Source of the DNA: Promicromonospora sukumoe
GTDB lineage: Bacteria; Actinomycetota; Actinomycetes; Actinomycetales; Cellulomonadaceae
Direction of reading: 5' to 3'
NCBI RefSeq assembly: GCF_014137995.1
Contig: NZ_JACGWV010000001.1
Location: forward strand, 248,001-312,000
Length of the DNA: 64,000 bases
The notes below the pieces were generated by a model. It had not been told where the DNA came from. It saw nothing but the letters and a program-made list of their open reading frames with translations, and did not search any database. This document shows, in pieces, positions 1 to 64,000 of this stretch (position 1 is its first letter; each line of letters opens with the position of its first letter). Made by a program: the position numbers and the translations under genes.

Positions 1-144
1 TAAGGGGCCCGGCCTGTCCGGGTGCGGGTTGTGCAGAGTGTCGGTCGTGGCGGTGAGCAGCGCCTCGGCGATCATCTCGTCAGCGGCCGGGACCTGGTGC
101 GCAGTCTCACCGGACGCGGCGAGACGGCGGCTTGCAGGGGACAT
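1..144 (-). CDS. Unidentified protein, N-terminal 48 residues only (runs off left edge)
   Basis: An open frame enters the window from the left edge on the minus strand; its ATG is at 144. A good ribosome binding site (GAGGAG, five bases before the ATG) supports the start. The 48 visible residues begin MSPASRRLAASG and contain no stop, signal peptide or motif that I recognise. It is divergent from the DUF402 gene, so the roughly 130 bases between them hold both promoters. No function can be assigned from this fragment. Confidence 0.6.
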   Translation of the reverse strand, partial: MSPASRRLAASGETAHQVPAADEMIAEALLTATTDTLHNPHPDRPGPL

Positions 145-259
145 GAAGACTCCTCGTGGGGTCGACGGTTGAGCGGGAGAACCGTCGTCCCGGCATGCGC
201 GCGGTGCCGACGGTGGCCAGAGCGTAGTGCCCTCCGGTTACGCCCCGACGACGACTGGG

Positions 260-265
260 TAGGCT
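260..265 (+). promoter_or_regulatory. -10 element TAGGCT of the DUF402 gene
   Basis: TAGGCT (TANNNT class) ends seven bases before the ATG at 273, and no Shine-Dalgarno sequence precedes that ATG. The spacing predicts transcription starting at the A of the start codon, that is a leaderless mRNA. Confidence 0.6.
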
Positions 266-272
266 CCCGGAC

Positions 273-926
273 ATGTCTGCGCAACAACCTGCTGACCAGG
301 CCTTTTCGGCGTCGGAGCCGGTGCCTCGGCCGGCGCCCGAGCCGGCCTCGTTGCCGACGGTCCCGGGCACCCTCGTGGGCTGTCGCATGCGCAAGTGGGA
401 CGGCACCCCGCACTGGCGGTTCGACGCCCGGTACCTGGGGCGGGACGAGCACGGCGTGTGGCTCGGCTACCCGACCGGCATCCGGTTCAGCCGGCCCGGG
501 CGGGAGTACCGCACACGCAACCCCGGCGTCGTCCTCTTCGGCGAGGGCGGCTGGGTCGCGGACCTCTACCGCGGCCACCCGCGGGGCGTGCTGCTCTACA
601 TCGACCTCGCCACGGTGCCCGAGTGGCGCGCGGTGCCCGACGGCGGGCACGGGCGCCGCCCGGCCTTCGAGGTCTCCGCCGTCGACATGGACCTCGACGT
701 GCTGGCGATCCAGCCGGGTACCGAGCGGGCCCGGACGCAGGGCGAGTTCTTCGTCGACGACGAGGACGAGTTCGCCGAGCACACCGTCCGGTACGGGTAC
801 CCGGCGTCCGTGGTGGCGCAGGTGCGCGCGGACGCCGACGCCCTGCTCGCCGCGGTGAGCGCGGGGGAGCCGCCCTACGACGGCGCGACGGCGGACCGCT
901 GGTTCGCGGTGCTCGACGGGCTGTAG
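273..926 (+). CDS. DUF402 domain protein
   Basis: The 217-residue protein has a Pro/Ala-rich N-terminus of about 35 residues, then a compact beta-rich domain (roughly residues 40-190) of the DUF402/FomD-like family. Family-type features are the W-R-Y/F strands near the start (PHWRFDARYLG), an acidic cluster FVDDEDEF, and a C-terminal helix. Characterised relatives hydrolyse nucleotide conjugates or small phosphoanhydrides using acidic metal-binding residues; the substrate here is not predictable. It is a single gene, divergent from the left-edge gene and convergent with the siderophore reductase gene. The ATG at 273 is preferred because a -10 box sits seven bases upstream. Confidence 0.75.
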   Translation: MSAQQPADQAFSASEPVPRPAPEPASLPTVPGTLVGCRMRKWDGTPHWRFDARYLGRDEHGVWLGYPTGIRFSRPGREYRTRNPGVVLFGEGGWVADLYRGHPRGVLLYIDLATVPEWRAVPDGGHGRRPAFEVSAVDMDLDVLAIQPGTERARTQGEFFVDDEDEFAEHTVRYGYPASVVAQVRADADALLAAVSAGEPPYDGATADRWFAVLDGL

Positions 927-990
927 GGCCCGAAGCCGCGGGGGCGCGCTCACCGGCGGGCCCGCAGGCCCGCCCGTGGGCGGGAAGCGC

Positions 991-1791
991 TCAGTGCGCG
1001 GCGAGCACCAGGTCGTCCTGCTCGACGGCGGCCCGCCAGTCGGCCTTCTCGGCGCGCCAGTGCTCGTCGTCCCGGCCGCGGCGCCAGTAGCCCGACGCCG
1101 AGAGCAGCTCGCGCGGCACGCCCAGCGTCCCGCGCGCCCAGCGGCGCAGGTCGCGCACGCAGCCGGCCTCGCCGTGCAGGAACGTGTGGGGTGCGCCGTC
1201 GGGCAGCTCGGCGGCCTGCACGACGTCGGCGAGGTGCGCCCCGGCGGACCGGTGGACCCAGGTGAGGTGGAGGTTCGCCGCGCTGGTGATCTCCAGCTCC
1301 TCCGACGGGTCGGCGACCTCGACGAAGACGTGCGCCACGGCGCCGTCGGGCAGGGCCTCGCACGCGGCCGCGATGGCCGGGAGGGCGGACTCGTCGCCGG
1401 CCAGCAGGTGCCACGGGGCCTCGGGGGACGGGGCGTAGTCGCCGCCCGGGCCCACGAAGGCGACCTCGTCACCCGGCTGGACACGCTGCGCCCAGGGACC
1501 GCCGTAGCCGACGTCGCCGTGCGTGACGATGTCGATGTCCCAGCCGGACTCCGTCACGGTGCGGATGGTGTAGGTGCGCAGCACGGGTCGGCCCTCGGGC
1601 TCGGCCGGCTCGGCCATGACCAGCTTGATGTAGCGGTCGGGGAACGGCGTGGGGTCGACGTCGGCCAGCGCCTCACCACCGATCGACACCCGGATCATGT
1701 GCGGCGTGAGCTGCCGGACCGCCGTGACGGTCGCCGTGGTGCGGGTGCCCCTGCGGGGCCGGTCGGTGGGGGCGCTGGAGGTCTGAGACAT
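991..1791 (-). CDS. Siderophore-interacting FAD/NAD(P)H reductase
   Basis: This 266-residue cytoplasmic flavoprotein belongs to the ViuB/SIP family, which reduces ferric siderophores to release iron in the cell. Visible features are the FAD-binding RTYTIR motif (about residue 82), the GPWAQRVQPGD segment following the FAD site, a Rossmann-type NAD(P)H domain beginning LLAGDESALPAIAAAC, and the C-terminal GYWRRG motif typical of the family. The full family length is present. An IdeR/DtxR-type box overlaps the promoter and almost touches the start codon, so repression by iron-loaded regulator is expected. No siderophore synthesis or transport gene is adjacent. Confidence 0.9.
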   Translation of the reverse strand: MSQTSSAPTDRPRRGTRTTATVTAVRQLTPHMIRVSIGGEALADVDPTPFPDRYIKLVMAEPAEPEGRPVLRTYTIRTVTESGWDIDIVTHGDVGYGGPWAQRVQPGDEVAFVGPGGDYAPSPEAPWHLLAGDESALPAIAAACEALPDGAVAHVFVEVADPSEELEITSAANLHLTWVHRSAGAHLADVVQAAELPDGAPHTFLHGEAGCVRDLRRWARGTLGVPRELLSASGYWRRGRDDEHWRAEKADWRAAVEQDDLVLAAH

Positions 1792-1793
1792 GG

Positions 1794-1812
1794 TGAGGCA
1801 AGCCTAACCTCG
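1794..1812 (-). promoter_or_regulatory. IdeR/DtxR iron box over the promoter of the siderophore reductase
   Basis: Read on the minus strand the 19 bases are CGAGGTTAGGCTTGCCTCA, matching 14 of 19 positions of the actinobacterial iron-box consensus TTAGGTTAGGCTAACCTAA. The box contains the -10 hexamer TAGGCT (1801-1806), which ends nine bases before the ATG at 1791. Binding would therefore occlude the promoter and start site directly. Confidence 0.8.
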
Positions 1813-1946
1813 CGTGCGTCCGGTCGCCGGTGTGGCGTGCGTCACTGGCTGAAACGTCGGTGCGGCCCCCTCCGGACACGCCGCTAGCGCTGCGCCACGT
1901 GCCTACCATTGGCCCGTTGTCGAACTCTTCTGTCAGGAGCCTGGTC

Positions 1947-3113
1947 GTGAAGATCGCTGTTGTCGGTACGGGGTATGTCGGGTTGTCGAACGCGGTCCTG
2001 CTCGCGCAGCACCATCAGGTCGTCGCCCTGGACGTGGACCCGGACAAGGTAGCCCTGGTCAACGACCGGAAGTCGCCGATCGTGGACACCGAGCTGGAGC
2101 AGTACCTCGCCGAGGTCGACCTGAACCTGACCGCGACCCTGGACAAGAACGCCGCGTACGCGGGTGCGGGGGTGGTGGTGATCGCGACGCCGACGAACTA
2201 CGACGAGGAGTCCAACTTCTTCGACACCTCCTCGGTGGAGACCGTGATCACGGACGTCCTGGCGACCACGCCCGAGGCGACGATCGTGATCAAGTCGACG
2301 ATCCCGGTCGGGTTCACGCAGCGGATGCGCCAGGAGCACCCCGGGGCCGCGATCGTGTTCTCCCCGGAGTTCCTGCGTGAGGGTCGTGCCCTGTACGACA
2401 ACCTGCACCCCTCCCGGATCGTGGTGGGTGACCGGTCCGCCCGTGGCAAGCAGTTCGCCGACCTGCTGCTGGAGGGCGCCCTGTCCAAGGACGTCCCGAT
2501 CCTGCTGACGGACCCGACCGAGGCGGAGGCGATCAAGCTGTTCGCCAACACCTACCTCGCGCTACGGGTCGCGTACTTCAACGAGCTGGACACCTACGCC
2601 GCCACCCACGGGCTGGACACCGCGCAGATCATCGAGGGCGTCGGCCTGGACCCGAGGATCGGGTCGCACTACAACAACCCGTCCTTCGGGTACGGGGGGT
2701 ACTGCCTGCCCAAGGACACCAAGCAGCTCCTGGCGAACTACGCCGACGTGCCGCAGAACCTGATCAACGCGGTCGTGGACGCCAACACCACCCGCAAGGA
2801 CTTCGTCGCCGCGGACATCCTGCGCCGCGAGCCGAAGACCGTGGGCGTGTACCGGCTGGTCATGAAGTCCGGGTCGGACAACTTCCGGGCCTCGTCCATT
2901 CAGGGCATCATGAAGCGGATCAAGGCCAAGGGCATCGAGGTCATCGTCCACGAGCCCACCCTCGAAGAGGACGAGTTCTACTCCAGCGAGGTCGTGCGCG
3001 ACCTGGACGCGTTCAAGGCCCGCGCGGACGTGATCATCGCCAACCGGCGTACCGAGGCCCTGGACGACGTCGCCGACAAGGTCTACACCCGCGACATCTA
3101 CGGACGGGACTGA
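1947..3113 (+). CDS. ugd: UDP-glucose 6-dehydrogenase
   Basis: The 388-residue enzyme oxidises UDP-glucose to UDP-glucuronate with two NAD+. The N-terminal Rossmann motif is VGTGYVGL. The catalytic cysteine region is [15 protein letters not shown], and the STIPVGFT and FSPEFLREG motifs are typical of the family. A GTG at 1947 is chosen over an in-frame codon at 1830 because AGGAG lies seven bases upstream and the Rossmann fold starts at once; the length then equals the usual 388 residues. It is followed after three bases by rmlB, so the two are co-transcribed and supply nucleotide sugars to the surface polysaccharide locus. Confidence 0.95.
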
Positions 3114-4112
<999 letters not shown>

Positions 4113-4123
4113 CTCGTCCCGCC

Positions 4124-4244
4124 GAGGTAGAACTGCAGCGAGATAGAACTGCAGCGAGATAGAACCGCAGCACACGCTGAGGTTCTATCTCGCTGCGGTT
4201 CTACTTCGCCAGGGTTCTATCTCGCCAGGGTTCTACTTCGGCGG
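4124..4244. repeat. Palindromic array of seven 16-bp units between rmlB and rmlC
   Basis: Three direct copies of a 16-bp unit, GAGRTAGAACYGCAGC, lie at 4124-4171. After nine bases (4172-4180) come four inverted copies, GGTTCTAYYTCGCYRG-like, at 4181-4244. The innermost arms (4151-4166 and 4181-4196) are perfectly complementary. The last unit contains the rmlC stop codon at 4233-4235. The position between two converging genes suggests a bidirectional terminator; the exact 16-base periodicity is unusual for one. Confidence 0.85.
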
Positions 4245-4853
4245 GTTGAGGGCGAGGAAGGCGTCGACCTGTTCCTGGGTGGGGAGGAGGCCCTGGGCCT
4301 CGGCCTCCTTGAGGGTGGGGGCCGCCTCGTCCTTGTCCGAGAGGAGCGGCTTGAGGGGGGTGCCGTCGCGGGCCGTGGTGGGCCAGGCGATGGCGAGGTC
4401 CTCGTCGAGGGGGTGGATGCCGTGCTCCCGGCCCGGGGCGTAGCCGGCTGAGCAGAGGTACAGGACCGTCGAGCTGTCCTCCAGGGACATGAACGCGTGG
4501 CCCAGGCCCTCGGACAGGTAGACGGCGCGGCGGTCGACGTCGTCCAGGAGGACGGCGTCCCACGTGCCGAAGGTGGGCGAGCCCACGCGGATGTCGACGA
4601 CGACGTCGAGCACCGCGCCGCTCAGGCACATGACGTACTTGGCCTGGCTGGGCGGCACGTCGGCGAAGTGGACGCCCCGGACCACTCCGGCGGCCGAGAC
4701 GGAGCAGTTGGCCTGCTGCAGGTCGAACGCGTGCCCGACGGCGTCGGCGAACGGGCCGGCCTTGAAGGCCTCCAGGAAGAGCCCGCGGGGGTCCCCGAAC
4801 TGCTTCGGCGTGATCTCGAACGCGCCGGGCACTGCCAGCTCGCGGTACTCCAT
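4233..4853 (-). CDS. rmlC: dTDP-4-dehydrorhamnose 3,5-epimerase
   Basis: The 206-residue cupin epimerises dTDP-4-keto-6-deoxyglucose at C3 and C5. The catalytic histidine lies in VVRGVHFAD, and conserved family segments QAKYV, LDVVVDIRVGSPTFG, and YLSEGLGHAFMSLED follow. The ATG at 4853 has an AGGAG nearby upstream and matches the usual family start. It is divergent from rmlD, with 54 bases between the two starts. The 3' end is embedded in the 16-bp palindromic array. Confidence 0.95.
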   Translation of the reverse strand: MEYRELAVPGAFEITPKQFGDPRGLFLEAFKAGPFADAVGHAFDLQQANCSVSAAGVVRGVHFADVPPSQAKYVMCLSGAVLDVVVDIRVGSPTFGTWDAVLLDDVDRRAVYLSEGLGHAFMSLEDSSTVLYLCSAGYAPGREHGIHPLDEDLAIAWPTTARDGTPLKPLLSDKDEAAPTLKEAEAQGLLPTQEQVDAFLALNPPK

Positions 4854-4895
4854 GAGGCTCCTCGCGTGGTTCGTCGTCGGCCCTGCGGCCCTGGT

Positions 4896-4901
4896 TAGGA
4901 T
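4896..4901 (+). promoter_or_regulatory. -10 element TAGGAT of rmlD
   Basis: TAGGAT ends six bases before the GTG at 4908, with no ribosome binding site between. This predicts a leaderless transcript and supports GTG 4908 as the start. Confidence 0.6.
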
Positions 4902-4907
4902 CCTAGG

Positions 4908-5774
4908 GTGACCAGCGGACAGAGCACGGTGCAGCGGTGGGTGGTCTTCGGCGCGGCGGGGATGCTCGGCCAGGACATGGTGGACGCCGCCCGGGCGGCG
5001 GGGCACGAGGTGACCGGCCTGCGCCGGTCCGACGTCGACATCACCGACGCGTCGGCGGTGCTCGACGCGGTGGCGGGCCACGACGTCGTCGTCAACTGCG
5101 CGGGCTGGACCGCCGTCGACGACGCCGAGACGCACGAGCCCGAGGCGTTCGCCGCGAACGCGACGGGACCCGCGCACCTCGCGCGCGCCGCCGCGGCGTC
5201 GGGCGCGCGGCTGGTCCACGTGTCCACGGACTACGTGTTCGACGGCGTCGCGACCGAGCCGTACGCGGAGGACGCGCCGGTGGACCCCCGCTCGGCCTAC
5301 GGGCGCACCAAGGCGGCCGGCGAGTGGGCAGTGCGCGCGCTCGCCCCCGACGCCCTGGTGGTCCGCACGGCCTGGCTCTACGGCGCGGGCGGCAAGTGCT
5401 TCCCGAAGACCATCGCGCGGGTGGCGGGGGAGCGCGACCGGCTCAGCGTCGTGGACGACCAGACCGGTCAGCCCACCTGGACCGCCGACCTGGCCGACCT
5501 CGTCGTGCGGCTCCTCGCCGCGGGCGCGCCCGGCGGGCTGTACCACGGCACGTCGTCGGGCCGGGTGACGTGGCACGGGTTCGCGCGCGAGGTGGTGGCG
5601 GCCGCCGGGCTGACGACGCCGGTGGACCCGACGACGAGCGCCGCCTACCAGCTTCCCGCGCCCCGGCCGACGTTCTCGGTGCTGGGGCACGACCGCTTCC
5701 GGGAGGTCGGTGTGGAGCCGATCGGCGACTGGGCGGACCGCTGGAAGACCGCGGCGCCGGTGGTGCTGGCCTGA
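4908..5774 (+). CDS. rmlD: dTDP-4-dehydrorhamnose reductase
   Basis: The 288-residue SDR enzyme performs the last, NAD(P)H-dependent step of dTDP-L-rhamnose synthesis. It shows the GAAGMLGQDM nucleotide-binding motif near residue 15, the NCAGWTAVDDAE segment, VHVSTDYVFDG, and YGRTKAAGE with the catalytic Tyr-Lys pair. RTAWLYG and QTGQPTWTADLA are further family hallmarks. It converges with rmlA, the stops being only 26 bases apart, so the four rhamnose genes are clustered in three transcription units. Confidence 0.95.
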   Translation: MTSGQSTVQRWVVFGAAGMLGQDMVDAARAAGHEVTGLRRSDVDITDASAVLDAVAGHDVVVNCAGWTAVDDAETHEPEAFAANATGPAHLARAAAASGARLVHVSTDYVFDGVATEPYAEDAPVDPRSAYGRTKAAGEWAVRALAPDALVVRTAWLYGAGGKCFPKTIARVAGERDRLSVVDDQTGQPTWTADLADLVVRLLAAGAPGGLYHGTSSGRVTWHGFAREVVAAAGLTTPVDPTTSAAYQLPAPRPTFSVLGHDRFREVGVEPIGDWADRWKTAAPVVLA

Positions 5775-5799
5775 GCGGGTCGGGCCCCGGCCCCCGACG

Positions 5800-6663
5800 T
5801 CAGGCTTCCAGCAGGCCCAGCAGGTAGGTGCCGTAGCCCGACTTGGTGAGCTTCTCCGCCCGGGTGCGCAGGTCGTCGTCCGACAGGAAGCCGCGGCGCC
5901 ACGCGACCTCCTCCGGGGCGCCGATCTTCAGCCCCTGCCGCCGCTCGATGGTGCGGACGTAGTCTGAGGCCTCCAGCAGCGAGTCGAAGGTCCCGGTGTC
6001 GAGCCAGGCGGTGCCGCGGGGCAGCACCTCGACCTGGAGCCGGCCCTGGCTCAGGTACTCGGCGTTGACGTCGGTGATCTCGTACTCGCCGCGCGCCGAC
6101 GGCTTGAGGTTCTTGGCGATCTCCACGACGTCGTTGTCGTAGAAGTACAGGCCGGGTACGGCGTAGCTGGACCGGGGGTGGGCCGGCTTCTCCTCCAGGG
6201 AGAGCGCCGTGCCGTGCTCGTCGAACTCGACCACGCCGTAGGCGGTGGGGTCGGCGACGCGGTAGGCGAAGACCGCGCCCCCGTCGAGGTCGGCGAACCG
6301 GGTGAGCTGCTGGCCCAGGCCGGGGCCGTAGAAGATGTTGTCGCCCAGCACGAGGGCGACGGACTCGTCGCCGAGGAACTCCTCGCCGAGCACGAACGCC
6401 TGGGCGAGGCCGTCGGGCGAGGGCTGTGTCGTGTAGCTGATCGAGATGCCGAACTGGGAGCCGTCGCCGAGGAGCCGATGGAACTGTTCGGCGTCGTGCG
6501 GGGTCGTGATGACCAGGATGTCGTCGATCCCGGCCAGGATCAGCGTCGAGAGCGGGTAGTAGATCATCGGCTTGTCGTAGACGGGAACGAGCTGCTTGCT
6601 GATGCCCTGGGTGATCGGGTGCAGCCGCGTTCCTGAGCCGCCGGCCAGAATGATTCCGCGCAT
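5800..6663 (-). CDS. rmlA: Glucose-1-phosphate thymidylyltransferase
   Basis: The 287-residue nucleotidyltransferase joins glucose-1-phosphate and dTTP, the first step to dTDP-rhamnose. The N-terminal signature [11 protein letters not shown] is at residues 8-18, followed by [25 protein letters not shown] and the [17 protein letters not shown] segment. The ATG at 6663 gives the classical MRGIILAGG start. It completes the dTDP-rhamnose pathway with the neighbouring rmlB, rmlC and rmlD. Confidence 0.95.
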
Positions 6664-6759
6664 GTGCCGGATCTTCCCATGCCTGGCGCGGCCGGTGGGG
6701 TTGAAACCCGGTGGGCGCCGAAAGGCGACCACGGGGCTTTTTGGGACACTTCGGGCGCG

Positions 6760-6805
6760 GGGTGAATGCCGGGTGATCTCTTGCCCGGGGTGATGCGGCG
6801 CGGGC
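6760..6805 (-). pseudogene. Possible relic of a WbuB-like glycosyltransferase N-terminus upstream of the first LCP gene
   Basis: These 46 bases align without gaps to 25041-25086, inside the GT4 gene at 23922-25232, with 34 of 46 identical. Read in the same frame, the minus strand gives [13 protein letters not shown] against PHYPSGKITHYSP in the intact gene. Both copies lie upstream of closely related LCP genes, so a segmental duplication followed by loss of the transferase would explain the match. It is short, and chance or a shared regulatory sequence is not excluded. Confidence 0.35.
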
Positions 6806-6823
6806 CTCTCGCGAGGTAGTCAC

Positions 6824-7906
6824 GTGGGTATGCATGGACCCGAAGGAGTCAGCGACCTCCTCACCGCCCCGAGCCCCGCCGAACCCGAGCCGACCCCTGC
6901 GCGCGGTCGTCGCCGCCGGGGCAAGGGATTCGTCGCGATGGTGGTCGTCGGTGCCCTGGTCCTCGTCGGCGCCAGCGGGGCCATGGCCTTCTTCGGCTAC
7001 AAGATCTCCCTCGACGAGCGGATCGAGCGCATCGAGGACCCGTTCGCCGACATCGACGACGCGTCCCGCCCCGCGCCGGCGCCCGTCGAGGGCATCGCCG
7101 CGCCGGTCAACATCCTGGCGCTCGGCTCCGACAGCCGGATCTCGGCGGGCGACCCGTCCGCCTGGGAGTACGGGGCCCAGCGCACCGACGCGATCCTGCT
7201 GCTGCACCTGTCGGGCGACCGGAAGTCGGCCGCCGCGATCTCGATCCCGCGCGACTCGTGGGTGGACATCCCCGGCTTCGGCGAGGGCAAGATCAACGCC
7301 GCGTTCTCCTACGGCGGCCCGGGCCTGTTGATCCAGACGGTCGAGGAGCTGACGGGGGTGCGGATCGACCACTTCGCGGTGAGCGACTTCGAGTCCTTCA
7401 CGACCCTCACCGACACCCTCGGGGGCGTCGAGATCAACGTGCCCGACGGCGCCGGCGGCTCGGTGGAGCAAAAGATGAACGGCGCGGAGGCGCTCGAGTT
7501 CACGCGCGAGCGGTACGAGCTCGCGAACGGCGACTTCGACCGCGTGCAGCGGCAGCAGGCCTGGATGCGGGCCATCGCCACGAAGGCGACCGAGGACAAG
7601 AGCGACCTGCTGAAGATGTCCCAGTTCCTGGAGGCGGCGGTCAAGGCCGTGGCGGTCGACCCGGACCTGACCGTCGACAAGATGCTGGAGCTGGCGGTCA
7701 GTGCCAAGGACCTCTCCACGAACAACATCACGTTCCTGACCGCGCCCTACGCGGGCACCGGCCGCAGCGACGACGGGCAGTCCATCGTGCTGCTCGACCG
7801 CAAGGCGCTCGACCCGCTCATGGCGGCGGTGGCGCGGGACGAGCTACCGGCCTACCTGGCGCAGGACCCGGGCGGGATCGACATGCTGTCCGACGTCGTG
7901 GAGTAG
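6824..7906 (+). CDS. LytR-CpsA-Psr (LCP) family glycopolymer transferase, copy 1
   Basis: The 360-residue protein has a basic cytoplasmic N-terminus, one membrane helix (about residues 37-58) and an extracytoplasmic LCP domain. LCP enzymes transfer undecaprenyl-linked glycopolymers to peptidoglycan. Catalytic-type motifs are LGSDSR, GAQRTDAI, SIPRDSWVDIP and the C-terminal RQQAWMRAI. It has no cysteine. It is very similar over the whole domain to the LCP protein at 25355, and the two bracket the polysaccharide operons. The start may be GTG 6824 or ATG 6830; a -10-like TAGTCA ends seven bases before the ATG, favouring 6830. Confidence 0.9.
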   Translation: MGMHGPEGVSDLLTAPSPAEPEPTPARGRRRRGKGFVAMVVVGALVLVGASGAMAFFGYKISLDERIERIEDPFADIDDASRPAPAPVEGIAAPVNILALGSDSRISAGDPSAWEYGAQRTDAILLLHLSGDRKSAAAISIPRDSWVDIPGFGEGKINAAFSYGGPGLLIQTVEELTGVRIDHFAVSDFESFTTLTDTLGGVEINVPDGAGGSVEQKMNGAEALEFTRERYELANGDFDRVQRQQAWMRAIATKATEDKSDLLKMSQFLEAAVKAVAVDPDLTVDKMLELAVSAKDLSTNNITFLTAPYAGTGRSDDGQSIVLLDRKALDPLMAAVARDELPAYLAQDPGGIDMLSDVVE

Positions 7907-7936
7907 TCGAGCGGGTGATGTTTTGGCCGTCCCGAT

Positions 7937-7982
7937 AATTGCCCGGGTGAATCTGCGCTCCTTTCACCCGCTATCGGCAATT
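7937..7982 (+). terminator. Imperfect stem-loop after the first LCP gene
   Basis: GGGTGAA (7945-7951) pairs with TTCACCC (7963-7969), and the outer AATTGC (7937-7942) pairs with GCAATT (7977-7982), with an internal bulge. It lies 31 bases after the LCP stop and upstream of the glycosyltransferase operon. The remaining sequence to 8109 shows no gene. Confidence 0.45.
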
Positions 7983-8109
7983 GAGGCGTATCGGCCGCTT
8001 GTAGCATCAGGTCACCAATGGCGCATCCCGAACTCCGGCACCTTACCTTTCGCGCCTGGCGGGTGCCCTTCTCACACTTTGCTTTCGGGCAGACAAGGAC
8101 ATTCTTGCC

Positions 8110-10014
8110 GTGAAGGATCGTGCGCCAGGCGTGGTGCTCCGGCTCCGTCGCGCCGCGTGGCACCTCCGGCACGGCGGGATGGACCAGCTGCGCACGTATC
8201 TGCGCAGGCAGCGCGTCCCGATGGCCGGCCAGGTGGGCGGTGCGCGCCGGACGAAGGACGGCCTGACGTTCGACCCGTGGCCGGCCCGGCCGGTGTCCGG
8301 CCTGGCGGCTGACGGACCGCGTGACCTGCGCGTCGGCGTCGTCCTGGACGACTTCTCGCGGCTGGCGTTCGCACCCGAGTGGCACCAGGTGGCGCTGACC
8401 CCGAAGACCTGGCGGGACGACCTGGCGGCGGGCCTGGACCTGCTCTTCGTGGAGTCCGCGTGGAACGGCAACGGCGGCGCGTGGCAGTACCACCTGACGG
8501 GGACGTCGGCCCCGCGACCCGCGTTCGTCGAGCTCGTGGAGGCCTGCCGCGCGGCGGGTGTGCCGACGGTGTTCTGGAACAAGGAGGACCCGGTCCACTT
8601 CGAGGACTTCCTCGACACGGCCCGGCTGTTCGACCGCGTCTACACCACCGACGTCGACCGCCTGCCCGCCTACGTCGAGGCCCTCGGGCACGACCGCGTC
8701 GGGGTGCTGGAGTTCGCCGCGCAGCCCGCGATCCACAACCCGGTGCGGCTGCACGGCCGCGGCCCGGAGCGTGACGTCGCGTTCGCCGGCATGTACTTCG
8801 CGCACAAGTACCCGGAGCGGCGCGAGCAGATGGACCTGCTGCTCGGTGCGGCGCTCGACGTCTCGCCCAAGATGGAGCACGGCCTGGAGATCTTCAGCCG
8901 GTTCCGGGGCAAGGACGAGAAGTACCAGTTCCCGGCCCCGCTCGACGGCCGCGTCGTCGGCTCGCTCGATTACGACCGCATGCTGACCGCCTACCGCGAG
9001 TACAAGGTCTTCCTCAACGTGAACTCCGTGGTCGGCTCGCCGTCCATGTGCGCACGGCGGATCTTCGAGATCACGGCCTCCGGCACGCCCGTCGTCTCCA
9101 CGCCGAGCGCGGCCGTGGGGGAGTACTTCCCGGGCGACGAGGTCTTCGTCGCCGGCAGCCGTGAGGCCGGTGCGCACACGATCCGGGCGCTCGTCCGCTC
9201 GCCGGAGCTGCGCGACCGCGCGGTGCACAAGGGCCAGCGCCGCATCTGGCGCGAGCACACCTATGCGACGCGCTCGCAGAAGGTGCTGCACGACGCCGGG
9301 CTGGTCACCTCTCCTGTCGTCCCCCGGCCGAGCGTGACCGCCCTGGTCTCCACGAACCGCCCGCACCAGCTCGACCACGTCCTGGAGGTTCTCGGGGCCC
9401 AGCAGGCGGTGGACCTGCAGGTCGCGCTCCTGACGCACGGCTTCGAGACGGACGACGCCGACCTGCGCGCCCGCGCCAAGGAGGCGGGCGTCGGGACGCT
9501 GGAGCTGCTGACCGCGCCGTCCGACGTGCCGCTGGGCGCCTGCCTGAACCTGCTGCTCGACGCGGCCGACGGCGACGTCGTGGCCAAGATCGACGACGAC
9601 GACCTGTACGGCCCGCAGTACCTCTCCGACCAGCTCTACGCCCTGGCGTACTCGGGCGCGGACGTGGTGGGCAAGCAGGCGCACTACATGTACCTGGAGG
9701 GTTCCGACGCGACGATCCTGCGGTTCGCCGACCGGGAGCACCGGTACACCGACCGCGTGATGGGACCGACGATCGTCGCCGCCCGCGCGGCCGCCGACGG
9801 CGTGCGGTTCCGGGCGCTCGAACGCGGCGAGGACACGGCGTTCCTCGCCGACCTCGTCGAGGCGGGCGGCACCGTCTACTCCGCCGACCGGTTCAACTTC
9901 GTCCAGGTGCGGTCCGCCGTGGACGGGCACTCCTGGACGGTCAGCGACGCCGAGCTGCTCGCGAGCGGCGAGGTCCAGCACTTCGGACGTGCGGCGACGC
10001 ACGTCATGTTCTGA
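8110..10014 (+). CDS. Two-domain glycosyltransferase (CgeB-like plus GT2)
   Basis: The 634-residue cytoplasmic protein opens the plus-strand polysaccharide operon. Residues of about 70-380 resemble the CgeB/spore-protein glycosyltransferase domain (Glyco_trans_1_2), with AGMYFAHKYPERR, LNVNSV and the nucleotide-binding-end pattern RRIFEITASGTPVVSTPS. From about residue 400 a GT2-type domain follows, with the DxD-like acidic cluster KIDDDDLYGPQYL. Acceptor and donor cannot be read from the sequence. It starts at GTG 8110, without a clear ribosome binding site, and wecC follows after 19 bases. Confidence 0.8.
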   Translation: MKDRAPGVVLRLRRAAWHLRHGGMDQLRTYLRRQRVPMAGQVGGARRTKDGLTFDPWPARPVSGLAADGPRDLRVGVVLDDFSRLAFAPEWHQVALTPKTWRDDLAAGLDLLFVESAWNGNGGAWQYHLTGTSAPRPAFVELVEACRAAGVPTVFWNKEDPVHFEDFLDTARLFDRVYTTDVDRLPAYVEALGHDRVGVLEFAAQPAIHNPVRLHGRGPERDVAFAGMYFAHKYPERREQMDLLLGAALDVSPKMEHGLEIFSRFRGKDEKYQFPAPLDGRVVGSLDYDRMLTAYREYKVFLNVNSVVGSPSMCARRIFEITASGTPVVSTPSAAVGEYFPGDEVFVAGSREAGAHTIRALVRSPELRDRAVHKGQRRIWREHTYATRSQKVLHDAGLVTSPVVPRPSVTALVSTNRPHQLDHVLEVLGAQQAVDLQVALLTHGFETDDADLRARAKEAGVGTLELLTAPSDVPLGACLNLLLDAADGDVVAKIDDDDLYGPQYLSDQLYALAYSGADVVGKQAHYMYLEGSDATILRFADREHRYTDRVMGPTIVAARAAADGVRFRALERGEDTAFLADLVEAGGTVYSADRFNFVQVRSAVDGHSWTVSDAELLASGEVQHFGRAATHVMF

Positions 10015-10033
10015 CGCAAGGAAGAGAGAGCTC

Positions 10034-11293
10034 ATGGGAATCAGCACCGTCGCGGTGGTCGGCCTCGGGTACATCGGCCTGCCCACGGCCGCGATCCTCG
10101 CCGCCAACGGCGTCCCGGTGACGGGCGTCGACGTGAGTTCCGCGACCGTGGGCGCGGTGAACCGCGGCCAGGTGCCCTTCGTCGAGCCCGACCTGGCCGG
10201 ATACGTATCAGATGCGGTCTCCTCCGGCCGGCTGCGTGCCGTGTCGGCGCCGGAGCCGGCGGACGCGTACATCGTGGCCGTGCCCACCCCCTTCATGGAC
10301 GACCACAAGCCGGACCTCTCCTACATCGAGGCTGCGGCGCGAGCGATCGCGCCCGTGCTGCGCGGCGGCGAGCTGATCGTCCTGGAGTCCACCTCCCCGC
10401 CCGGGACCACGCGGCGCATGGCGGAGTGGGTGCTGGACCAGCGGCCCGACCTCAGCCTCGACGCCTCGGGCGACCGGCCCGTCGTCTACTTTGCGCACTG
10501 CCCCGAGCGGGTCCTGCCCGGCCGGATCATGGTCGAGATGGTCACCAACGACCGCATCGTGGGCGGCCTGACCCCCGAGGCCGCGCAGCGGGCCCGCGAG
10601 CTGTACCAGGTGTTCTGCCAGGGCGAGATCCTGCTGACCGACGCCGTGACCGCCGAGACGGCCAAGCTCGTCGAGAACTCGTTCCGCGACGTGAACATCG
10701 CCTTCGCCAACGAGCTGTCGCTCGTCGCGGACAAGCTGGGTGTCGACGTCTGGGAGCTCATCCGGCTCGCCAACCACCACCCGCGGGTCAACATCCTGCA
10801 GCCCGGCCCCGGTGTGGGCGGGCACTGCATCGCCGTCGACCCGTGGTTCATCGTGGACGCGGCGCCCGAGGAGGCACGCCTGATCCGGACGGCGCGCGAG
10901 GTCAACGACGCCAAGCCGCGCTGGGTGCTGCACAAGGTCGTCGACGCGGTCGCGGACCTCGGCGTGCCGAACCCGGTGATCGCCGCCTACGGGCTGGCCT
11001 TCAAGCCGAACATCGACGACCTGCGTGAGTCGCCGGCCATGGAGATCACCACCGAGATCGCGCGGACCTTCCCGCACGCGACGGTGCTGGCCGTCGAACC
11101 GCACGTGGACGAGCTTCCGGCGGAGCTCGCCGGCCTGGCGAACGTCCGGCTGGCGGGCACCGAGGAGGCGGTGGACACCGCCGATGCGCACCTGCTGCTC
11201 GTGGACCACACGGTCTTCCGGTCGGTCGTGGAGCGGCTCGCGGGGAAGAACGTTGTCGACACGCGGGGAATGACGGCGGGTCTGCACCGGTGA
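10034..11293 (+). CDS. wecC: UDP-N-acetyl-D-mannosamine dehydrogenase
   Basis: The 419-residue NAD-dependent dehydrogenase oxidises UDP-ManNAc to UDP-ManNAcA. It has the Rossmann motif VGLGYIGLP at residues 9-17, VPTPF, ESTSPPGTTRRMAEWVL, HCPERVLPG, and the catalytic-cysteine segment GVGGHCIAVDPWF; these patterns separate WecC from UDP-glucose dehydrogenase. The ATG at 10034 has a purine-rich AAGGAAGAGAG upstream. WecB, which makes its substrate, is encoded in the opposing operon at 18974-20167. The stop overlaps the next start. Confidence 0.93.
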   Translation: MGISTVAVVGLGYIGLPTAAILAANGVPVTGVDVSSATVGAVNRGQVPFVEPDLAGYVSDAVSSGRLRAVSAPEPADAYIVAVPTPFMDDHKPDLSYIEAAARAIAPVLRGGELIVLESTSPPGTTRRMAEWVLDQRPDLSLDASGDRPVVYFAHCPERVLPGRIMVEMVTNDRIVGGLTPEAAQRARELYQVFCQGEILLTDAVTAETAKLVENSFRDVNIAFANELSLVADKLGVDVWELIRLANHHPRVNILQPGPGVGGHCIAVDPWFIVDAAPEEARLIRTAREVNDAKPRWVLHKVVDAVADLGVPNPVIAAYGLAFKPNIDDLRESPAMEITTEIARTFPHATVLAVEPHVDELPAELAGLANVRLAGTEEAVDTADAHLLLVDHTVFRSVVERLAGKNVVDTRGMTAGLHR

Positions 11294-12786
11294 CTGCCAT
11301 GCAGTGGCTCCGACCGGTCCTGGACCGCAGGCACGTGGCCTACGCCGTCGTGGCTGCTTTGGGCCTGGTCCTGCTCGAGCTGGGCGACGGCGCCTGGGGC
11401 CTGGTCGGCGGTGCGGCCCTCGTCGTCGCGGTGCTCGTCTGGGCGGCCGACCTGCAGACGAAGTCGGTCCGTCGCAACGATGTGGCGACCCTGCGTCTGC
11501 GCCGCGTCGAGACGGACGTCAAGGCGCTCGCCGGCAGTGCGGCGTACGCGTCGACCACGCTCAGCGCGGTACGGACCGCATCCGAGCAGGCACGTCGCGC
11601 CGCGGAGAGCGGTGGTGGGTCGCCCTCAGCGGCCGACCTGGAGCGCCCCGCCGGCGAGGTGACCCGGCCGCGGGTCCTCTTCGTGACGAGCAACGGGTCC
11701 GGGATGGGGCACCTGACCCGCCTCATGGCGATAGCCGGCGCCGGGCGCGAGCAGTTCGACAGCGTCTTCGTCTCGTTGTCGACCGCCGCCGAGGTCGCTG
11801 CGCTGAACGGTTTCCCGACCACACGTGTCGAGAGCCAGGGTGCATCCGGTCTGACGTGGGCGGAGTGGAACCGCCGGTTCGCCCGGGTGATGCGGGACCA
11901 GATCAGCGCTCATCGGCCGTCCGCCGTCGTCTTCGACGGCGTCCAGGTCTTCCGGGGCGTGCACGAGGCAGCGGACGAGGCGGGGATTCCCCTGGTCTGG
12001 GTGTGCCGCGGGCTCTGGAAGAAGTCTGTGCCGCGCGAGCAGCTCCACGGGTGGCGGGACGTCGTGTCGAAGGTGATCGTGCCCACGGAGCGGCCCGTCC
12101 TCCCGGACACGACCGCAGCTCCGGTCGACGACCCCGACATCGAGCTCGTCGACCCGATCACCCTGGTGCACCCTGACGGGCTGATGGCGAAGGACGCTGC
12201 GATGGAGCACCTCGGCCTGGACCCGTCGCAGCACCACGTCCTGATCCAGCTCGGATCGGGAGCACTGGGCAGCCGTGCAGCGCAGGAAGCAGCCGCGGTC
12301 GCCGCGGTACGAGAGCTGGGTCCCCGGTGGGTGCCGGTCGTCTTCCGGTCGCCGCTGGCGCCCGACCGGGACGGTGGGGACGTCAGGATCGTGCGCGAGT
12401 ACCCCATGTCCAGGCTGCTCAAGGCGTTCGAGTTCAGTGTGACGTCCGCCGGCTACAACACGGTCCACGAGAACCTTCGGCTGGACCAGCCGGCCGTCTA
12501 CGTCCCTGACCACAACATGCTCGCCGACGACCAGCGTGCCCGTGCCGCCGCCGCCGCCAGCGCGGGCCTGGGCTACCTGGCCGAGACCGAGGACGACATC
12601 GTCCGTGCCGTCCGAGACCTGTCGGCCGACGACCGGCGGCACCAGATGGTGGACCTCCTCGGCGACCACCACGTGGGCAACGGCGCTCAGGACGCAGCGC
12701 GGATGGTTGCCGATATGACCATGACCGGTGGGCGGCCTGGCCTCGCCCACGAATTCTTCTACGGGGTAGGGGCTGAGCAGAAGTGA
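11290..12786 (+). CDS. Membrane-anchored GT-B glycosyltransferase, MurG/GT28-like
   Basis: The 498-residue protein has two hydrophobic segments within residues 15-55, a polar linker, and a GT-B fold domain from about residue 125. LFVTSNGSGMGHLTRL is the glycine-rich acceptor-side motif common to MurG and related nucleotide-sugar transferases. QLGSGALGS, and SAGYNTVHENL near residue 395, form the donor-binding half. It starts at GTG 11290 overlapping the wecC stop (GTGA), so translational coupling is likely; ATG 11299 is an alternative. It probably adds a sugar to the lipid-linked polymer at the inner membrane face. Confidence 0.75.
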   Translation: MTAMQWLRPVLDRRHVAYAVVAALGLVLLELGDGAWGLVGGAALVVAVLVWAADLQTKSVRRNDVATLRLRRVETDVKALAGSAAYASTTLSAVRTASEQARRAAESGGGSPSAADLERPAGEVTRPRVLFVTSNGSGMGHLTRLMAIAGAGREQFDSVFVSLSTAAEVAALNGFPTTRVESQGASGLTWAEWNRRFARVMRDQISAHRPSAVVFDGVQVFRGVHEAADEAGIPLVWVCRGLWKKSVPREQLHGWRDVVSKVIVPTERPVLPDTTAAPVDDPDIELVDPITLVHPDGLMAKDAAMEHLGLDPSQHHVLIQLGSGALGSRAAQEAAAVAAVRELGPRWVPVVFRSPLAPDRDGGDVRIVREYPMSRLLKAFEFSVTSAGYNTVHENLRLDQPAVYVPDHNMLADDQRARAAAAASAGLGYLAETEDDIVRAVRDLSADDRRHQMVDLLGDHHVGNGAQDAARMVADMTMTGGRPGLAHEFFYGVGAEQK

Positions 12787-15593
12787 AGAAGTTGTTGTCC
12801 GGACCAGGAATCGTGGTCGCCGTGGCGATCGCCGCGTTCATCGGGCTGACGTTCGTCGGTGTCTCGTCCGGCGCCTACGGAGACGTGTTCCTCGGCGCAC
12901 TGGTCCTCTCGGCCATCCTCGTGGGCGTGCTCAACCGGCGGGTGCTGTGGGCGGTGCGGGGCGAGCAGCGCCAGCAGTCGAGCCGTATCAACGCCATCAA
13001 CAGCCGTACGTCCGACACCAAGCAGCTCGTCGCCAAGGTCCAGCCGGTCAAGCCGACCCTGGCGGGTGGCGAGATCGAGAAGGTGCGGAAGATCGGGGCG
13101 GACAACGAGTACGCCCGGCGGGTCGGCCTCTCCGGGGCAGGCATGATCGAGACGTACGCCCTCCAGAACCGGTCGGAAGCGGCTCGGGACGTGCTCGCTC
13201 GTGCGGCGTCGAACGGCCGCTACGACGCCGCACGGCTGATCATCCTGATCAAGACGCTTCAGCGTGATCACAAGTCGAAGGCGGCGCGCGACTTCTTCGG
13301 GACGCTCGAGGTGCGCCCGCTGCTCTCGCTGGCGAAGGTCATGGCCCAGCAGAACTTCCACTCCTCCGACCAGTACGACGCGGTGATGGTCTACAAGGCG
13401 GTCGTGGGGCGGCACGGCGGAACCGTGTTCCACCGGGCCGATCGCCTCGTGTTCCTGGAGCTGCTCGCATCCATGCGGTGGGTCAAGGACGTCGAGAAGT
13501 ACGCGAGGCTGCTCAAGATCGATCGCTTCGACCCGGTCCAGCGGCACCTTCTCCGTGCGGACGCGGTCAACCCGTTCCGGGACGGCACGGAGGACGACTC
13601 GGACCCTGTCGTTCAGACGTGGCTCGAGTCCGTCAACGCCGCCTTCGACGTCGACGGTGTGGAGCACATCGGGATCGCGCCGGGCATCGGCGCCGCGATC
13701 GACCGGATCTCGTGCGTGCCGGCGTACCCGGTCGAGGACGGTCCGCTGGTGACGGTGATCATGCCGACCTACGCACCGGACGAACGTATCCGGACTGCCC
13801 TGGCGTCCGTGCTCGGCCAGTCGTACCGCAACCTGCAGGTCCTTCTCATGGATGACGCGTCACCGAGCGAGAGCGCCGCCTACCTGGACACGCTCGCCGC
13901 GCAGGACCCGCGCGTGACCGTCGTGCACCTCCCGGAGAACCGCGGGACCTACAAGGCCCGGAACATCGCCGTGACCGAGTACGCCACGGGTGAGTTCGTC
14001 ACGGTTCACGACGACGACGACTGGTCGCACCCGCGGAAGGTCGAGCTGCAGGTGAAGCACCTGCAGGAGAACCCGGACGAGCCCGCCAACCTCTCGCTCC
14101 TGTCGCGGGCGACGCCGGAGCTGCAGTTCGTGCGGATCAACAACAACGCGCTGTTCAGCCAGCCCAACTACTCGTCCCTGATGTTCCGTCGGACGGTCTT
14201 CGACGAGCTCGGCTTCTGGGACGTGGCGAACCGGAGCGCCGACGCGGAGATGCACGACAGGGTCCGGAGCTTCACCGGCCGGCCCATGCCCGTCGTCGGG
14301 ACGTCGCCGCTCTCCTTCCTGCGGGTGCGCGCCGAGTCGCTGACCTCGGGCGAGATCAACAAGGGCTACTTCGACACCCGGCGCATGTGGTACCAGCGGA
14401 TCTACCGTGCCTGGCACGAGGCGCGACTCGAGTCCGGCCAGCCGATGTATGTCGGCCCCGACGTCCGGGGCGACCGGCCGTTCGCCGCCCCGGCCGGCCT
14501 GCTGGGCGCCAAGAGCTCCACCGACGTCCTCACGGTCGACGTGGTCTACGCGACCGACTTCCGGTTCCCGGGCGGCAACTCGTCGCTTTCCGCACGCGAG
14601 GTGACGGCCCTGGTCGAGCGTGGCTACCGCGTCGCGCTGCTCCAGCTGGACTCGCCCCTGCTGAGCGCGATGAACGTGCTGCACAAGGAGTTCGTGGACC
14701 TGGCGGAGCACGACAACGTCCACCTGGTCTCGACCCTCGACGCGGTCGAAGCCGACCTGACGATCGTTCGTCATCCCACCGTGCTGCAGTACATCCGGCC
14801 GGACCAATCACGGATCTCGACCCAGAACCTGGTGGTCATCTTCAACCACCCGCCGTTCGAGTCCGACCTCACGGGCGCCGTCTACGACGTCTCGGACGTG
14901 CTGAACAACGCCGAGTCGGTCTTTGGAGTCGCGCCCCGCGTCGCACCTGAGTCGGGTCTGCTGCGCAGTCTCCTCAGGGGCGCTGTCGACCCGTCGCGGT
15001 TCCTCCCGGATGACTGGAACGGGATCGTGGAGGTCGGTCATGGAACCGTGCGCTCCGTGGACGAGAAGCGCCGGCCCGTGATCGGCCGGCACTCGCGCGA
15101 CCACATCCAGAAGTGGCCCGCGGCTTCCGTGCTGAACACGGTCTACCCGCAGGACGGCTCGCGGGACGTCCGCGTGCTCGGCGGTGCGTTCTTCGCGGAG
15201 CAGCGGCTCGGTGGCCCCGTCAAGGGCTGGACCGTGTACCCCTTCGGCGCCAAGCCGGCCCAGGAGTTCCTCGACGAGGTCGACTTCTGGGTCTACTTCC
15301 ACGGCGACGAGTGGTACGAGTCGTTCGGGATGGCGATCGCCGAGGCCATGGCCAGCGGTCTTGTGGTCATCCTGCCGAAGTACATGAAGGCGACGTTCGG
15401 CGAGGGCGCCCTGTACTGCGAGCCCGACCAGGCGCTCAGGCTGGTGGACAGCTTCTGGAGCGACCCCGAGGCGTACGCGGCGCAGAGCAAGAAGGCTCTG
15501 GAGTACTCCCGGGCTCACTTCGGCGAGGATGCCCTGATGGAGCGTGTGGGTTCGCACCTGTCCGGACGCCAGCCAGTCGATCTTGGAGCATGA
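12783..15593 (+). CDS. Large membrane-anchored glycosyltransferase (GT2 plus GT4-like domain)
   Basis: The 936-residue protein starts with two membrane helices (about residues 8-55), followed by a helical region to about 310. A GT2 domain follows (VTVIMPTYAPDE; the DxD-type HDDDDW) to about residue 550. The C-terminal 330 residues look like a GT-B domain ending in a GT4-like site, with FGMAIAEAMASGLVVILP. Two catalytic domains in one chain suggest it adds two sugars or polymerises a repeat. It starts at GTG 12783, overlapping the previous stop. Confidence 0.8.
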   Translation: MKKLLSGPGIVVAVAIAAFIGLTFVGVSSGAYGDVFLGALVLSAILVGVLNRRVLWAVRGEQRQQSSRINAINSRTSDTKQLVAKVQPVKPTLAGGEIEKVRKIGADNEYARRVGLSGAGMIETYALQNRSEAARDVLARAASNGRYDAARLIILIKTLQRDHKSKAARDFFGTLEVRPLLSLAKVMAQQNFHSSDQYDAVMVYKAVVGRHGGTVFHRADRLVFLELLASMRWVKDVEKYARLLKIDRFDPVQRHLLRADAVNPFRDGTEDDSDPVVQTWLESVNAAFDVDGVEHIGIAPGIGAAIDRISCVPAYPVEDGPLVTVIMPTYAPDERIRTALASVLGQSYRNLQVLLMDDASPSESAAYLDTLAAQDPRVTVVHLPENRGTYKARNIAVTEYATGEFVTVHDDDDWSHPRKVELQVKHLQENPDEPANLSLLSRATPELQFVRINNNALFSQPNYSSLMFRRTVFDELGFWDVANRSADAEMHDRVRSFTGRPMPVVGTSPLSFLRVRAESLTSGEINKGYFDTRRMWYQRIYRAWHEARLESGQPMYVGPDVRGDRPFAAPAGLLGAKSSTDVLTVDVVYATDFRFPGGNSSLSAREVTALVERGYRVALLQLDSPLLSAMNVLHKEFVDLAEHDNVHLVSTLDAVEADLTIVRHPTVLQYIRPDQSRISTQNLVVIFNHPPFESDLTGAVYDVSDVLNNAESVFGVAPRVAPESGLLRSLLRGAVDPSRFLPDDWNGIVEVGHGTVRSVDEKRRPVIGRHSRDHIQKWPAASVLNTVYPQDGSRDVRVLGGAFFAEQRLGGPVKGWTVYPFGAKPAQEFLDEVDFWVYFHGDEWYESFGMAIAEAMASGLVVILPKYMKATFGEGALYCEPDQALRLVDSFWSDPEAYAAQSKKALEYSRAHFGEDALMERVGSHLSGRQPVDLGA

Positions 15594-15594
15594 G

Positions 15595-16392
15595 TTGCCT
15601 CTTCAGACATCGGCTACTGACGTGACGACGACTCGCGTGTACATCTATGGCTCGTGCGTCACACGTGACGGTGTGGACTTCTGGGAGCAGTACGGGTTAG
15701 AGCTCGTGGGCTACACCGCCCGTCAGTCGCTCATCTCAGTCGGCCAGCCGGCGCGACGCGACCTGTTCGAGACGAGCCAGATCGCTTCGTCCTTCCAGCG
15801 CCGCATGGCGGAGGCTGACATCGCAGGGAACGTCGGGGACCAACTTGTGGCGAAGGCTGATGGTTACGACCTGGTGCTCTGGGATCTCACGGACGAGCGC
15901 CTTGGTGTCGTCGAAGTGCCAGAAGGTGGGGTCGTCTCGCGCGTCGTGCCCTATGAGAAGGGCATCTATCGTGGCGAGGGCCGACTTGGAGTCCCGACCC
16001 GGCTCGGGGACGCGGCACACTCTCGCCGATGGCGTGAGGCTGCATCACGTTTCGTGGAGCGCCTGAACGAGGCGGGCGTAGCGGATCGAATCGTCGTCAA
16101 CGCAACACCGTGGGCGGAGCACGACGAGTCGGGTGCCGTTCTTTCTTCCGGCGTGCCCGCTCCGAAGATCTTCAATGACCTCATGGTCGACTACTACGGG
16201 TATCTGCGGTCGTTGGGCCTGAGAGTTGCCGACGTCGACGCCAGCCGGGCCATAGCGCGGGCTGACCACAAGTGGGGTCTGGCGCCTTTTCACTACGTGG
16301 ACGACACCTATCGCGCATCGATCGAGAGCGCTTTGAGCGCCGCAGGTCTCAAGCTCTCGCCGGACCACCCGACACCGAAAGAAGACCAATGA
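15595..16392 (+). CDS. DUF6270 protein, stand-alone copy
   Basis: The protein of about 265 residues is a single DUF6270 domain. It shares with the N-terminus of the gene at 17319-18977 the motifs YIYGSCVTRD, ARQS, DLTDERLG and W-G-x-A-P-F-H-Y. A Ser in Gly-Ser-Cys near the N-terminus and a late His are compatible with a divergent SGNH-type fold, but that is inference and no activity is established. The TTG at 15595 is chosen because GGAG lies six bases upstream and the preceding gene ends at 15593; GTG 15622 is possible. GC is visibly lower than in the genes upstream. Confidence 0.75.
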   Translation: MPLQTSATDVTTTRVYIYGSCVTRDGVDFWEQYGLELVGYTARQSLISVGQPARRDLFETSQIASSFQRRMAEADIAGNVGDQLVAKADGYDLVLWDLTDERLGVVEVPEGGVVSRVVPYEKGIYRGEGRLGVPTRLGDAAHSRRWREAASRFVERLNEAGVADRIVVNATPWAEHDESGAVLSSGVPAPKIFNDLMVDYYGYLRSLGLRVADVDASRAIARADHKWGLAPFHYVDDTYRASIESALSAAGLKLSPDHPTPKEDQ

Positions 16393-17234
16393 GTACATCT
16401 GATGCGCCGGTGCAGTACTTCGGGGTGACGCGGTTCAGCACATTCCTGCCGTTGAGCAGCGCCTGGGTGTCCAGCCGTGACGGACGCACCGAAAGCGAGT
16501 ACAAGGCGCACCTCTTCAGTGATGAACGGATGGAGCCAAGAGTCCGAATTTTCGTGGATCGGGCGCTGCCCATCTATCAGTCGATGGCCGAGCGGCATGA
16601 GTACCGCCACATCGTCCATTACTCGGATTCGCTTCCCACCCGGTGGCGCGAAGAGCTTGAGGAAGCGGCCAGGAAGTATCCCGTGCTGCACCTCGACAAG
16701 GTGGAAACTCGCATCAACAGTACGCAGGTCATGCTGGAGCAGATCGGCCGCCGCACTCCCGATGCTGATGTGGTCGTGTGGTTTCGGGTAGACGACGATG
16801 ATCTCCTGAGCGCCGATTTTCTGGACAGACTGAGCGTCTACGCCACTCCGAAGCACAGCGGCTACGCGGTGTCGTTCGGCATGGGACTTGCCGGACTCTA
16901 CGTCGACGGGCAGTACACGGAGTTCCGGAAGGTTCACGGTCGCCTGCCGTCCCAGGGGCAAGCGTATGTCGGCAGGTATGACCACCTGAAAGGCGTTCTG
17001 CAGTTTCCGCGCGCTACTGCTCACAGTCGGCAGGACACCGTCTCTCCGGTCATCTATGACTCGCGGGACGTTTCATACGTCTACACGTTTCACGACCAGC
17101 AGGACCAAGGTCTGACGACGCATGGCTCGGCCGCCGAACGTCTCGCAAGGTTTCCCCTCCTGGACGACGTCGGAGGACTGGCGACGAAGTTTCCTACCAT
17201 TGCCCGCGATATCTCGACGTTCGGCCCGGTGTAG
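16389..17234 (+). CDS. Putative rhamnosyltransferase family protein
   Basis: The 281-residue protein matches the pattern of the 'putative rhamnosyl transferase' family (Rhamno_transf): TRFSTFLPLSSAW at the N-terminus, LFSDERMEPRVRIF, then a short GT-A-like core with FRVDDDDLLSADFL as the acidic metal site. It overlaps the DUF6270 stop (ATGA) and ends the plus-strand operon. The dTDP-rhamnose genes nearby make rhamnose a plausible donor sugar, though the family name rests on few characterised members. Base composition is lower in GC (37 of 60 in 16741-16800) than neighbouring genes. Confidence 0.7.
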   Translation: MSTSDAPVQYFGVTRFSTFLPLSSAWVSSRDGRTESEYKAHLFSDERMEPRVRIFVDRALPIYQSMAERHEYRHIVHYSDSLPTRWREELEEAARKYPVLHLDKVETRINSTQVMLEQIGRRTPDADVVVWFRVDDDDLLSADFLDRLSVYATPKHSGYAVSFGMGLAGLYVDGQYTEFRKVHGRLPSQGQAYVGRYDHLKGVLQFPRATAHSRQDTVSPVIYDSRDVSYVYTFHDQQDQGLTTHGSAAERLARFPLLDDVGGLATKFPTIARDISTFGPV

Positions 17235-17261
17235 GTCGATGCCGTGTCCGGTCGGTTCGGT

Positions 17262-17304
17262 GTGAGAAGGGGCGGGGTTCGTCGTGAACCCCGCCCCTTC
17301 TCAC
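17262..17304. terminator. Bidirectional terminator between the converging polysaccharide operons
   Basis: Perfect 19-bp arms (17262-17280 and 17286-17304) enclose a five-base loop. It lies 27 bases after the rhamnosyltransferase stop and 14 bases from the end of the minus-strand operon. The stem is very GC-rich and no U-tract is present. Confidence 0.85.
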
Positions 17305-17318
17305 TGTCCCGCGATCGG

Positions 17319-18977
17319 TCAGCTCGGCATGTTTCGAGATACGACCGACTTGAGATCGGACCACGCGTCGAGCCGGCGCCCGACGATGTGTTCGATAAAC
17401 GAGATATCGCTCTTGTACAGCTCGTGGAGCAAGCTCAGCTCCTGGGCTGACACCGGGTTCTTCTTGCGGAGCTGATCGGCCGCTGTGCTGCGGTTCTCAC
17501 GCCGGTTCAGGGTCGTCTTGTTCCAGAACTCCTGAGTGTCAGCGACACCGAGAATCGAAAGTGCCTGACGCACGTATCCGGCGGGGTCGTCGATGATGTC
17601 GTCGTAGACGAGGACGTGCACACGTTCTGGCCCGACCGTGTTGGCCCAGTGCTCGTAGTGGCGCTGGTAGAAGCCGAGGTCGATGATGCCGGTAGACGCC
17701 GGCGCGCGGAAGATACTCCCGCGAAGGTCAAGGTTTCCGCTGATCATGTTGTGCCAGTAAGCGGAGACTGCTCGCGAAACTGGATCTCGGAGCGAGAGGA
17801 TGACCGGTGTCTGAGGGTCGAGGTGGTCGCGGACAGCAGCCGCGGCATCTTCACGCTTCGGTGAGTAGTGGTTCGCCAGACCCTGCCAGAAGTACAGGAC
17901 TGACCGCTCGCCCCGCAGACGATGATCGCGCCCCTTCTGGAACTCCTTGAGGTACTTGGTCGTCTCGTCCTCGCTCGTGTACTTCTTGCTCGAGCTGAAG
18001 AAGCCGCTGGCCTTGCTCGACGCCATGAAAATCTCGGGGTGGTAGGACAGCTGCTTGCCGAGCCACGCGGTGCCGCCTCGGTGTGTGCCAGCGATCAAGA
18101 AGTTGGGCCCACTGTGCCGAAGGTCGAGAGGAACGGACGATGCCGGGCGTTCTTCCGGGGAACGCTCGCTGACCACGGCTCGAGTGGGTGTGCTGGTCGC
18201 GGTCTTCTGGGAGGACGGCAACGCTCCCGGCCCCCACACCACCCTTCCCTCGGTCCCCGTCAGCCGGCGCACCGTCTCCAGGTACACCTTCTCCGCGTAG
18301 TGGAACGGCGCGTCCCCCCACGGGTGGTGCGGCCCGGACATGACCTCGGCAGGGTCCAGCGATACCACGTGCGCGCCCAGCGCCTGGGCCGCGACCTGGA
18401 TGTAGGGCCGGAAGATCGAGTTGGCGTCCGCGGCCTTCACCCCGAAGCTGTCCGGCGTCTGCGTGCCGCTCTCGGACCACTCCGCCCACGCGAGGTCGAG
18501 CAGCACGACGGTCGCCTGCGGCATGTAGTGCTGGAAGCGCTCGCCGATGTAGTTCATCGCCGTCGACCAGTACTCGAAGTGCTGCTGGGTGCCGAACGCG
18601 ATGTGCTGGCTGCCCTGGGGCAGGTACTGCTCCGCGCCGGACTCGATGAGCTCGACCGAGCGCGTCACCATGGACCCGTCGGGCAGCAGATAGGCGCCGA
18701 GCCGCTCGTCGGTCAGGTCCACGAGCACCAGGTCCGTGGCCGAGCCGTGCGTCGAGAGCAGCGACCGGAGGCTGGACGAGAAGTCGCCGGTGACCATCCG
18801 CTGCTGGAACCGGGACTCCAGCGTGGGCGGGGCCATGAGCTCGACCGGCTTCGTGTACGCGCTGAGCACCGACTGCCGGGCCACGTACTCGACGAGCTCG
18901 AACTGCACCGGATCGAAGTGCTCGAACGTGTCCCGTGACACGCACGAGCCATAGATAAAGACCCTGGTCTTGCTCAT
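17319..18977 (-). CDS. DUF6270-sulfotransferase fusion protein
   Basis: The 552-residue protein fuses two domains. Residues 1-245 are DUF6270 (FIYGSCVSRD, ARQSVLS, DLTDERLG, WGDAPFHY). After a Ser/Thr/Pro-rich linker (250-288), residues 290-552 form a PAPS-dependent sulfotransferase: the 5'-phosphosulfate loop is GTHRGGTAWL (297-306) and the 3'-phosphate motif is SLRDPVSRAVSAYWHN (395-410). Sulfation of the exported glycan, or of a lipid-linked intermediate, is the simplest proposal. The ATG at 18977 overlaps the wecB stop. GC drops from about 72% (43 of 60, 18661-18720) to 58% (35 of 60, 17401-17460) near the domain junction. Confidence 0.85.
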   Translation of the reverse strand: MSKTRVFIYGSCVSRDTFEHFDPVQFELVEYVARQSVLSAYTKPVELMAPPTLESRFQQRMVTGDFSSSLRSLLSTHGSATDLVLVDLTDERLGAYLLPDGSMVTRSVELIESGAEQYLPQGSQHIAFGTQQHFEYWSTAMNYIGERFQHYMPQATVVLLDLAWAEWSESGTQTPDSFGVKAADANSIFRPYIQVAAQALGAHVVSLDPAEVMSGPHHPWGDAPFHYAEKVYLETVRRLTGTEGRVVWGPGALPSSQKTATSTPTRAVVSERSPEERPASSVPLDLRHSGPNFLIAGTHRGGTAWLGKQLSYHPEIFMASSKASGFFSSSKKYTSEDETTKYLKEFQKGRDHRLRGERSVLYFWQGLANHYSPKREDAAAAVRDHLDPQTPVILSLRDPVSRAVSAYWHNMISGNLDLRGSIFRAPASTGIIDLGFYQRHYEHWANTVGPERVHVLVYDDIIDDPAGYVRQALSILGVADTQEFWNKTTLNRRENRSTAADQLRKKNPVSAQELSLLHELYKSDISFIEHIVGRRLDAWSDLKSVVSRNMPS

Positions 18978-20167
18978 GCTCCACCCTCTGCAGTAACGGC
19001 AGTGAATTCTTCGTCCAGCACGAGGTCCGGCAGCAGGCCGGGCAGCACGGGCGCGAGCATCCGCGCCGTGGCGTCCAGCACGCGGCCCGCGCTGCGACCG
19101 TCGCCGTACGGGTTGATGGCCTGCGCCATGAGCTCGTAGGCGGCGTCGTCGGTCATCAGCCGGTGTACCTCGGCCACGATGCGGTCCTCGCCGGTGCCGA
19201 TCAGGCGTGCGGTACCGGCCTCGACCGCCTCGGGGCGCTCCGTGTTCTCGCGCATGACGAGCACGGGCTTGCCCAGGCTGGGCGCCTCCTCCTGGAGCCC
19301 GCCCGAGTCGGTGAGCACCACCGTGGACAGGGACAGCAGGTGCGTGAACTCGCCGTAGCCGAGCGGCTCGGTCACGAGGACGTTCGCCAGCCCGTCGAGG
19401 TGCGGCAGGACGGCGTCGCGCACCACGGGGTTGCGGTGCACCGGCAGCACGATCGCGGACTCGGGGAACCGCCGTGCGATCCGCGCCAGCGCGCGGCCCA
19501 CGCCCTCCATGGCCGCGCCCCAGTTCTCCCGGCGGTGCGTCGTCACGAGCACGATCCGGCGGCCCGACGCCGCGACGCGCGCGAGGGCCGGGTCCGTGAA
19601 CGCCGTCCGGCGCTCGACGGCGAGGTACAGGGCGTCGATGACGCTGTTGCCCGTCACCACGATGTCCTCCAGCGGCACGCCCTCGCCCACCAGGTTGGCC
19701 AGGCTGCGCAGGGTCGGCGCGAGGTGCAGCGAGGCGATCTGCGACGTGATCTTGCGGTTCGCCTCCTCCGGGAACGGCGACTGGATGTCGCCGCTGCGCA
19801 GACCCGCCTCCAGGTGGACCACGGGGATCTGCCGGTAGAACGCGGCCAGCGCGGCGGCCGTCGACGTCGAGGTGTCGCCCTGCACGATGACGGCGTCGGG
19901 CCGGCGGGCCTCCAGGATCGGGTCGAGCCGGGCCATGACGCGCGCGAAGATCTGCCCGAGCGTCTGGCCGTGGCTCATGATGTCGAGGTCGTGGTCGGGC
20001 ACGATGCCGAAGACCTCGTTGACCTGGTCGAGCATCTCCCGGTGCTGGCCGGTCACGACCGTCACCGAGTCGAACCGGCTGTCGGCCTCCAGGGCCGCGA
20101 CGACCGGGGCCACCTTGATGGCCTCCGGACGCGTCCCGTAGACCGTCATGACGAGGGGTCTGCTCAC
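18974..20167 (-). CDS. wecB: UDP-N-acetylglucosamine 2-epimerase (non-hydrolysing)
   Basis: The 397-residue GT-B-fold enzyme converts UDP-GlcNAc to UDP-ManNAc. It shows VYGTRPEAIK at the N-terminus, TGQHREMLDQV, QGDTSTSTAAALAAFY, HLEAGLRSGD, PFPEEANRK, THRRENWG, and LTDSGGLQEEAPSLGKPVLV, all family hallmarks. GTG 20167 is chosen because AGGAG lies six bases upstream and overlaps the stop of the ABC gene (GTGA). Its product is the substrate of WecC, encoded in the opposing operon. Confidence 0.95.
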   Translation of the reverse strand: MSRPLVMTVYGTRPEAIKVAPVVAALEADSRFDSVTVVTGQHREMLDQVNEVFGIVPDHDLDIMSHGQTLGQIFARVMARLDPILEARRPDAVIVQGDTSTSTAAALAAFYRQIPVVHLEAGLRSGDIQSPFPEEANRKITSQIASLHLAPTLRSLANLVGEGVPLEDIVVTGNSVIDALYLAVERRTAFTDPALARVAASGRRIVLVTTHRRENWGAAMEGVGRALARIARRFPESAIVLPVHRNPVVRDAVLPHLDGLANVLVTEPLGYGEFTHLLSLSTVVLTDSGGLQEEAPSLGKPVLVMRENTERPEAVEAGTARLIGTGEDRIVAEVHRLMTDDAAYELMAQAINPYGDGRSAGRVLDATARMLAPVLPGLLPDLVLDEEFTAVTAEGGA

Positions 20168-21303
20168 AGGTCGCTCCTTTCCGCACGGATGGCCGCGGCG
20201 CGCTCCGCGGCGGCCCTGGCCTGCTTGGCGTCGCGGCCGGTCGGCCGTGCGTGCCGTTCCCGCACCCGGCCGCGGGGCGGCTCGGGCACGTCGAACCGCA
20301 CCTGCGTCTCGCGGCGCTCGGCGAACGCCTCCTCGAGGATCCGCTTGGCCTCCTCGGGCTTGTCCTTCGCGAAGGCCCACGCCCACTTGCGGTAGCGGAC
20401 GGCGACGTCCTGCGCCTCGCCGTCGAGCACCAGCCGGCCGTGGTGCAGCCAGATGGCGCGGGTGCAGGACTCCTCGATGGTCTGCGCGGCGTGGCTCACC
20501 AGGAACACCGTGCCTGCCTGCTCGCGCAGCCGGGTCATCCGGGCCTCGCTGCGCTCCTTGAACGCGGCGTCGCCGGTGGCCAGGGCCTCGTCGATGAGCA
20601 GGATGTGCGGGCGCGCCGCCGTCGCGATGGCGAAGCGCAGGCGCGCCGCCATGCCTGAGGAGTAGGTGCGCATGGGCAGGTAGATCGACTTGCCCAGGCC
20701 GGCCAGCTCGATGACGTCGGGGATCGCGGCCTCGGCCTCGGCGGGGGACAGGCCCATCGCGAGGCAGCCGAGGCGCACGTTCTCCTCGCCCGGCAGGTCG
20801 GGCACCAGGGCGGCGTTGACGCCGATGAGCACGGGCGTGCTCTCGGCCAGCACCTGGCCCTTGGTGGGCTTCTCCAGCCCCGCGATGATCCGCAGCAGCG
20901 TGCTCTTGCCCGAGCCGTTCTGCCCCACGAGGCCGATCTGCTCGCCGGAGTTGGCGACGAACGAGATGTCCGTCAGCGCGCGCACCGTCACCTTGGGCTC
21001 CTGGCCCAGGACGTTCAGCACGGCGCGCTTCACCTTGGCGCGGCGGCCGTGGCTCGTGTCCGTGGACGGCGTCCGGTAGAACATCCGCAGGCCCTGCACG
21101 GCCACCGTGGGCCACAGCACCGGCGTGCTCCCGGACCTCGGCCCGACGGTGGCGAGCTGACCGGTGTGCGGCGGGGCCTGCACGGACATCGGGATCGCGC
21201 CGGTGGCCGGCCGCTGGGCCGCCTGGGCCGGCAGCGGCATCGACGCGGGGCCGTTCTGGCCGATCGGCGACGGTGGCATGGGGTAGTCGAGATCAGCGGC
21301 CAT
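20164..21303 (-). CDS. wzt: Polysaccharide ABC exporter, ATP-binding subunit (Wzt-like)
   Basis: The 379-residue protein has a Pro-rich N-terminal extension of about 65 residues before the ATPase domain. Walker A is GQNGSGKST, the signature is SSGMAARL, Walker B is HILLIDEAL, and the H-loop is LVSHA. The order and the SSGM signature are typical of the TagH/Wzt group that exports teichoic acids or O-antigen-like polymers. A basic, Arg/Ala-rich C-terminal tail of about 60 residues follows. It overlaps the permease gene by 11 bases and is translated in the same operon. Confidence 0.92.
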   Translation of the reverse strand: MAADLDYPMPPSPIGQNGPASMPLPAQAAQRPATGAIPMSVQAPPHTGQLATVGPRSGSTPVLWPTVAVQGLRMFYRTPSTDTSHGRRAKVKRAVLNVLGQEPKVTVRALTDISFVANSGEQIGLVGQNGSGKSTLLRIIAGLEKPTKGQVLAESTPVLIGVNAALVPDLPGEENVRLGCLAMGLSPAEAEAAIPDVIELAGLGKSIYLPMRTYSSGMAARLRFAIATAARPHILLIDEALATGDAAFKERSEARMTRLREQAGTVFLVSHAAQTIEESCTRAIWLHHGRLVLDGEAQDVAVRYRKWAWAFAKDKPEEAKRILEEAFAERRETQVRFDVPEPPRGRVRERHARPTGRDAKQARAAAERAAAIRAERSDL

Positions 21304-22195
21304 AGCTCTCCTCCGCCCGCCAGAAGACGACGAACCCGATCACCAGCGTGCCGACGGCCCAGCCGCCCAGCACGGCCCAGCGCATCGGGTCGGGCGTCGT
21401 CGCGTACAGGACGCAGTCCCGCACGATGTCGAGCACGATGAACATGGGATTCAGCTCCAGCCACACCTTCAGGTCGGGGTTGTTCGCCAGGAGCCTGTCG
21501 AACGAGAAGAACACCGCCGACCCGTACAGCCAGACGCGCATGGTCATCCCGATGAGGTTGGTGATGTCCGGCAGCGCGGCGGCCCACCGGGCCACCAGGA
21601 GCGCCAGCCCGGTGGTGAACATGACCTGGAGCGCCAGGGCGCCCGCCACCAGCGCGATGCGCCAGGTGTACTCCTCGGCCGGGGGCACGAAGTAGATGAG
21701 CGCGGCGAGCGTGACCAGCGTGGGGCCCAGGTTGAGCAGGTTGCGCAGCACCACGGAGATCGGCAGCGCGGCGCGCGGGAACGTGAACGCCCGGATCAGG
21801 TTCTTGCCCTGCTGCACGGAGCGTGCACCGCCGTTGATCGACTGCGTGGTGAACTGGAACAGGAACACGCCGATCAGCAGGTACCCGATGAAGTTCTCGA
21901 TGCCGCGCGAGTTGTTCATGAGCAGCCCGAACACGAGGAAGTACACCGCCCCGTCGATCAGAGGGTTCAGCACCAGCCAGGCCTTGCCCAGCAGGCTCTG
22001 CCGCGTCCCGCTGGACACCTTCGCCCGCGCGTCCGCCCACAGGAAGTGGCGGCGCTCCCACAGGAGCCGCACGTACTGCCCCAGCGGCGGACGCGCTCCC
22101 ACGCGCGACAGGTTGCCGAGCGTCACCAGCTTCGTGGTCGTCGGCGACGCGTCGAACAGCTCCGCGTACGAACCGGTCTCCGGTCCCGCGCTCAT
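21293..22195 (-). CDS. wzm: Polysaccharide ABC exporter, permease subunit (Wzm-like)
   Basis: The 300-residue membrane protein is an ABC-2 type permease with about six membrane helices, preceded by a soluble N-terminus of some 65 residues. The segments LLGKAWLVLNPLIDGAVYFLV and LELNPMFIVLDIVRD match TagG/Wzm permeases. With Wzt it would move the completed lipid-linked glycan across the membrane to the LCP enzymes. The ATG at 22195 overlaps the stop of the preceding transferase gene (ATGA), giving a coupled operon. Confidence 0.92.
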   Translation of the reverse strand: MSAGPETGSYAELFDASPTTTKLVTLGNLSRVGARPPLGQYVRLLWERRHFLWADARAKVSSGTRQSLLGKAWLVLNPLIDGAVYFLVFGLLMNNSRGIENFIGYLLIGVFLFQFTTQSINGGARSVQQGKNLIRAFTFPRAALPISVVLRNLLNLGPTLVTLAALIYFVPPAEEYTWRIALVAGALALQVMFTTGLALLVARWAAALPDITNLIGMTMRVWLYGSAVFFSFDRLLANNPDLKVWLELNPMFIVLDIVRDCVLYATTPDPMRWAVLGGWAVGTLVIGFVVFWRAEESYGR

Positions 22196-23922
22196 GCCGT
22201 CACCCCCAGGCAGCTCCGGTAGACGCCCAGGTAGGTCTCCGCGTTGCGCACCCATGTCCTCTCGGTAGCCACCCCACGGCCGAGCTCCACCAGCTCGGCC
22301 CGCCTTTCGCCGTCGGCCAGGAGCGTGCCGACGGCGTCGGCCCAGCCCTCCAGGTCGTCGGCGTCGACGTGCAGTCCCGCGCCGCCCACGGCCTCGACGA
22401 GCGCGGGCAGCGCGCTCGCCACGACCGGCCGCCCCACCGCCATCGCCTCGACCGGCTTCAGCGGCGTCACCAGGCGCGTCACCTCGTGGTCGCGCCGCGG
22501 CACCAGCACCACGTCGAGCGCGGCCAGCCAGGTCAGCGCGACGCCGGGCGGCACCCGCCCGGGCAGCACCACGTGGTCGGCCACGCCGAGCTCGCGCGCG
22601 AGCCGCGCCAACCCCGGCCGGGACACGCCGTCACCCACCAGGAGGCCCGTCACGTCCTGACCACGCGCACGGAGCGTCGCGACCGTACGGACCACGGTCT
22701 CCAGGCCCTCGTAGTCGACCAGGCTGCTCACCGTGCCGATGGCCGGGCCCGCGGGCAGGCCCAGGGCCGCCCGCGCCGCCTCCGGCGTCGGGTGCTCCGC
22801 CGCGAGCAGCGCGTCCGGCACCGCGTTCGGCACCACGGTGATCTTCCCGGCGGGCACCCCGCGCGCCACGAGCGCGTCGCGCATCGTGCCGCTGAGCGTC
22901 ACCACCGCGTCCGCGGCCAGCGCCAGCTCGGTCTCCTTCGCCTGCATCAGCGCCCGACGGCGGGACGACGCCGCCCGCGCCCGCGCCTCGGCCGTGCCCT
23001 GCGCGGCCACCCAGGTCTCCTCGGGCAGCCCCCGCACCTCGTAGACCCACGGGATGCCGAGCCGCCCAGCCGCCGCGCGTGCCAGCGACCCGACGGCCGA
23101 CGGCGTCGTCGTGTGCAGCACGTCCGCCCCCGCCTCGCGCGCCGCCTCGACCAGCAGCTCCGTCTCCTGGGCGGCACGCCGCGCGGGGTCGGACGTCGCG
23201 CGCGCCGGGACGAGCCGGCGGTAGGCGACGCCGTCCACGACGTCGGTCCCGCGCGCCGCGAGCGACCCGATGGTCAGCGGGTAGCCAGGCCGCGTCGTCG
23301 CCGACGCCGCGAGCCCGTGGGCGCGCTGCGCCACCAGGATCGCGTGCGAGCGCAGCGTGTACCCGCTCTGCGTGTGCGGCAGTGAGTTGGTCAGGTGGTG
23401 CAGCACGGTGACAGGACCGGAGCGCCCGACGGCGCTCGCGGCCGGTCCCGCACCCTCGGACGGGACGTCCCGCGGCCCGGGCCGCAGGTCGGCGACCTGG
23501 GCGCGCAGCCCGGCCGGTGCGTCCGGCCCGATCGATTCGACGTCGCCCAGCAGCCAGGCGGCGCGGTAGCGCGCGGGACCCGCCGCGGGCACGCCGTCCA
23601 CCAGCTCGGGCCGGCCCACCGCGACGGCGACCTCGGCCGCGATCCGCTGCCCCCGGCCGCCGGGACGCGCCAGCAGGCGTTCGGCCTCGCTCGCGGCACC
23701 CGTGGCGTCGCCCGCGAGCAGCAGGCCCAGCGCGTGCCGCGCGGACGGGGCGGGCGCGAGGTTCAGTGCGCCCACCAGCGGCCGGCGTACCCGCTCGGGA
23801 GCGCGCCGGGCGGCCTGGACGGCGAGCCAGAGCGGGTCCTCGACGACGGTGCGGGCCACGAAGGACGTGGTGAAGCGCAGGTTGCGCGCGAGCTCGCCCG
23901 CGCGCCGGAACGGTCGTGCCAT
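22192..23922 (-). CDS. GT4-family glycosyltransferase with N-terminal helical extension
   Basis: The 576-residue protein has a helical, Arg/Ala-rich N-terminal part of about 170 residues and a GT4 domain from about 180. Features include HHLTNSLPHTQSGYTLRS in the N-terminal Rossmann half, WVYEVRGLPEETW, VPNAVP, GTVSSLVDYEGLETV and the nucleotide-sugar-binding TPLKPVEAMAVGRPVVAS. This places it with retaining GT4 enzymes; the sugar is unknown. It overlaps both neighbours: its ATG overlaps the upstream stop (TGATG) and its stop overlaps wzm. Confidence 0.85.
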   Translation of the reverse strand: MARPFRRAGELARNLRFTTSFVARTVVEDPLWLAVQAARRAPERVRRPLVGALNLAPAPSARHALGLLLAGDATGAASEAERLLARPGGRGQRIAAEVAVAVGRPELVDGVPAAGPARYRAAWLLGDVESIGPDAPAGLRAQVADLRPGPRDVPSEGAGPAASAVGRSGPVTVLHHLTNSLPHTQSGYTLRSHAILVAQRAHGLAASATTRPGYPLTIGSLAARGTDVVDGVAYRRLVPARATSDPARRAAQETELLVEAAREAGADVLHTTTPSAVGSLARAAAGRLGIPWVYEVRGLPEETWVAAQGTAEARARAASSRRRALMQAKETELALAADAVVTLSGTMRDALVARGVPAGKITVVPNAVPDALLAAEHPTPEAARAALGLPAGPAIGTVSSLVDYEGLETVVRTVATLRARGQDVTGLLVGDGVSRPGLARLARELGVADHVVLPGRVPPGVALTWLAALDVVLVPRRDHEVTRLVTPLKPVEAMAVGRPVVASALPALVEAVGGAGLHVDADDLEGWADAVGTLLADGERRAELVELGRGVATERTWVRNAETYLGVYRSCLGVTA

Positions 23923-25232
23923 CAGTAGCGAGCCCCTCGATCGGCGCGCCCGGGCAGCAGCGGGTGGGGGAGCAGCTCGTCGAGCAGCTCCGCGTACCGG
24001 TGCCCGAGCACCTCGTCGCTCGCGTGCTCGGCGACCCAGGCGGCGGCGTCGGGCGAGGCGGCGGGGACGACGCCGTCGGACAGCCAGCCGCACCACAGGT
24101 CGGCGAGGCCCTCGACGTCGCCGGGGGGCACGACGGCGCCCGCGCCGTTCGCCGAGACCAGGCTCGCCGCCTCGCCCGCCAGGCACGCGGAGGCGACGAC
24201 GCCCGAGGCCATCACCTCGTACAGCTTGGACGGCACGGTCCACTCGAACGGGGCCCAGTCCCGCAGGGACACGATCACGGTGTCGGCCCAGGCGTACAGC
24301 TCGCGCACCTCGGTGGACGGCACGGACGGCTCCACCCGCACGGGGGCGCCCAGCTCGGCCGTCAGCCGGCGCAGCGGCTCCAGCTCGTTGCCGTGGCCCA
24401 CGATCCGCACGTCGATCGCGTACCCGCGCTCCTGGACCAGGGCGGCGGCGCGCACGGCGACGTCCAGACCCTGCGAACGGCCGACGGTGCCGGCGTACAC
24501 GACGCGCAGCGGCCGGTCCGCCAGGGGCACCGGGGCGTGCTCCCGGACCGGCTCGAACGCCGTGCCGTTACGTACCACCGCGACATTCCGGACACCACGG
24601 GAGCGCAGCACCTCGGCGAACGCCGCCGTCGTCGTGACCACCAGGTCCGCCCGGGCCTGCAGCCGGGTGACGGTGCGGCGCACCACGCGCGCGGCGAGGT
24701 CGCGCAGCACGCGGCGCAGGTCGCCCGCGCGGCCCCGGCGCAGCAGGATGCCGCTGGGCTCGATGAGGTCGGGCCAGGCGTCGCGCATCTCGACGATCAG
24801 GTGGGCCCGGTGCCACCGGGCGAGCGCCCAGCCCGCCAGGACGCTGGGAATCCCGGGCACGGTGGCGATGACCACGGCGGGCCGTCCGGCGGAGGGCCGC
24901 ACACCGCGCAGCACCGAGCTCACGGCGGCCACGAGCTGGTCCGCGACGCGCGATCCGAGCCCATGGGAATGCTCACGGAAATTCACCCGGATGATCTTCT
25001 CGCCATTGCTTCCCTCGCTTACCGAACCGGGCAGGAAAGCGGGTGAATAATGGGTGATCTTTCCCGAGGGGTAGTGCGGCGGGGGTGTCAGGACGGTTAC
25101 CGGATAACCGGCCGGTACGAGGTGCCCGGACAGGGCTCCCCACCGCCTCTGCGGGGCACCCGTCTCGGGTGCGTAATGGTGTGTGACCAGGAGGATCGCG
25201 CGGTTCTGCTGTCGTCTGACGCGTGCGACCAC
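23922..25232 (-). CDS. GT4-family glycosyltransferase, WbuB-like; first gene of the minus-strand operon
   Basis: The 436-residue enzyme carries the N-terminal pattern LLVTHHYAPETGAPQRRWG and the PPPHYPSGKI segment typical of WbuB-type transferases. IVEMRDAWPDLI follows, and the C-terminal half has VYAGTVGRSQGLDV, GHGNELEPL and PSKLYEVMASGVVASA. WbuB-type enzymes commonly transfer N-acetylamino sugars to lipid-linked chains. GTG 25232 has GGGGAG seven bases upstream. It is divergent from the second LCP gene, so the 122 bases between 25233 and 25354 carry two promoters. Confidence 0.87.
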   Translation of the reverse strand: MVARVRRQQNRAILLVTHHYAPETGAPQRRWGALSGHLVPAGYPVTVLTPPPHYPSGKITHYSPAFLPGSVSEGSNGEKIIRVNFREHSHGLGSRVADQLVAAVSSVLRGVRPSAGRPAVVIATVPGIPSVLAGWALARWHRAHLIVEMRDAWPDLIEPSGILLRRGRAGDLRRVLRDLAARVVRRTVTRLQARADLVVTTTAAFAEVLRSRGVRNVAVVRNGTAFEPVREHAPVPLADRPLRVVYAGTVGRSQGLDVAVRAAALVQERGYAIDVRIVGHGNELEPLRRLTAELGAPVRVEPSVPSTEVRELYAWADTVIVSLRDWAPFEWTVPSKLYEVMASGVVASACLAGEAASLVSANGAGAVVPPGDVEGLADLWCGWLSDGVVPAASPDAAAWVAEHASDEVLGHRYAELLDELLPHPLLPGRADRGARY

Positions 25233-25340
25233 GCTGACTCCCCTCTCTGTTCGGCGCCTTGTCGAGGCTTACCAGAATTCACCCGCAAGGGCATTCTCCG
25301 GTTGCGGTGCACGCATAAGAGTAGTAGTCGAAATCGCTAC

Positions 25341-25346
25341 TAGGAT
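25341..25346 (+). promoter_or_regulatory. -10 element TAGGAT of the second LCP gene
   Basis: TAGGAT ends eight bases before the ATG at 25355. A six-base inverted repeat (TAGTAG...CTACTA) overlaps the element and could be an operator. Confidence 0.55.
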
Positions 25347-25354
25347 CACCGGTC

Positions 25355-26422
25355 ATGGCCGCACCCGATCGAATGAACGACTTTCTCACCGCACCCAATC
25401 CCGTGGACGGTGGCCTGCGTCACGCGCGCCGCAGCCGGCGCGGCAAGGGTGTGGTCGCCGGAATCGTGGTCGGCGCCCTCCTGCTCGTGGGCGGCGGGGC
25501 CACGGCGGCCTGGTTCGGGTACCGGGCCTCGCTCGACGGCAACCTGGAGCGGATCGACGCGTTCGAGGGCCTCGACGAGTCGACGCGCCCCAGCGCCGCG
25601 CCCGCCGGGCCGGACACGCCCGTGAACATCCTGGTGCTCGGGTCCGACAGCCGGATCTCCGCCGGCGACCCGACCGCCTGGGAGGCGGGCGCCCAGCGCA
25701 CCGACGCGATCATGCTGGTCCACCTGTCGGCCGACCGGCAGACCGCCGCCGCGATCTCCATCCCGCGCGACTCCTGGGTGCCCATCCCGGCCTACGGCGA
25801 GGCCAAGATCAACGCCGCGTTCTCCTACGGCGGCCCGGGCCTCATGATCCAGACGGTCGAGGACCTGACGGGCGTGCGCGTCGACCACTTCGCCGTGACC
25901 GACTTCGAGTCCTTCACCACCCTCACCGACTCGCTCGACGGCGTCGAGATCACGGTCCCCGACGGAGCGGGCGGCTCGGTGCGGCAGGCCATGGACGGCG
26001 AGGAGGCGCTCGCCTTCGCCCGTGAGCGGCACGCGCTGGCCAACGGCGACTTCGGCCGTGTGCAGCGCCAGCAGGCCTGGATGCGCGCCATCGTCGCCAA
26101 GGCCAACAACAACCGGAGCGACCCCCTGAAGATGGCGGGCTTCCTGCAGGCCGTCACCAGCTCCGTGGCCGTCGACGAGGACTTCACCTTCGACCGCATG
26201 CAGGAGCTGTTCCAGAGCGCGGGGGACATCTCCACGAACGACATCACGTTCATGACCGCCCCCTACTCGGGCACCGGGCGCAGCGCCGACGGCCAGTCCA
26301 TCGTCGTGCTCGACCGCACGAAGTTCGACCCGCTGATGGCGGCCGTCGCCGCCGACGAGCTGCCGGAGTTCCTGGCGGCCAACCCGGACGGCATGGACGT
26401 GCTGCCCGCCGTCGTGCAGTAA
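25355..26422 (+). CDS. LytR-CpsA-Psr (LCP) family glycopolymer transferase, copy 2
   Basis: The 355-residue protein has a short cytoplasmic tail, one membrane helix (about residues 29-50) and an LCP domain with LGSDSRISAGD, GAQRTDAI, SIPRDSW and RQQAWMRAI. It lacks cysteine and matches the copy at 6824-7906 almost throughout, including a shared N-terminal LLTAP/FLTAP motif. It probably attaches the glycan exported by the adjacent Wzm/Wzt system to peptidoglycan. It is divergent from the GT4 gene that opens the export operon. Confidence 0.92.
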   Translation: MAAPDRMNDFLTAPNPVDGGLRHARRSRRGKGVVAGIVVGALLLVGGGATAAWFGYRASLDGNLERIDAFEGLDESTRPSAAPAGPDTPVNILVLGSDSRISAGDPTAWEAGAQRTDAIMLVHLSADRQTAAAISIPRDSWVPIPAYGEAKINAAFSYGGPGLMIQTVEDLTGVRVDHFAVTDFESFTTLTDSLDGVEITVPDGAGGSVRQAMDGEEALAFARERHALANGDFGRVQRQQAWMRAIVAKANNNRSDPLKMAGFLQAVTSSVAVDEDFTFDRMQELFQSAGDISTNDITFMTAPYSGTGRSADGQSIVVLDRTKFDPLMAAVAADELPEFLAANPDGMDVLPAVVQ

Positions 26423-26469
26423 CGCCGTCGCGCAGTAGCGCCGTCGGGCACCAGGAGCGCCGTAGAACG

Positions 26470-26505
26470 ACGGGCCGCCGTCCCCCTGGGGGGACGGCGG
26501 CCCGT
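26470..26505. terminator. Strong stem-loop after the second LCP gene
   Basis: Perfect 17-bp arms (26470-26486 and 26489-26505) flank a two-base centre; the stem is almost all G/C. It lies between the LCP gene and the converging phosphohexomutase gene, consistent with a bidirectional terminator. Confidence 0.8.
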
Positions 26506-26522
26506 TCGGCGTTACCGGCGGG

Positions 26523-28304
26523 TCAGAGGCCCAGGACCGACCGGAGGTCCGCCTGCACGAGGGCGAGGCGCTTGCGCGCGGCCACCCGGGCCGCGGACAG
26601 CTCCTCGGCCGACGCCGCCGGGTCCACCGGCGCCACGACCTCGATGTAGCACTTGATCTTGGGCTCCGTGCCGCTGGGCCGCACGATCACACGGGTGTCC
26701 TCCGCGGTGAGCAGCACGACGCCGTCCGTCGGCGGCAGGCCGTTCAGGCCCTCGGCGAGGTCGCGCACGGAGTTCACGGGCGAGTCCGCCAGGGCCGACG
26801 GCGGCGCGTTGCGCAGCCACGTCATGGTCGTCTCGATCCGGGCGAGGTCCTCGAACCGCGCCGACACCTGCCCCGTGACGTGCAGGCCGCAGGCCCGTGC
26901 GATGTCGTCGAGGCGGTCCAGGAGCGTGCGGCCCTCGGCCGCGAGCCGGTCGGCGAGCTGCGCGACGGCGACCGCCGCCGACAGGCCGTCCTTGTCCCGC
27001 ACGTGCGCGGGGTCCACGCAGTAGCCCAGCGCCTCTTCGTAGCCGAAGATCAGGCCGGGCGCCCGGGAGATCCACTTGAAGCCCGTGAGCGTCGTGGCGT
27101 GCTCCAGCCCGTGCGCGCCGGCGATGGCGGCCAGCGCCCGCGACGACACGATCGAGCAGGCCAGCGTGCCGCCCGTAGCGGCCTCGACAGCCCGCTGGGC
27201 GGCCTCCCAGCCCAGCAGCATGCCGACCTCGTCGCCGTGCAGCATGCGCCAGCCCTGCGAGCCGGCCGTCTCCGCGCCCTGGTACGTCCCGTACTGCGGG
27301 TCGAACACGGCGACGGCACAGCGGTCGGCGTCCGGGTCGTTCGCGATGACCAGGTTCGCGTGCGCGTCCTGCGCCAGGGCGAGCGCCATGTCGATGGCGC
27401 CCGGCTCCTCGGGGTTGGGGAAGGCGACCGTCGGGAAGTCCGGGTCGGGCTCGACCTGCTCCTCGACCGGGACGACGTCGGTGAAGCCCGCCTCCGCCAG
27501 CACGCGGGCGATCGCGGTGCCGCCCACCCCGTGCAGCGAGGTGGTGACGATGCGCAGCCCGGTGCGCGGCGCGCCGTCGTGCAGCGTGGCCACGGCCCGG
27601 TGGTACTCGTCGGTGATCTCGGGGCCCAGGAGGGTCCAGCCGGACCCGGCACGGGGTACGTCGTTGGCGGCGCCCACCCGGGCGATCTCGCCCGCGATCC
27701 GGGCGTCGTACGGCGGGACGATCTGCGCGCCCTGCCCGGCCCCGGTGACGACCCGGCCGCCGAGGTAGACCTTGTACCCGTTGTCGGCGGCGGGGTTGTG
27801 GCTCGCGGTGACCATGACGCCGGCGTCGGCGGACAGGTGGCGCACCGCGAACGCGAGCACCGGTGTGGGGCCCGGCGCCGGCATGAGCAGCACCTCGGCC
27901 CCGGCCGCGACCAGCACGGCGGCGGTGTCCTGCGCGAAGTCGGCGGACCGGTACCGCGCGTCGTAGCCGACCACGACGCGCGGACGCACCCCGGCGGCCT
28001 CGGCCTGCAGGAACGCGGCGAGCCCCGCCGCGGCGGCGATCACCACGGCGCGGTTCATCCGGTTCGGCCCGGCCGCCATCGCGCCGCGCAGGCCCGCGGT
28101 GCCGAACTGCAGGGTCCCGGAGAACCGGTCGGCGAGCTCGGCGAGGGCCAGGTGGCCCATGTTCTCGTCGGTGGTCCGGGCGACGAGGTCGCGCAGGTCC
28201 GCGACGTCGTAGTCGTCGACGTCGGCGGCCATCCAGGCCTCCGCGCGCGCGACGAGGTCGGGTACGGAGGGCGCCCCGGTATCGGTCGGCAGGTTCGCGG
28301 CCAC
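26523..28304 (-). CDS. Phosphomannomutase/phosphoglucomutase-type phosphohexomutase
   Basis: The 593-residue alpha-D-phosphohexomutase shows the phosphoserine loop VTASHNPAADNGYK, the metal-binding loop NDPDADRCAV, the sugar-recognition loop FGYEEALGY, and the phosphate-binding loop VRPSGTEPKIK near the C-terminus. The extended length matches the PgmB/ManB-like group that acts on ribose-, glucose- or mannose-phosphates. GTG 28304 starts five bases after the PNP stop, so both genes form one operon; this coupling is common where the mutase converts pentose-1-phosphate released by PNP. Confidence 0.88.
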   Translation of the reverse strand: MAANLPTDTGAPSVPDLVARAEAWMAADVDDYDVADLRDLVARTTDENMGHLALAELADRFSGTLQFGTAGLRGAMAAGPNRMNRAVVIAAAAGLAAFLQAEAAGVRPRVVVGYDARYRSADFAQDTAAVLVAAGAEVLLMPAPGPTPVLAFAVRHLSADAGVMVTASHNPAADNGYKVYLGGRVVTGAGQGAQIVPPYDARIAGEIARVGAANDVPRAGSGWTLLGPEITDEYHRAVATLHDGAPRTGLRIVTTSLHGVGGTAIARVLAEAGFTDVVPVEEQVEPDPDFPTVAFPNPEEPGAIDMALALAQDAHANLVIANDPDADRCAVAVFDPQYGTYQGAETAGSQGWRMLHGDEVGMLLGWEAAQRAVEAATGGTLACSIVSSRALAAIAGAHGLEHATTLTGFKWISRAPGLIFGYEEALGYCVDPAHVRDKDGLSAAVAVAQLADRLAAEGRTLLDRLDDIARACGLHVTGQVSARFEDLARIETTMTWLRNAPPSALADSPVNSVRDLAEGLNGLPPTDGVVLLTAEDTRVIVRPSGTEPKIKCYIEVVAPVDPAASAEELSAARVAARKRLALVQADLRSVLGL

Positions 28305-28309
28305 GGGCG

Positions 28310-29149
28310 TCAGATCTGCTTGATCACTCGTGCGAGCAGGTCGCTGATGCGCGGCCCTGCCTCCTTGCCTGCCTCCAGCACCTCCTCGTGCGAGAGCGGG
28401 TGGGGGCTGATCCCGGCGGCCAGGTTCGTGGCCAGGGAGATGCCGAGCACGTCCATGCGGCAGTGCCGGGCGGCGATGGCCTCCAGCGCCGTGGACATGC
28501 CGACCAGGTCGGCGCCCATCAGCGAGGCCATCTTCACCTCGGCCGGCGTCTCGTACTGCGGGCCGTGGAACTGCGCGTACACGCCCTCGGGCAGGTCCGG
28601 GTCGACGGTCCGCGCGACGTCGCGCAGGCGCGGCGTGTACACGTCCGTCATGTCGGCGAACTTGGCGCCCTCCAGCGGGGTCTGCCCCGTGAGGTTCAGG
28701 TGGTCCTTGATCAGGACCGGCTGGCCAGGGCGCCAGCCGATGTGCACGCTGCCGCAGCCGTTGGTCAGGATCACGGTCTCGCAGCCGGCGGCCGCGGCGG
28801 TGCGGACGCCGTGCACCACGCGGCGGGGCCCGAGGCCCTCGTACAGGTGCGTCCGCGAGCCCAGGACGAGCGCGTGCCGCACGGCGCCGTCGGGCCGCTC
28901 GACGCGGATCGAGCGCGTGGTGGACCGGTGGCCCTGCACCGCGGGCTGCACGAAGCCGGGGATCTCCGCGGTGGGGATCTCCGCGACGACGTCGCCGATC
29001 AGCTCGGCCGCACCGCCCCACCCGGAGCCCAGGACCAGGGCGATGTCATGGCTCGGCACCCCGGTCTTGGCCGCGATGTACTCGGCGGCGGCGGCAGCGA
29101 CGTCGAACGGGTCGGTGGTCGGGTCGTCCAGATCTGGCTCCGTACTCAT
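28310..29149 (-). CDS. Purine nucleoside phosphorylase
   Basis: The 279-residue trimeric-type PNP cleaves purine nucleosides with phosphate. It shows VLGSGWGG (phosphate binding), GFVQPAVQGHRS, the EGLGPRRVVHGVR segment, ILTNGCGSV, HLNLTGQTPL and FHGPQYETPAE, as in the PunA family. It heads a two-gene operon with the phosphohexomutase and is divergent from the Lpd-like gene. A TAACCT -10 element six bases before the ATG indicates a leaderless transcript. Confidence 0.93.
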   Translation of the reverse strand: MSTEPDLDDPTTDPFDVAAAAAEYIAAKTGVPSHDIALVLGSGWGGAAELIGDVVAEIPTAEIPGFVQPAVQGHRSTTRSIRVERPDGAVRHALVLGSRTHLYEGLGPRRVVHGVRTAAAAGCETVILTNGCGSVHIGWRPGQPVLIKDHLNLTGQTPLEGAKFADMTDVYTPRLRDVARTVDPDLPEGVYAQFHGPQYETPAEVKMASLMGADLVGMSTALEAIAARHCRMDVLGISLATNLAAGISPHPLSHEEVLEAGKEAGPRISDLLARVIKQI

Positions 29150-29155
29150 GTTCCG

Positions 29156-29161
29156 AGGTTA
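29156..29161 (-). promoter_or_regulatory. -10 element TAACCT of the PNP gene
   Basis: Read on the minus strand, TAACCT ends six bases before the ATG at 29149, with no ribosome binding site between. Confidence 0.55.
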
Positions 29162-29225
29162 TCGCCACTTTCCCCCGGGCACCCACGGGGGCCGCGGCTC
29201 GGGGGCATCCGCCGACGATGCGAGA

Positions 29226-30782
29226 ATGGACCCCGTGACCTCCCTCGATCCCGCAGCAGTCCCGCACCGCGTCGTCGTCGTGGGAGGTGGCCCCGGAGGG
29301 TACGAGGCCGCGCTCGTGGCGCGCAGCCTGGGCGCCCAGGTCACCGTCGTGGAGCAGCAGGGGCTGGGCGGTGCGGCCGTGCTGACCGACGTCGTCCCCT
29401 CGAAGACGCTCATCGCCACCGCCGAGTGGATGACCATCGCCGACCGGGCCCCCGAGCTCGGCATCCGCATGCCCGACGACGAGGTGGACCCGCTGTCCGA
29501 CGTCGACGTCTCGCTGGCGACCGGCGGCATCCCCGTCGTCTCCGCCTACGCCGCCCCCGCGCTGAGCGGCGCGGGCGTGCAGGCGGCGGCGTCCGCGGCC
29601 GGGACCGTGGACAAGCGCAAGCACTTCGTGGACCTGCAGGCCGTGAACAAGCGCGTGCTCGCGCTGGCGCGGGCGCAGAGCGCTGACATCCGCGGTCGGC
29701 TGGAGCGCGAGGGCATCCGGATCGTCGCCGGCAAGGGCCGCCTCGACGGCCCCGCGCGTGTGGTCGCCGAGCTGGCCGACGGCGCCACCGAGGTGCTGGA
29801 GGCGGACTCCGTGCTCCTCGCGCTGGGGGCCACGCCGCGCACGCTGCCGACCGCCGTCCCGGACGGCGAGCGCATCCTGACCTGGACGCAGATGTACAAC
29901 CTGCGGGAGCTCCCCGAGCGGCTGATCGTGGTCGGCTCGGGCGTCACGGGCGCCGAGTTCGCCGGCGCGTACAACGCGCTGGGCTCCGACGTCGTGCTGG
30001 TCTCCAGCCGCGACCGCGTGCTCCCGGGCGAGGACGAGGACGCCGCCGAGCTGCTGGAGGGCGTGTTCCGCTCCCGCGGCATGACGGTCCTGTCCCGCTC
30101 GCGCGCGGCGTCCGCGGTGCGCACCGACGACGGCGTCGAGGTCACGCTGTCCGACGGGCGCGTGGTGCACGGCTCGCACGTGCTCGTCGCGGTCGGCGGC
30201 GTGCCGGCGACGTCGGGCATCGGCCTGGAGGAGGCGGGCGTGCGCCTCTCCGAGGGCGGGCACGTGGTCGTCGACCGGGTCTCGCGGACCTCGGTGCGCG
30301 GCGTGTACGCGTCCGGCGACTGCACCGGCGTGCTCCCGCTCGCCTCCGTGGCCGCGATGCAGGGCCGGATCGCGATGGCGCACGCCCTGGGCGACGCCGT
30401 CCAGCCGCTGGCGCTGCGCACCGTCGCGTCCAACATCTTCACCGCCCCCGAGATCGCGACCGTCGGGTACAGCGAGGAGAAGCTGCGCGCGCAGAACTCC
30501 CGCTACATCACCACCACGCTGCCGCTCGCCCGCAACCCGCGCGCCAAGATGCTCGGCGTCAAGGACGGGTTCGTGAAGCTCTTCGCGCACCCCGAGGCCG
30601 GCGTGGTGCTCGGCGGGGTCGTCGTGGCGCCGCGGGCGTCGGAGCTGATCTTCCCGATCACGCTGGCCGTGCAGCACCGGCTCACCGTGGAGAACGTGGC
30701 CTCGGCGTTCACGATCTACCCGTCGCTCTCCGGGTCCATCGCGGAGGGCGCGCGCGTGCTGGACGCGCGGGTCGGCAAGTAG
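29226..30782 (+). CDS. Lpd-like flavoprotein disulfide reductase lacking the redox cysteines
   Basis: The 518-residue protein has the FAD motif VVVGGGPGGYEAAL, the NAD(P) motif VVGSGVTGAEFA, YASGDCTG and a C-terminal dimerisation domain. Where active lipoamide dehydrogenases have the Cys-x4-Cys pair, it reads LGGAAVLTDVVPSKTL, so both redox cysteines are absent. Mycobacterial LpdA (Rv3303c) has the same lack and works as a NAD(P)H-quinone reductase; by analogy that is the likely role. An insertion of roughly 30 residues (around 80-110) contains alternating Ala/Gly-rich sequence. ATG 29226 is preferred; GTG 29235 is possible. Confidence 0.82.
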   Translation: MDPVTSLDPAAVPHRVVVVGGGPGGYEAALVARSLGAQVTVVEQQGLGGAAVLTDVVPSKTLIATAEWMTIADRAPELGIRMPDDEVDPLSDVDVSLATGGIPVVSAYAAPALSGAGVQAAASAAGTVDKRKHFVDLQAVNKRVLALARAQSADIRGRLEREGIRIVAGKGRLDGPARVVAELADGATEVLEADSVLLALGATPRTLPTAVPDGERILTWTQMYNLRELPERLIVVGSGVTGAEFAGAYNALGSDVVLVSSRDRVLPGEDEDAAELLEGVFRSRGMTVLSRSRAASAVRTDDGVEVTLSDGRVVHGSHVLVAVGGVPATSGIGLEEAGVRLSEGGHVVVDRVSRTSVRGVYASGDCTGVLPLASVAAMQGRIAMAHALGDAVQPLALRTVASNIFTAPEIATVGYSEEKLRAQNSRYITTTLPLARNPRAKMLGVKDGFVKLFAHPEAGVVLGGVVVAPRASELIFPITLAVQHRLTVENVASAFTIYPSLSGSIAEGARVLDARVGK

Positions 30783-30826
30783 GGGCGCAGACACCGATCG
30801 AGACCCGAGGGTCTCGGGGGGACTGT

Positions 30827-30891
30827 ACGAATTCGGGGTCGGTTGCTCTGCGTAGACAATGTCTACGCAGAGCAACCGACCCCGAATTCGT
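30827..30891. repeat. Perfect 65-bp palindrome (32-bp arms) after the Lpd-like gene
   Basis: Arms 30827-30858 and 30860-30891 are fully complementary around a single central base. The GC content is far below that of the genome. It sits 44 bases beyond the Lpd-like stop and 46 bases before the end of the converging gene, so it can act as a bidirectional terminator. A smaller hairpin (GAGACC/GGTCTC, about 30800-30815) precedes it. Confidence 0.9.
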
Positions 30892-30937
30892 GGTGTCTAC
30901 CTGGGAGCGGATCTGCGCTGACCGCTGCGCCTCCGGC

Positions 30938-31402
30938 TCATGAGATGGAGGCGTCGAGGACTATGTGGCTGCCCTCGACCTTCGCGCCCGTGACGGTCAC
31001 GCCCGGGAACTTGGCCTCCAGCAGGCGCTCGACGTCGACGGCGATCCGCGCGTCGGGCTGCACGTCCACGACACCCGGCGGCAGGCCCTGCTTGGCGACC
31101 TCCTGCTCGATCGGCGCCGCGGCCAGGCTGAGCAGCCGGTGCGCCGGGAGGCCCGCCGCGTTCACCTCGACGGAGAGCGTGGCGACGCCGCGCTCGAACG
31201 ACGCCAGCTTCACGTCGGCGCGCACGATCGGGGCGATCTTGACGGCCAGCTTGAGCGGGCCGGGCAGGGTCTCCAGACGGCGCAGGTCCGCGACCACACG
31301 AATCACGTCCCCGTCGCCGACGACGGAGCTGATGACGGGCGGGGCCTGCTTGGCGATCCTCGCCAGGCCGAGCACCTCTTCGGGCGCGATCCGGATATGC
31401 AC
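30938..31402 (-). CDS. Uncharacterised protein, paralogue of the gene at 32083-32553
   Basis: I do not recognise this 154-residue soluble protein. It aligns over its length with the protein at 32083-32553: both start with a short P-E-E segment, share VTADLRRL/VVADLRRL, a central AKIAP-type stretch, the motif N/D-AAGLPA-x-x-L-L-x-L-A, and end in a beta-rich part with LLxxxF. There is no signal peptide. GTG 31402 has a -10 element (TAGGGT) six bases upstream that contains the stop codon of the Nudix gene. Confidence 0.7.
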   Translation of the reverse strand: MHIRIAPEEVLGLARIAKQAPPVISSVVGDGDVIRVVADLRRLETLPGPLKLAVKIAPIVRADVKLASFERGVATLSVEVNAAGLPAHRLLSLAAAPIEQEVAKQGLPPGVVDVQPDARIAVDVERLLEAKFPGVTVTGAKVEGSHIVLDASIS

Positions 31403-31408
31403 GATTCG

Positions 31409-31414
31409 ACCCTA
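31409..31414 (-). promoter_or_regulatory. -10 element TAGGGT of the 30938-31402 gene
   Basis: The hexamer ends six bases before GTG 31402, predicting a leaderless transcript; its TAG is also the stop codon of the Nudix gene. Confidence 0.5.
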
Positions 31415-31912
31415 ACCCAGCAAGGTGAGCAGGCGAGGCAGGGCGTGGCCGAACGCGGGCAGCAGGCTCAGCCCGTCGACCTCGTCGAGGCCGACCCAGC
31501 GCACCTCCAGGCTCTCGGGATCGGCTGCGCGGGGCTCGACGACGTGCCCGGGGGCGACATCAGCCACGACCGTCGTGTATGTCCAGGCCGGGTGCTCCAG
31601 CACGTGCGTGCCCACCACGTGCACCGCGGCCGGGTCGATCGCGGCCTCCTCGGCGGCCTCGCGCAGCGCGCCGTCCTCGGGCTTCTCGTCGGGGGCGAGG
31701 GCGCCGCCCGGGATGCCCCAGGTGCCGCCCATGTGCGACCAGAGGGCACGGTGCTGGAGCACCATCGCCGACGGCGCCCCGGCGTCGTCCCGGCGGACGA
31801 GGAGCAGCCCCGCCGCGCCGAACAGGCCCCAGTGCCGGTGGTCCCCGCAGGTCACCCAGCCGTCGCCGTCGTGCCGGTGGAGGTCACTGGGGGGCACTGT
31901 CGGGTTCGGCAC
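31412..31912 (-). CDS. Nudix hydrolase
   Basis: The 166-residue protein carries a Nudix box, GALAPDEKPEDGALREAAEE, matching GX5EX7REUXEEXGU except that the late Gly is Ala. Nudix enzymes cleave nucleoside diphosphates linked to another moiety; the substrate here is not predictable. The N-terminal half (HWGLFGAAGLLLV) and the box region resemble MutT-type house-cleaning enzymes. It starts at GTG 31912 and lies between two paralogous unknown genes. Confidence 0.88.
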   Translation of the reverse strand: MPNPTVPPSDLHRHDGDGWVTCGDHRHWGLFGAAGLLLVRRDDAGAPSAMVLQHRALWSHMGGTWGIPGGALAPDEKPEDGALREAAEEAAIDPAAVHVVGTHVLEHPAWTYTTVVADVAPGHVVEPRAADPESLEVRWVGLDEVDGLSLLPAFGHALPRLLTLLG

Positions 31913-31990
31913 GGCGTCAGTCTCTCAGGTCGGGCGCGGGCTGTCAGCGACGGGCCCCGCACGGCCCACCACGGCGGCGAGGAACGCGAA

Positions 31991-32046
31991 CGGCGCCCCG
32001 TCCCTCGTGCACCTCGCCGTGGCGGGTGCGGAGGGACGGGGCGCCG
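31991..32046. terminator. Stem-loop with 16-bp perfect arms
   Basis: CGGCGCCCCGTCCCTC (31991-32006) pairs perfectly with 32031-32046 around a 24-base loop. It lies after the stop of the 32083-32553 gene, in the 170-base gap before the Nudix gene, so it probably terminates the former. Confidence 0.7.
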
Positions 32047-32082
32047 TCCGGCAGGTGCTGGGTCAGGTGCTCAGTCTGGCGC

Positions 32083-32553
32083 TCAGGCCTGGGCGGGGAC
32101 GCCCTCGACGACGACCTTGCCGCCCTCGAAGCGGAAGTCCGTCACCTCGGTGAACTGGCCGCGCATCAGCGCGAGCAGGTCGAGCGAGACCGTGCCGTCC
32201 TTGCGGAGCTGCACGGCGTTCTCCGGCAGGCCGCTCTTGCGCGCCATCTTCTCGATGGTGCCGGAGGCGAGGGGGAGCAGCTTGGTGGCGGGCAGGCCGG
32301 CGGCGTCCGCCTCGACCTTGAGCACCGCGATGTTCTGCCACACCGACGTGATCCGCGCCGACGCGTGCATGACCGGGACGGCCTTGGCCGCGATCTTCAC
32401 GGGCAGCGGGGCATACGCCAGGCGGCGCAGGTCCGCGGTGACGGCGATGACGCCGTCGTCGCAGGTCAGCTCGCTGACGAACGACGGAAGGGACTTGCGA
32501 GGGCGAACGAGGGCAATCGCCTCTTCGGGGCTGAGGACTACGACGTGTGTCAC
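32083..32553 (-). CDS. Uncharacterised protein, paralogue of the gene at 30938-31402
   Basis: The 156-residue soluble protein is related to the product of 30938-31402 and shares its motif order (PEEAIALVRP, VTADLRRLAYAPLPVKIAAKAVP, ADAAGLPATKLLPLASGTIE). I cannot place the pair in a named family. It starts at GTG 32553 with a TAGGTT -10 element seven bases upstream. The two paralogues bracket the Nudix gene, and a strong stem-loop separates this copy from it. Confidence 0.7.
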   Translation of the reverse strand: MTHVVVLSPEEAIALVRPRKSLPSFVSELTCDDGVIAVTADLRRLAYAPLPVKIAAKAVPVMHASARITSVWQNIAVLKVEADAAGLPATKLLPLASGTIEKMARKSGLPENAVQLRKDGTVSLDLLALMRGQFTEVTDFRFEGGKVVVEGVPAQA

Positions 32554-32560
32554 GTCGCAG

Positions 32561-32566
32561 AACCTA
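32561..32566 (-). promoter_or_regulatory. -10 element TAGGTT of the 32083-32553 gene
   Basis: Read on the minus strand, the hexamer ends seven bases before GTG 32553; no ribosome binding site is present. Confidence 0.55.
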
Positions 32567-32698
32567 GCGGATCACATGGTGCCCGAAGAGCACACCTGGT
32601 TCCTATCAGGTGTGAACGGGCCCTTTTCACCCGTGTTGATGTCGGAAATCACCCGATGTTCGGGCTCAGGCCGACGATCTTGCCCGGTCCGCCTGCGC

Positions 32699-34504
32699 TC
32701 AGTCGACGATCTCGCAGAGCGGGGCGCCCGCCGTCACGCCCGCACCCGGCGCGGCCGTCAGGGACCGGATCGTGCCCGCGCGGTGCGCCAGGATCGGCTG
32801 CTCCATCTTCATGGCCTCCAGCACGACGATCAGGTCGCCCTCGGCCACCTGCGCGCCGTCCTCCACCGCGACCTTGACGATGGTGCCCTGCATGGGCGAG
32901 GCGAGCGTGTTGCCCGTGGCGGCGCTCGACGCCTTGCCACCACCGGCGCGCCGGGTGGGACGCCGGGCGGCGTTGGCGGTACGCGCGCGGCCGGCGGCGA
33001 CGCCGAGGCCCGCGGGCAGCACGACCTCGAGGCGGCGTCCGCCCACCTCGACGACGACGCGCTCGGCCGTGACCTCCTCCTCGGCGTCGGGCGCCGGGGC
33101 GGGCACGGCCGGGGCCAGCGTCTTGAGCTCGTCGGCGAACTCGGTCTCGATCCAGCGGGTGTGCACGCGGAACGGCTTGCCGTCCGTCGGGACGAACGCC
33201 TCGGCGTCGAGCACCGCCTTGTGGAACGGGACCACCGTGGGGATGCCCTCGACCACGAGCTCGCGCAGGGCGCGGCGGGCCCGCTTGACCGCCTGCTGGC
33301 GCGTGGCGCCCGTGACGATGAGCTTGGCGATCATGGAGTCGAACGCGCCGGAGACCGTGTCGCCCGCGACGACACCCGTGTCGACGCGCACGCCCGGGCC
33401 CGACGGCCACGTGATCGTGTTCAGGCGGCCCGGCGCCGGCAGGAAGCCCGCGGCCGGGTCCTCGCCGTTGATGCGGAACTCGAGGGAGTGCCCGCGGATC
33501 GCGGGGGAGTCGTAGCCCAGCGGCTCGCCCGCGGCGATGCGCAGCTGCTCGCGGACCAGGTCGATGCCCGTGACCTCCTCGGTCACCGGGTGCTCGACCT
33601 GGAGGCGGGTGTTCACCTCGAGGAACGAGATGGTGCCGTCGAGGCCCACCAGGAACTCGCAGGTGCCGGCGCCCACGTACCCGGCCTCGCGCAGGATGGC
33701 CTCCGAGGCCATGTACAGCGACTTCTCCTGCTCGGGCGTGAGGAACGGCGCGGGGGCCTCCTCGACGAGCTTCTGGTGCCGGCGCTGCAGGGAGCAGTCC
33801 CGGGTGGACACCACGACGACGTTGCCGTGGGTGTCCGCGAGGCACTGGGTCTCCACGTGGCGCGGCTTGTCGAGGTAGCGCTCCACGAAGCACTCGCCCC
33901 GGCCGAACGCCGCCGTCGCCTCGCGGACCGCCGAGTCGAACAGCTCGTCGATCTCGTCGAAGGTGCGCGCGACCTTGAGGCCGCGGCCGCCGCCGCCGAA
34001 CGCCGCCTTGATGGCGATGGGCAGGCCGAACTCCTCGGCGAAGGCCCGGACCTCGCTGCTGTCCTTGACCGGGTCGGCCGTGCCGGGCACCAGCGGGGCG
34101 CCCGCGCGCTGCGCGATGTGCCGGGCGCTCACCTTGTCGCCCAGCGCGTCGATGGCCGACGGCGGCGGGCCGATCCAGACGAGCCCCGCGTCGAGCACCG
34201 CCTGGGCGAACTCGGCGTTCTCGGACAGGAACCCGTAGCCCGGGTGCACGGCGTCGGCGCCGGACCGGCGGGCGACGTCGAGCAGCTTGGCCGGGTCGAG
34301 GTACGTGTCCGCGGCGCGGGCGCCGCCGAGGGCGAACGCCTCGTCGGCGATGCGCACGTGCATGGCCTCGCGGTCCTGGTCGGCGTAGACGGCGACGGAC
34401 GCCAGCCCCGCATCGGCGCATCCGCGGGCCACGCGGACGGCGATCTCGCCACGGTTGGCGATGAGCACCTTCGAGATGGTTCGGGGCAGGCTGGAACTAG
34501 GCAC
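32699..34504 (-). CDS. accA: Acyl-CoA carboxylase alpha chain (biotin carboxylase plus BCCP)
   Basis: The 601-residue protein carries biotin carboxylase ([27 protein letters not shown], the ATP-grasp loop [27 protein letters not shown]) followed by a biotin carboxyl carrier domain. The biotinylated Lys lies in [11 protein letters not shown] near residue 567. It carboxylates biotin for acetyl- and propionyl-CoA carboxylation, feeding fatty-acid synthesis. The partner beta and epsilon subunits are encoded at 38672-41077, and the biotin ligase at 41198. It starts at GTG 34504; TACGGT lies five bases upstream. Confidence 0.95.
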
Positions 34505-34509
34505 GGCTC

Positions 34510-34515
34510 ACCGTA
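34510..34515 (-). promoter_or_regulatory. -10 element TACGGT of the acyl-CoA carboxylase alpha gene
   Basis: Read on the minus strand, the hexamer ends five bases before GTG 34504, slightly closer than in the other leaderless candidates of this window. Confidence 0.4.
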
Positions 34516-34722
34516 ACCCGGGTATCCAGGACCTATGTACCGCCTCCGGGCACGCGGCGGAAAGTCTGGAGGCCAGACCAACCCCGGAGCGGCGCGTTTG
34601 GAGGATCCACACATGGCGTCGGCACTGTGCAGTCCACTGAGCCGCCCGGCCTTGTGGGTATCGGGTAAACGCCGCCGGCTTGCGCGCGCCGGGGTGGGCC
34701 TGTGGGAGTGACCGCGGCGGTA

Positions 34723-34752
34723 GTTGCGGAATGAGCGCCCAGAGTGCAACCC
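34723..34752. repeat. Left copy of a 30-bp direct repeat flanking the AbiEi/DUF559 gene
   Basis: Matches 35930-35959 at 27 of 30 positions. The sequence continues into a weak hairpin (ATGAGCGC with GCGTTCAT) around the conserved GAGTGCAACCC. Confidence 0.75.
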
Positions 34753-34919
34753 AGCCCGCGTTCATCTGCTCCAGCGTGAGATCAGTCTTGTGGGGGCGGG
34801 GCCTCGCGTGAGCCGGGGGAACGGGGCGAGCGCGACCACAGGGGGTCGTTTCGGGTGGTTGTGCACAGGGTGGTTCAGCCGGCCGTCGTGGGGCCGGTGG
34901 TCGGTGTGGGATCGGCAGC

Positions 34920-35918
34920 ATGCGACCACCACGGAAGATCCCGCCGCGTCTGCTGTCGGACGCCGCCACGCAGGAGGGGCTGGTGAACAAGGCCCAGTGC
35001 GACGCCGCGGGGCTGGACAAGTACGCCGTCGGGCGGCTGATCAAGGCCGGCGCCTGGTCTCGCGTGACCCGGTGCGTCTACGACACGGACCCCGATCCCG
35101 TCGAGCGGCGTCGGCGGGACGACTACTTCGAGCACGTCCGCCGCCGGGCCGCGTGGGCCGGGATGCTCGCGGTCCCGGGAGGGATCGCCGTCGGGGCCTG
35201 TGCGCTCGCGCTCCACCGCGTGGCCGGTCTGCCTGCGCGGCTCGTGCCGGAGGTGGCACGACCCGACGGCACGGCGGCGAAGCTCGGGTCCGAGGTCGTC
35301 CTGCGCCGCTACCGGTCCTTCCCGACGGTGCGGTACCGGGGCAGGCGGATCGCGGCCCTGGTCCCGGCGCTGGCGCAGGCGCTCCCGGGTCTGGCACGGG
35401 GTGGAGGCGTGGCGGTGCTCGGCAGCGTGCTGCACCAGGGCTTCCTTGACGTGTCGGCGCTCGACCAGGTGCGCGACATGATGCGACGCCGGCGCGGCTC
35501 GGTGCGGGCCCTCGACTGGTTCCCCCTGGCGTCCGGGCTGGACGAGTCACCCGCCGAGACGGCTGCCCGGCTCTCGTGCCTGGACCACGGCGTCCCGCCC
35601 GACGGTCAGCAGGTGACCTTCACTCTTGCCGGTGTCCTTCTGGCGCGGGTCGATCTGGTCTGGCGGCTGCCGGGCGGGCGGTACCTGGTGGTCGAGATCG
35701 ACGGGCGCGCGTACCACTCGGGCCAGGAGATGCTTGCCGACGACTCCGTGCGGCAGAACGGCCTGGTCGGCACGGACCGTCTGGTCGTCCTCCGCTACCC
35801 GGCGGCCGAGGCCCTGAGCGACGAGGGCATCGGTCCGGACGTCGCGGCCCGTCTGACGGCCCTGCGCTGGACCCCGGCTGCTGCTCTGCTGCGGGGGCAG
35901 GTCGAGCTCGACAGGTGA
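34920..35918 (+). CDS. AbiEi-type winged-helix protein with DUF559 nuclease-like C-terminus
   Basis: The 332-residue protein has an N-terminal helix-turn-helix resembling the AbiEi_4 antitoxin domain (GLVNKAQCDAAGLDKYAVGRL) followed by GAWSRVTRCVYDT. The C-terminal 90 residues look like DUF559, a Vsr/PD-(D/E)XK relative: D245, then the E259-x-D261 pair in VVEIDGRAYH. No AbiEii toxin gene is adjacent, so a classical type IV toxin-antitoxin pair is not supported. Such genes are common in actinobacterial accessory regions; a role in DNA processing or defence is inference. Direct repeats flank it. Confidence 0.75.
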   Translation: MRPPRKIPPRLLSDAATQEGLVNKAQCDAAGLDKYAVGRLIKAGAWSRVTRCVYDTDPDPVERRRRDDYFEHVRRRAAWAGMLAVPGGIAVGACALALHRVAGLPARLVPEVARPDGTAAKLGSEVVLRRYRSFPTVRYRGRRIAALVPALAQALPGLARGGGVAVLGSVLHQGFLDVSALDQVRDMMRRRRGSVRALDWFPLASGLDESPAETAARLSCLDHGVPPDGQQVTFTLAGVLLARVDLVWRLPGGRYLVVEIDGRAYHSGQEMLADDSVRQNGLVGTDRLVVLRYPAAEALSDEGIGPDVAARLTALRWTPAAALLRGQVELDR

Positions 35919-35929
35919 ACGCGGGTGCA

Positions 35930-35959
35930 GTGGCGGAATGGGCGCTCAGAGTGCAACCC
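35930..35959. repeat. Right copy of the 30-bp direct repeat flanking the AbiEi/DUF559 gene
   Basis: Differs from 34723-34752 at three positions. It starts 11 bases after the AbiEi/DUF559 stop and continues into an inverted segment (GGCGCT...) that could form a hairpin before the maf gene end. Confidence 0.75.
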
Positions 35960-35990
35960 GATCGGCGCTCACTCGATCCGCGCTCGACTG

Positions 35991-36785
35991 CTACGCCTTG
36001 CGGAGGTGGCGCCAGGGGACGTTGAGCTCTGCCAGGAGCTCGCGGAGCAGGGGGAGGCTGATGCCGACGACGCCGTGGTGGTCGCCCTCGATGCGCTCGA
36101 CGTACGGGCCGCCGAGGCCGTCGATCGTGAACGCGCCGGCCACGTGCAGCGGCTCGTCGGTCGCGACGTAGGCGTCGATCTCGTCGTCGTCGATGTCGGC
36201 GAACCAGACCGTGGTCGAGCTGGTGGAGCCGAGGGTGCCGCCGGTGCCGCCCGCGGCGTCGTCGCGCAGGTCGACCACCCAGTGGCCCGTATGCAGCACG
36301 CCCTTGCTCCCGCGCATGGCGCGCCAGCGCTCGCGCGCGGTTGCGGCGTCGGCCGGCTTGCCGACGATGGCGCCGTCGATCTCGAGCATCGAGTCGCAGC
36401 CGACGACGATCACGTCGACGGGCGCGGAGTCCACGTCCGCCTGATCGGCGTCCGCCTGCTCGACGTCGGAGGGCCCGTCGCCGTCGGCAGGCCCGGCGTC
36501 ACCAGGCCCACGATCGGAAGGCTCACCGTCGGAAGGCCCGGCCGGCGCCTCGGCGTCGGCCCACGACTCCTCCAGCCGGGACGCGACCTCCTCGGCCTTG
36601 GCCTGGGCCAGGACGAGCACGGCGTCGGCGGGGTCGAGCTCGCCGAAGCGCTCGGTGGCGTCGGCGAGGACCTTGTCCTCGTCCACGCCGGACACGACGA
36701 CTTCCGGCGTGACTCCTGCGGACTGCAGCGTCGCGAGTCGAGCGGGGGACTGGGAGGCGAGGACCAGGCGGGGCACGCGCGACAC
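35991..36785 (-). CDS. maf: Maf-family nucleotide pyrophosphatase with an acidic repeat insertion
   Basis: The 264-residue protein has the Maf signature LASQSPARL near residue 10, the catalytic VVGCDSM region (about 127-133) and the late GxGGPYVERIEGD motif. Maf proteins hydrolyse non-canonical or modified nucleoside triphosphates and are about 190-220 residues. Here residues 73-121 form an extra low-complexity, Pro/Ser/Asp/Gly/Ala-rich loop (units such as PSDGEPSDRGPG) between two core strands. GTG 36785 is chosen as it gives the family start; it lies downstream of the DUF885 terminator. Confidence 0.9.
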   Translation of the reverse strand: MSRVPRLVLASQSPARLATLQSAGVTPEVVVSGVDEDKVLADATERFGELDPADAVLVLAQAKAEEVASRLEESWADAEAPAGPSDGEPSDRGPGDAGPADGDGPSDVEQADADQADVDSAPVDVIVVGCDSMLEIDGAIVGKPADAATARERWRAMRGSKGVLHTGHWVVDLRDDAAGGTGGTLGSTSSTTVWFADIDDDEIDAYVATDEPLHVAGAFTIDGLGGPYVERIEGDHHGVVGISLPLLRELLAELNVPWRHLRKA

Positions 36786-36867
36786 AGTAACGAGAATGCG
36801 GCCGGAGCAAACGGGATTTCCGGTATCCACGCCGAGTGACCCACGTCACTTCGCCCGGTGCGCCGCC

Positions 36868-36917
36868 CACGTGTCAGACGTACAGGTCACCCGAGGGACC
36901 TGTACGTCTGACACGTG
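36868..36917. repeat. Palindrome with 21-bp perfect arms; same core as 55657-55698
   Basis: Arms 36868-36888 and 36897-36917 flank an eight-base centre, three bases beyond the DUF885 stop. The left arm core TGTCAGACGTACAGGTCACCC matches the palindrome at 55657 in 20 of 21 positions. Position suggests a terminator between DUF885 and maf. Confidence 0.88.
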
Positions 36918-36920
36918 CCG

Positions 36921-38618
36921 TCAGGACAGCGCCTCGCGCAGGGTGTCCAGGCCCACGGAGCCGAGGTTCAGCGCCCGGGCGTGGAAGGCCTTGGCGTCGA
37001 ACTCCTGGCCCGCCGGCACGGCCGCCTTGGCGGCGTCGCGCGTCTGCTCCCAGAGGCGCTGCCCCACCTTGTACGACGGCGCCTGGCCCGGCCAGCCGAG
37101 GTACCGGTTGAACTCGAACCGGACGAACTGCTCGGGCATGTTCACGTTGGCCAGCAGGAACGGCCAGCCCTTCTCGGCGGTCCAGGTGCCGCCGCCCCAC
37201 TCCTCGGGGGCCTTCAGGCCGAGGTGCACGCCGATGTCGAACACGACGCGGGCCGCCCGCAGGCGCTGCGCGTCGAGCATGCCGAGGCGGTCGCCCGGGT
37301 CGTCCATGTAGCCGAGGTCGGCCATGAGGCGCTCCGCGTACAGCGCCCAGCCCTCGCCGTGGCCGGACACCCAGCAGGCCAGCCGGCGCCAGGTGTTCAG
37401 CGTCTCGCGGGCGAACACCGCCTGGCCGCACTGCAGGTGATGGCCGGGGACGCCCTCGTGGTAGACGGTCGTCTTCTCGCGCCAGGTGTTGAACTCGGTG
37501 ACGCCGGCGGGCACGGCCCACCACATCCGGCCCGGTCGCGACCAGTCGTCGCTCGGCGGGGTGTAGTAGATGCCGCCCGACTGGGTCGGCGCGATCATGC
37601 ACTCCAGGTCGAGCACGGGCTCGGGCACGTCGAAGTGCGTGCCGTTCAGTGCGGTGATCGCGGCGTCCGACGTCTCCTGCATCCAGGTCTTGAGAGCGGC
37701 GGTGCCGAGGAGCTTGCGCGCGGGGTCGGCGTCGAGCACGGCCACCGCCTCCTCGACCGTGGCGCCCGGGCCGGCGATCTGGGCGGCGACCTGCTCCTGC
37801 TCGGCCACGATGGACGCGAGCTCCTCCAGGCCCCACCGGTACGTCTCGTCGAGGTCCACCTGCGCGCCCAGGAAGTGGCGCGAGAACAGGGCGTAGCGGT
37901 CACGGCCCACGGCGTCGGCCTCGGGCGCTCGCGGCGCGAGGTCGCGCTCCAGGAAGTCCGCGAGCCTGCCGTAGGCCTCGCGGGCGGCCGTGGCGCCGTG
38001 CTCCAGCTCCTTGCGGACCAGGCTGCACGCCGCGGAGTCGTCCAGCACCGCGTCGACGGCGGGGCCGCGCGTGAAGGAGGTGAAGAAGGAGTCCGACCCG
38101 GCGAGCTCGCGGGCCTGGTCCACGCACTCGCGCACCTGGCGGATCGCCGCGACGTCGCCCCGGGAGGCGGCCTCCGTCAGCGACTCGACGTACCCGTCGA
38201 CGGCGCCGGGCAGGCCGTTCAGGCGGGAGGCGATGTTCTCCCAGGCCTCGACCGAGTCGGTGGCCATGATGTCGAAGACGTCGCGCAGGCCCTGTACGGG
38301 CGAGGCGATGTTGTTCAGGTCGCGCAGGCCCTCGCCGGCGTCGTGCAGCTCCAGGTCGAGCCCGATCCGCTCGCGCATCGCGGACAGGGTGACGCGGTCG
38401 ACGTCGTCGGCGGGCTCCAGGCCGTCGAGGTTCGCCAGCACCTCACGCCCGGCCTGGGCGACGGCGTCGTGGCCGGCCGGGGAGAGGTCGTCGATCTCGT
38501 GATCGTGCCCCGGCAGGCCCCAGGCCGTCGCGGACAGGGGTGAGAGCTCGGTGAGGCGGGTGACGTAGGCGTCGGCGACGGCGTCGATCGGGGTGGAGGG
38601 CCGCGTGGGAGAGGTCAT
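36921..38618 (-). CDS. DUF885 family metallopeptidase-like protein
   Basis: The 565-residue protein has the DUF885 hallmark YHEGVPGHHLQ (a His-Glu...His-His zinc-site motif), followed by CWVSGHGEGWALYAERLM, in the C-terminal third. No signal peptide is visible, so it is probably cytoplasmic. Relatives are zinc-dependent peptidases or hydrolases of poorly known substrate. It follows the accE gene by 53 bases on the same strand and may be transcribed with the carboxylase genes; a palindrome directly follows its stop. Confidence 0.85.
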   Translation of the reverse strand: MTSPTRPSTPIDAVADAYVTRLTELSPLSATAWGLPGHDHEIDDLSPAGHDAVAQAGREVLANLDGLEPADDVDRVTLSAMRERIGLDLELHDAGEGLRDLNNIASPVQGLRDVFDIMATDSVEAWENIASRLNGLPGAVDGYVESLTEAASRGDVAAIRQVRECVDQARELAGSDSFFTSFTRGPAVDAVLDDSAACSLVRKELEHGATAAREAYGRLADFLERDLAPRAPEADAVGRDRYALFSRHFLGAQVDLDETYRWGLEELASIVAEQEQVAAQIAGPGATVEEAVAVLDADPARKLLGTAALKTWMQETSDAAITALNGTHFDVPEPVLDLECMIAPTQSGGIYYTPPSDDWSRPGRMWWAVPAGVTEFNTWREKTTVYHEGVPGHHLQCGQAVFARETLNTWRRLACWVSGHGEGWALYAERLMADLGYMDDPGDRLGMLDAQRLRAARVVFDIGVHLGLKAPEEWGGGTWTAEKGWPFLLANVNMPEQFVRFEFNRYLGWPGQAPSYKVGQRLWEQTRDAAKAAVPAGQEFDAKAFHARALNLGSVGLDTLREALS

Positions 38619-38671
38619 GAGGGGGAGCGTACGGTGCGCGTTCCCTCACTCGCAGTCACAATTCCCGGCGG

Positions 38672-38911
38672 TCAGGACCGCAGGCTCCACCGCCACGAGT
38701 CCGCGTTGTGCCGCCCGGCGCGTCCACCGAAGTTGTTGGCCGTGGCCGCACCGTTCCCGCGCAGCGCGCGGGAACGGTTGGTCCACTCGTCGAGCGGCGC
38801 GGCGTCCTCGGGCTCCGTCCCGGCGGCCGCGACCGCCGCGAGGCCGGCCACGAGCGCGGCCACCTCGACGTCGTCGGGCTCGCCGCGGACGACGCGTACC
38901 TGGGAGCTCAC
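38672..38911 (-). CDS. accE: Acyl-CoA carboxylase epsilon subunit
   Basis: The 79-residue protein begins SQVRVVRGEPDDVEVAALVAG, with the V-x-R-G-x-P-(x)2-E-(x)2-A-L pattern of actinobacterial carboxylase epsilon subunits, and ends in the conserved W-R/W-S motif (DSWRWSLRS). Epsilon binds the beta subunit and stabilises or stimulates the holoenzyme. GTG 38911 overlaps the stop of the upstream gene (GTGA). It is the last of the three carboxylase-linked genes. Confidence 0.88.
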   Translation of the reverse strand: MSSQVRVVRGEPDDVEVAALVAGLAAVAAAGTEPEDAAPLDEWTNRSRALRGNGAATANNFGGRAGRHNADSWRWSLRS

Positions 38912-39435
38912 TCGTCGTCCTCTTCCTCGTAGAAGCCGAAGCCGGGGGCCTCGCCGCGCGAGGCGGCCCACTCCGCGATGTCGTAACCGCCCTCGGTGAG
39001 CTGCGTGGCGACGGACTCGCCGGCGGCGTCGAGCAGGTCGATCACGCCGTCGAGCGACGCGTCGCCGCCCCGCGCGCCCACGACGAAGCCGAGGTAGAAC
39101 GACTCGCCCTCCTCCGGCGTCTCGGACTCGAGGATCTCGTCCTCCTCGCCCTCGTGCTCCGGCTCCCACACCGACGAGGTGAGGTCCGGGTGCATGCCCA
39201 GGGCGCCGTGCAGCACGTCGAACAGGGACGCGTTCAGGTGCCCCACCTTCGACTCGAGGGCCAGCACGCGCGGGTCCTCGTCGGCCTCGGCGGCGCCGAA
39301 CTCGGCGCGCACCCCGACGGCGGTCCCCACGTAGTCGTGCAGCGCGGCCGCCAGGGCGTCGACGGCGCGGTGCATCGGCTCCGTGTCGACGCGGCCCATC
39401 GGCGCCGGGCCGTGGGTGGCGTCCTCGTGGCTCAT
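38908..39435 (-). CDS. Conserved unknown encoded between carboxylase beta and epsilon
   Basis: This 175-residue soluble, strongly acidic protein does not match a family I can name. It has a helical N-terminus (MHRAVDALAAALHDYVGTA), a central EEGESFYLGFVVGARGGD segment and an acidic C-terminus, FYEEEDDE. GGAGGAG precedes the ATG at 39435, a stronger ribosome binding site than most in this window. It follows the beta-subunit gene by 43 bases and overlaps accE, so a link to carboxylase function is plausible. Confidence 0.75.
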   Translation of the reverse strand: MSHEDATHGPAPMGRVDTEPMHRAVDALAAALHDYVGTAVGVRAEFGAAEADEDPRVLALESKVGHLNASLFDVLHGALGMHPDLTSSVWEPEHEGEEDEILESETPEEGESFYLGFVVGARGGDASLDGVIDLLDAAGESVATQLTEGGYDIAEWAASRGEAPGFGFYEEEDDE

Positions 39436-39478
39436 GCAGTCTCCTCCAGGTCTCGGCAGGCTCGACCAGCGAACCAGG

Positions 39479-41077
39479 TCACAGCGGGATGTTGCCGTGC
39501 TTCTTCGGAGGAAGCGTAGATCGCTTGGTGCGCAGCGCGCGCAGGGCACGCACGACCTGCACCCGGGTCTCGGACGGGCGGATGACCGCGTCCACGTACC
39601 CGCGCTCGGCGGCGTCCCACGGGTTGACGATGGCGTCCTCGTACTCGCCGGTCAGCCGGGCGCGCTCGGCCTCGACGTCGCCGCCCGCCTCCTGGACCGT
39701 CCTCAGCGCGCCGCGCTGCAGGATGTTCACGGCACCGCTCGCGCCCATCACGGCGATCTGCGCCGTCGGCCAGGCCAGGTTCACGTCGGCGCCGAGCTGC
39801 TTGGAGCCCATGACGATGTACGCGCCGCCGTACGCCTTGCGCGTGATGATCGTGACCAGCGGGACCGTGGCCTCGGCGTACGCGTAGATCAGCTTGGCGC
39901 CGCGGCGGATGATGCCCTGGTGCTCCTGGCCGACGCCGGGCAGGAAGCCCGGCACGTCCACGAACGTCAGCACGGGGATGTTGAACGCGTCGCAGGTGCG
40001 CACGAACCGCGCGGCCTTCTCGGCGGCGTCGATGTCGAGCGTGCCCGCCATGGACTGGGGCTGGTTGGCAATGATGCCGACCGACTGCCCCTCCACGTGC
40101 CCGAAGCCGACCAGCACGTTGGTCGCGAACATCGGCTGGACCTCCAGGAACGACTCCGGGTCCAGCACCGCCTCGACGGCCTCGCACATGTCGTACGGCT
40201 GGTTGTCGCTGTCCGGGATCAGCTCGTCGAGAGCCTCGTCGTCGGCCGTGACCTCGAGGACGGTCTCGTCCTCGGGCGGGAACGACGGCGCGTCCGACAG
40301 GTTGTTCTGCGGCAGATAGCTCACCAGGTGGCGCACGTAGTCGATCGCGTCGTCCTCGTCGCTGCCCATGTAGTGCGCCACGCCCGACTTCGAGTTGTGC
40401 GTGCGGGCGCCGCCCAGGGTCTCGAAGTCGACGTCCTCGCCCGTCACGGTGCGGATGACGTCCGGGCCGGTGATGAACATGTTGGACGTCTGGTCGGCCA
40501 TCACGATGAAGTCGGTCAGGGCGGGGGAGTACACCGCGCCGCCCGCGCTCGGGCCGAGGATGAGCGAGATCTGCGGGATGACGCCCGACGCCGCCACGTT
40601 GCGCCGGAACATCTCCGCGAACTGCGTCAGCGCCGCGACACCCTCCTGGATGCGCGCGCCACCGCCGTCGCTGATGCCGATCAGCGGCACACCGGTGCGC
40701 AGCGCGAGGTCCTGCACCTTGGTGATCTTCTGGCCGTGCACCTCGCCGAGGCTGCCGCCGAAGACCGTGAAGTCCTGCGAGTAGACGCAGACCTGGCGGC
40801 CGTCGATCGTGCCGTACCCGGTCACGACGCCGTCGCCGGCGATCCGCTTCTTGTCCAGCCCGAAGTTGCGGCTGCGGTGCTTGGCCAGCGCGTCCAGCTC
40901 GGTGAAGCTGCCCTCGTCCAGCAGCGCGTCGATCCGCTCGCGGGCGGTCTTCTTGCCCCGCTTGTGCTGCTTCTCCTGGGCCGTCTCCTCCGGCTTGTCG
41001 ATGGCGGCGGCCCGGCGGGCGTCGAGGTCGTCGAGCTTGGCGCGCGTGCCGGCGAGTGTCGTGGTGGAGTCGTTCAC
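39479..41077 (-). CDS. accB: Acyl-CoA carboxylase beta chain (carboxyltransferase)
   Basis: The 532-residue carboxyltransferase moves the carboxyl group from biotin to acetyl- or propionyl-CoA. It shows [17 protein letters not shown], the oxyanion-type [13 protein letters not shown] and [16 protein letters not shown] in the N-terminal crotonase-fold half, and [19 protein letters not shown] and [13 protein letters not shown] in the C-terminal half. The full PccB/AccD length is present. GTG 41077 has TACGCT seven bases upstream. It is divergent from birA, the ligase that biotinylates the alpha chain. Confidence 0.93.
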
Positions 41078-41084
41078 GCCTTAG

Positions 41085-41090
41085 AGCGTA
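41085..41090 (-). promoter_or_regulatory. -10 element TACGCT of the carboxylase beta operon
   Basis: Read on the minus strand, the hexamer ends seven bases before GTG 41077, predicting a leaderless first gene; the second gene in the operon has a strong ribosome binding site. Confidence 0.55.
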
Positions 41091-41197
41091 GTTGTCGGAT
41101 GCCTCCGGCTCGATGCGGAAGACCTCAGCGGGTCGCCCCGCCGGCTTGTGGGTTTCCTCCAAGGGCGGCCGCGCGGCCCCGGAGAGAGGATGAGGAG

Positions 41198-42058
41198 GTG
41201 CACCCCTCCCTGTCCCTCGACCGCCTGACCGTCCCCGGGTTCGCCCGGGTCGACGTGGTCGAGACGTCGCCCTCCACCAACGCCGAGCTCGCCGCCGCCG
41301 TCCGCGCCGACCCGGCCGCCTGGCCCGCGCCGTCGGCCCTGGTCGCGGAGGAGCAGACCGCCGGACGCGGCCGCGCCGGACGGACGTGGGAGACGCCGCC
41401 GCGCGCGAGCCTCACCGTCTCCGTGCTGCTCCGGCCGCGCGTCCCGGCCGAGATCCTGGGCTGGCTCCCGCTCCTGGCGGGCCTCGCCGTGGTCCGCGCC
41501 GTGTCCGACGGCGGGGTCACCGCCGCCGTGAAGTGGCCCAACGACGTGCTCCTGCCCGCCGCTGACGCCGTCGAAGGCCTGGGCCCGTACCGCAAGGTCG
41601 CCGGCATCCTGGCCGAGGTGGTGCCGGAGGCGCCGGGCGCCGGATCGGCCGGCGCGACGGGGGCCGGGCCCGCCGCCCCCGCCGTCGTGCTCGGGATCGG
41701 GCTCAACGTCTCCCAGTCCGCCGAGGAGCTGCCCGTGCCGACGGCGACGTCGCTGGCGCTCGCGGGCCACCCCCGGCCCGACCGCACCGACGTGCTGGTG
41801 CACATGCTGGGCGAGCTGCACGCCGTCGTCCGCCGCTGGGAGGAGGCCGACGGCGACGTCACCGCGGCCGGGCTGCTGGACGAGTACCGCGCCGTCTCCG
41901 CGACGCTCGGGACGCGCGTGCGGGCCGAGCTCGCCGGGGGCGCCGGCGAGGTGGTCGGCGAGGCCGTGGGCCTCGACGAGGCCGGGGCGCTGACGATCCG
42001 CACGGACGCGGGCGAGGAGCGCACGGTGACCGCGGGCGACGTCTGGCACCTGCGGTAG
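41198..42058 (+). CDS. birA: Biotin-[acetyl-CoA carboxylase] ligase, catalytic form without DNA-binding domain
   Basis: The 286-residue ligase forms biotinyl-AMP and biotinylates the carboxylase carrier domain. It has TSPSTNAELA, EEQTAGRGRAGRTWETPP (the biotinyl-AMP loop), VKWPNDVLLP and GIGLNVSQ. There is no N-terminal winged helix, so this is a mono-functional ligase and not a repressor, as usual in actinobacteria. GTG 41198 follows a purine-rich GAGAGAGGA. It is divergent from the carboxylase beta gene. Confidence 0.93.
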   Translation: MHPSLSLDRLTVPGFARVDVVETSPSTNAELAAAVRADPAAWPAPSALVAEEQTAGRGRAGRTWETPPRASLTVSVLLRPRVPAEILGWLPLLAGLAVVRAVSDGGVTAAVKWPNDVLLPAADAVEGLGPYRKVAGILAEVVPEAPGAGSAGATGAGPAAPAVVLGIGLNVSQSAEELPVPTATSLALAGHPRPDRTDVLVHMLGELHAVVRRWEEADGDVTAAGLLDEYRAVSATLGTRVRAELAGGAGEVVGEAVGLDEAGALTIRTDAGEERTVTAGDVWHLR

Positions 42059-42201
42059 CCGGGCGCCGGGCAGGACCGGGTGAACCGGCCCGCCGATCCG
42101 GGTGAACTCGTCGGCAGCCCCTGCCGCGCGACACCTGACCTGCGGTAATCTCCGCCACAAGCGACGACGGGCAGCACGGGCGGTGACGGTCAGGAGACGC
42201 C

Positions 42202-42498
42202 ATGGAGGCAGGACGAGCCACGGTCGGTGTGGCCAAGGGGGTCGTGTGCGCCGCGGCCGTGGTCACGGTGTACCTGATCAGCACGGTCCGGCTGGACCGC
42301 GGCATCGTCCAGACCGAGGGCACGCCGACGACGGGCCTCATCGCGGCCGGGGTCGCCTGGCTGCTGGTCGTCTGGGTGCTGCTCTACCGGGACGACGGCG
42401 TGCCCGGCGTCCGGCTGAGCCTGTGGAACGTGGTGACCGTGGTCGGCATGCTGCTGGTCCTCATGGGCATCCCGCTCGTCCTGACGCTCTGGGGCTGA
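42202..42498 (+). CDS. Small integral membrane protein
   Basis: The 98-residue protein has three predicted membrane helices (about residues 10-28, 44-62, 74-95) and no recognisable family motif. The ATG at 42202 is preceded by GGAG with suitable spacing. It lies between birA and the cyclase gene on the same strand but with gaps of 143 and 55 bases, so it may be its own transcription unit. A TAATCT sequence about 55 bases upstream may be its -10 element. Confidence 0.7.
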   Translation: MEAGRATVGVAKGVVCAAAVVTVYLISTVRLDRGIVQTEGTPTTGLIAAGVAWLLVVWVLLYRDDGVPGVRLSLWNVVTVVGMLLVLMGIPLVLTLWG

Positions 42499-42541
42499 GC
42501 GGCGCACACCGATGCATGCCGTTGCATGAGGTGCGCCCGCC

Positions 42542-42547
42542 TACAGT
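42542..42547 (+). promoter_or_regulatory. -10 element TACAGT of the nucleotide cyclase gene
   Basis: TACAGT ends six bases before GTG 42554. A spaced repeat (ATGCA...TGCAT, about 42511-42528) just upstream could be an operator. Confidence 0.5.
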
Positions 42548-42553
42548 GGTGAC

Positions 42554-43621
42554 GTGCTCCACAACTCCGAGACGTCCCCCGCGAACCACGAGACCCCGGG
42601 GGCAGACACCGCTGCCCGCCTGGACGAGACGCTGCTGGGCGGCGCGCGCCGCTACACCCTGTCGCAGGTCGTGGAGCTCACGGGGCTCGACAAGCAGTTC
42701 GTGACCCGGTACTGGCGCTGGATCGGTCTGCCCGTCACCCACCCGACCGAGACCTGGTTCACCGACGCCGACGTCGAGGCGCTCAAGGACGCGGCGGGCC
42801 TGTTCGAGGCGGAGCAGATGGACGAGCGCGCCCAGATGACCTTCATCCGGTCGGTCGGGCACACCACCGAGCGGCTGGCGCTGTGGCAGGTCGAGGCGCT
42901 CGTCGAGCACCTCGCCCGGCGCTACGAGCTGGACGAGACGTCGGCCCGGCTGCTCGCCCTGGACAAGCTCCCGGAGATGTCCGAGATGCTCAGCCGCCAG
43001 CTCGAGCACGCCTGGCGGCGTCAGCTCGCGGCGCTCACGGGGCGTACCGCCATCGAGTTCGCCGGGGCGCGGGGCGACGAGAGCAACGACGGCCACCAGC
43101 TCCCGCTGCTGCGGGCGGTCGGGTTCGCCGACATCGTCTCCTTCACCAAGCGGACGGCGGGCCTCGGCTCGGAGGAGCTGGCGGAGTTCGTGCAGCGGTT
43201 CGAGGCCGGCGCGCGCGACGTCATCGTCAACGCGGGCGGCCGCGTCGTGAAGACCATCGGCGACGCCGTCCTCTTCGTGACCGACGACGTCTCCACCGGC
43301 GCGGAGGTCGCCCTCGGCCTGGCCGAGACGTCCGGGGTGGCGCTCGGGACCGCGGCGCCCGGCGACCCCGAGATCCCCGTGCGCGTGGGCCTCGTCTGGG
43401 GGCGCGTGCTGTCCCGGTTCGGCGACATCTTCGGCCCGACGGTCAACCTCGCCTCACGCCTCACCGAGCAGTCCGACCCCTCGACCGTGCTGGTCGACAA
43501 GGACACCGCCGCGATGCTGGCGACGAGCTCGCGCTACGCGCTCACCGCGCAGCCCGAGCGGGACGTGCCGGGCATCGGCCCGCTCGCGCCGGTGCGGCTC
43601 CAGCGGGCGTACCGGGGCTGA
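42554..43621 (+). CDS. Class III adenylate/guanylate cyclase with N-terminal regulatory domain
   Basis: The 355-residue cytoplasmic protein has a helical N-terminal domain (about residues 30-170; YTLSQVVELTGLDKQFVTRYW) resembling the adenylate-cyclase regulatory domain of mycobacterial Rv1264-type enzymes. A class III cyclase domain follows. Metal-binding Asp residues lie in GFADIVSFT (about 194) and TIGDAVLFV (about 238), and the transition-state Asn/Arg in FGPTVNLASRL. The catalytic set appears complete, so cAMP production is likely; relatives with this N-terminus respond to pH or lipids. Confidence 0.85.
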   Translation: MLHNSETSPANHETPGADTAARLDETLLGGARRYTLSQVVELTGLDKQFVTRYWRWIGLPVTHPTETWFTDADVEALKDAAGLFEAEQMDERAQMTFIRSVGHTTERLALWQVEALVEHLARRYELDETSARLLALDKLPEMSEMLSRQLEHAWRRQLAALTGRTAIEFAGARGDESNDGHQLPLLRAVGFADIVSFTKRTAGLGSEELAEFVQRFEAGARDVIVNAGGRVVKTIGDAVLFVTDDVSTGAEVALGLAETSGVALGTAAPGDPEIPVRVGLVWGRVLSRFGDIFGPTVNLASRLTEQSDPSTVLVDKDTAAMLATSSRYALTAQPERDVPGIGPLAPVRLQRAYRG

Positions 43622-43673
43622 CGCCGGGCCCTGGGGTCCGCGGGCCGGCGGCTCGCCGACGGCGTCCCCGCCC

Positions 43674-44474
43674 TCAGCCCGCGTCGCCGCCGCGCATCCG
43701 CTGGAGCGCCCGCATCGCGCCTGGCAGCAGCCGGAGCTGCTCGCGGCGCTCGGCCGCGAAGGTGCGCCGGTCGCCCGACGACCACCGCCGGTCGAACAGC
43801 CGCTTCGCCGCGGCCACGGCCTCGGGTCGCCGCTCCGCGATGCGGCCGGCCAGGGCGAACGCCTCGTCCAGGGGAGTGTCGGTGACCGTACCGGCCAGGC
43901 CGAGCCGGCCGGCGTCGGCCCCGGTGAACTCCTCGGCGGTGAAGGTGAGGCGCTTGGCCGTCTCGATGCCGACGAGCTGGGTCAGCGCGCGGATGCCCGA
44001 CATGTCGGGGACGAGGCCGCGCTCGACCTCCTTGACGGACCAGCGGGCGTCGGGGGCGGTCAGGCGCAGGTCGGCGGCCAGCGCGATCTGCACGCCCGCG
44101 CCGATCACGTGCCCGTGCACGGCCGCGATCACCGGCACCGGCAGGCGCCGCCACGCCCAGCACGCCTCCTGGAACAGGTTGGTGCCGCGCGGCGTCGGGA
44201 CGAACGCCCGGGCCACGGCGGCCGGGTTCCGCGCCGCCGAGCCGAGGTCCAGCCCCGCGCAGAACGAGCGACCGTTGCCGGACAGCACGACCGCACGCAG
44301 CCCCGGCTCGTGCCGGAGGCGGCGTGCGGTGGCCCGGAGCTCGCCCAGCATGCCCAGCGACAGCGCGTTGAGCTTGTCGGGCCGGTCGAGGCGGACGTCG
44401 GCGATCCCGTCCGAGAGCGTGCAGGCGATGCCGCTCCCGGACGGGCCGCCCGGCGTCGTGCTGCTGGCGTTCAT
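43674..44474 (-). CDS. Enoyl-CoA hydratase/isomerase (crotonase) family protein
   Basis: The 266-residue crotonase has RLDRPDKLNALS, the oxyanion-hole segments VLSGNGRSFCAGLDL and VHGHVIGAGVQIALAADLRL, and the VKEVERGLVPDMSG region. The usual first catalytic Glu region reads HGHVIGAG and the second Glu site is VERGLVPD, so at least one Glu of the hydratase pair is present. Substrate is unknown. It converges with the cyclase gene; TAGGCT lies seven bases before the ATG at 44474. Confidence 0.87.
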   Translation of the reverse strand: MNASSTTPGGPSGSGIACTLSDGIADVRLDRPDKLNALSLGMLGELRATARRLRHEPGLRAVVLSGNGRSFCAGLDLGSAARNPAAVARAFVPTPRGTNLFQEACWAWRRLPVPVIAAVHGHVIGAGVQIALAADLRLTAPDARWSVKEVERGLVPDMSGIRALTQLVGIETAKRLTFTAEEFTGADAGRLGLAGTVTDTPLDEAFALAGRIAERRPEAVAAAKRLFDRRWSSGDRRTFAAERREQLRLLPGAMRALQRMRGGDAG

Positions 44475-44481
44475 GGGGCGC

Positions 44482-44487
44482 AGCCTA
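44482..44487 (-). promoter_or_regulatory. -10 element TAGGCT of the crotonase gene
   Basis: Read on the minus strand, it ends seven bases before the ATG at 44474 with no ribosome binding site. Confidence 0.55.
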
Positions 44488-44532
44488 CGCACCGCCTCCG
44501 ACGGCGGTACGCGGGCCGCGCCCCGGGGGACG

Positions 44533-46227
44533 TCACCGCACCGGCGTGGCCACGACCTCCGTGTTCACACCCTCGTACGGCGGCACCTTCACGGTGCGCT
44601 TGCCGGGCTTGCCGCCCAGCACCACGGTCCGGTAGCTGACGTTGTTCGACGTCGTCCGCTCGTGCAGGGCGCCGTTCGGGTTCACGGTGATCTTGATCTG
44701 GTAGGTGCCGTTCTTGACCTTCGTCAGGTCGAACGCCTGCGTCTGCGTCTGGTTGTAGGTGTCGCCCCAGCCGGCGGGCAGGACCTCACGCAGCCACAGG
44801 GCGGACTGGTCGCCGCAGGTGCTGTCGAGGCCGGTGGCCTCGGGGCGCCACACGGCGCCGGGCACCGAGAGGTCGACCGGGTCGGTCGGCGCCAGGCACC
44901 AGGACTGCTTGCCCGACGGCGTCACCGGCTTGCCCTTGGTCGTCACCAGCTCGTAGCTCGCGAAGTCCAGGAAGTGCCAGTGGTTGTGCTCGGGCGCCTG
45001 GTGGTACTCCATCGTGCCGGTCTTGGTGCTGCCGACCTCCTTGCCGTCCCGGTAGAAGAACTGGTAGGCGTCCATCAGCTCGCCGGAGCCGCGGCGGTAG
45101 CCCTCGACGACCAGCGGCGCGGGACCGGCGTTCCACTCGTTGGCGTTGAAGGTGAGCCGGTCGGTGCCGGACTCGTCCACCTCGGTACCGATCTGCCAGG
45201 CCGGGGCGGAGATGAGGTCGGGGAGCGTGTCCTTGTCGGGCGTCCGGTTCGACGGCGTGGACCCCGACTGCCCGAGCGCCGGGTGGTCGGCCCCGTGCTC
45301 CGCGTCGCCCAGCGTGAAGAGGTTGGTGCGGTGCTCGGAGGCCGTGCTGCCGCCGTGACCCGCGTGGCCGCTCTGCGTCCGCAGGCTCTCGGCCCGGGCG
45401 GTCGCCGCGTCGCCGTCCTGCAGCGAGCTGAAGCCCTCGGCGGGCGCGCCCATGAGCTGCTCCGCGACCTCACCGCAGTCCCAGACCTCGCACTCGTCGA
45501 CGACCTGGACCCGCTGCGTCACCGCGCGGCCCTTGGCCGGCAGGCCGAGGAAGTCGGCGACCGGGTCGCTGATGATCACGGTCATCACGAGGTTCTTCTG
45601 CTTGGTCTCGACCTCGAAGAACGCGTCGAGCTTGGTGGCCCAGCCCTGCTCCACCCCGGTCACGGTGGCGTCCGTGAACCAGCTCCCGCCGCAGAACGAC
45701 GGGTAGACCGGCTCGGTCCGGCCCGTCGGCTCCACGCGCTGACGGTCGGACCCGCCCAGGCACAGGCTGCGGGTCTCCTTGGCCAGGACCTTGCCCTTGG
45801 GCGTCCGCACGCGGACCGTGAGCCCGTTCTTGAAGCCGTTGAGCCCGTCGACGATCGCCTTGGGGGCCTTGGTGGTGGTGCGCTCGCCGTCGCGGATCAC
45901 CGTCCTGGTCAGCGAGACCGGGCTGGACGGCTTGGACCGCTTGGCCCAGAACTCGTGGGTCTCGCCGTACGCGGCCAGCCAGACCGCCGAGTCCAGGTAC
46001 ACGTAGTTGTCGTACGCGTACGCCTGGACGGTGCGCGAGGCCGGGGCGAACCGCAGGCCGGGCTTCTTCGCCGCGGTCGGGGCGGCCGCCGCGGCGGACT
46101 CGGGCGTGATGGCTGCGCTCGCGGCGTCGGTCGCGCCGCCCTCGCCGAGCAGGCCGATGGCCAGCACGGCTGCCACGCCCATGGTGAGCAGGCGCGATGC
46201 AGGACGGGTCAAGCGGAGTGCGGTCAT
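44533..46227 (-). CDS. Secreted lysyl oxidase-like copper amine oxidase
   Basis: The 564-residue protein has a signal peptide (charged MTALRLTRPASR, then a hydrophobic run to about residue 28, an Ala-rich cleavage region). The C-terminal third is lysyl oxidase-like: the copper-binding histidines H414, H416 and H418 lie in EHNHWHFLDF, and WLREVLPAGWGDTYNQ follows. Lysyl oxidases oxidise peptidyl lysines to aldehydes; bacterial ones are secreted and of uncertain substrate. The N-terminal 330 residues are unassigned, with a His/Gly-rich stretch near 285-315 that may bind metal. No copper chaperone gene is adjacent. Confidence 0.78.
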   Translation of the reverse strand: MTALRLTRPASRLLTMGVAAVLAIGLLGEGGATDAASAAITPESAAAAAPTAAKKPGLRFAPASRTVQAYAYDNYVYLDSAVWLAAYGETHEFWAKRSKPSSPVSLTRTVIRDGERTTTKAPKAIVDGLNGFKNGLTVRVRTPKGKVLAKETRSLCLGGSDRQRVEPTGRTEPVYPSFCGGSWFTDATVTGVEQGWATKLDAFFEVETKQKNLVMTVIISDPVADFLGLPAKGRAVTQRVQVVDECEVWDCGEVAEQLMGAPAEGFSSLQDGDAATARAESLRTQSGHAGHGGSTASEHRTNLFTLGDAEHGADHPALGQSGSTPSNRTPDKDTLPDLISAPAWQIGTEVDESGTDRLTFNANEWNAGPAPLVVEGYRRGSGELMDAYQFFYRDGKEVGSTKTGTMEYHQAPEHNHWHFLDFASYELVTTKGKPVTPSGKQSWCLAPTDPVDLSVPGAVWRPEATGLDSTCGDQSALWLREVLPAGWGDTYNQTQTQAFDLTKVKNGTYQIKITVNPNGALHERTTSNNVSYRTVVLGGKPGKRTVKVPPYEGVNTEVVATPVR

Positions 46228-46246
46228 GGATCCCCCAGCTGGAGTG

Positions 46247-46264
46247 GTGACAGAGACCTGTCAC
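46247..46264. promoter_or_regulatory. Inverted repeat GTGACAG-n4-CTGTCAC upstream of the lysyl oxidase gene
   Basis: Perfect seven-base arms lie 20 bases before the ATG at 46227, in the 5' leader on the minus strand. An operator or a leader hairpin are both possible. Confidence 0.4.
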
Positions 46265-46338
46265 GGCTAAGGACGGTCACCCGGCCGTTTTCGTTGTGTG
46301 CTGATGCACAGTTCACCCCCTGGATTTTTTCCGGTGCC

Positions 46339-46368
46339 GGTCAGGGTGCAGGTCAGGGTGCAGGTCAG
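46339..46368. repeat. Tandem GGTCAGGGTGCA repeats
   Basis: Two full 12-bp copies and a half copy lie in the gap between the lysyl oxidase and HAD genes. No function is evident. Confidence 0.7.
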
Positions 46369-46403
46369 GCGGCCTGCCGACTCGCGTATGACACGATGCG
46401 AGC

Positions 46404-47075
46404 GTGCTGAAAGTCGTTCTCTTCGATCTCGACGACACACTCGTGGACCAGGAGGGCGCCTCTCGGACGGCTCTGCTGGACTGGCTGCCCGAGCTGGGTC
46501 TGGACCATGACGACCCCGACGAGCTGGTCACGGCGTGGGGCGGCATCGCCGAGGAGGCCTACGCCAGGTACCAGCGGCGCGAGATCACCTTCCTGGAGCA
46601 GCGCCGCGTCCGCGTGCGCGAGTTCCTGGGGGCCGACGCCACCGACGACGAGGCGGACGAGCTGTTCTCCGGCTACCTCTCCCGCTACCAGCAGGCCTGG
46701 GCGGCCTTCGACGACGCCGTCCCGGCCCTGCGCCGGGTGCGGGACGCCGGCCTCGTCGTCGCGCTGCTCACCAACGGCGACGCCGTCCACCAGCGGCTCA
46801 AGCTCGACCGGACGGGCCTGGCCGCGCACGTCGACGTCGTCGTCGCCTCGGACGACCTGCCCGCGGGCAAGCCCGACCCGCGCGCCTACGCCGTGACGTG
46901 CGAGGTGCTCGGGGCGGCGCCGGGCGACGTGCTGATGGTGGGCAACGACGTCGAGAAGGACTTCCAGGGGCCGCTCGACGCCGGGCTCGCCGCGGTGCTG
47001 CTGGACCGGTACGACCGGTACCCGGAGGTCGAGGACCGCATTCGGACCCTCGACGAGGTCCCGCTGGCGGCCTGA
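46404..47075 (+). CDS. HAD-superfamily hydrolase
   Basis: The 223-residue protein has all four HAD motifs: FDLDDTLVD (nucleophile Asp), LLTNGD, the Lys in AGKPDPRAY, and MVGNDVEKDF. A helical cap (about residues 18-95) makes it a subfamily I phosphatase, close to those hydrolysing phosphoglycolate or nucleotides; the substrate is not known. It starts at GTG 46404. A long palindrome begins 13 bases after the stop. Confidence 0.87.
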   Translation: MLKVVLFDLDDTLVDQEGASRTALLDWLPELGLDHDDPDELVTAWGGIAEEAYARYQRREITFLEQRRVRVREFLGADATDDEADELFSGYLSRYQQAWAAFDDAVPALRRVRDAGLVVALLTNGDAVHQRLKLDRTGLAAHVDVVVASDDLPAGKPDPRAYAVTCEVLGAAPGDVLMVGNDVEKDFQGPLDAGLAAVLLDRYDRYPEVEDRIRTLDEVPLAA

Positions 47076-47087
47076 CCGCACCCACCG

Positions 47088-47151
47088 AGTTCGGCAGTTG
47101 GCCTTGAGATCGGCCCATCACTGGGCCGATCTCAAGGCCAACTGCCGAACT
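47088..47151. repeat. Perfect palindrome with 30-bp arms between converging genes
   Basis: Arms 47088-47117 and 47122-47151 enclose the loop TCAC. It sits 13 bases after the HAD stop and 24 bases before the end of the DUF1016 gene on the other strand, so it could terminate both. GC is well below the surrounding genes. Confidence 0.9.
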
Positions 47152-47174
47152 GCGTGGTGCCGCGGTCGCGTGGA

Positions 47175-48260
47175 TCAGACAGGCACCTGGTCCGGGGCTG
47201 GTGCTGCGGCCGGACCCTGTGCCTGGATCTCCTCCTCGATGACCGCCTCGAGCTCGCCGGGGCTCGGGAGCGCGGCGCGCTCCGCGGGCGTCAGGCCCTC
47301 GTAGAGCGCGACCGCCACGGGCGACGCCGTGCCGGCGAGTGCGTAGTCGAGCGTCGCGTCGTTGCGCTCGGTGCACAGCAGGATTCCGACCGTCTTGGCG
47401 TGCAGGTCCGGGTCCCGGACCTCGCCGTCGACCATCGCCACGTAGGTGCCGATCTGGCCCATGTGAGCGGGCTGGAACTTGCCCACCTTGAGCTCGACGA
47501 CCACGTAGCGCAGCTGTGTCACGTGGAAGAAGAGCAGGTCCACGAAGAACTCGTCGCCGCCGACCTCGATCCGGTACTGGCGGCCGACGAATGCCATGTC
47601 ACGCCCGAGCTCCAGCAGGGTGTCCTGGATGCGGTCGATCAGCACGCGCTCACGGTCGCGTTCGGCGACGTGCTCGTCCGGGTCGAGGTGCTCGAAGACG
47701 TAGGAGTCCTTGACGGCCTGCTGGGCGAGGTCGGAGTCGACGGCGTCGAGCGTCGTCGCGAAGTTCGACGGTGCGGAGCCGAGGCGCTTCCTCAGGTCGG
47801 TCTTGATCTCGAACTCGAGGCTCGCGCGGGACCAGCCGTTCTGGACTGCCTTGGCGGCGTACCACTCGCGTTCGTCGGCGGTGCCGAGACGCTCGATGAG
47901 GGTGACGACGTGGCCCCAAGGCAATTGGCCAACAGCCTGTTGGCCAATTGGTTCCGAGGCGGGCCACACCTCCGCGAAGCGTCGCATGTTCTTGATGTTG
48001 GACCGCGACCAACCCCGCTGACCAGGGAACTCGCGTCGCATGTCCGCAGAGATCTGGTCCACGATCTTCGTGCCCCAGCCCTCGTTCCGCTGGCGGTCGA
48101 GGATGTCGCGCCCCACCGACCAGTACAGCCGCAGCACTTCTGTGTTGGCCGCGCGCACCGCGCGGTACTGGGTGGTGCGGACCCGTCGTTTCAGGTCCGC
48201 GATGAACTCTCCGTACCCGTTGGGCGCTGGGGAGCTGCTGGTGTCGATAGTCACGGGCAC
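47175..48260 (-). CDS. DUF1016/YhcG-family PD-(D/E)XK nuclease
   Basis: The 361-residue protein has the DUF1016 N-terminal helical domain (LYWSVGRDILDRQRNEGWG, FPGQRGWSRSNIKNMRRFA, QLPWGHVVTLIERL) and a C-terminal PD-(D/E)XK nuclease-like domain with FFVDLLFFHVTQLRYVVVELK; the Asp and the Glu-x-Lys pair are present. YhcG/RhuM-like relatives occur in mobile and defence contexts, but their function is not settled. Within the gene a perfect 13-bp inverted repeat encodes IGQQAVGQL. It starts at GTG 48260; GTG 48254 is also possible. Confidence 0.87.
   Translation of the reverse strand: MPVTIDTSSSPAPNGYGEFIADLKRRVRTTQYRAVRAANTEVLRLYWSVGRDILDRQRNEGWGTKIVDQISADMRREFPGQRGWSRSNIKNMRRFAEVWPASEPIGQQAVGQLPWGHVVTLIERLGTADEREWYAAKAVQNGWSRASLEFEIKTDLRKRLGSAPSNFATTLDAVDSDLAQQAVKDSYVFEHLDPDEHVAERDRERVLIDRIQDTLLELGRDMAFVGRQYRIEVGGDEFFVDLLFFHVTQLRYVVVELKVGKFQPAHMGQIGTYVAMVDGEVRDPDLHAKTVGILLCTERNDATLDYALAGTASPVAVALYEGLTPAERAALPSPGELEAVIEEEIQAQGPAAAPAPDQVPV
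47922..47950. repeat. Perfect 13-bp inverted repeat inside the DUF1016 gene
   Basis: CAATTGGCCAACA (47922-47934) and its complement (47938-47950) are separated by three bases. It encodes residues around IGQQAVGQLPWG of the nuclease and is AT-richer than the rest of the gene. Confidence 0.85.
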
Positions 48261-48295
48261 CAGCGTGTAGAGGAATCATGGCATCCGCCAGTCTA

Positions 48296-48311
48296 GTTGC
48301 GTATACGCAAC
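48296..48311. promoter_or_regulatory. Perfect 16-bp palindrome GTTGCGTATACGCAAC upstream of the DUF1016 gene
   Basis: It lies 35 bases upstream of the DUF1016 start and 44 bases after the SRAP stop. Its compact dyad form is that of a repressor operator; the A-run next to it is on the wrong side for an intrinsic terminator of the SRAP gene. Confidence 0.5.
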
Positions 48312-48355
48312 GAAAAAAGCTCAACTGGCTGGTTGGCCGTGCGGGCGTGGCCTTC

Positions 48356-49111
48356 TCAGACCCGGACCGGCTCCGGGTCTCGGGGCTCCGGGTCCGCCTC
48401 GATGAGCGACGGGCCGTCGTTCTGCACCGAGCCGACGGCGTCGCCCACCGGCAGCGTGGCCAGCGGCAGGTTGTCGATCTCCAGCAGGTCGGTGGCGTCG
48501 CCCACGGTGGGGTCCAGCCACCGGTTCCAGGCCTCGGGCGGCAGCACGAGCGGCATCCGGTCGTGGATCGCCGCCATGTCGTCCGACGCCGGCCGGGTCA
48601 CGACCGTGGTCGACACCAGCCAGCGGTCCGGGTCGGACTCGCTCGCCGCCGGGTTGCGCCAGAACTCGTACAGGCCGGCGAACGCCGCGACACCGGGGCC
48701 GGCGGGGTGGATCCAGTAGGGCTGCTTCGGCACCTTCTTCGAACCCGAGGCGGGCAGCGACAGCTTGCGCCACTCGTAGTAGCCGTCTGCCAGTACGAGG
48801 CAGCGCCGCGCCTTGAAGGGCTTGGCGAACGCAGGCTTGTCGACCAGCGACTCCGAGCGCGCGTTGATCATCCGCGCGCCCCCGCTCGGGTCCTTGGACC
48901 AGGACGGCACGAGCCCCCAGCGGGCGAGCCGCAGCGACCGGCTCACCTCCGCGGAGCCCTTGGCCGCCCGCTCGACGACGATCCGCACCGGGTCGGTCGG
49001 CGCCACGTTCCACGACGGCGGCAGGAGCCGCGCGTCCTCGGCGATCTCGGCGATCGCGAGCTCGTCGGCGAGGTCCTGGGTCTGGGTGAAGGAGGCGAAG
49101 CGTCCGCACAT
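48356..49111 (-). CDS. SRAP (HMCES/YedK-like) abasic-site protein
   Basis: The 251-residue protein begins MCGRF, so Cys2 becomes the N-terminal nucleophile after Met removal. It also shows WNVAPTDPV (the active-site Asn), RMINARSES, DGYYEW (the Glu) and IHDRMPLVL (the His). SRAP proteins crosslink to abasic sites in single-stranded DNA to protect them. All catalytic positions are present. A CATGCT hexamer six bases before the ATG may be a weak -10 element. Confidence 0.93.
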   Translation of the reverse strand: MCGRFASFTQTQDLADELAIAEIAEDARLLPPSWNVAPTDPVRIVVERAAKGSAEVSRSLRLARWGLVPSWSKDPSGGARMINARSESLVDKPAFAKPFKARRCLVLADGYYEWRKLSLPASGSKKVPKQPYWIHPAGPGVAAFAGLYEFWRNPAASESDPDRWLVSTTVVTRPASDDMAAIHDRMPLVLPPEAWNRWLDPTVGDATDLLEIDNLPLATLPVGDAVGSVQNDGPSLIEADPEPRDPEPVRV

Positions 49112-49238
49112 GGGACCAGCATGCCCCGAGCCACTGACACTCGCGGGAGCAGGAGAAGGGTCGCCTCCCGGTGGTGAACTCCTGGCGAACACGTGACCGG
49201 AGAGCGAGATCACTCTTCTCATCGTCGTATCGATTCGA

Positions 49239-49244
49239 TAGCAT
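49239..49244 (+). promoter_or_regulatory. -10 element TAGCAT of the drug exporter gene
   Basis: TAGCAT ends seven bases before the ATG at 49252 and overlaps the alternative ATG at 49243, which argues for 49252 as the start. Confidence 0.55.
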
Positions 49245-49251
49245 GGCGCCC

Positions 49252-50508
49252 ATGCCACCCTCCGCGCCGTCGGGCGTCTCCCCAGTCATGCCCGCGCGCC
49301 GAGCCTCCTCCCGGTCCACCGTCAAGTGGGTCCTCATGCTCGGGGCCCTGTCGGCCCTGCCCGCCTTCACCGTCGACATGTACCTGCCCGCGCTCCCGCA
49401 GGTGGCCCTGGACCTCGACTCCACCGAGGCGCTGGCCCAGCTCACGGTCTCCTGCATGCTCATCGGCGGTGGCGTGGGCCAGCTCGTCATCGGGCCGCTC
49501 TCGGACCGGTTCGGCCGCCGCGCCCCGCTGCTGGTCGGCCTCGCGCTGCACGTCGTCATCTCGCTGCTGTGCGCCGTCGTCACGAGCATGCCGCTGCTCA
49601 TCGTCCTGCGGCTCGCGCAGGGCTTCTTCAACGCCGCGGCCGGCGTGGCCTCGGTCGCCATCGTGCGCGACCGCTTCGTGGGTGCCGAGGCAGCCCGCAT
49701 CCTGTCGCGCCTCATGCTCGTGATCGGCGTGGCGCCCATGTTCGCGCCCACGCTGGGCACCTTCGTGCTGGCGCACGGTCCCTGGCGCTGGGTGTTCGTG
49801 GTGCTGGCCGTGATGGGTGCCGCGCTGGCCCTCGTGGTGCTCCGGGTGATGCCCGAGACCCACCCGCCGGTCAAGCGGCTCACCGGCGGCGTCCGCGCGG
49901 TCGCCGGCGGCTACGGCAAGCTGCTCAGGGACCGGCACTTCATGGCCCTTGCGGTGATCCCGGGCCTCGGCTTCGGCGTGCTGATGAGCTACGTGGTGGG
50001 CTCGCCCATCATCTTCCAGCAGGAGTACGGGCTGAGCGAGGGGCAGTTCGCCCTGCTGTTCGCGGTCAACGGTGTGGGGCTCGTCCTGTCGGCCCAGGTC
50101 AACGCGGCGCTCGTGCGCAAGGTCGCCCCGGTCCGGCTGCTCCGGTTCGGGGTGGTCGCCCAGGCGGTCCTCGTCGTCGTGCTGCTCGTGGTGGTCCTGA
50201 CCGGGGCGGGCGGGCTGATCGGCCTGCTGGTCGCCCTGTGGTGCGTGCTCGCGTTCCAGGGGCTCGTCCCGGCCAACGCGTCCGCGCTGGCGCTGTCCCG
50301 GCACGGCGAGATCGCCGGCACCGCGGCGGCGATGATCGGCGCCGTCCAGTCCCTGATCGCCGGCTCGGTGAGCTCGCTCGGCGGGTTCCTCGGCGGCGAC
50401 GCCACGGCCATGGCCCTGGTGATGCTCGCGGCGGTCACGCTCGCCATCCTCGTCCTGGCGATCGCCACCCCGGCGTTCCGCCGCGGCGGCTGGCACATGC
50501 CGGTCTGA
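49252..50508 (+). CDS. Bcr/CflA-type multidrug efflux transporter (MFS)
   Basis: The 418-residue membrane protein has 12 predicted helices. PAFTVDMYLPALPQVALDL in the first helix and the cytoplasmic loop GPLSDRFGRR between helices 2 and 3 are Bcr/CflA drug:H+ antiporter hallmarks, as is RLAQGFFNAAAGVASVAIVRD. It is probably a proton-driven exporter of unknown substrate. ATG 49252 is chosen from the -10 spacing. It is divergent from the SRAP gene. Confidence 0.9.
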   Translation: MPPSAPSGVSPVMPARRASSRSTVKWVLMLGALSALPAFTVDMYLPALPQVALDLDSTEALAQLTVSCMLIGGGVGQLVIGPLSDRFGRRAPLLVGLALHVVISLLCAVVTSMPLLIVLRLAQGFFNAAAGVASVAIVRDRFVGAEAARILSRLMLVIGVAPMFAPTLGTFVLAHGPWRWVFVVLAVMGAALALVVLRVMPETHPPVKRLTGGVRAVAGGYGKLLRDRHFMALAVIPGLGFGVLMSYVVGSPIIFQQEYGLSEGQFALLFAVNGVGLVLSAQVNAALVRKVAPVRLLRFGVVAQAVLVVVLLVVVLTGAGGLIGLLVALWCVLAFQGLVPANASALALSRHGEIAGTAAAMIGAVQSLIAGSVSSLGGFLGGDATAMALVMLAAVTLAILVLAIATPAFRRGGWHMPV

Positions 50509-50596
50509 GAACCGCCCGGGAGCCCGCCGGGAGAGTTCACCCAGAGGTAGTGCGGGATTCACCGGGATGTGGGGTACGCCCACTTGGCTCGCTCCC

Positions 50597-52864
50597 ATGA
50601 GCACACCCCTGCGTACCCGCGCCGCGCGCGTGGTGGCCGCCGCGGCAGCGACGTCGTTGCTGCTGCCGGCGGCCGTCGCCGTCGCCGGGCCCCGGCCCGG
50701 ACCCGCGACCGAGCACCACGGCGGCACCCATCTCGCCGCGACCCTGGCGGGTCGCGCCACCCTGTCGGCCGACTACCTGGCGGACGGCCCGCCGTCGGGC
50801 GCGGCCGCCAGCCCCGGCAACGGCCGGCAGGGACCCTGGGACGGCCAGGTGATCCCCGGCTTCTCCGCCATGGTCGACAACCACGACGGCACCTTCTGGG
50901 CCCAGCCGGACAACGGCTTCGGGGCCAAGGGCAACTCCGCCGACTTCCTGCTGCGCAACTACCTGGTGCGCCCCCAGTGGGACACGGGCCGCGGCAAGCC
51001 GTCCGGCAAGCACTCCGGCAAGGGCAACGGCGAGATCAAGGTGCTCGACTTCGTCGAGTACAACGACCGCGACCACGTGCTCGACTTCGACATCGTCAAC
51101 GAGGACACCACCGACCGCCTGCTGACCGGTGCCGACTTCGACGTCGAGTCCCTCGTCCGCGCCGCCGACGGCACGTTCTGGGTGGGCGAGGAGTTCGGCC
51201 CGTTCCTGCTGCACTTCGACGCCGACGGCACGCTGCTGGAGGCGCCCTACGGGTTCCCCGACGGCAAGTCGCCGGGCAACCCGTACCTGGAGCCGGGCGA
51301 GACGCCCAACGTGGGCAGCAGCCGCGGCTTCGAGGCCATGGCGGGCAGCGGACGCTACCTCTACCCGGTGGTCGAGGGCGCCCTGGCCGACGACGCCGAC
51401 CCCCGCCGCCGCTGGATCTACCAGTTCGACACCCGCCGCGGCGAGTACACCGGCAAGCGCTGGGCGTACCAGACCGACCAGACGGCGAACGTCATCGGCG
51501 ACGCCTTCTCGACCGGCCGCGACTCGATGCTGCTCATCGAGCGCGACGACTTCGAGGGCGACCAGTCGGTCACCAAGCGCGTCTACGAGATCGACCTGGG
51601 CCGCACGGACCGCGACGGGTTCGTCCGCAAGGAGCTCGTCGTGGACGCGCTGCGGATCGACAACCCGCGCGGCATCGACGCGGGGGAGGGCTACGGCCTC
51701 GGCGAGACGTTCGCCCTGCCCGTGCAGTCCTTCGAGACCGTCCTGTTCGTCGACAAGGACACGCTCCTGATCGGCAACGACAACAACTACCCCGGCAACG
51801 ACGCGCGGGTCACGGGCACCCCGGACGACACCGAGATGGCCCTGGTCGACCTCAGGAAGAAGCGCGTGGCCGACGACGGCGTCACCGTCGTCGGGCACCG
51901 CGGGGCCTCGGGCTACCGGCCCGAGCACACGCTCGCCGCGTACGAGACCGCGATCAACCAGTGCGCCGACTACATCGAGCCCGACGTGGTCTCCACGAAG
52001 GACGGCGTGCTGGTCGCCCGGCACGAGAACGAGATCAGCGGCACCACCGACGTCGCCACCCACGCCGAGTTCGCCGGCCGTCGCACCACCAAGACGATCG
52101 ACGGCGCCCGGATCACCGGCTGGTTCACCGAGGACTTCACGCTCGCCGAGCTGCGCACCCTGCGCGCCAAGGAGCGACTGCCGCAGGTCCGGCCCCAGAA
52201 CACCGCGTTCGACGGGCTCTACCTGATCCCGACGCTCGACGAGGTGCTCGACCTGGCCCGCAACAGCCGCACCTGCGACGGCGCGCCCGTCGGCGTCTAC
52301 CCGGAGACCAAGCACCCCACCTACTTCGACTCCGTGGGCCTCTCCCTGGAGGAGCCGCTGGTGGCCGAGCTGCGCCGCAACGGGTTCGACCGCCGGGACG
52401 CCCCGGTGATCGTGCAGTCCTTCGAGGTCGGCAACCTCCAGGAGCTCGACGAGCTCACCGACGTGCCGCTCGGCCAGCTCATCAGCAGCAGCGGCGCGCC
52501 CTACGACCTCGTAGCCGACGGCGACCCGCGCACCTACGCCGACCTCGTCACCCGCCAGGGGCTCCGCGAGATCGCGACCTACGCCGACGGCATCGGCTCC
52601 GAGAAGAACGTGCTGATCCCGCGGAACGCCGACGGCACGCTCGCCGCGCCCAGCAGCGTGATCCGCGACGCCCACCGCGCGGGCCTGGACGTCCACGCCT
52701 GGACGTTCCGCCGGGAGAACCAGTTCCTCGCCGCCGAGTTCCGCTCCTCGGCAGACCCGAACGGGATCGGTGACCTGGTGGGTGAGATCGAGGTGTTCCT
52801 TGATGCCGGTCTGGACGGATTCTTCTCGGACAACCCGGACCTCGGCGACGCCGCGGTGAGCTGA
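50597..52864 (+). CDS. Secreted phytase-like esterase fused to glycerophosphodiester phosphodiesterase
   Basis: The 755-residue protein has a signal peptide (about residues 1-30). Residues 50-420 resemble the 'esterase-like activity of phytase' beta-propeller, with WDGQVIPGFSAMVDNHDGTFW, SRGFEAMAGSGRYLYP and DRDGFVRKELVVD. From about 430 a GDPD domain follows: HRGASGYRPEHTLAAY, the acidic pair in YIEPDVVSTKDG, and PETKHPTYF. Together it may release phosphate and glycerol from extracellular phosphodiesters such as teichoic-acid or lipid fragments. It precedes an LCP pair on the same strand. Confidence 0.87.
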   Translation: MSTPLRTRAARVVAAAAATSLLLPAAVAVAGPRPGPATEHHGGTHLAATLAGRATLSADYLADGPPSGAAASPGNGRQGPWDGQVIPGFSAMVDNHDGTFWAQPDNGFGAKGNSADFLLRNYLVRPQWDTGRGKPSGKHSGKGNGEIKVLDFVEYNDRDHVLDFDIVNEDTTDRLLTGADFDVESLVRAADGTFWVGEEFGPFLLHFDADGTLLEAPYGFPDGKSPGNPYLEPGETPNVGSSRGFEAMAGSGRYLYPVVEGALADDADPRRRWIYQFDTRRGEYTGKRWAYQTDQTANVIGDAFSTGRDSMLLIERDDFEGDQSVTKRVYEIDLGRTDRDGFVRKELVVDALRIDNPRGIDAGEGYGLGETFALPVQSFETVLFVDKDTLLIGNDNNYPGNDARVTGTPDDTEMALVDLRKKRVADDGVTVVGHRGASGYRPEHTLAAYETAINQCADYIEPDVVSTKDGVLVARHENEISGTTDVATHAEFAGRRTTKTIDGARITGWFTEDFTLAELRTLRAKERLPQVRPQNTAFDGLYLIPTLDEVLDLARNSRTCDGAPVGVYPETKHPTYFDSVGLSLEEPLVAELRRNGFDRRDAPVIVQSFEVGNLQELDELTDVPLGQLISSSGAPYDLVADGDPRTYADLVTRQGLREIATYADGIGSEKNVLIPRNADGTLAAPSSVIRDAHRAGLDVHAWTFRRENQFLAAEFRSSADPNGIGDLVGEIEVFLDAGLDGFFSDNPDLGDAAVS

Positions 52865-52904
52865 CCGCGGACCACTTAACAGGCCCCGTGCCGGGGTACA
52901 TGCT

Positions 52905-52910
52905 TATGCT
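52905..52910 (+). promoter_or_regulatory. -10 element TATGCT of the third LCP gene
   Basis: TATGCT ends six bases before GTG 52917, predicting a leaderless transcript distinct from that of the upstream phosphodiesterase gene. Confidence 0.6.
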
Positions 52911-52916
52911 CCCTAT

Positions 52917-54158
52917 GTGCCCCGGCACCTCCGTCACCAGCGCAGTCATCGCGCCGCGCGCGCCGCGGCGCTCGTCGTCGTCGGCGCGCTGGCCCTCGTG
53001 GCAGCCGGCGGCGCCGCCGCCTATCTCGACCTGAAGCAGCAGATCGGCGTCAGCGACGTGTCCGGTCTCGTCAAGGGGCCGACGCCGTCCGCCGACCCCG
53101 ACGACCCCTTCACCGGCCGCAGCCTGAACATCCTGGTCATGGGCACCGACCTGCGCGGCGGCGAGAACACGAAGATCGCCGGCGAGGGCGACGGCGGCAT
53201 GCGGTCGGACACCACGATGCTGGTGCACGTCTCGGGCGACCGGTCCCGCATGGAGGTGGTCTCGATCCCGCGCGACTCGCTGGTCGACATCCCGTCGTGC
53301 AAGCTGCCCGACGGCAGCGAGTCCGGCGCCACCTACGGCATGTTCAACAGCGCGTTCACGATCGGCGGCGGCGCCGAGGAGGACCTCACCTACGCCGCCG
53401 CCTGCACCATCTCCGCCGTGCAGACCCTCACGGGCGTCCCCGTCACCAATCACATGGTCGTCAAGATGGACGGCGTGGTCGAGGTCGTCGAGGCGCTCGG
53501 CGGGGTGCGCATGTGCCTGCCCGAGCCGCTCGTCCAGAACCCGGCGTACGGCCGCTTCGAGCTGCCCGCCGGCGAGCAGACCCTCGACGGCCGCCAGGCC
53601 ATCGGGTTCCTCCGGGCCCGGCACGGCACCGGCCTGGGCCTGGAGCAGGGCAGCGACCTCACCCGGATCGAACGGCAGCAGGCGTTCGTCGACGCGCTCG
53701 TCCGCCAGATCCTGGACCAGAACGTCGTGACCAACTCCCCGCGGCTGTACCGGACCATCGAGGCGGTGCTCCGCGCCATCTCTGCCGACCCCGGGCTGGC
53801 CGACCCCGCGGCGCTCGCGGGCCTCGCCTTCAGCATCCGCGACATCGATCCCTCCGAGATCGTGTTCACCGAGCTGCCCGTGGTCGCCGCCCCGACCGAC
53901 CCCAACCGGGTGGTCTGGACCGAGGACGCCGCGGCGATCTGGGAGCGCCTCGCGGCCGACGAGCCGCCACCCGGGCACAAGTCCTCGGGTTCGGGCGGCG
54001 GCTCGTCGGACAAGCCGTCCCGGGAGACGTCCGGCGGCGCCTCGGACGAGGCCACGGACGAGGCCACGAGCCGGGGGACCGACGGCGCGACGTCGCCGTC
54101 GGACACCCCCAGCCCGTCACCCTCGCCCTCGCTGCTGCCGGGCGTCTGCGCCGACTGA
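52917..54158 (+). CDS. LCP family protein, cysteine-containing copy 1
   Basis: The 413-residue protein has one membrane helix (about residues 15-37), a LCP domain (VMGTDLRGGEN, MRSDTTMLVHV, SIPRDSLVDIP, RIERQQAFVDAL), and a Ser/Thr/Pro/Glu-rich tail ending LLPGVCAD. Four cysteines (IPSC, AAAC, RMCLPE, GVC) recur at matching positions in the next LCP protein and are absent from the LCP pair of the polysaccharide locus. They could form disulfides outside the membrane. It starts at GTG 52917 and is followed by the paralogue after 95 bases. Confidence 0.9.
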   Translation: MPRHLRHQRSHRAARAAALVVVGALALVAAGGAAAYLDLKQQIGVSDVSGLVKGPTPSADPDDPFTGRSLNILVMGTDLRGGENTKIAGEGDGGMRSDTTMLVHVSGDRSRMEVVSIPRDSLVDIPSCKLPDGSESGATYGMFNSAFTIGGGAEEDLTYAAACTISAVQTLTGVPVTNHMVVKMDGVVEVVEALGGVRMCLPEPLVQNPAYGRFELPAGEQTLDGRQAIGFLRARHGTGLGLEQGSDLTRIERQQAFVDALVRQILDQNVVTNSPRLYRTIEAVLRAISADPGLADPAALAGLAFSIRDIDPSEIVFTELPVVAAPTDPNRVVWTEDAAAIWERLAADEPPPGHKSSGSGGGSSDKPSRETSGGASDEATDEATSRGTDGATSPSDTPSPSPSPSLLPGVCAD

Positions 54159-54240
54159 ACCACGGCCCGGGCCCCTGGCACGGGCTGGACGCTTCCTGTG
54201 AACCGGGCGACTTAGTTACACGATTGTCGCACTGAGGCTC

Positions 54241-54246
54241 TACCCT
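54241..54246 (+). promoter_or_regulatory. -10 element TACCCT of the fourth LCP gene
   Basis: TACCCT ends seven bases before GTG 54254, indicating its own leaderless transcript. Confidence 0.55.
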
Positions 54247-54253
54247 CCGATGC

Positions 54254-55654
54254 GTGGCGAGTGACTTCTGGACGGCAGTGCGACCTGTCGGCGAGATAAT
54301 TCCCGGGGTTCCCCGACATGCGCGCTCGGGGGAGCGCCAGCCGCGCCACGTGCGCAGCTGGCGCAAGGCGTTCGTGGTCCGCACCGCCGCGATGAGCGTC
54401 ATCGGGGTGATGGCGTTCGGCTCCGCCGCGGCGGCGACGGCGTACCACAACGCGATCTCGCAGATCGACGTCCAGGACCTGGACGGCCTGGTCACCGAGG
54501 TCGTCGAGCCGAAGGACCCGTCCGACCCGTTCAAGGACGAGCCGGTCAACCTGCTGCTCATGGGCACCGACATCCGGGACGGCTCGAACGCGGACATCGG
54601 CGGCGTCGTCGACGGCATGCGCTCCGACACCACGATGCTGGTGCACATCTCGGCGGACCGGCAGTGGATGGAGATCGTGTCCCTGCCCCGCGACACCTTC
54701 GTGGACATCCCCTCGTGCAAGCTCCCCGACGGCAGCCAGTCGCAGCCCTACCGGGACAAGTTCAACGCCTCGTTCACCGTCGGCAGCGGCGGCACGGATC
54801 TCAAGCACGCCGCCGCCTGCACCATCAACACGGTCAACGCGATCACCGGCATCACGGTGACCAACCACGCCGTCGTCAAGATGAACGGCGTGATCGACGT
54901 CGTCGACGCGATCGGCGGCGTGAAGATGTGCCTGCCGGAGGCGCTGCACGGTGACCCGCGGTCCGCGCGGATCGACCTGCCTGCCGGCGAGAACCGGCTG
55001 GACGGCAAGACCGCCATCCAGTTCCTGCGCGTCCGCAAGGGCACCGGCATGGGCCTGGAGATGGGCAGCGACCTGACCCGCATCGAGCGGCAGCAGGCGT
55101 TCATCAACGCGACGTTCCGCCAGATCCTGTCCGCCGAGACGCTCGCGGACCCGACCAAGACGTTCCGGCTGATCAACGCGGCCCTCGGCTCGCTGAGCGC
55201 CGACCCGGCGATCGCCAACCCGGGCAGCGTGGCCGGCCTGGCCTGGTCGCTGCGCGAGATCGAGAAGCGCAACATCATCATGACCAAGGTCCCGGTGTAC
55301 GACACCACCGAGAACGGCGTCAGCGGGCTCGGCTGGGGCCCGGAGTCCGCGGAGATCTTCGCGCGCGTCGCCGCCGACGAGCCGCCGGACGACGTCGTCC
55401 TGGAGGAGCCGGAGCCGTCCGCCTCGCCGAGCGGGAGCGGTGCGGCCGAGGGGGGCTCCGGCGACGCCGGGGGCTCCGAGGGTGACGCCGGAGGCACGGA
55501 GGGCGACGCGGGTGGCGACGGCGGCGAGATGGCCGACGCCGGGGACGGCGCGACCGAGGGCGACACCGCGGACGGCGCCACCGGCGGCGGCAAGCCGACC
55601 AAGCCGAAGCCCAGCCCGAGCCCCGAGGTGCTGCTCGACGGCGTCTGCGCCTGA
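54254..55654 (+). CDS. LCP family protein, cysteine-containing copy 2
   Basis: The 466-residue protein has a longer cytoplasmic N-terminus, one membrane helix (about residues 42-64), and an LCP domain with LMGTDIRDGSN, MRSDTTMLVHI, SLPRDTFVDIP and RIERQQAFINATF. A Gly/Asp/Glu-rich tail (about residues 385-445; repeats like GSEGDAGGTEGD) leads to a basic Lys/Pro segment and the end DGVCA. Its four cysteines align with those of the preceding LCP protein. Such enzymes attach secondary wall polymers to peptidoglycan. A palindrome follows three bases after the stop. Confidence 0.9.
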   Translation: MASDFWTAVRPVGEIIPGVPRHARSGERQPRHVRSWRKAFVVRTAAMSVIGVMAFGSAAAATAYHNAISQIDVQDLDGLVTEVVEPKDPSDPFKDEPVNLLLMGTDIRDGSNADIGGVVDGMRSDTTMLVHISADRQWMEIVSLPRDTFVDIPSCKLPDGSQSQPYRDKFNASFTVGSGGTDLKHAAACTINTVNAITGITVTNHAVVKMNGVIDVVDAIGGVKMCLPEALHGDPRSARIDLPAGENRLDGKTAIQFLRVRKGTGMGLEMGSDLTRIERQQAFINATFRQILSAETLADPTKTFRLINAALGSLSADPAIANPGSVAGLAWSLREIEKRNIIMTKVPVYDTTENGVSGLGWGPESAEIFARVAADEPPDDVVLEEPEPSASPSGSGAAEGGSGDAGGSEGDAGGTEGDAGGDGGEMADAGDGATEGDTADGATGGGKPTKPKPSPSPEVLLDGVCA

Positions 55655-55656
55655 CG

Positions 55657-55698
55657 TGTCAGACCTACAGGTCACCCGGGTGACCTGTAGGTCTGACA
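55657..55698. repeat. Perfect 42-bp palindrome, same core as 36868-36917
   Basis: Two 21-bp arms (55657-55677, 55678-55698) meet without a loop, three bases after the LCP stop and 28 bases before the end of the converging lysE-type gene. The arm matches the 36868 palindrome in 20 of 21 positions. Confidence 0.9.
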
Positions 55699-55726
55699 AC
55701 TCGCTGGGGTGGCGCGAGCGGCTGGG

Positions 55727-56332
55727 TCAGGCGCCCAGGATCAGCGTGGCGGCCACGGCCACCATGGTCAGGGCGACCACGCTGTCCAGGACCCGCCAGG
55801 CGCCGGGCTTCTCCAGCAGCGGCGCGAGGTAGCGCGCCCCGTAGCCCAGAGCGACGAACCACGCGGTGCTGGCCAGGCAGGCGCCGAGCCCGAACCACCA
55901 CCGGTCGTCGCCGTGCGTCGCGGCGAGCCCGCCCACGAGCACCACGGTGTCGAGGTAGACGTGGGGGTTCAGCCAGGTCAGCGCGAGCGTGGTGGCGACG
56001 GCGGCGCCCACGGTCCGCGAGGTCATGCTGTGCCGCCCCATGACGACCTGCTGGCCCTTCCACGCGCGCCGGGCGGCCATGCCGCCGTAGGCCAGCACGA
56101 CGACGGCGCCCGCCCACCGGGCGATCTCGACCACCGTGGGGAAGCTCTGGATCAGCGTGCCGAGCCCGCCGACCCCGGCCGAGATGAGCACGAAGTCGCT
56201 GACGGCGCAGATGCCGGCGACGAGGCCCACGTGCTCCCTGCGCAGGCCCTGGCGGAGGACGAAGATGTTCTGGGCGCCGACGGCGACGATGAGCGAGAGG
56301 CCGAAGGCCATCCCGGCAAGCGCGGAGAGCAT
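55727..56332 (-). CDS. LysE/ArgO family amino-acid exporter, copy 1
   Basis: The 201-residue membrane protein has about five to six helices and the LysE hallmarks GLSLIVAVGAQNIFVLRQGLRREHV near the N-terminus and LTWLNPHVYLDTVVLVG in the middle. LysE proteins export basic amino acids. It is closely related to the copy at 57447, and both share an upstream ATGAACYGG site exactly 20 bases before their -10 elements. It lies just downstream of, and co-directional with, the regulator gene, but has its own promoter. Confidence 0.92.
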   Translation of the reverse strand: MLSALAGMAFGLSLIVAVGAQNIFVLRQGLRREHVGLVAGICAVSDFVLISAGVGGLGTLIQSFPTVVEIARWAGAVVVLAYGGMAARRAWKGQQVVMGRHSMTSRTVGAAVATTLALTWLNPHVYLDTVVLVGGLAATHGDDRWWFGLGACLASTAWFVALGYGARYLAPLLEKPGAWRVLDSVVALTMVAVAATLILGA

Positions 56333-56338
56333 TCCTGA

Positions 56339-56344
56339 ACCGTA
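56339..56344 (-). promoter_or_regulatory. -10 element TACGGT of lysE copy 1
   Basis: Read on the minus strand, TACGGT ends six bases before the ATG at 56332. Confidence 0.6.
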
Positions 56345-56364
56345 GGAAGTCGGACAGGGGATGT

Positions 56365-56373
56365 CCGGTTCAT
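56365..56373 (-). promoter_or_regulatory. Candidate LysG operator half-site (ATGAACCGG) of lysE copy 1
   Basis: On the minus strand ATGAACCGG ends 20 bases before the -10 element. The same site with one change lies at the same spacing before lysE copy 2. Confidence 0.55.
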
Positions 56374-56429
56374 GATCCGGAAGTGCGGAAGGACTGGATC
56401 AGGGCTAATGATGGGGGTACGTCCAGATT

Positions 56430-57356
56430 TCACGCCGGGAGCAGTGCTCGTGTTGCTTCTTTTCGCAGCGCCGTGGCGACCCGGTCCAGCACGGCCGAGC
56501 GCAGCTTCCACTGCTGCAGGTGGAGCGGGATGTCCAGGACGTAGCCGGGCTCCAGCGGCGTGATGCCGCCGCCGGTGCCGGTGTGCAGCCCGCCGATCGC
56601 CGGCCGCTCCAGGAGCATGCCCCAGCCCAGGCCCAGCCGGATGGTCTCCTCGTACTCGACGGTGCTCGGCACGTGGTGCCGCGGCGGCCGGGCTTCCGGC
56701 GCCCTGGCGCGCAGGTAGACGTCCTGCAGGTCGTCCGTCCGGTCGAAGACGACGACGGGCGCGGCGTCGAGGGCCTCCGGCGTCGGGCCGTGGGGGAACC
56801 AGCGCGCCGCGAAGGCGCGCGTGCACGCGGGGCGGTAACGCATGGTCCCGAGCGGCGTGCTGCGGCAGCCCTGCACCTGCGCCGTCTGCGAGGTGACCGC
56901 CGCCATCACCACGCCCTCGCGGAGCAGGTCGGCGGTGCGGCTGTCGTCGGCGCGGTGCATGTCGAACGTGACGCCCTCGACCTGGGCGAGCGCGGGCATC
57001 ACCCAGGTGGCCAGGGAGTCGGCGCTCACGGCCAGGGGCACCGTGACGAGGCGGCCGGGCGCGCCGTCGTCCGCGTCCTCGGGCGGGTCGTCGGCGCCGT
57101 GCGCGCCCAGCTCCGCGGCCACCTCCGCGCCGAGCAGCTCGGTCTGCCGGGCGAGGCGCAGGAGCGCCTGGCCCGACGACGTCGCGACGACCGGCCGGGC
57201 CCGCCGCACCAGCACGCTGCCCGCCGCGTTCTCCAGGGCCCGGATGCGCTGGCTCACCGCCGACGGCGTGACGTGCAGGGCCTGGGCCGCGGCGTCGAAC
57301 GAGCCCTCGGCGACCACGGCGGCCAGCGCCTCGAGCTGGCGGGAGTCCCATCGCAT
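56430..57356 (-). CDS. lysG: LysR-type regulator, LysG/ArgP-like
   Basis: The 308-residue protein has a LysR winged helix (LEALAAVVAEGSFDAAAQALHVTPSAVSQRIRALE; recognition helix TPSAVSQRIRALE) and a C-terminal effector domain with SADSLATWVMPAL. This TPSAVSQRI variant is typical of LysG/ArgP, which activate exporter genes in response to basic amino acids. It lies between two lysE genes: co-directional with copy 1 and divergent from copy 2. It most likely controls both. The ATG at 57356 is preferred over an upstream codon by alignment to the family start (MRWDSRQLEAL). Confidence 0.92.
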   Translation of the reverse strand: MRWDSRQLEALAAVVAEGSFDAAAQALHVTPSAVSQRIRALENAAGSVLVRRARPVVATSSGQALLRLARQTELLGAEVAAELGAHGADDPPEDADDGAPGRLVTVPLAVSADSLATWVMPALAQVEGVTFDMHRADDSRTADLLREGVVMAAVTSQTAQVQGCRSTPLGTMRYRPACTRAFAARWFPHGPTPEALDAAPVVVFDRTDDLQDVYLRARAPEARPPRHHVPSTVEYEETIRLGLGWGMLLERPAIGGLHTGTGGGITPLEPGYVLDIPLHLQQWKLRSAVLDRVATALRKEATRALLPA

Positions 57357-57404
57357 GCGACCAGTGTCGCGCATCTTCAGTTCTGCTAACGCAGCGTGAG
57401 AAAC

Positions 57405-57413
57405 ATGAACTGG
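57405..57413 (+). promoter_or_regulatory. Candidate LysG operator half-site (ATGAACTGG) of lysE copy 2
   Basis: ATGAACTGG ends 20 bases before the -10 element at 57434. Together with CAGTTC at about 57378 it forms a spaced inverted repeat within the divergent lysG-lysE gap, the usual place for a LysR-type activator site. Confidence 0.6.
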
Positions 57414-57433
57414 TCTTCACGGGATCGGCTGCC

Positions 57434-57439
57434 TAGCGT
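57434..57439 (+). promoter_or_regulatory. -10 element TAGCGT of lysE copy 2
   Basis: TAGCGT ends seven bases before the ATG at 57447. Confidence 0.6.
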
Positions 57440-57446
57440 TGAGGGC

Positions 57447-58064
57447 ATGCTCCCCCTGCTCGCCGGACTCGGTTTCGGCCTCTCGCTCATCGTCGCCATC
57501 GGGGCCCAGAACGCGTTCGTCCTGCGCCAGGGGCTGCGCAAGGAGCACGTGGGCGTCGTGGCGGCCATCTGCGCGGCGTCCGACGTCGCGCTCTACGCCG
57601 CGGGCGCCGCCGGCTTCGGGCCCCTCGTGGAGCGCTGGCCCAACGCCGTCGTCGTCGTGCGCTGGCTGGGCGCCGCCGTCGTGCTCGGGTACGGGGCCAT
57701 GGCCGCCTGGCGGGCGGTCAAGGGGGACACGACCCTCGCCGCGGCCGACGACGGCGCCCTCGGCGACGGACCCGGCCGCCGCCTCAAGCCCGTGGTCCTC
57801 ACGGCGCTCGCTCTGACCTGGCTGAACCCCCACGTCTACCTCGACACGATCGTGCTGCAGGGCTCGGTCGCCGCCACCTACGGCGACACGCGCTGGTGGT
57901 TCTCCGCGGGCGCGATGATCTCCAGCGTCGCCTGGTTCGCCGCCCTCGCCTACGGCGCCCGGCTGCTCGCCCCCGTGCTGCGGCGCCCGGGCGCGTGGCG
58001 CGTGCTCGACGGCGTGATCGCGCTGATCATGCTGGCCGTCGCGGTCTCCCTGCTGGCGGGGTGA
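57447..58064 (+). CDS. lysE: LysE/ArgO family amino-acid exporter, copy 2
   Basis: The 205-residue membrane protein shows GLSLIVAIGAQNAFVLRQGLRKEHV and LTWLNPHVYLDTIVLQGSVA, with GARLLAPVLRRPGAWRVLD near the C-terminus. It is divergent from lysG, the classical lysE-lysG arrangement, so this is probably the orthologue of the lysine/arginine exporter, and copy 1 a duplicate. ATG 57447 is fixed by the -10 spacing. It converges with the aminotransferase gene, the stops seven bases apart. Confidence 0.93.
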   Translation: MLPLLAGLGFGLSLIVAIGAQNAFVLRQGLRKEHVGVVAAICAASDVALYAAGAAGFGPLVERWPNAVVVVRWLGAAVVLGYGAMAAWRAVKGDTTLAAADDGALGDGPGRRLKPVVLTALALTWLNPHVYLDTIVLQGSVAATYGDTRWWFSAGAMISSVAWFAALAYGARLLAPVLRRPGAWRVLDGVIALIMLAVAVSLLAG

Positions 58065-58070
58065 GCCCCG

Positions 58071-59333
58071 CTAGCTCAGCGGGACTCCCAGGCCGGCCAG
58101 CCGGGTCGCGGCGTCGCGCAGCACCTCCTCGCGCTTCACGAAGGTGAACCGCACGTGGTTCGCCAGGGCCTGCGCCGTCGGGGAGCCCGCGCGGCAGAAC
58201 GCCGACGCCGGGATCGCCACGACGCCCGCCAGCTCGGGCAGCCTGCGGCACAGTTCGACGCCGTCGCGCAGGCCCAGCCGGGCGAGCACGGCCGACGCGT
58301 CCGCCATCACGAAGTACGTGCCGGCCGGGCGCGTCACCTCGAAGCCGGCGGTCTCCAGGCCCGCGCACAGCAGGTCGCGGCGGCTCGCGAGGGAGGCGGC
58401 CAGGTCGCGGGGCGTGTCGTCGTCGGCCAGGGCCTGCGCGATGGCGGGCTGGAACGGCGCGCCCGACGTGTACGTGAGGTACTGCTTGACCGTGCGCACC
58501 GCCGTGACCAGGTCGGCCGGCCCGTGCAACCAGCCCACCTTCCAGCCCGTGAACGAGAACGTCTTGCCCGACGACGAGATGGTCAGCGTGCGCTCCGCCA
58601 TCCCCGGCAGCGTCGAGACGGGGATGTGCTCCGCGCCGAACGTGAGGTGCTCGTAGACCTCGTCGGTCACCACGATCGCGTCGTGCTCCCGGGCGACCGC
58701 GGCGACGGCCTCCAGCTCGTCGCGCGTGAGCACCGTCCCGGTCGGGTTGTGCGGCGAGTTGAGCAGGATCATCCGCAGGCGGTCGGTCGCCGCGGCGCGC
58801 AGGGCCTCGACGTCGAGCCGGAAACCGTCCGGTCCCGGCACCAGGGGAGCGGTCACGTGCGTGGCGCCCGACATGCCGATCGCCGCGGCGTGCGAGTCGT
58901 AGAACGGCTCCAGCGTGAGCACCTCGTCGCCCGGCCGGGTCAGGGCCAGGACGGACGCCGTCAGCGCCTCGGTGGCACCCGTCGTGACCAGCACCTCGGT
59001 GTCGGGGTCGACGTCCAGCCCGTAGTGCCGCTTCTGGTGGTCCGCGACGGCCTGCCGCAGCTCCGGCACGCCGTCCCCGGGGGCGTACTGGTTGCGGCCC
59101 GCCTCGATCGCCTGGATCGCGGCCTGCTTCACGTACTCGGGCCCGTCGACGTCGGGGAACCCCTGGCCGAGGTTGATCGCACCCGTGCGGACCGCCAGGG
59201 CCGACATCTCGGCGAAGATCGTGACGGCGACGCTGCCGTCGTCGGCCAGCAGCCCGGCGGCGCTCGCGGTGGCCTGCCAGCGGTCCTGGCCGCGGCCGGA
59301 GGAGTCGGGACCGGGTGAAGGGTGGGCGTCCAT
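58071..59333 (-). CDS. Class I/II PLP-dependent aminotransferase
   Basis: The 420-residue fold-type I enzyme carries INLGQGFPDVDGP, VTTGATEALTASVLAL, NSPHNPTGTVL, DEVYEHLTF and the Schiff-base lysine in SSSGKTFSFTGWKVGW. Its pattern is that of the DapC/YbdL/kynurenine-aminotransferase group. In actinobacteria such genes often act as N-succinyldiaminopimelate or methionine/aromatic aminotransferases; I cannot choose between these. Position beside lysE suggests amino-acid metabolism. TATCGT lies seven bases before the ATG at 59333. Confidence 0.87.
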   Translation of the reverse strand: MDAHPSPGPDSSGRGQDRWQATASAAGLLADDGSVAVTIFAEMSALAVRTGAINLGQGFPDVDGPEYVKQAAIQAIEAGRNQYAPGDGVPELRQAVADHQKRHYGLDVDPDTEVLVTTGATEALTASVLALTRPGDEVLTLEPFYDSHAAAIGMSGATHVTAPLVPGPDGFRLDVEALRAAATDRLRMILLNSPHNPTGTVLTRDELEAVAAVAREHDAIVVTDEVYEHLTFGAEHIPVSTLPGMAERTLTISSSGKTFSFTGWKVGWLHGPADLVTAVRTVKQYLTYTSGAPFQPAIAQALADDDTPRDLAASLASRRDLLCAGLETAGFEVTRPAGTYFVMADASAVLARLGLRDGVELCRRLPELAGVVAIPASAFCRAGSPTAQALANHVRFTFVKREEVLRDAATRLAGLGVPLS

Positions 59334-59340
59334 GGGCTAG

Positions 59341-59346
59341 ACGATA
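59341..59346 (-). promoter_or_regulatory. -10 element TATCGT of the aminotransferase gene
   Basis: Read on the minus strand, it ends seven bases before the ATG at 59333. Confidence 0.55.
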
Positions 59347-59411
59347 TCCACCGGCCGTCCACCGTGGGTTCATCCCGGAGCATCCCGGACAACCCTCTTT
59401 ACCTGCACCTT

Positions 59412-59469
59412 TGTGGACAACCCTGTGGATTAGGTGGATAACTCCCGGGTCTGGGGAAAGTTATCCACA
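59412..59469. promoter_or_regulatory. Cluster of four DnaA-box-like sequences
   Basis: One perfect box, TTATCCACA, lies at 59461-59469. Three near matches on the other strand are at 59412-59420 (TGTGGACAA), 59424-59432 (TGTGGATTA) and 59433-59441 (GGTGGATAA), each one mismatch from TGTGGATAA. All fall within 58 bases between the aminotransferase and the TadA fragment. No replication gene is adjacent, so this is not oriC; a DnaA-responsive promoter is possible. Confidence 0.65.
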
Positions 59470-59499
59470 GGGTGCCAAGCGGAGATGAACGTTTGGACC

Positions 59500-59505
59500 T
59501 AGCGT
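59500..59505 (+). promoter_or_regulatory. -10 element TAGCGT of the TadA fragment
   Basis: TAGCGT ends eight bases before the ATG at 59514. Confidence 0.5.
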
Positions 59506-59513
59506 TGCCGCTC

Positions 59514-59879
59514 ATGGGCGATGAGGGGGCGCGGATTCTCGAGCACGAGGTCCGCGAGCTGGTGCGGCGCAGGGGACTGGACCCGATCGGTGACCGGGCG
59601 GGGTTGTCGACCCTGGTCACGGACGCGGTGGGCGACTACGAGACACGGGCGAGCGTCGGCGTGGTGCCGCCGCTCGACGATCCCGGAGCGGCGGCGCGCG
59701 CCGTGACCGATGCGGTCGGGGGCTTCGGGCCGCTGCAGCCCTACCTCGACGACCCGGAGATCGAGGAGGTCTGGCTCAACGCCCCGTCACGGGCTGCGAA
59801 CCTTCTCTCGCAACCGGGTGTCCTGACCCGCGTCACCCTGCTCAGCGAGGGTCGGGCGGTGGGGTCAGTGCTCGATTGA
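59514..59879 (+). pseudogene. N-terminal stump of a CpaF/TadA-type pilus assembly ATPase
   Basis: The 121-residue frame matches only the N-terminal region of CpaF/TadA ATPases: ILEHEVRELVRRRGLDP, PPLDDPGAAARAVTDAV, GGFGPLQPYLDDPEIEEVW and LNAPSR, where full proteins run to 400-500 residues with Walker motifs. After LNAPSR the sequence degenerates: another frame reads F-S-R-N-R-V, like the FVARNGV that should follow, and the original frame resumes with GVLTRVTLLSEG before a stop. No Walker A or B is found downstream. Frameshifts and truncation point to a gene broken at the edge of an island. Confidence 0.8.
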
Positions 59880-60027
59880 TCGCCATTACGAGGCTTAACG
59901 AGAAGCGGGGGCGGTCGTCGACGAACTTCCTGATGCGTGCTTCCAGCTCGTCGGGCTCACCTTGCCGGCTTGCCTGAGCGGTAGGTCGAGTGTCGGGCTT
60001 GCTGGTTGCGGGTGCGGCTTTGCGCAT
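59842..60027 (-). CDS. Small unknown protein at the island boundary
   Basis: The 61-residue frame starts at ATG 60027 with AGGAC upstream. Its C-terminal half, DELEARIRKFVDDRPRFS, resembles the short helical proteins often encoded beside integrases in actinobacterial mobile elements (typically ending R-I-x-x-L-V-x-x-A-P-x-x). It overlaps the end of the TadA fragment on the opposite strand by 38 bases. Coding is plausible but not certain; no integrase is found nearby. Confidence 0.4.
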   Translation of the reverse strand: MRKAAPATSKPDTRPTAQASRQGEPDELEARIRKFVDDRPRFSLSLVMAINRALTPPPDPR

Positions 60028-60488
60028 GATGTCACGTCCTGGCTCGTCGACCGTGGCTTGGCGCCCGGCCTTGATGCCCTGGCCGGGCATGGGTCCCGCC
60101 GCCTATGACGGCGAGACCGAAGGACCCCGCGGGGTGCATGGTTCGCGTGCGGGGCCTGCCCCGGTGCGGGGTGACCGTGCCGTCCGAGGTCGTTGTCGGT
60201 GGCCTGGAGGGACACCGAGAGGACACGACTTTGACGCGGGAGTGCGCAACTCGCATGCGGTGTCTGGCAGGAGTCTCATGTGCGGCCCCGTGGTGTCCCG
60301 TTCGCGCTCCGGTCGTGTCACGTCGGCGCCCGCAAAGCGATCGATGCAAGCGTCGATGCTCGCGAGGTCGCCATGGGTCGGCGAGACCAGTCCTCCCTCG
60401 AAGCACCACGCCGAGCGTGCGGCCGGACTGCTGCACCGATGGTTGACGGGTGACTCGCGGCGCCGATCTGCTTGTCAGTGGTCGCGGG
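60028..60488. other. 461-base stretch without a convincing gene
   Basis: All long frames here have the biased Arg/Pro/Ser/Gly composition of non-coding frames and lack family motifs. I find no integrase remnant, terminal repeat or tRNA. The right end contains the promoter of the Mrr-like gene. Confidence 0.6.
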
Positions 60489-60494
60489 TAGCGT
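60489..60494 (+). promoter_or_regulatory. -10 element TAGCGT of the Mrr-like gene
   Basis: TAGCGT ends seven bases before GTG 60502 (ATG 60505 follows directly), so the transcript is probably leaderless. Confidence 0.6.
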
Positions 60495-60501
60495 CGCTCT
60501 C

Positions 60502-62223
60502 GTGATGATCGACTGGCGGCAGATGGGCCGTGAACGGTTCGACGTGGCTGTTGAGCGGCTCCTGAAAGCGAAGTGGGACGCCGAGCCTGGAGCGACTGCT
60601 TTCTCGCCCGACGGGCGCGGTGGTGATGGCGGGGTCGACTTTCAGGCCACGACGGCGCTGGGGGAGCTGACGATCTACCAGTTCAAGTACTACCCGGACG
60701 GCGGGCTGGGGGTATCGAGCAGGAAACGGCACATCCGCGCGTCGTTCGACCAGGCAGCACGCCAATGTCCCCAGCGGTGGGTTCTGGTCGTGCCTTGCAA
60801 GCTGACACCACCGGAGAGGCTGTTCGTCGAAGGACTCGCCGGTGAGACGGGGCTGCGGATCGAGATTCTCGATCGTGTCGCCCTTGATGATCTGCTCGCC
60901 GAGCACGACGGCGTGCGACGGTATCTCGAACGCGATCCGATCCTCGAAGCGGTCGGTGAGTACCAGGTCACGACGGCAGTCCTCAAGGATGGGGACGACC
61001 TCGCTGAGCGCGTCCGGCTGCTGGCAGCTCGCGGTGCCGACATGGACCCCTACTGGGCACCAGACTTCCGCATCGAGAACGGCGTCACGACCATCACGCC
61101 CCGTCCGAAGTCCCCAGATGCTCCCGAGAAGAGCCCGATCGTCTCCCAGTTCATCCTCGACCCCGAGACTGCCTCGGAGGACGACCGGGCGGCATTTCGG
61201 CGGTCGATCGGGTACGGCGTTGGTGAGCCCGTCAAAGTCCCGGTCGTTGCCTCAAAGGTGAGCGGGCCCGCGTTCTTCAGCATGGACGGTCCCGGGATGT
61301 TGGCTTTCGAGGCGACGAAGAGCCCGCGGCTCCAGGACCGGTTCTCGATCGAGCTGCGAGACGCGAACGGCGTGCTCGGGGAGCACGACGGTGTCGTGAC
61401 CCATGCGGGCGCCGGGCCCGAGGGCGGAACTCTGGAGCTGACCTTCTACGGCGGGCTCACGGTCCGCTATCTGGTGCCGCACCACGCCGAGGAACGGGGT
61501 ACCGCTGAGCTCCATCTGAGTGTGGACGGTCTGATGGTCTCCGATGCGGTCGAGGTGCTGAGACTGCGACGGTCGATCTGCCGCGACGCCCGGCAAATCA
61601 CTATCCGGCGCGATGGAGAAGTCGCAGCGGCCTTCACCCTCGACGAGTTCGAGGACCCCGTCGACGACGACCTTGAGACAATCGATCAGTTTGTCGCCGA
61701 CCTCGCAGCCCTTGAAAGGCACCTGGGAGCCCGCAAGCGGATGCCTACCGCCTTCACGACCTACGACCGGGTTCAGGCGCGATTAGCACGCCTGGTCGTC
61801 GAAGGTTGCTGTGTCCTGGTCCCGCAGTGGCTGCAGATCCCGATGCGGGTCCACCACGACGACGGCACGACGGCTGAGCTCGGCCGCTTCATAGCCAGCG
61901 AGCACTTCATGCGAATCCGGCAGCCAGAGTTCGAAATGAACATCGCTGGCTGGCGGGTGGACATCGGCCCCGTCCATCTCATCTCGCCACGGGTGAGGTT
62001 CGCCGAGCAGGGTCGCCTTCTACGGCTGCTGGAGTCCGGCAGCATCGACGGGGAACTGGCCCCGCTTGCCCCAGCGCCGCTTGAGCCGTGGAGACTGACT
62101 CGGCTGAGCGAGGGAGACGAGCAAAGCTGGCTTGCACCTGTGGCGTGGAACGCGGTCGGTGTGGACGAGCATCCCGCACTGGCACGAATCCAGGTCATCG
62201 AAGAGCAGCGCGGGCCTGTCTGA
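60502..62223 (+). CDS. Mrr-like restriction-endonuclease-fold protein with long unknown C-terminus
   Basis: The 573-residue protein begins with an Mrr-type PD-(D/E)XK domain: helix FDVAVERLLKAKW (Glu18), then GGDGGVDF with Asp46, and YQFK with Gln60-x-Lys62, the Q-x-K form seen in Mrr enzymes. The nuclease domain spans about residues 5-150. Residues 150-573 are soluble and unassigned, with beta-rich segments (MDGPGMLAFEATKSPRLQD; LELTFYGGLTVRYLVP). This architecture suggests a DNA-targeting effector linked to a sensing domain, probably in phage or plasmid defence; that is inference. It stands alone, with its own promoter. Confidence 0.75.
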   Translation: MMIDWRQMGRERFDVAVERLLKAKWDAEPGATAFSPDGRGGDGGVDFQATTALGELTIYQFKYYPDGGLGVSSRKRHIRASFDQAARQCPQRWVLVVPCKLTPPERLFVEGLAGETGLRIEILDRVALDDLLAEHDGVRRYLERDPILEAVGEYQVTTAVLKDGDDLAERVRLLAARGADMDPYWAPDFRIENGVTTITPRPKSPDAPEKSPIVSQFILDPETASEDDRAAFRRSIGYGVGEPVKVPVVASKVSGPAFFSMDGPGMLAFEATKSPRLQDRFSIELRDANGVLGEHDGVVTHAGAGPEGGTLELTFYGGLTVRYLVPHHAEERGTAELHLSVDGLMVSDAVEVLRLRRSICRDARQITIRRDGEVAAAFTLDEFEDPVDDDLETIDQFVADLAALERHLGARKRMPTAFTTYDRVQARLARLVVEGCCVLVPQWLQIPMRVHHDDGTTAELGRFIASEHFMRIRQPEFEMNIAGWRVDIGPVHLISPRVRFAEQGRLLRLLESGSIDGELAPLAPAPLEPWRLTRLSEGDEQSWLAPVAWNAVGVDEHPALARIQVIEEQRGPV

Positions 62224-62456
62224 GGCACCAGTGCAGGTGACTGGACCGGACGGCTGGGGCGCGCATGCAGGGCCCGCATGTTGCTAGGGCGTAGCGTGCC
62301 ATCGTTCGCCGTGCGACTTCATCCCACCTCCGCCTGCAGACCAGGCACAGGTTCCTTGGCGCTCTCAAGGAGAAATACCCGCCGCCATCGGACGACGCGG
62401 GTCAGGGCAACGACGGTGACGAGAACGTCGACGACGATGGTGGACCTGACGGATAC

Positions 62457-64000
62457 CTATAGCGGTTCAACGTCGGTGAATGACCGGACGACGTTCGCGG
62501 TCAATTGCGTGTCTGGATGGCTCTCCCCGAGCCTCTTAATGCGCGCTTTCAGTGTGTCAAGCAAGAGGGACATCCCGTCATCAAACTCACCCCTTGAAAT
62601 GAGAGAAATGGCGTAATAGTGCATGCTCACGAGTGTCTGCGGGTGATCGCATCCGAGAGACTCGACCTTCGCCTGGAAAGTCTCCTCAATCGTGGCCGAC
62701 GCCCTAGGGTCCATGACTTCTAGGTAGGCCCGGCCGAGATTGGTCTGCACTGCTAGCGTCATGAGGGCCCGCTCTCCTAGGGTCTTACGCCGAATCGAGA
62801 CGGACCTCTCAAGTAGAGGGATTGCTTTCAGCGGATTGTTGTTCACGAGGTACGCAAATCCGAGACTTCCGAAGATTTCAGCCTGAACCGTGCTGGGTAA
62901 ATCCTGTGCGATTCTAGTGCCTTTGATAAGTCCTTCGAGGACGCGCACCGCATTGTTAGCCTGTCCGGCCGATCGGTAAGTGTTTGCGAGGCCCAGAATT
63001 GTTTCTATATGGAGAGGTGAGAGATGCCCATGCGTCGCTGATGTCTTCTCGGCAAGGCTCCTGTAGGCGGTAATAGCAGAACTCTTCTCGCCCAATGCGA
63101 GGAGGCAATGTGCCGCGTGAGTCGATGTAGCGATGGCAACTAAGTCCGCGCGCTCTGACTGGATCTTATCGAGAGCAGAGGCGACCGCTGTCCCGATGTT
63201 CAACGAAGTTTGAAAATTGCCATCCGCGAACTCGAATTTCGCGACCGACAGTCGCAGTTCTCCAAGTTCAACTAGCAGATCGTCGCCGATGTCAAGTTCG
63301 CACGCATTGCTCCAAAGTGCGGCTGCAAGCGAGGCTGCGTAGCGCCCATCTTGCGTCGGTGGGCCAGAATGCCAAGCGCCCTCCGGTAGCCAATTTGCGT
63401 TCCGGATCATTCTTATTGCAGCCGAGGTCGCTTCTCTCACCTCGCTGGGTGACAAATTCTCGCGAGAAGCCGTAGTAGTTATATCGTTCAAAGTAATCGA
63501 TTCTGTGCCAGAGTTCCAACTAGCTAGCGACCACGATGGAAACAGCCCCAATACGGCTCCTGCGCCCGGTGAAGCATCGATCTGTGAAGCCATCAGGAGC
63601 GATCTCCGAATTGGGGCTGGTGAGTAGAGTGAGAATGTGGCGAGCAATTCGTGGCCGTTCATCCCGTCCAAAAGCTGGGCTTGGTTTGCTCGGCTAAAGG
63701 CGTTGATCGAGTGAAGCACTCCGGAAATTGCAGGACTCTCGACACCAAGCAGACCAATGTTGTGCAGCGAAGCCAGAATGGGCTGGTTGGCAAATTGGGT
63801 GCAATACTCTCGAATTTTGATCCGATCGTGACGGATTACGGCGGTGGATTGCGCGAGCACGACCGGGAGTTTTCCGACGGTTCTGACCAGGTGGCGCGCG
63901 TCCTCGCGAGATTCTCCCGGTAGGCGGCGGCTCACATATCGATTCGCTTGCCTGTCGGTAAAACCTGATATCTGGATTCCAGACCCTTGATGTGTGATTC
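62457..64000 (-). CDS. NB-ARC/STAND-type TPR protein, C-terminal part (runs off right edge)
   Basis: The frame is open to the window edge: the 513 visible residues continue upstream of the first GTG (63935) with no stop. The beginning, RRLPGESREDARHLVRTVGK then LPVVLAQS, matches the end of an NB-ARC/STAND ATPase module (the G-x-P motif before the ARC helices). About residues 270-510 form tetratricopeptide repeats of the kinesin-light-chain type, with THGHLSPLHIETILGLA, GCDHPQTLVSMHYYA and GESHPDTQLTANV. Such NLR-like proteins sense ligands or phage proteins. GC (31 of 60 in 62881-62940) is far below the genome, a sign of transfer. Confidence 0.72.
   Translation of the reverse strand, partial: ITHQGSGIQISGFTDRQANRYVSRRLPGESREDARHLVRTVGKLPVVLAQSTAVIRHDRIKIREYCTQFANQPILASLHNIGLLGVESPAISGVLHSINAFSRANQAQLLDGMNGHELLATFSLYSPAPIRRSLLMASQIDASPGAGAVLGLFPSWSLASWNSGTESITLNDITTTASRENLSPSEVREATSAAIRMIRNANWLPEGAWHSGPPTQDGRYAASLAAALWSNACELDIGDDLLVELGELRLSVAKFEFADGNFQTSLNIGTAVASALDKIQSERADLVAIATSTHAAHCLLALGEKSSAITAYRSLAEKTSATHGHLSPLHIETILGLANTYRSAGQANNAVRVLEGLIKGTRIAQDLPSTVQAEIFGSLGFAYLVNNNPLKAIPLLERSVSIRRKTLGERALMTLAVQTNLGRAYLEVMDPRASATIEETFQAKVESLGCDHPQTLVSMHYYAISLISRGEFDDGMSLLLDTLKARIKRLGESHPDTQLTANVVRSFTDVEPL

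Follow-up and report, generated by a model that had tools for sequence, protein, structure and literature searches.

A region of the soil actinomycete Promicromonospora sukumoe flanked by two LCP genes is probably a wall-glycan island with a variable core (a "glycotype"), in which the end gene joins a constant DUF6270 head to an exchangeable decorating enzyme, sulfation being one allele. If so, it is a variable-core glycan locus in Micrococcales in which one border of the core cuts a gene between two domains, so that a single constant head is found with many tails. It would also give a testable function to DUF6270, a family on which the searched literature contained no paper. All positions refer to the window, the whole stretch of 64,000 nucleotides that was analyzed.

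Two convergent operons between LCP genes

Open reading frames and Pfam/NCBIfam scans bear out the layout given in the initial annotation, with two convergent operons of six genes each (8110-25232), WecB on the minus strand, WecC on the plus strand, and LCP genes on both sides:

6824..7906, plus strand: LCP1, LytR-CpsA-Psr ligase, left island border (PF03816, 134.6 bits)
8110..10014, plus strand: GT634, two-part glycosyltransferase, constant arm (Glyco_trans_1_2; weak GT2 below cut-off)
9989..11293, plus strand: WecC, UDP-ManNAc dehydrogenase, end gene of the constant right arm (NF008286, 592.6 bits; cut-off, 459)
11290..12786, plus strand: GT28-like glycosyltransferase, core gene (PF04101, 21.0 bits, just under the cut-off of 22)
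12783..15593, plus strand: GT936, GT2/GT4-like multidomain glycosyltransferase, core gene (PF00535, 92.4 bits)
15544..16392 (domain from ~15643), plus strand: D1, stand-alone DUF6270 protein, core gene (PF19786, 191.4-191.9 bits)
about 16389..17234, plus strand: PF11316 "putative rhamnosyl transferase," core gene (76.3 bits; cut-off, 23)
17262..17304, no strand: hairpin, 19-bp perfect stem, 5-nt loop (-53.4 kcal/mol; z, -7.1 versus 200 shuffles)
18977-17319, minus strand: DUF6270-sulfotransferase fusion (PF19786 head, PF00685/PF13469 tail)
about 18974..20167, minus strand: WecB, UDP-GlcNAc 2-epimerase, constant left arm (TIGR00236, 448.7 bits; cut-off, 210.15)
20164..21303, minus strand: Wzt/TagH-type ABC ATPase (Pfam/NCBIfam scans)
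about 21293..22195, minus strand: Wzm-type ABC-2 permease (PF01061, 35.3 bits; cut-off, 26.9)
22192..23922, minus strand: GTb, GT4 glycosyltransferase (family scan)
23922..25232, minus strand: GTa, GT4 glycosyltransferase (family scan)
25355..26422, plus strand: LCP2, right island border (PF03816, 138 bits)

LCP1 and LCP2 have the same orientation and are 79% identical in DNA and 68% identical in protein sequence. Stop and start codons overlap, as had been described, at 8 of 10 junctions (by 1 to 11 nt), but at GT634/WecC and GT936/D1 they do so only with the first possible start, and WecC probably starts nearer 10034 than 9989. The operons had also been called "fully overlapping," a loose term, since the operons themselves are separated by an 84-nt gap (17235-17318). 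The shared terminator predicted for this gap corresponds to a strong hairpin, a probable bidirectional terminator; this status is read from the hairpin itself, because a consensus terminator scan of the gap found no T-tailed terminator. The hairpin was also considered as a shared cassette-end site, and this was rejected, as its 43 nt matched only this genome's own loci and no other fetched locus (E 0.01).

Since WecB and WecC both exceed the curated cut-offs of their equivalog models, UDP-ManNAcA is well supported as a precursor, and the gene content agrees with the earlier prediction of a ManNAcA glycan exported by Wzm/Wzt. Rhamnose, the other predicted sugar, is hinted at by one Pfam family name (PF11316) and by rml-type genes outside the operons. 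The two DUF6270 domains and the sulfotransferase are present as described, but the latter forms the C-terminal part of the fusion protein, behind its DUF6270 head, rather than being the product of a separate gene.

Variable core with an edge inside the fusion gene

The block 7907..25460 (17.5 kb) is absent, by blastn colinearity, from 3 of the 13 genus genomes (L149, L150, and L151), which have one LCP gene at the site where the window has two. The identity profiles of this single gene have no clear switch, and its derivation as an LCP1/LCP2 chimera was rejected. The remaining 10 genomes have common arms, GT-GT-Wzm-Wzt-WecB-DUF6270 head on one side and WecC-GT634 on the other, with an exchanged core between them, and the island's Wzt allele (90 to 100%) is confined to these genomes. 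The core falls into 8 types of gene content among 12 loci. G003 and G004 share a core type; G000 and G010 carry different cores alongside near-identical Wzt. GT634 in the arm is 80 to 91% identical across seven genus relatives, and the GT28-like core protein is 33 to 44% identical to its relatives. GC content is 0.61 to 0.69 in the 12- to 18-kb bins (core) versus 0.69 to 0.79 in arm bins. Conserved arms with core gene content that differs in close relatives fit a variable-core glycan locus, whose parts in the window are as follows:

11272..18225, no strand: variable core, about 6.9 kb (blastn edges, gene content, GC)
18226..18977, minus strand: DUF6270 head encoded by the fusion gene, constant part, residues 1-251 (PF19786, 222.6 bits; similarity edge)
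18129..18215, minus strand: linker, residues 255-283, disordered (pLDDT under 50)
17319..18125, minus strand: variable tail, sulfotransferase, residues 285-552 (PF00685, 45.3 bits; PF13469, 39.2 bits)

In blastn comparisons, similarity to the window stops at 18222-18227 in 8 of 11 relatives, where DUF6270 ends and the disordered linker starts, and the edges of these 8 loci agree within 6 nt. Two genomes, G010 and G008, part from the window sequence soon after the head start, so the core edge is not fixed and the head is sometimes exchanged too.

The tails found on DUF6270 heads fall into 21 groups, including sulfotransferase, glycosyltransferase, acetyltransferase, XcbB/CpsF, and unmatched ones. 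The search with the sulfotransferase fusion as query, which scored the 7,997 candidates with the most words in common and lists 120 of 126 matches, has tail counts that lean towards sulfotransferases for that reason. The groups are operational (BLASTP matches covering half of both tails) and may separate two tails that have just one of their two domains in common. When tail representatives were compared with Pfam and NCBIfam, they fell into glycan-related or generic enzyme families or had no match, and no toxin family was matched. The unmatched groups are candidate glycan-modifying enzymes and, if confirmed as such, new ones. Sulfotransferase tails are present in several core types, and therefore the tail group alone cannot identify the core; core and tail type together could serve as a genomic marker for glycan type in these genera. 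Displaced orphan tails of the kind found in Rhs systems were rejected for the sulfotransferase group, since in 40 loci a sulfotransferase query matched only beside a head. One head fragment, in G034, was seen among the 40 fetched loci.

DUF6270 heads and the sulfotransferase tail

D1 and the fusion head both score far above the PF19786 cut-off (27.5 bits). Placement of DUF6270 in another known Pfam family was rejected, as only PF19786 matches up to E 10; no PDB sequence match was found up to E 1. The AF2 model of D1 (pLDDT 95) has a predicted SGNH fold with acyltransferases nearest, the peptidoglycan O-acetyltransferase PatB foremost. The weighted DUF6270 set shows no variation at G10, S11, D16, D87, E91, T105, or H226, and 98% conservation of C12. 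Canonical members of the SGNH superfamily have a GDS nucleophile motif and a DxxH block, neither of which is conserved in DUF6270; GSC and H-x-W-G-x-A-P-F-H-Y replace them, and for this reason we term the family SGNH-like. By secondary structure, GSC and PFHY presumably lie at the SGNH active-site places. Compared with PatB and SGNH esterases, DUF6270 has 8% identity, GSC for GDS, no DxxH aspartate, and variable tails fused to it. In the capsule protein WcbI, the ends of strands 1 and 3 are reported to form a crevice at which Cys14 lies, and His201 holds acetyl-CoA; the authors regard the fold as novel and found no activity of the protein alone (PMC4104973). DUF6270 resembles WcbI in its link to surface polysaccharide loci and in a conserved Cys after strand 1.

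The tail of the fusion protein exceeds the cut-offs of both sulfotransferase profiles (22 bits for PF00685 and 27 for PF13469) and matches PDB sulfotransferases (3rnl at 1.5e-12). It contains GTHRGGTAWL and RDPVSRAVSAYW, which we take to be the 5'- and 3'-phosphate-binding motifs of PAPS sulfotransferases, and the columns of G297, W305, R397, and R402 are invariant in 57 sequences. PAPS supply was dropped as tail-specific support: APS kinase is encoded in all 13 genus genomes, the three island-free ones included, and so says nothing specific on the tail.

We inspected named loci (the best 80 of 209 D1 relatives, chosen by likeness to stand-alone D1 and thus leaning towards D1-like heads) and surveyed 200 genomes of the family, 43 of them with DUF6270, fetching 40 regions and leaving out matches in G081, G194, G105:C41, and G113 and two in G190. 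The association of DUF6270 with export genes, proposed as a check in the initial annotation, was found elsewhere: named loci longer than 15 kb include Wzm or Wzt in 36 of 69 and WecB or WecC in 47 of 69 cases (plain counts), so DUF6270 genes are not without such neighbors. A fixed sulfotransferase-DUF6270 branch, as first proposed, does not fit a sulfotransferase relative in 2 of 79 named loci and in 11 of 42 family-level genes; judged by sequence, the sulfotransferase is one of many exchangeable tails and no general DUF6270 partner. Nor does the head need a tail, because DUF6270 stands alone in many relatives: this is so for 14 of 42 genes at the family level, and among the named loci 74 of 92 genes lack a tail that reaches 100 aa.

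Proposed mechanism, alternatives, and related systems

In the scheme that we favor, WecB and WecC would make UDP-ManNAcA; GTa, GTb, and GT634, judged by their families, would build a stem common to all strains; and the chain would be exported by Wzm/Wzt and then joined to peptidoglycan by an LCP enzyme. The core would bring strain-specific transferases and be replaced via homologous recombination in the arms. At its WecB-side edge, the head would stay with the arm and the tail travel with the core, the disordered linker making the pair a two-module decorating enzyme. The target of the SGNH-type head is most likely the conserved stem with its ManNAcA, to which it would dock or on which it would act; its activity is probably that of an O-acyltransferase or esterase working through the conserved Cys12/His226 positions. 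The tail would add a strain-specific mark, in P. sukumoe most likely sulfate from PAPS. More tentatively, and with less than even confidence, we suggest a polymorphic glycan-decoration system in which an acyltransferase head specific for the ManNAcA stem would steer a swappable tail of sulfo-, acetyl-, glycosyl-, XcbB/CpsF-type, or unmatched chemistry to that glycan, a crossover in the linker altering surface chemistry in one event with the operon frame intact. We infer that such glycotype switching may serve escape from phages or predators.

The same pattern could have arisen by ordinary divergence, with rare ancient loss and gain of tails and cores, fusions fixed by descent, and swapping merely apparent from poorly resolved head trees. 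The trees (quick LG trees without mixture, from one 230-residue domain) are indeed weakly resolved, with 57 of 108 internal nodes left at support 80, and since recombination may also affect the heads, a head tree cannot stand for the organism tree. Nevertheless, the first tree (109 rows, including 14 duplicates) requires 33 tail changes, against a mean of 42.5 and a minimum of 39 in shuffles, and approximately 24 remain after branches under support 95 are collapsed. When the analysis was repeated on 95 distinct rows, tails differed in 13 of 26 nearest pairs with heads at least 90% identical. Together with the close agreement of the eight edges and the presence of a common core and tail in genomes whose arms differ, this makes divergence alone quite improbable.

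A non-enzymatic head, whose task would be to bind or to dock at the membrane and so bring different tail enzymes to the export complex, would suit the many tail chemistries on one head and the flexible linker, but we consider it rather doubtful in view of the predicted fold, the invariant residues at the presumed active-site places, and the common stand-alone genes. It is also unlikely that the sulfotransferase tail acts on a lipid, a small molecule, or the genome's Kdn-type polymer instead of the operon's glycan. Such a target is suggested by the Kdn-teichulosonic acid with 3-sulfated glucose reported from Promicromonospora citrea (PMC6801904), and on contig C2 the P. sukumoe genome has a cluster of NeuB, CMP-sugar synthetase, second Wzt, and PAPS genes, a region that would match that polymer better than the island does. 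However, the fusion gene overlaps WecB by 4 nt, its tail is exchanged along with the locus's own glycosyltransferases, and both the second Wzt and APS kinase persist in the three island-free genomes, so the Kdn-type system can do without the tail.

The favored reading, a variable-core island, has well-known counterparts in Gram-negative bacteria and streptococci. In the K loci of Acinetobacter and Klebsiella, export and sugar genes occupy conserved ends, glycosyltransferase and decoration genes are exchanged centrally, and the core has lower GC. The P. sukumoe island shares these features but has convergent arms and one core edge in a gene at a domain boundary. Polymorphic toxins (Rhs, CDI) likewise pair an N-terminal region that stays constant with C-terminal enzymes that recombine; the named DUF6270 tails, in contrast, are glycan enzymes.

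Among the papers listed in literature searches (titles and abstract starts), nothing dealt with this glycan locus, and the searched literature contained no paper linking a sulfotransferase to teichuronic acid in the cell wall of Actinobacteria. The earlier statement that sulfated wall glycopolymers are hardly described in Micrococcales needs correction, given the P. citrea polymer (PMC6801904), which comes from the same genus, although it is Kdn-based and fits another locus better. The teichuronic acid of Micrococcus luteus, reported as [-4-beta-D-ManNAcA-(1-6)-alpha-D-Glc-1-]n (PMC3005890), offers a ManNAcA wall sugar in a member of Micrococcales; to this the P. sukumoe island, whose polymer is predicted from genes, would add variable transferases and decoration enzymes.

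An exchanged core between shared arms of a predicted wall-glycan island

Of more interest than the predicted polymer is a constant-head, exchangeable-tail enzyme at the border of an exchanged core. The features concerned are as follows:

6824..7906, LCP1, left bracket of the wall-glycan island
25355..26422, LCP2, right bracket
8110-25232, two convergent operons of six genes each
~11272..18225, the exchanged core; the remainder forms the arms
15544..16392, plus strand, D1, a stand-alone DUF6270 protein
18977-17319, minus strand, the fusion gene: DUF6270 head (residues 1-251), linker, sulfotransferase tail (residues 285-552)

The source genome is actinobacterial and comprises 6.5 Mb in four contigs; among named organisms, Promicromonospora is closest to it. 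ORFs and profile scans bore out the two convergent operons described in the initial annotation: the final gene of the minus operon encodes a single 552-residue protein with an N-terminal DUF6270 and a sulfotransferase domain further along, and D1 stands fifth in the plus operon. A 19-bp stem is predicted in the 84-nt gap between the operons, where scanning with a terminator consensus turned up nothing with a T tail.

DUF6270 is present in 10 of the 13 genus genomes, including the source genome. The other three (G001, G006, and G011) match the window colinearly on either flank, on the left up to 7.9 kb (the G006 contig starts at 2.8 kb) and on the right from 25.4 kb to 34.6 kb in G006 and G011 and to 32.8 kb in G001 (contig end). 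The intervening 17.5 kb is missing from all three, and a single LCP gene occupies the place of the window's two. As LCP1 and LCP2 share 79% DNA identity and the same orientation, the pair looks like a duplicated island border. WecB was matched in none of these three genomes, versus all three carriers in the same search. For WecC, two of them have nothing closer than a match of 31% identity and the third has no match. All three also lack the island's Wzt allele, which is 90 to 100% identical across the ten carriers.

One gene order, GTa-GTb-Wzm-Wzt-WecB-DUF6270 opposing WecC-GT634 (GTa, GTb, and GT634 being arm glycosyltransferases), recurs across the 40 DUF6270 loci fetched from the same family, the exceptions being gene losses, rearrangements, and loci extending beyond the fetched stretch. 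Within the genus, arm identity is 72 to 99%. Core genes are common only to small groups, with 8 core types among 12 loci from 10 genomes: one shared by G003 and G004, one by G002 and the second G007 copy, one by the first G007 copy, G009, and G012, and five singletons. In 1-kb bins, GC content is 0.61 to 0.69 at 12 to 18 kb versus 0.69 to 0.79 in the arms. The two G007 copies (L028 and L029; G007:C1:1007000-1040900) are tandem glycan cassettes with different cores; the second starts with a GTa fragment, and no Wzm, Wzt, or WecB for it was found within this stretch.

To map the core edges, the window was compared at the nucleotide level with its 11 genus loci. In eight (L022, L023, L024, L026, L028, L029, L030, and L031), similarity stops at 18222-18227, i.e., at residue 251 of the fusion protein; three of these have an extra short patch (104 to 169 nt) in the tail. 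Similarity runs on through the sulfotransferase tail in L025 and L027 (53% identity) and stops within a divergent head in L032. AlphaFold2 modeled confident domains at residues 1-248 and 285-552, with residues 255-283 scoring below 50 (pTM, 0.52), so that the core edge in the fusion gene is at the modeled domain boundary. On the WecC side, 8 of 10 edges lie at 11268-11279, no more than 25 nt from the stop codon of WecC, the remaining two being at 11146 and 11213. The head is not always spared: pairs with G010 or G008 lose identity soon past its start.

Tails of DUF6270 proteins

The tail set, 148 distinct proteins, combined 42 locus genes with 120 homologues among the matches listed in a search that is biased by its query, the sulfotransferase fusion. 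The 131 different tails in this set were sorted into 21 groups, including sulfotransferase, GT2, hexapeptide acyltransferases, GT61, heparinase-like, epimerase, XcbB/CpsF (NF033892; 263 bits versus a cutoff of 125), and a second DUF6270 by Pfam/NCBIfam, as well as some groups with no Pfam match at all. Among the locus genes, 11 have a sulfotransferase tail, 14 are tailless, and 17 have other tails. Heads at least 90% identical occur in 26 pairs of distinct proteins, 13 of which have tails of different groups. When 11 tail states are mapped onto a head tree built from 95 distinct rows, at least 33 changes are required, versus a mean of 36.9 and a minimum of 34 in 200 shuffles of tail labels. 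Tail identity is thus almost uncoupled from head kinship. P0093 has two DUF6270 domains in tandem, and a fragment in L045 (~6016-6132; G034:C11:510515-510631), near an intact DUF6270 gene, matches only DUF6270 positions 184-222 and is possibly a displaced remnant.

Genomic partners and the predicted polymer

The best 80 of 209 D1 relatives yielded 79 named loci from Micrococcales, Actinomyces, Corynebacterium, and Propionibacteriales. In the 69 loci longer than 15 kb, a GT634 relative is found in 51, WecC in 38, and Wzm or Wzt in 36; 61 have at least one of Wzm, Wzt, WecB, WecC, and GT634, and 7 have none of these nor GTa/GTb. The sulfotransferase is found in 2 of the 69. These counts link DUF6270 to ManNAcA-type wall-glycan loci rather than to sulfation as such. 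With one to three strong Wzt matches (>240 bits) per genus genome as a rough yardstick, this association looks far above chance. Like the window, L051, L091, L099, L100, L114, and L121 each have two DUF6270 genes on opposite strands.

As for the sugars predicted at the outset, ManNAcA has good support, both WecB and WecC passing NCBIfam cutoffs; sulfate is plausible, and the case for rhamnose is weak. We infer both chemistry and purpose. APS kinase is encoded in all 13 genus genomes, so PAPS supply is not specific. In the source genome, its gene adjoins cysD-, cysN-, and cysQ-like genes, a second Wzt, NeuB, and a CMP-sugar synthetase. This second wall-glycan region (L147 and L148; G000:C2:583000-622800), which includes cysD/N/C/Q-like genes and an acyltransferase-SGNH protein, fits the sulfated, pyruvylated Kdn-teichulosonic acid described for Promicromonospora citrea (PMC6801904). 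A 1,173-nt UDP-sugar dehydrogenase segment (window 1944-3116) is 98% identical to G000:C2 ~610446-611618, on a different contig of the same genome.
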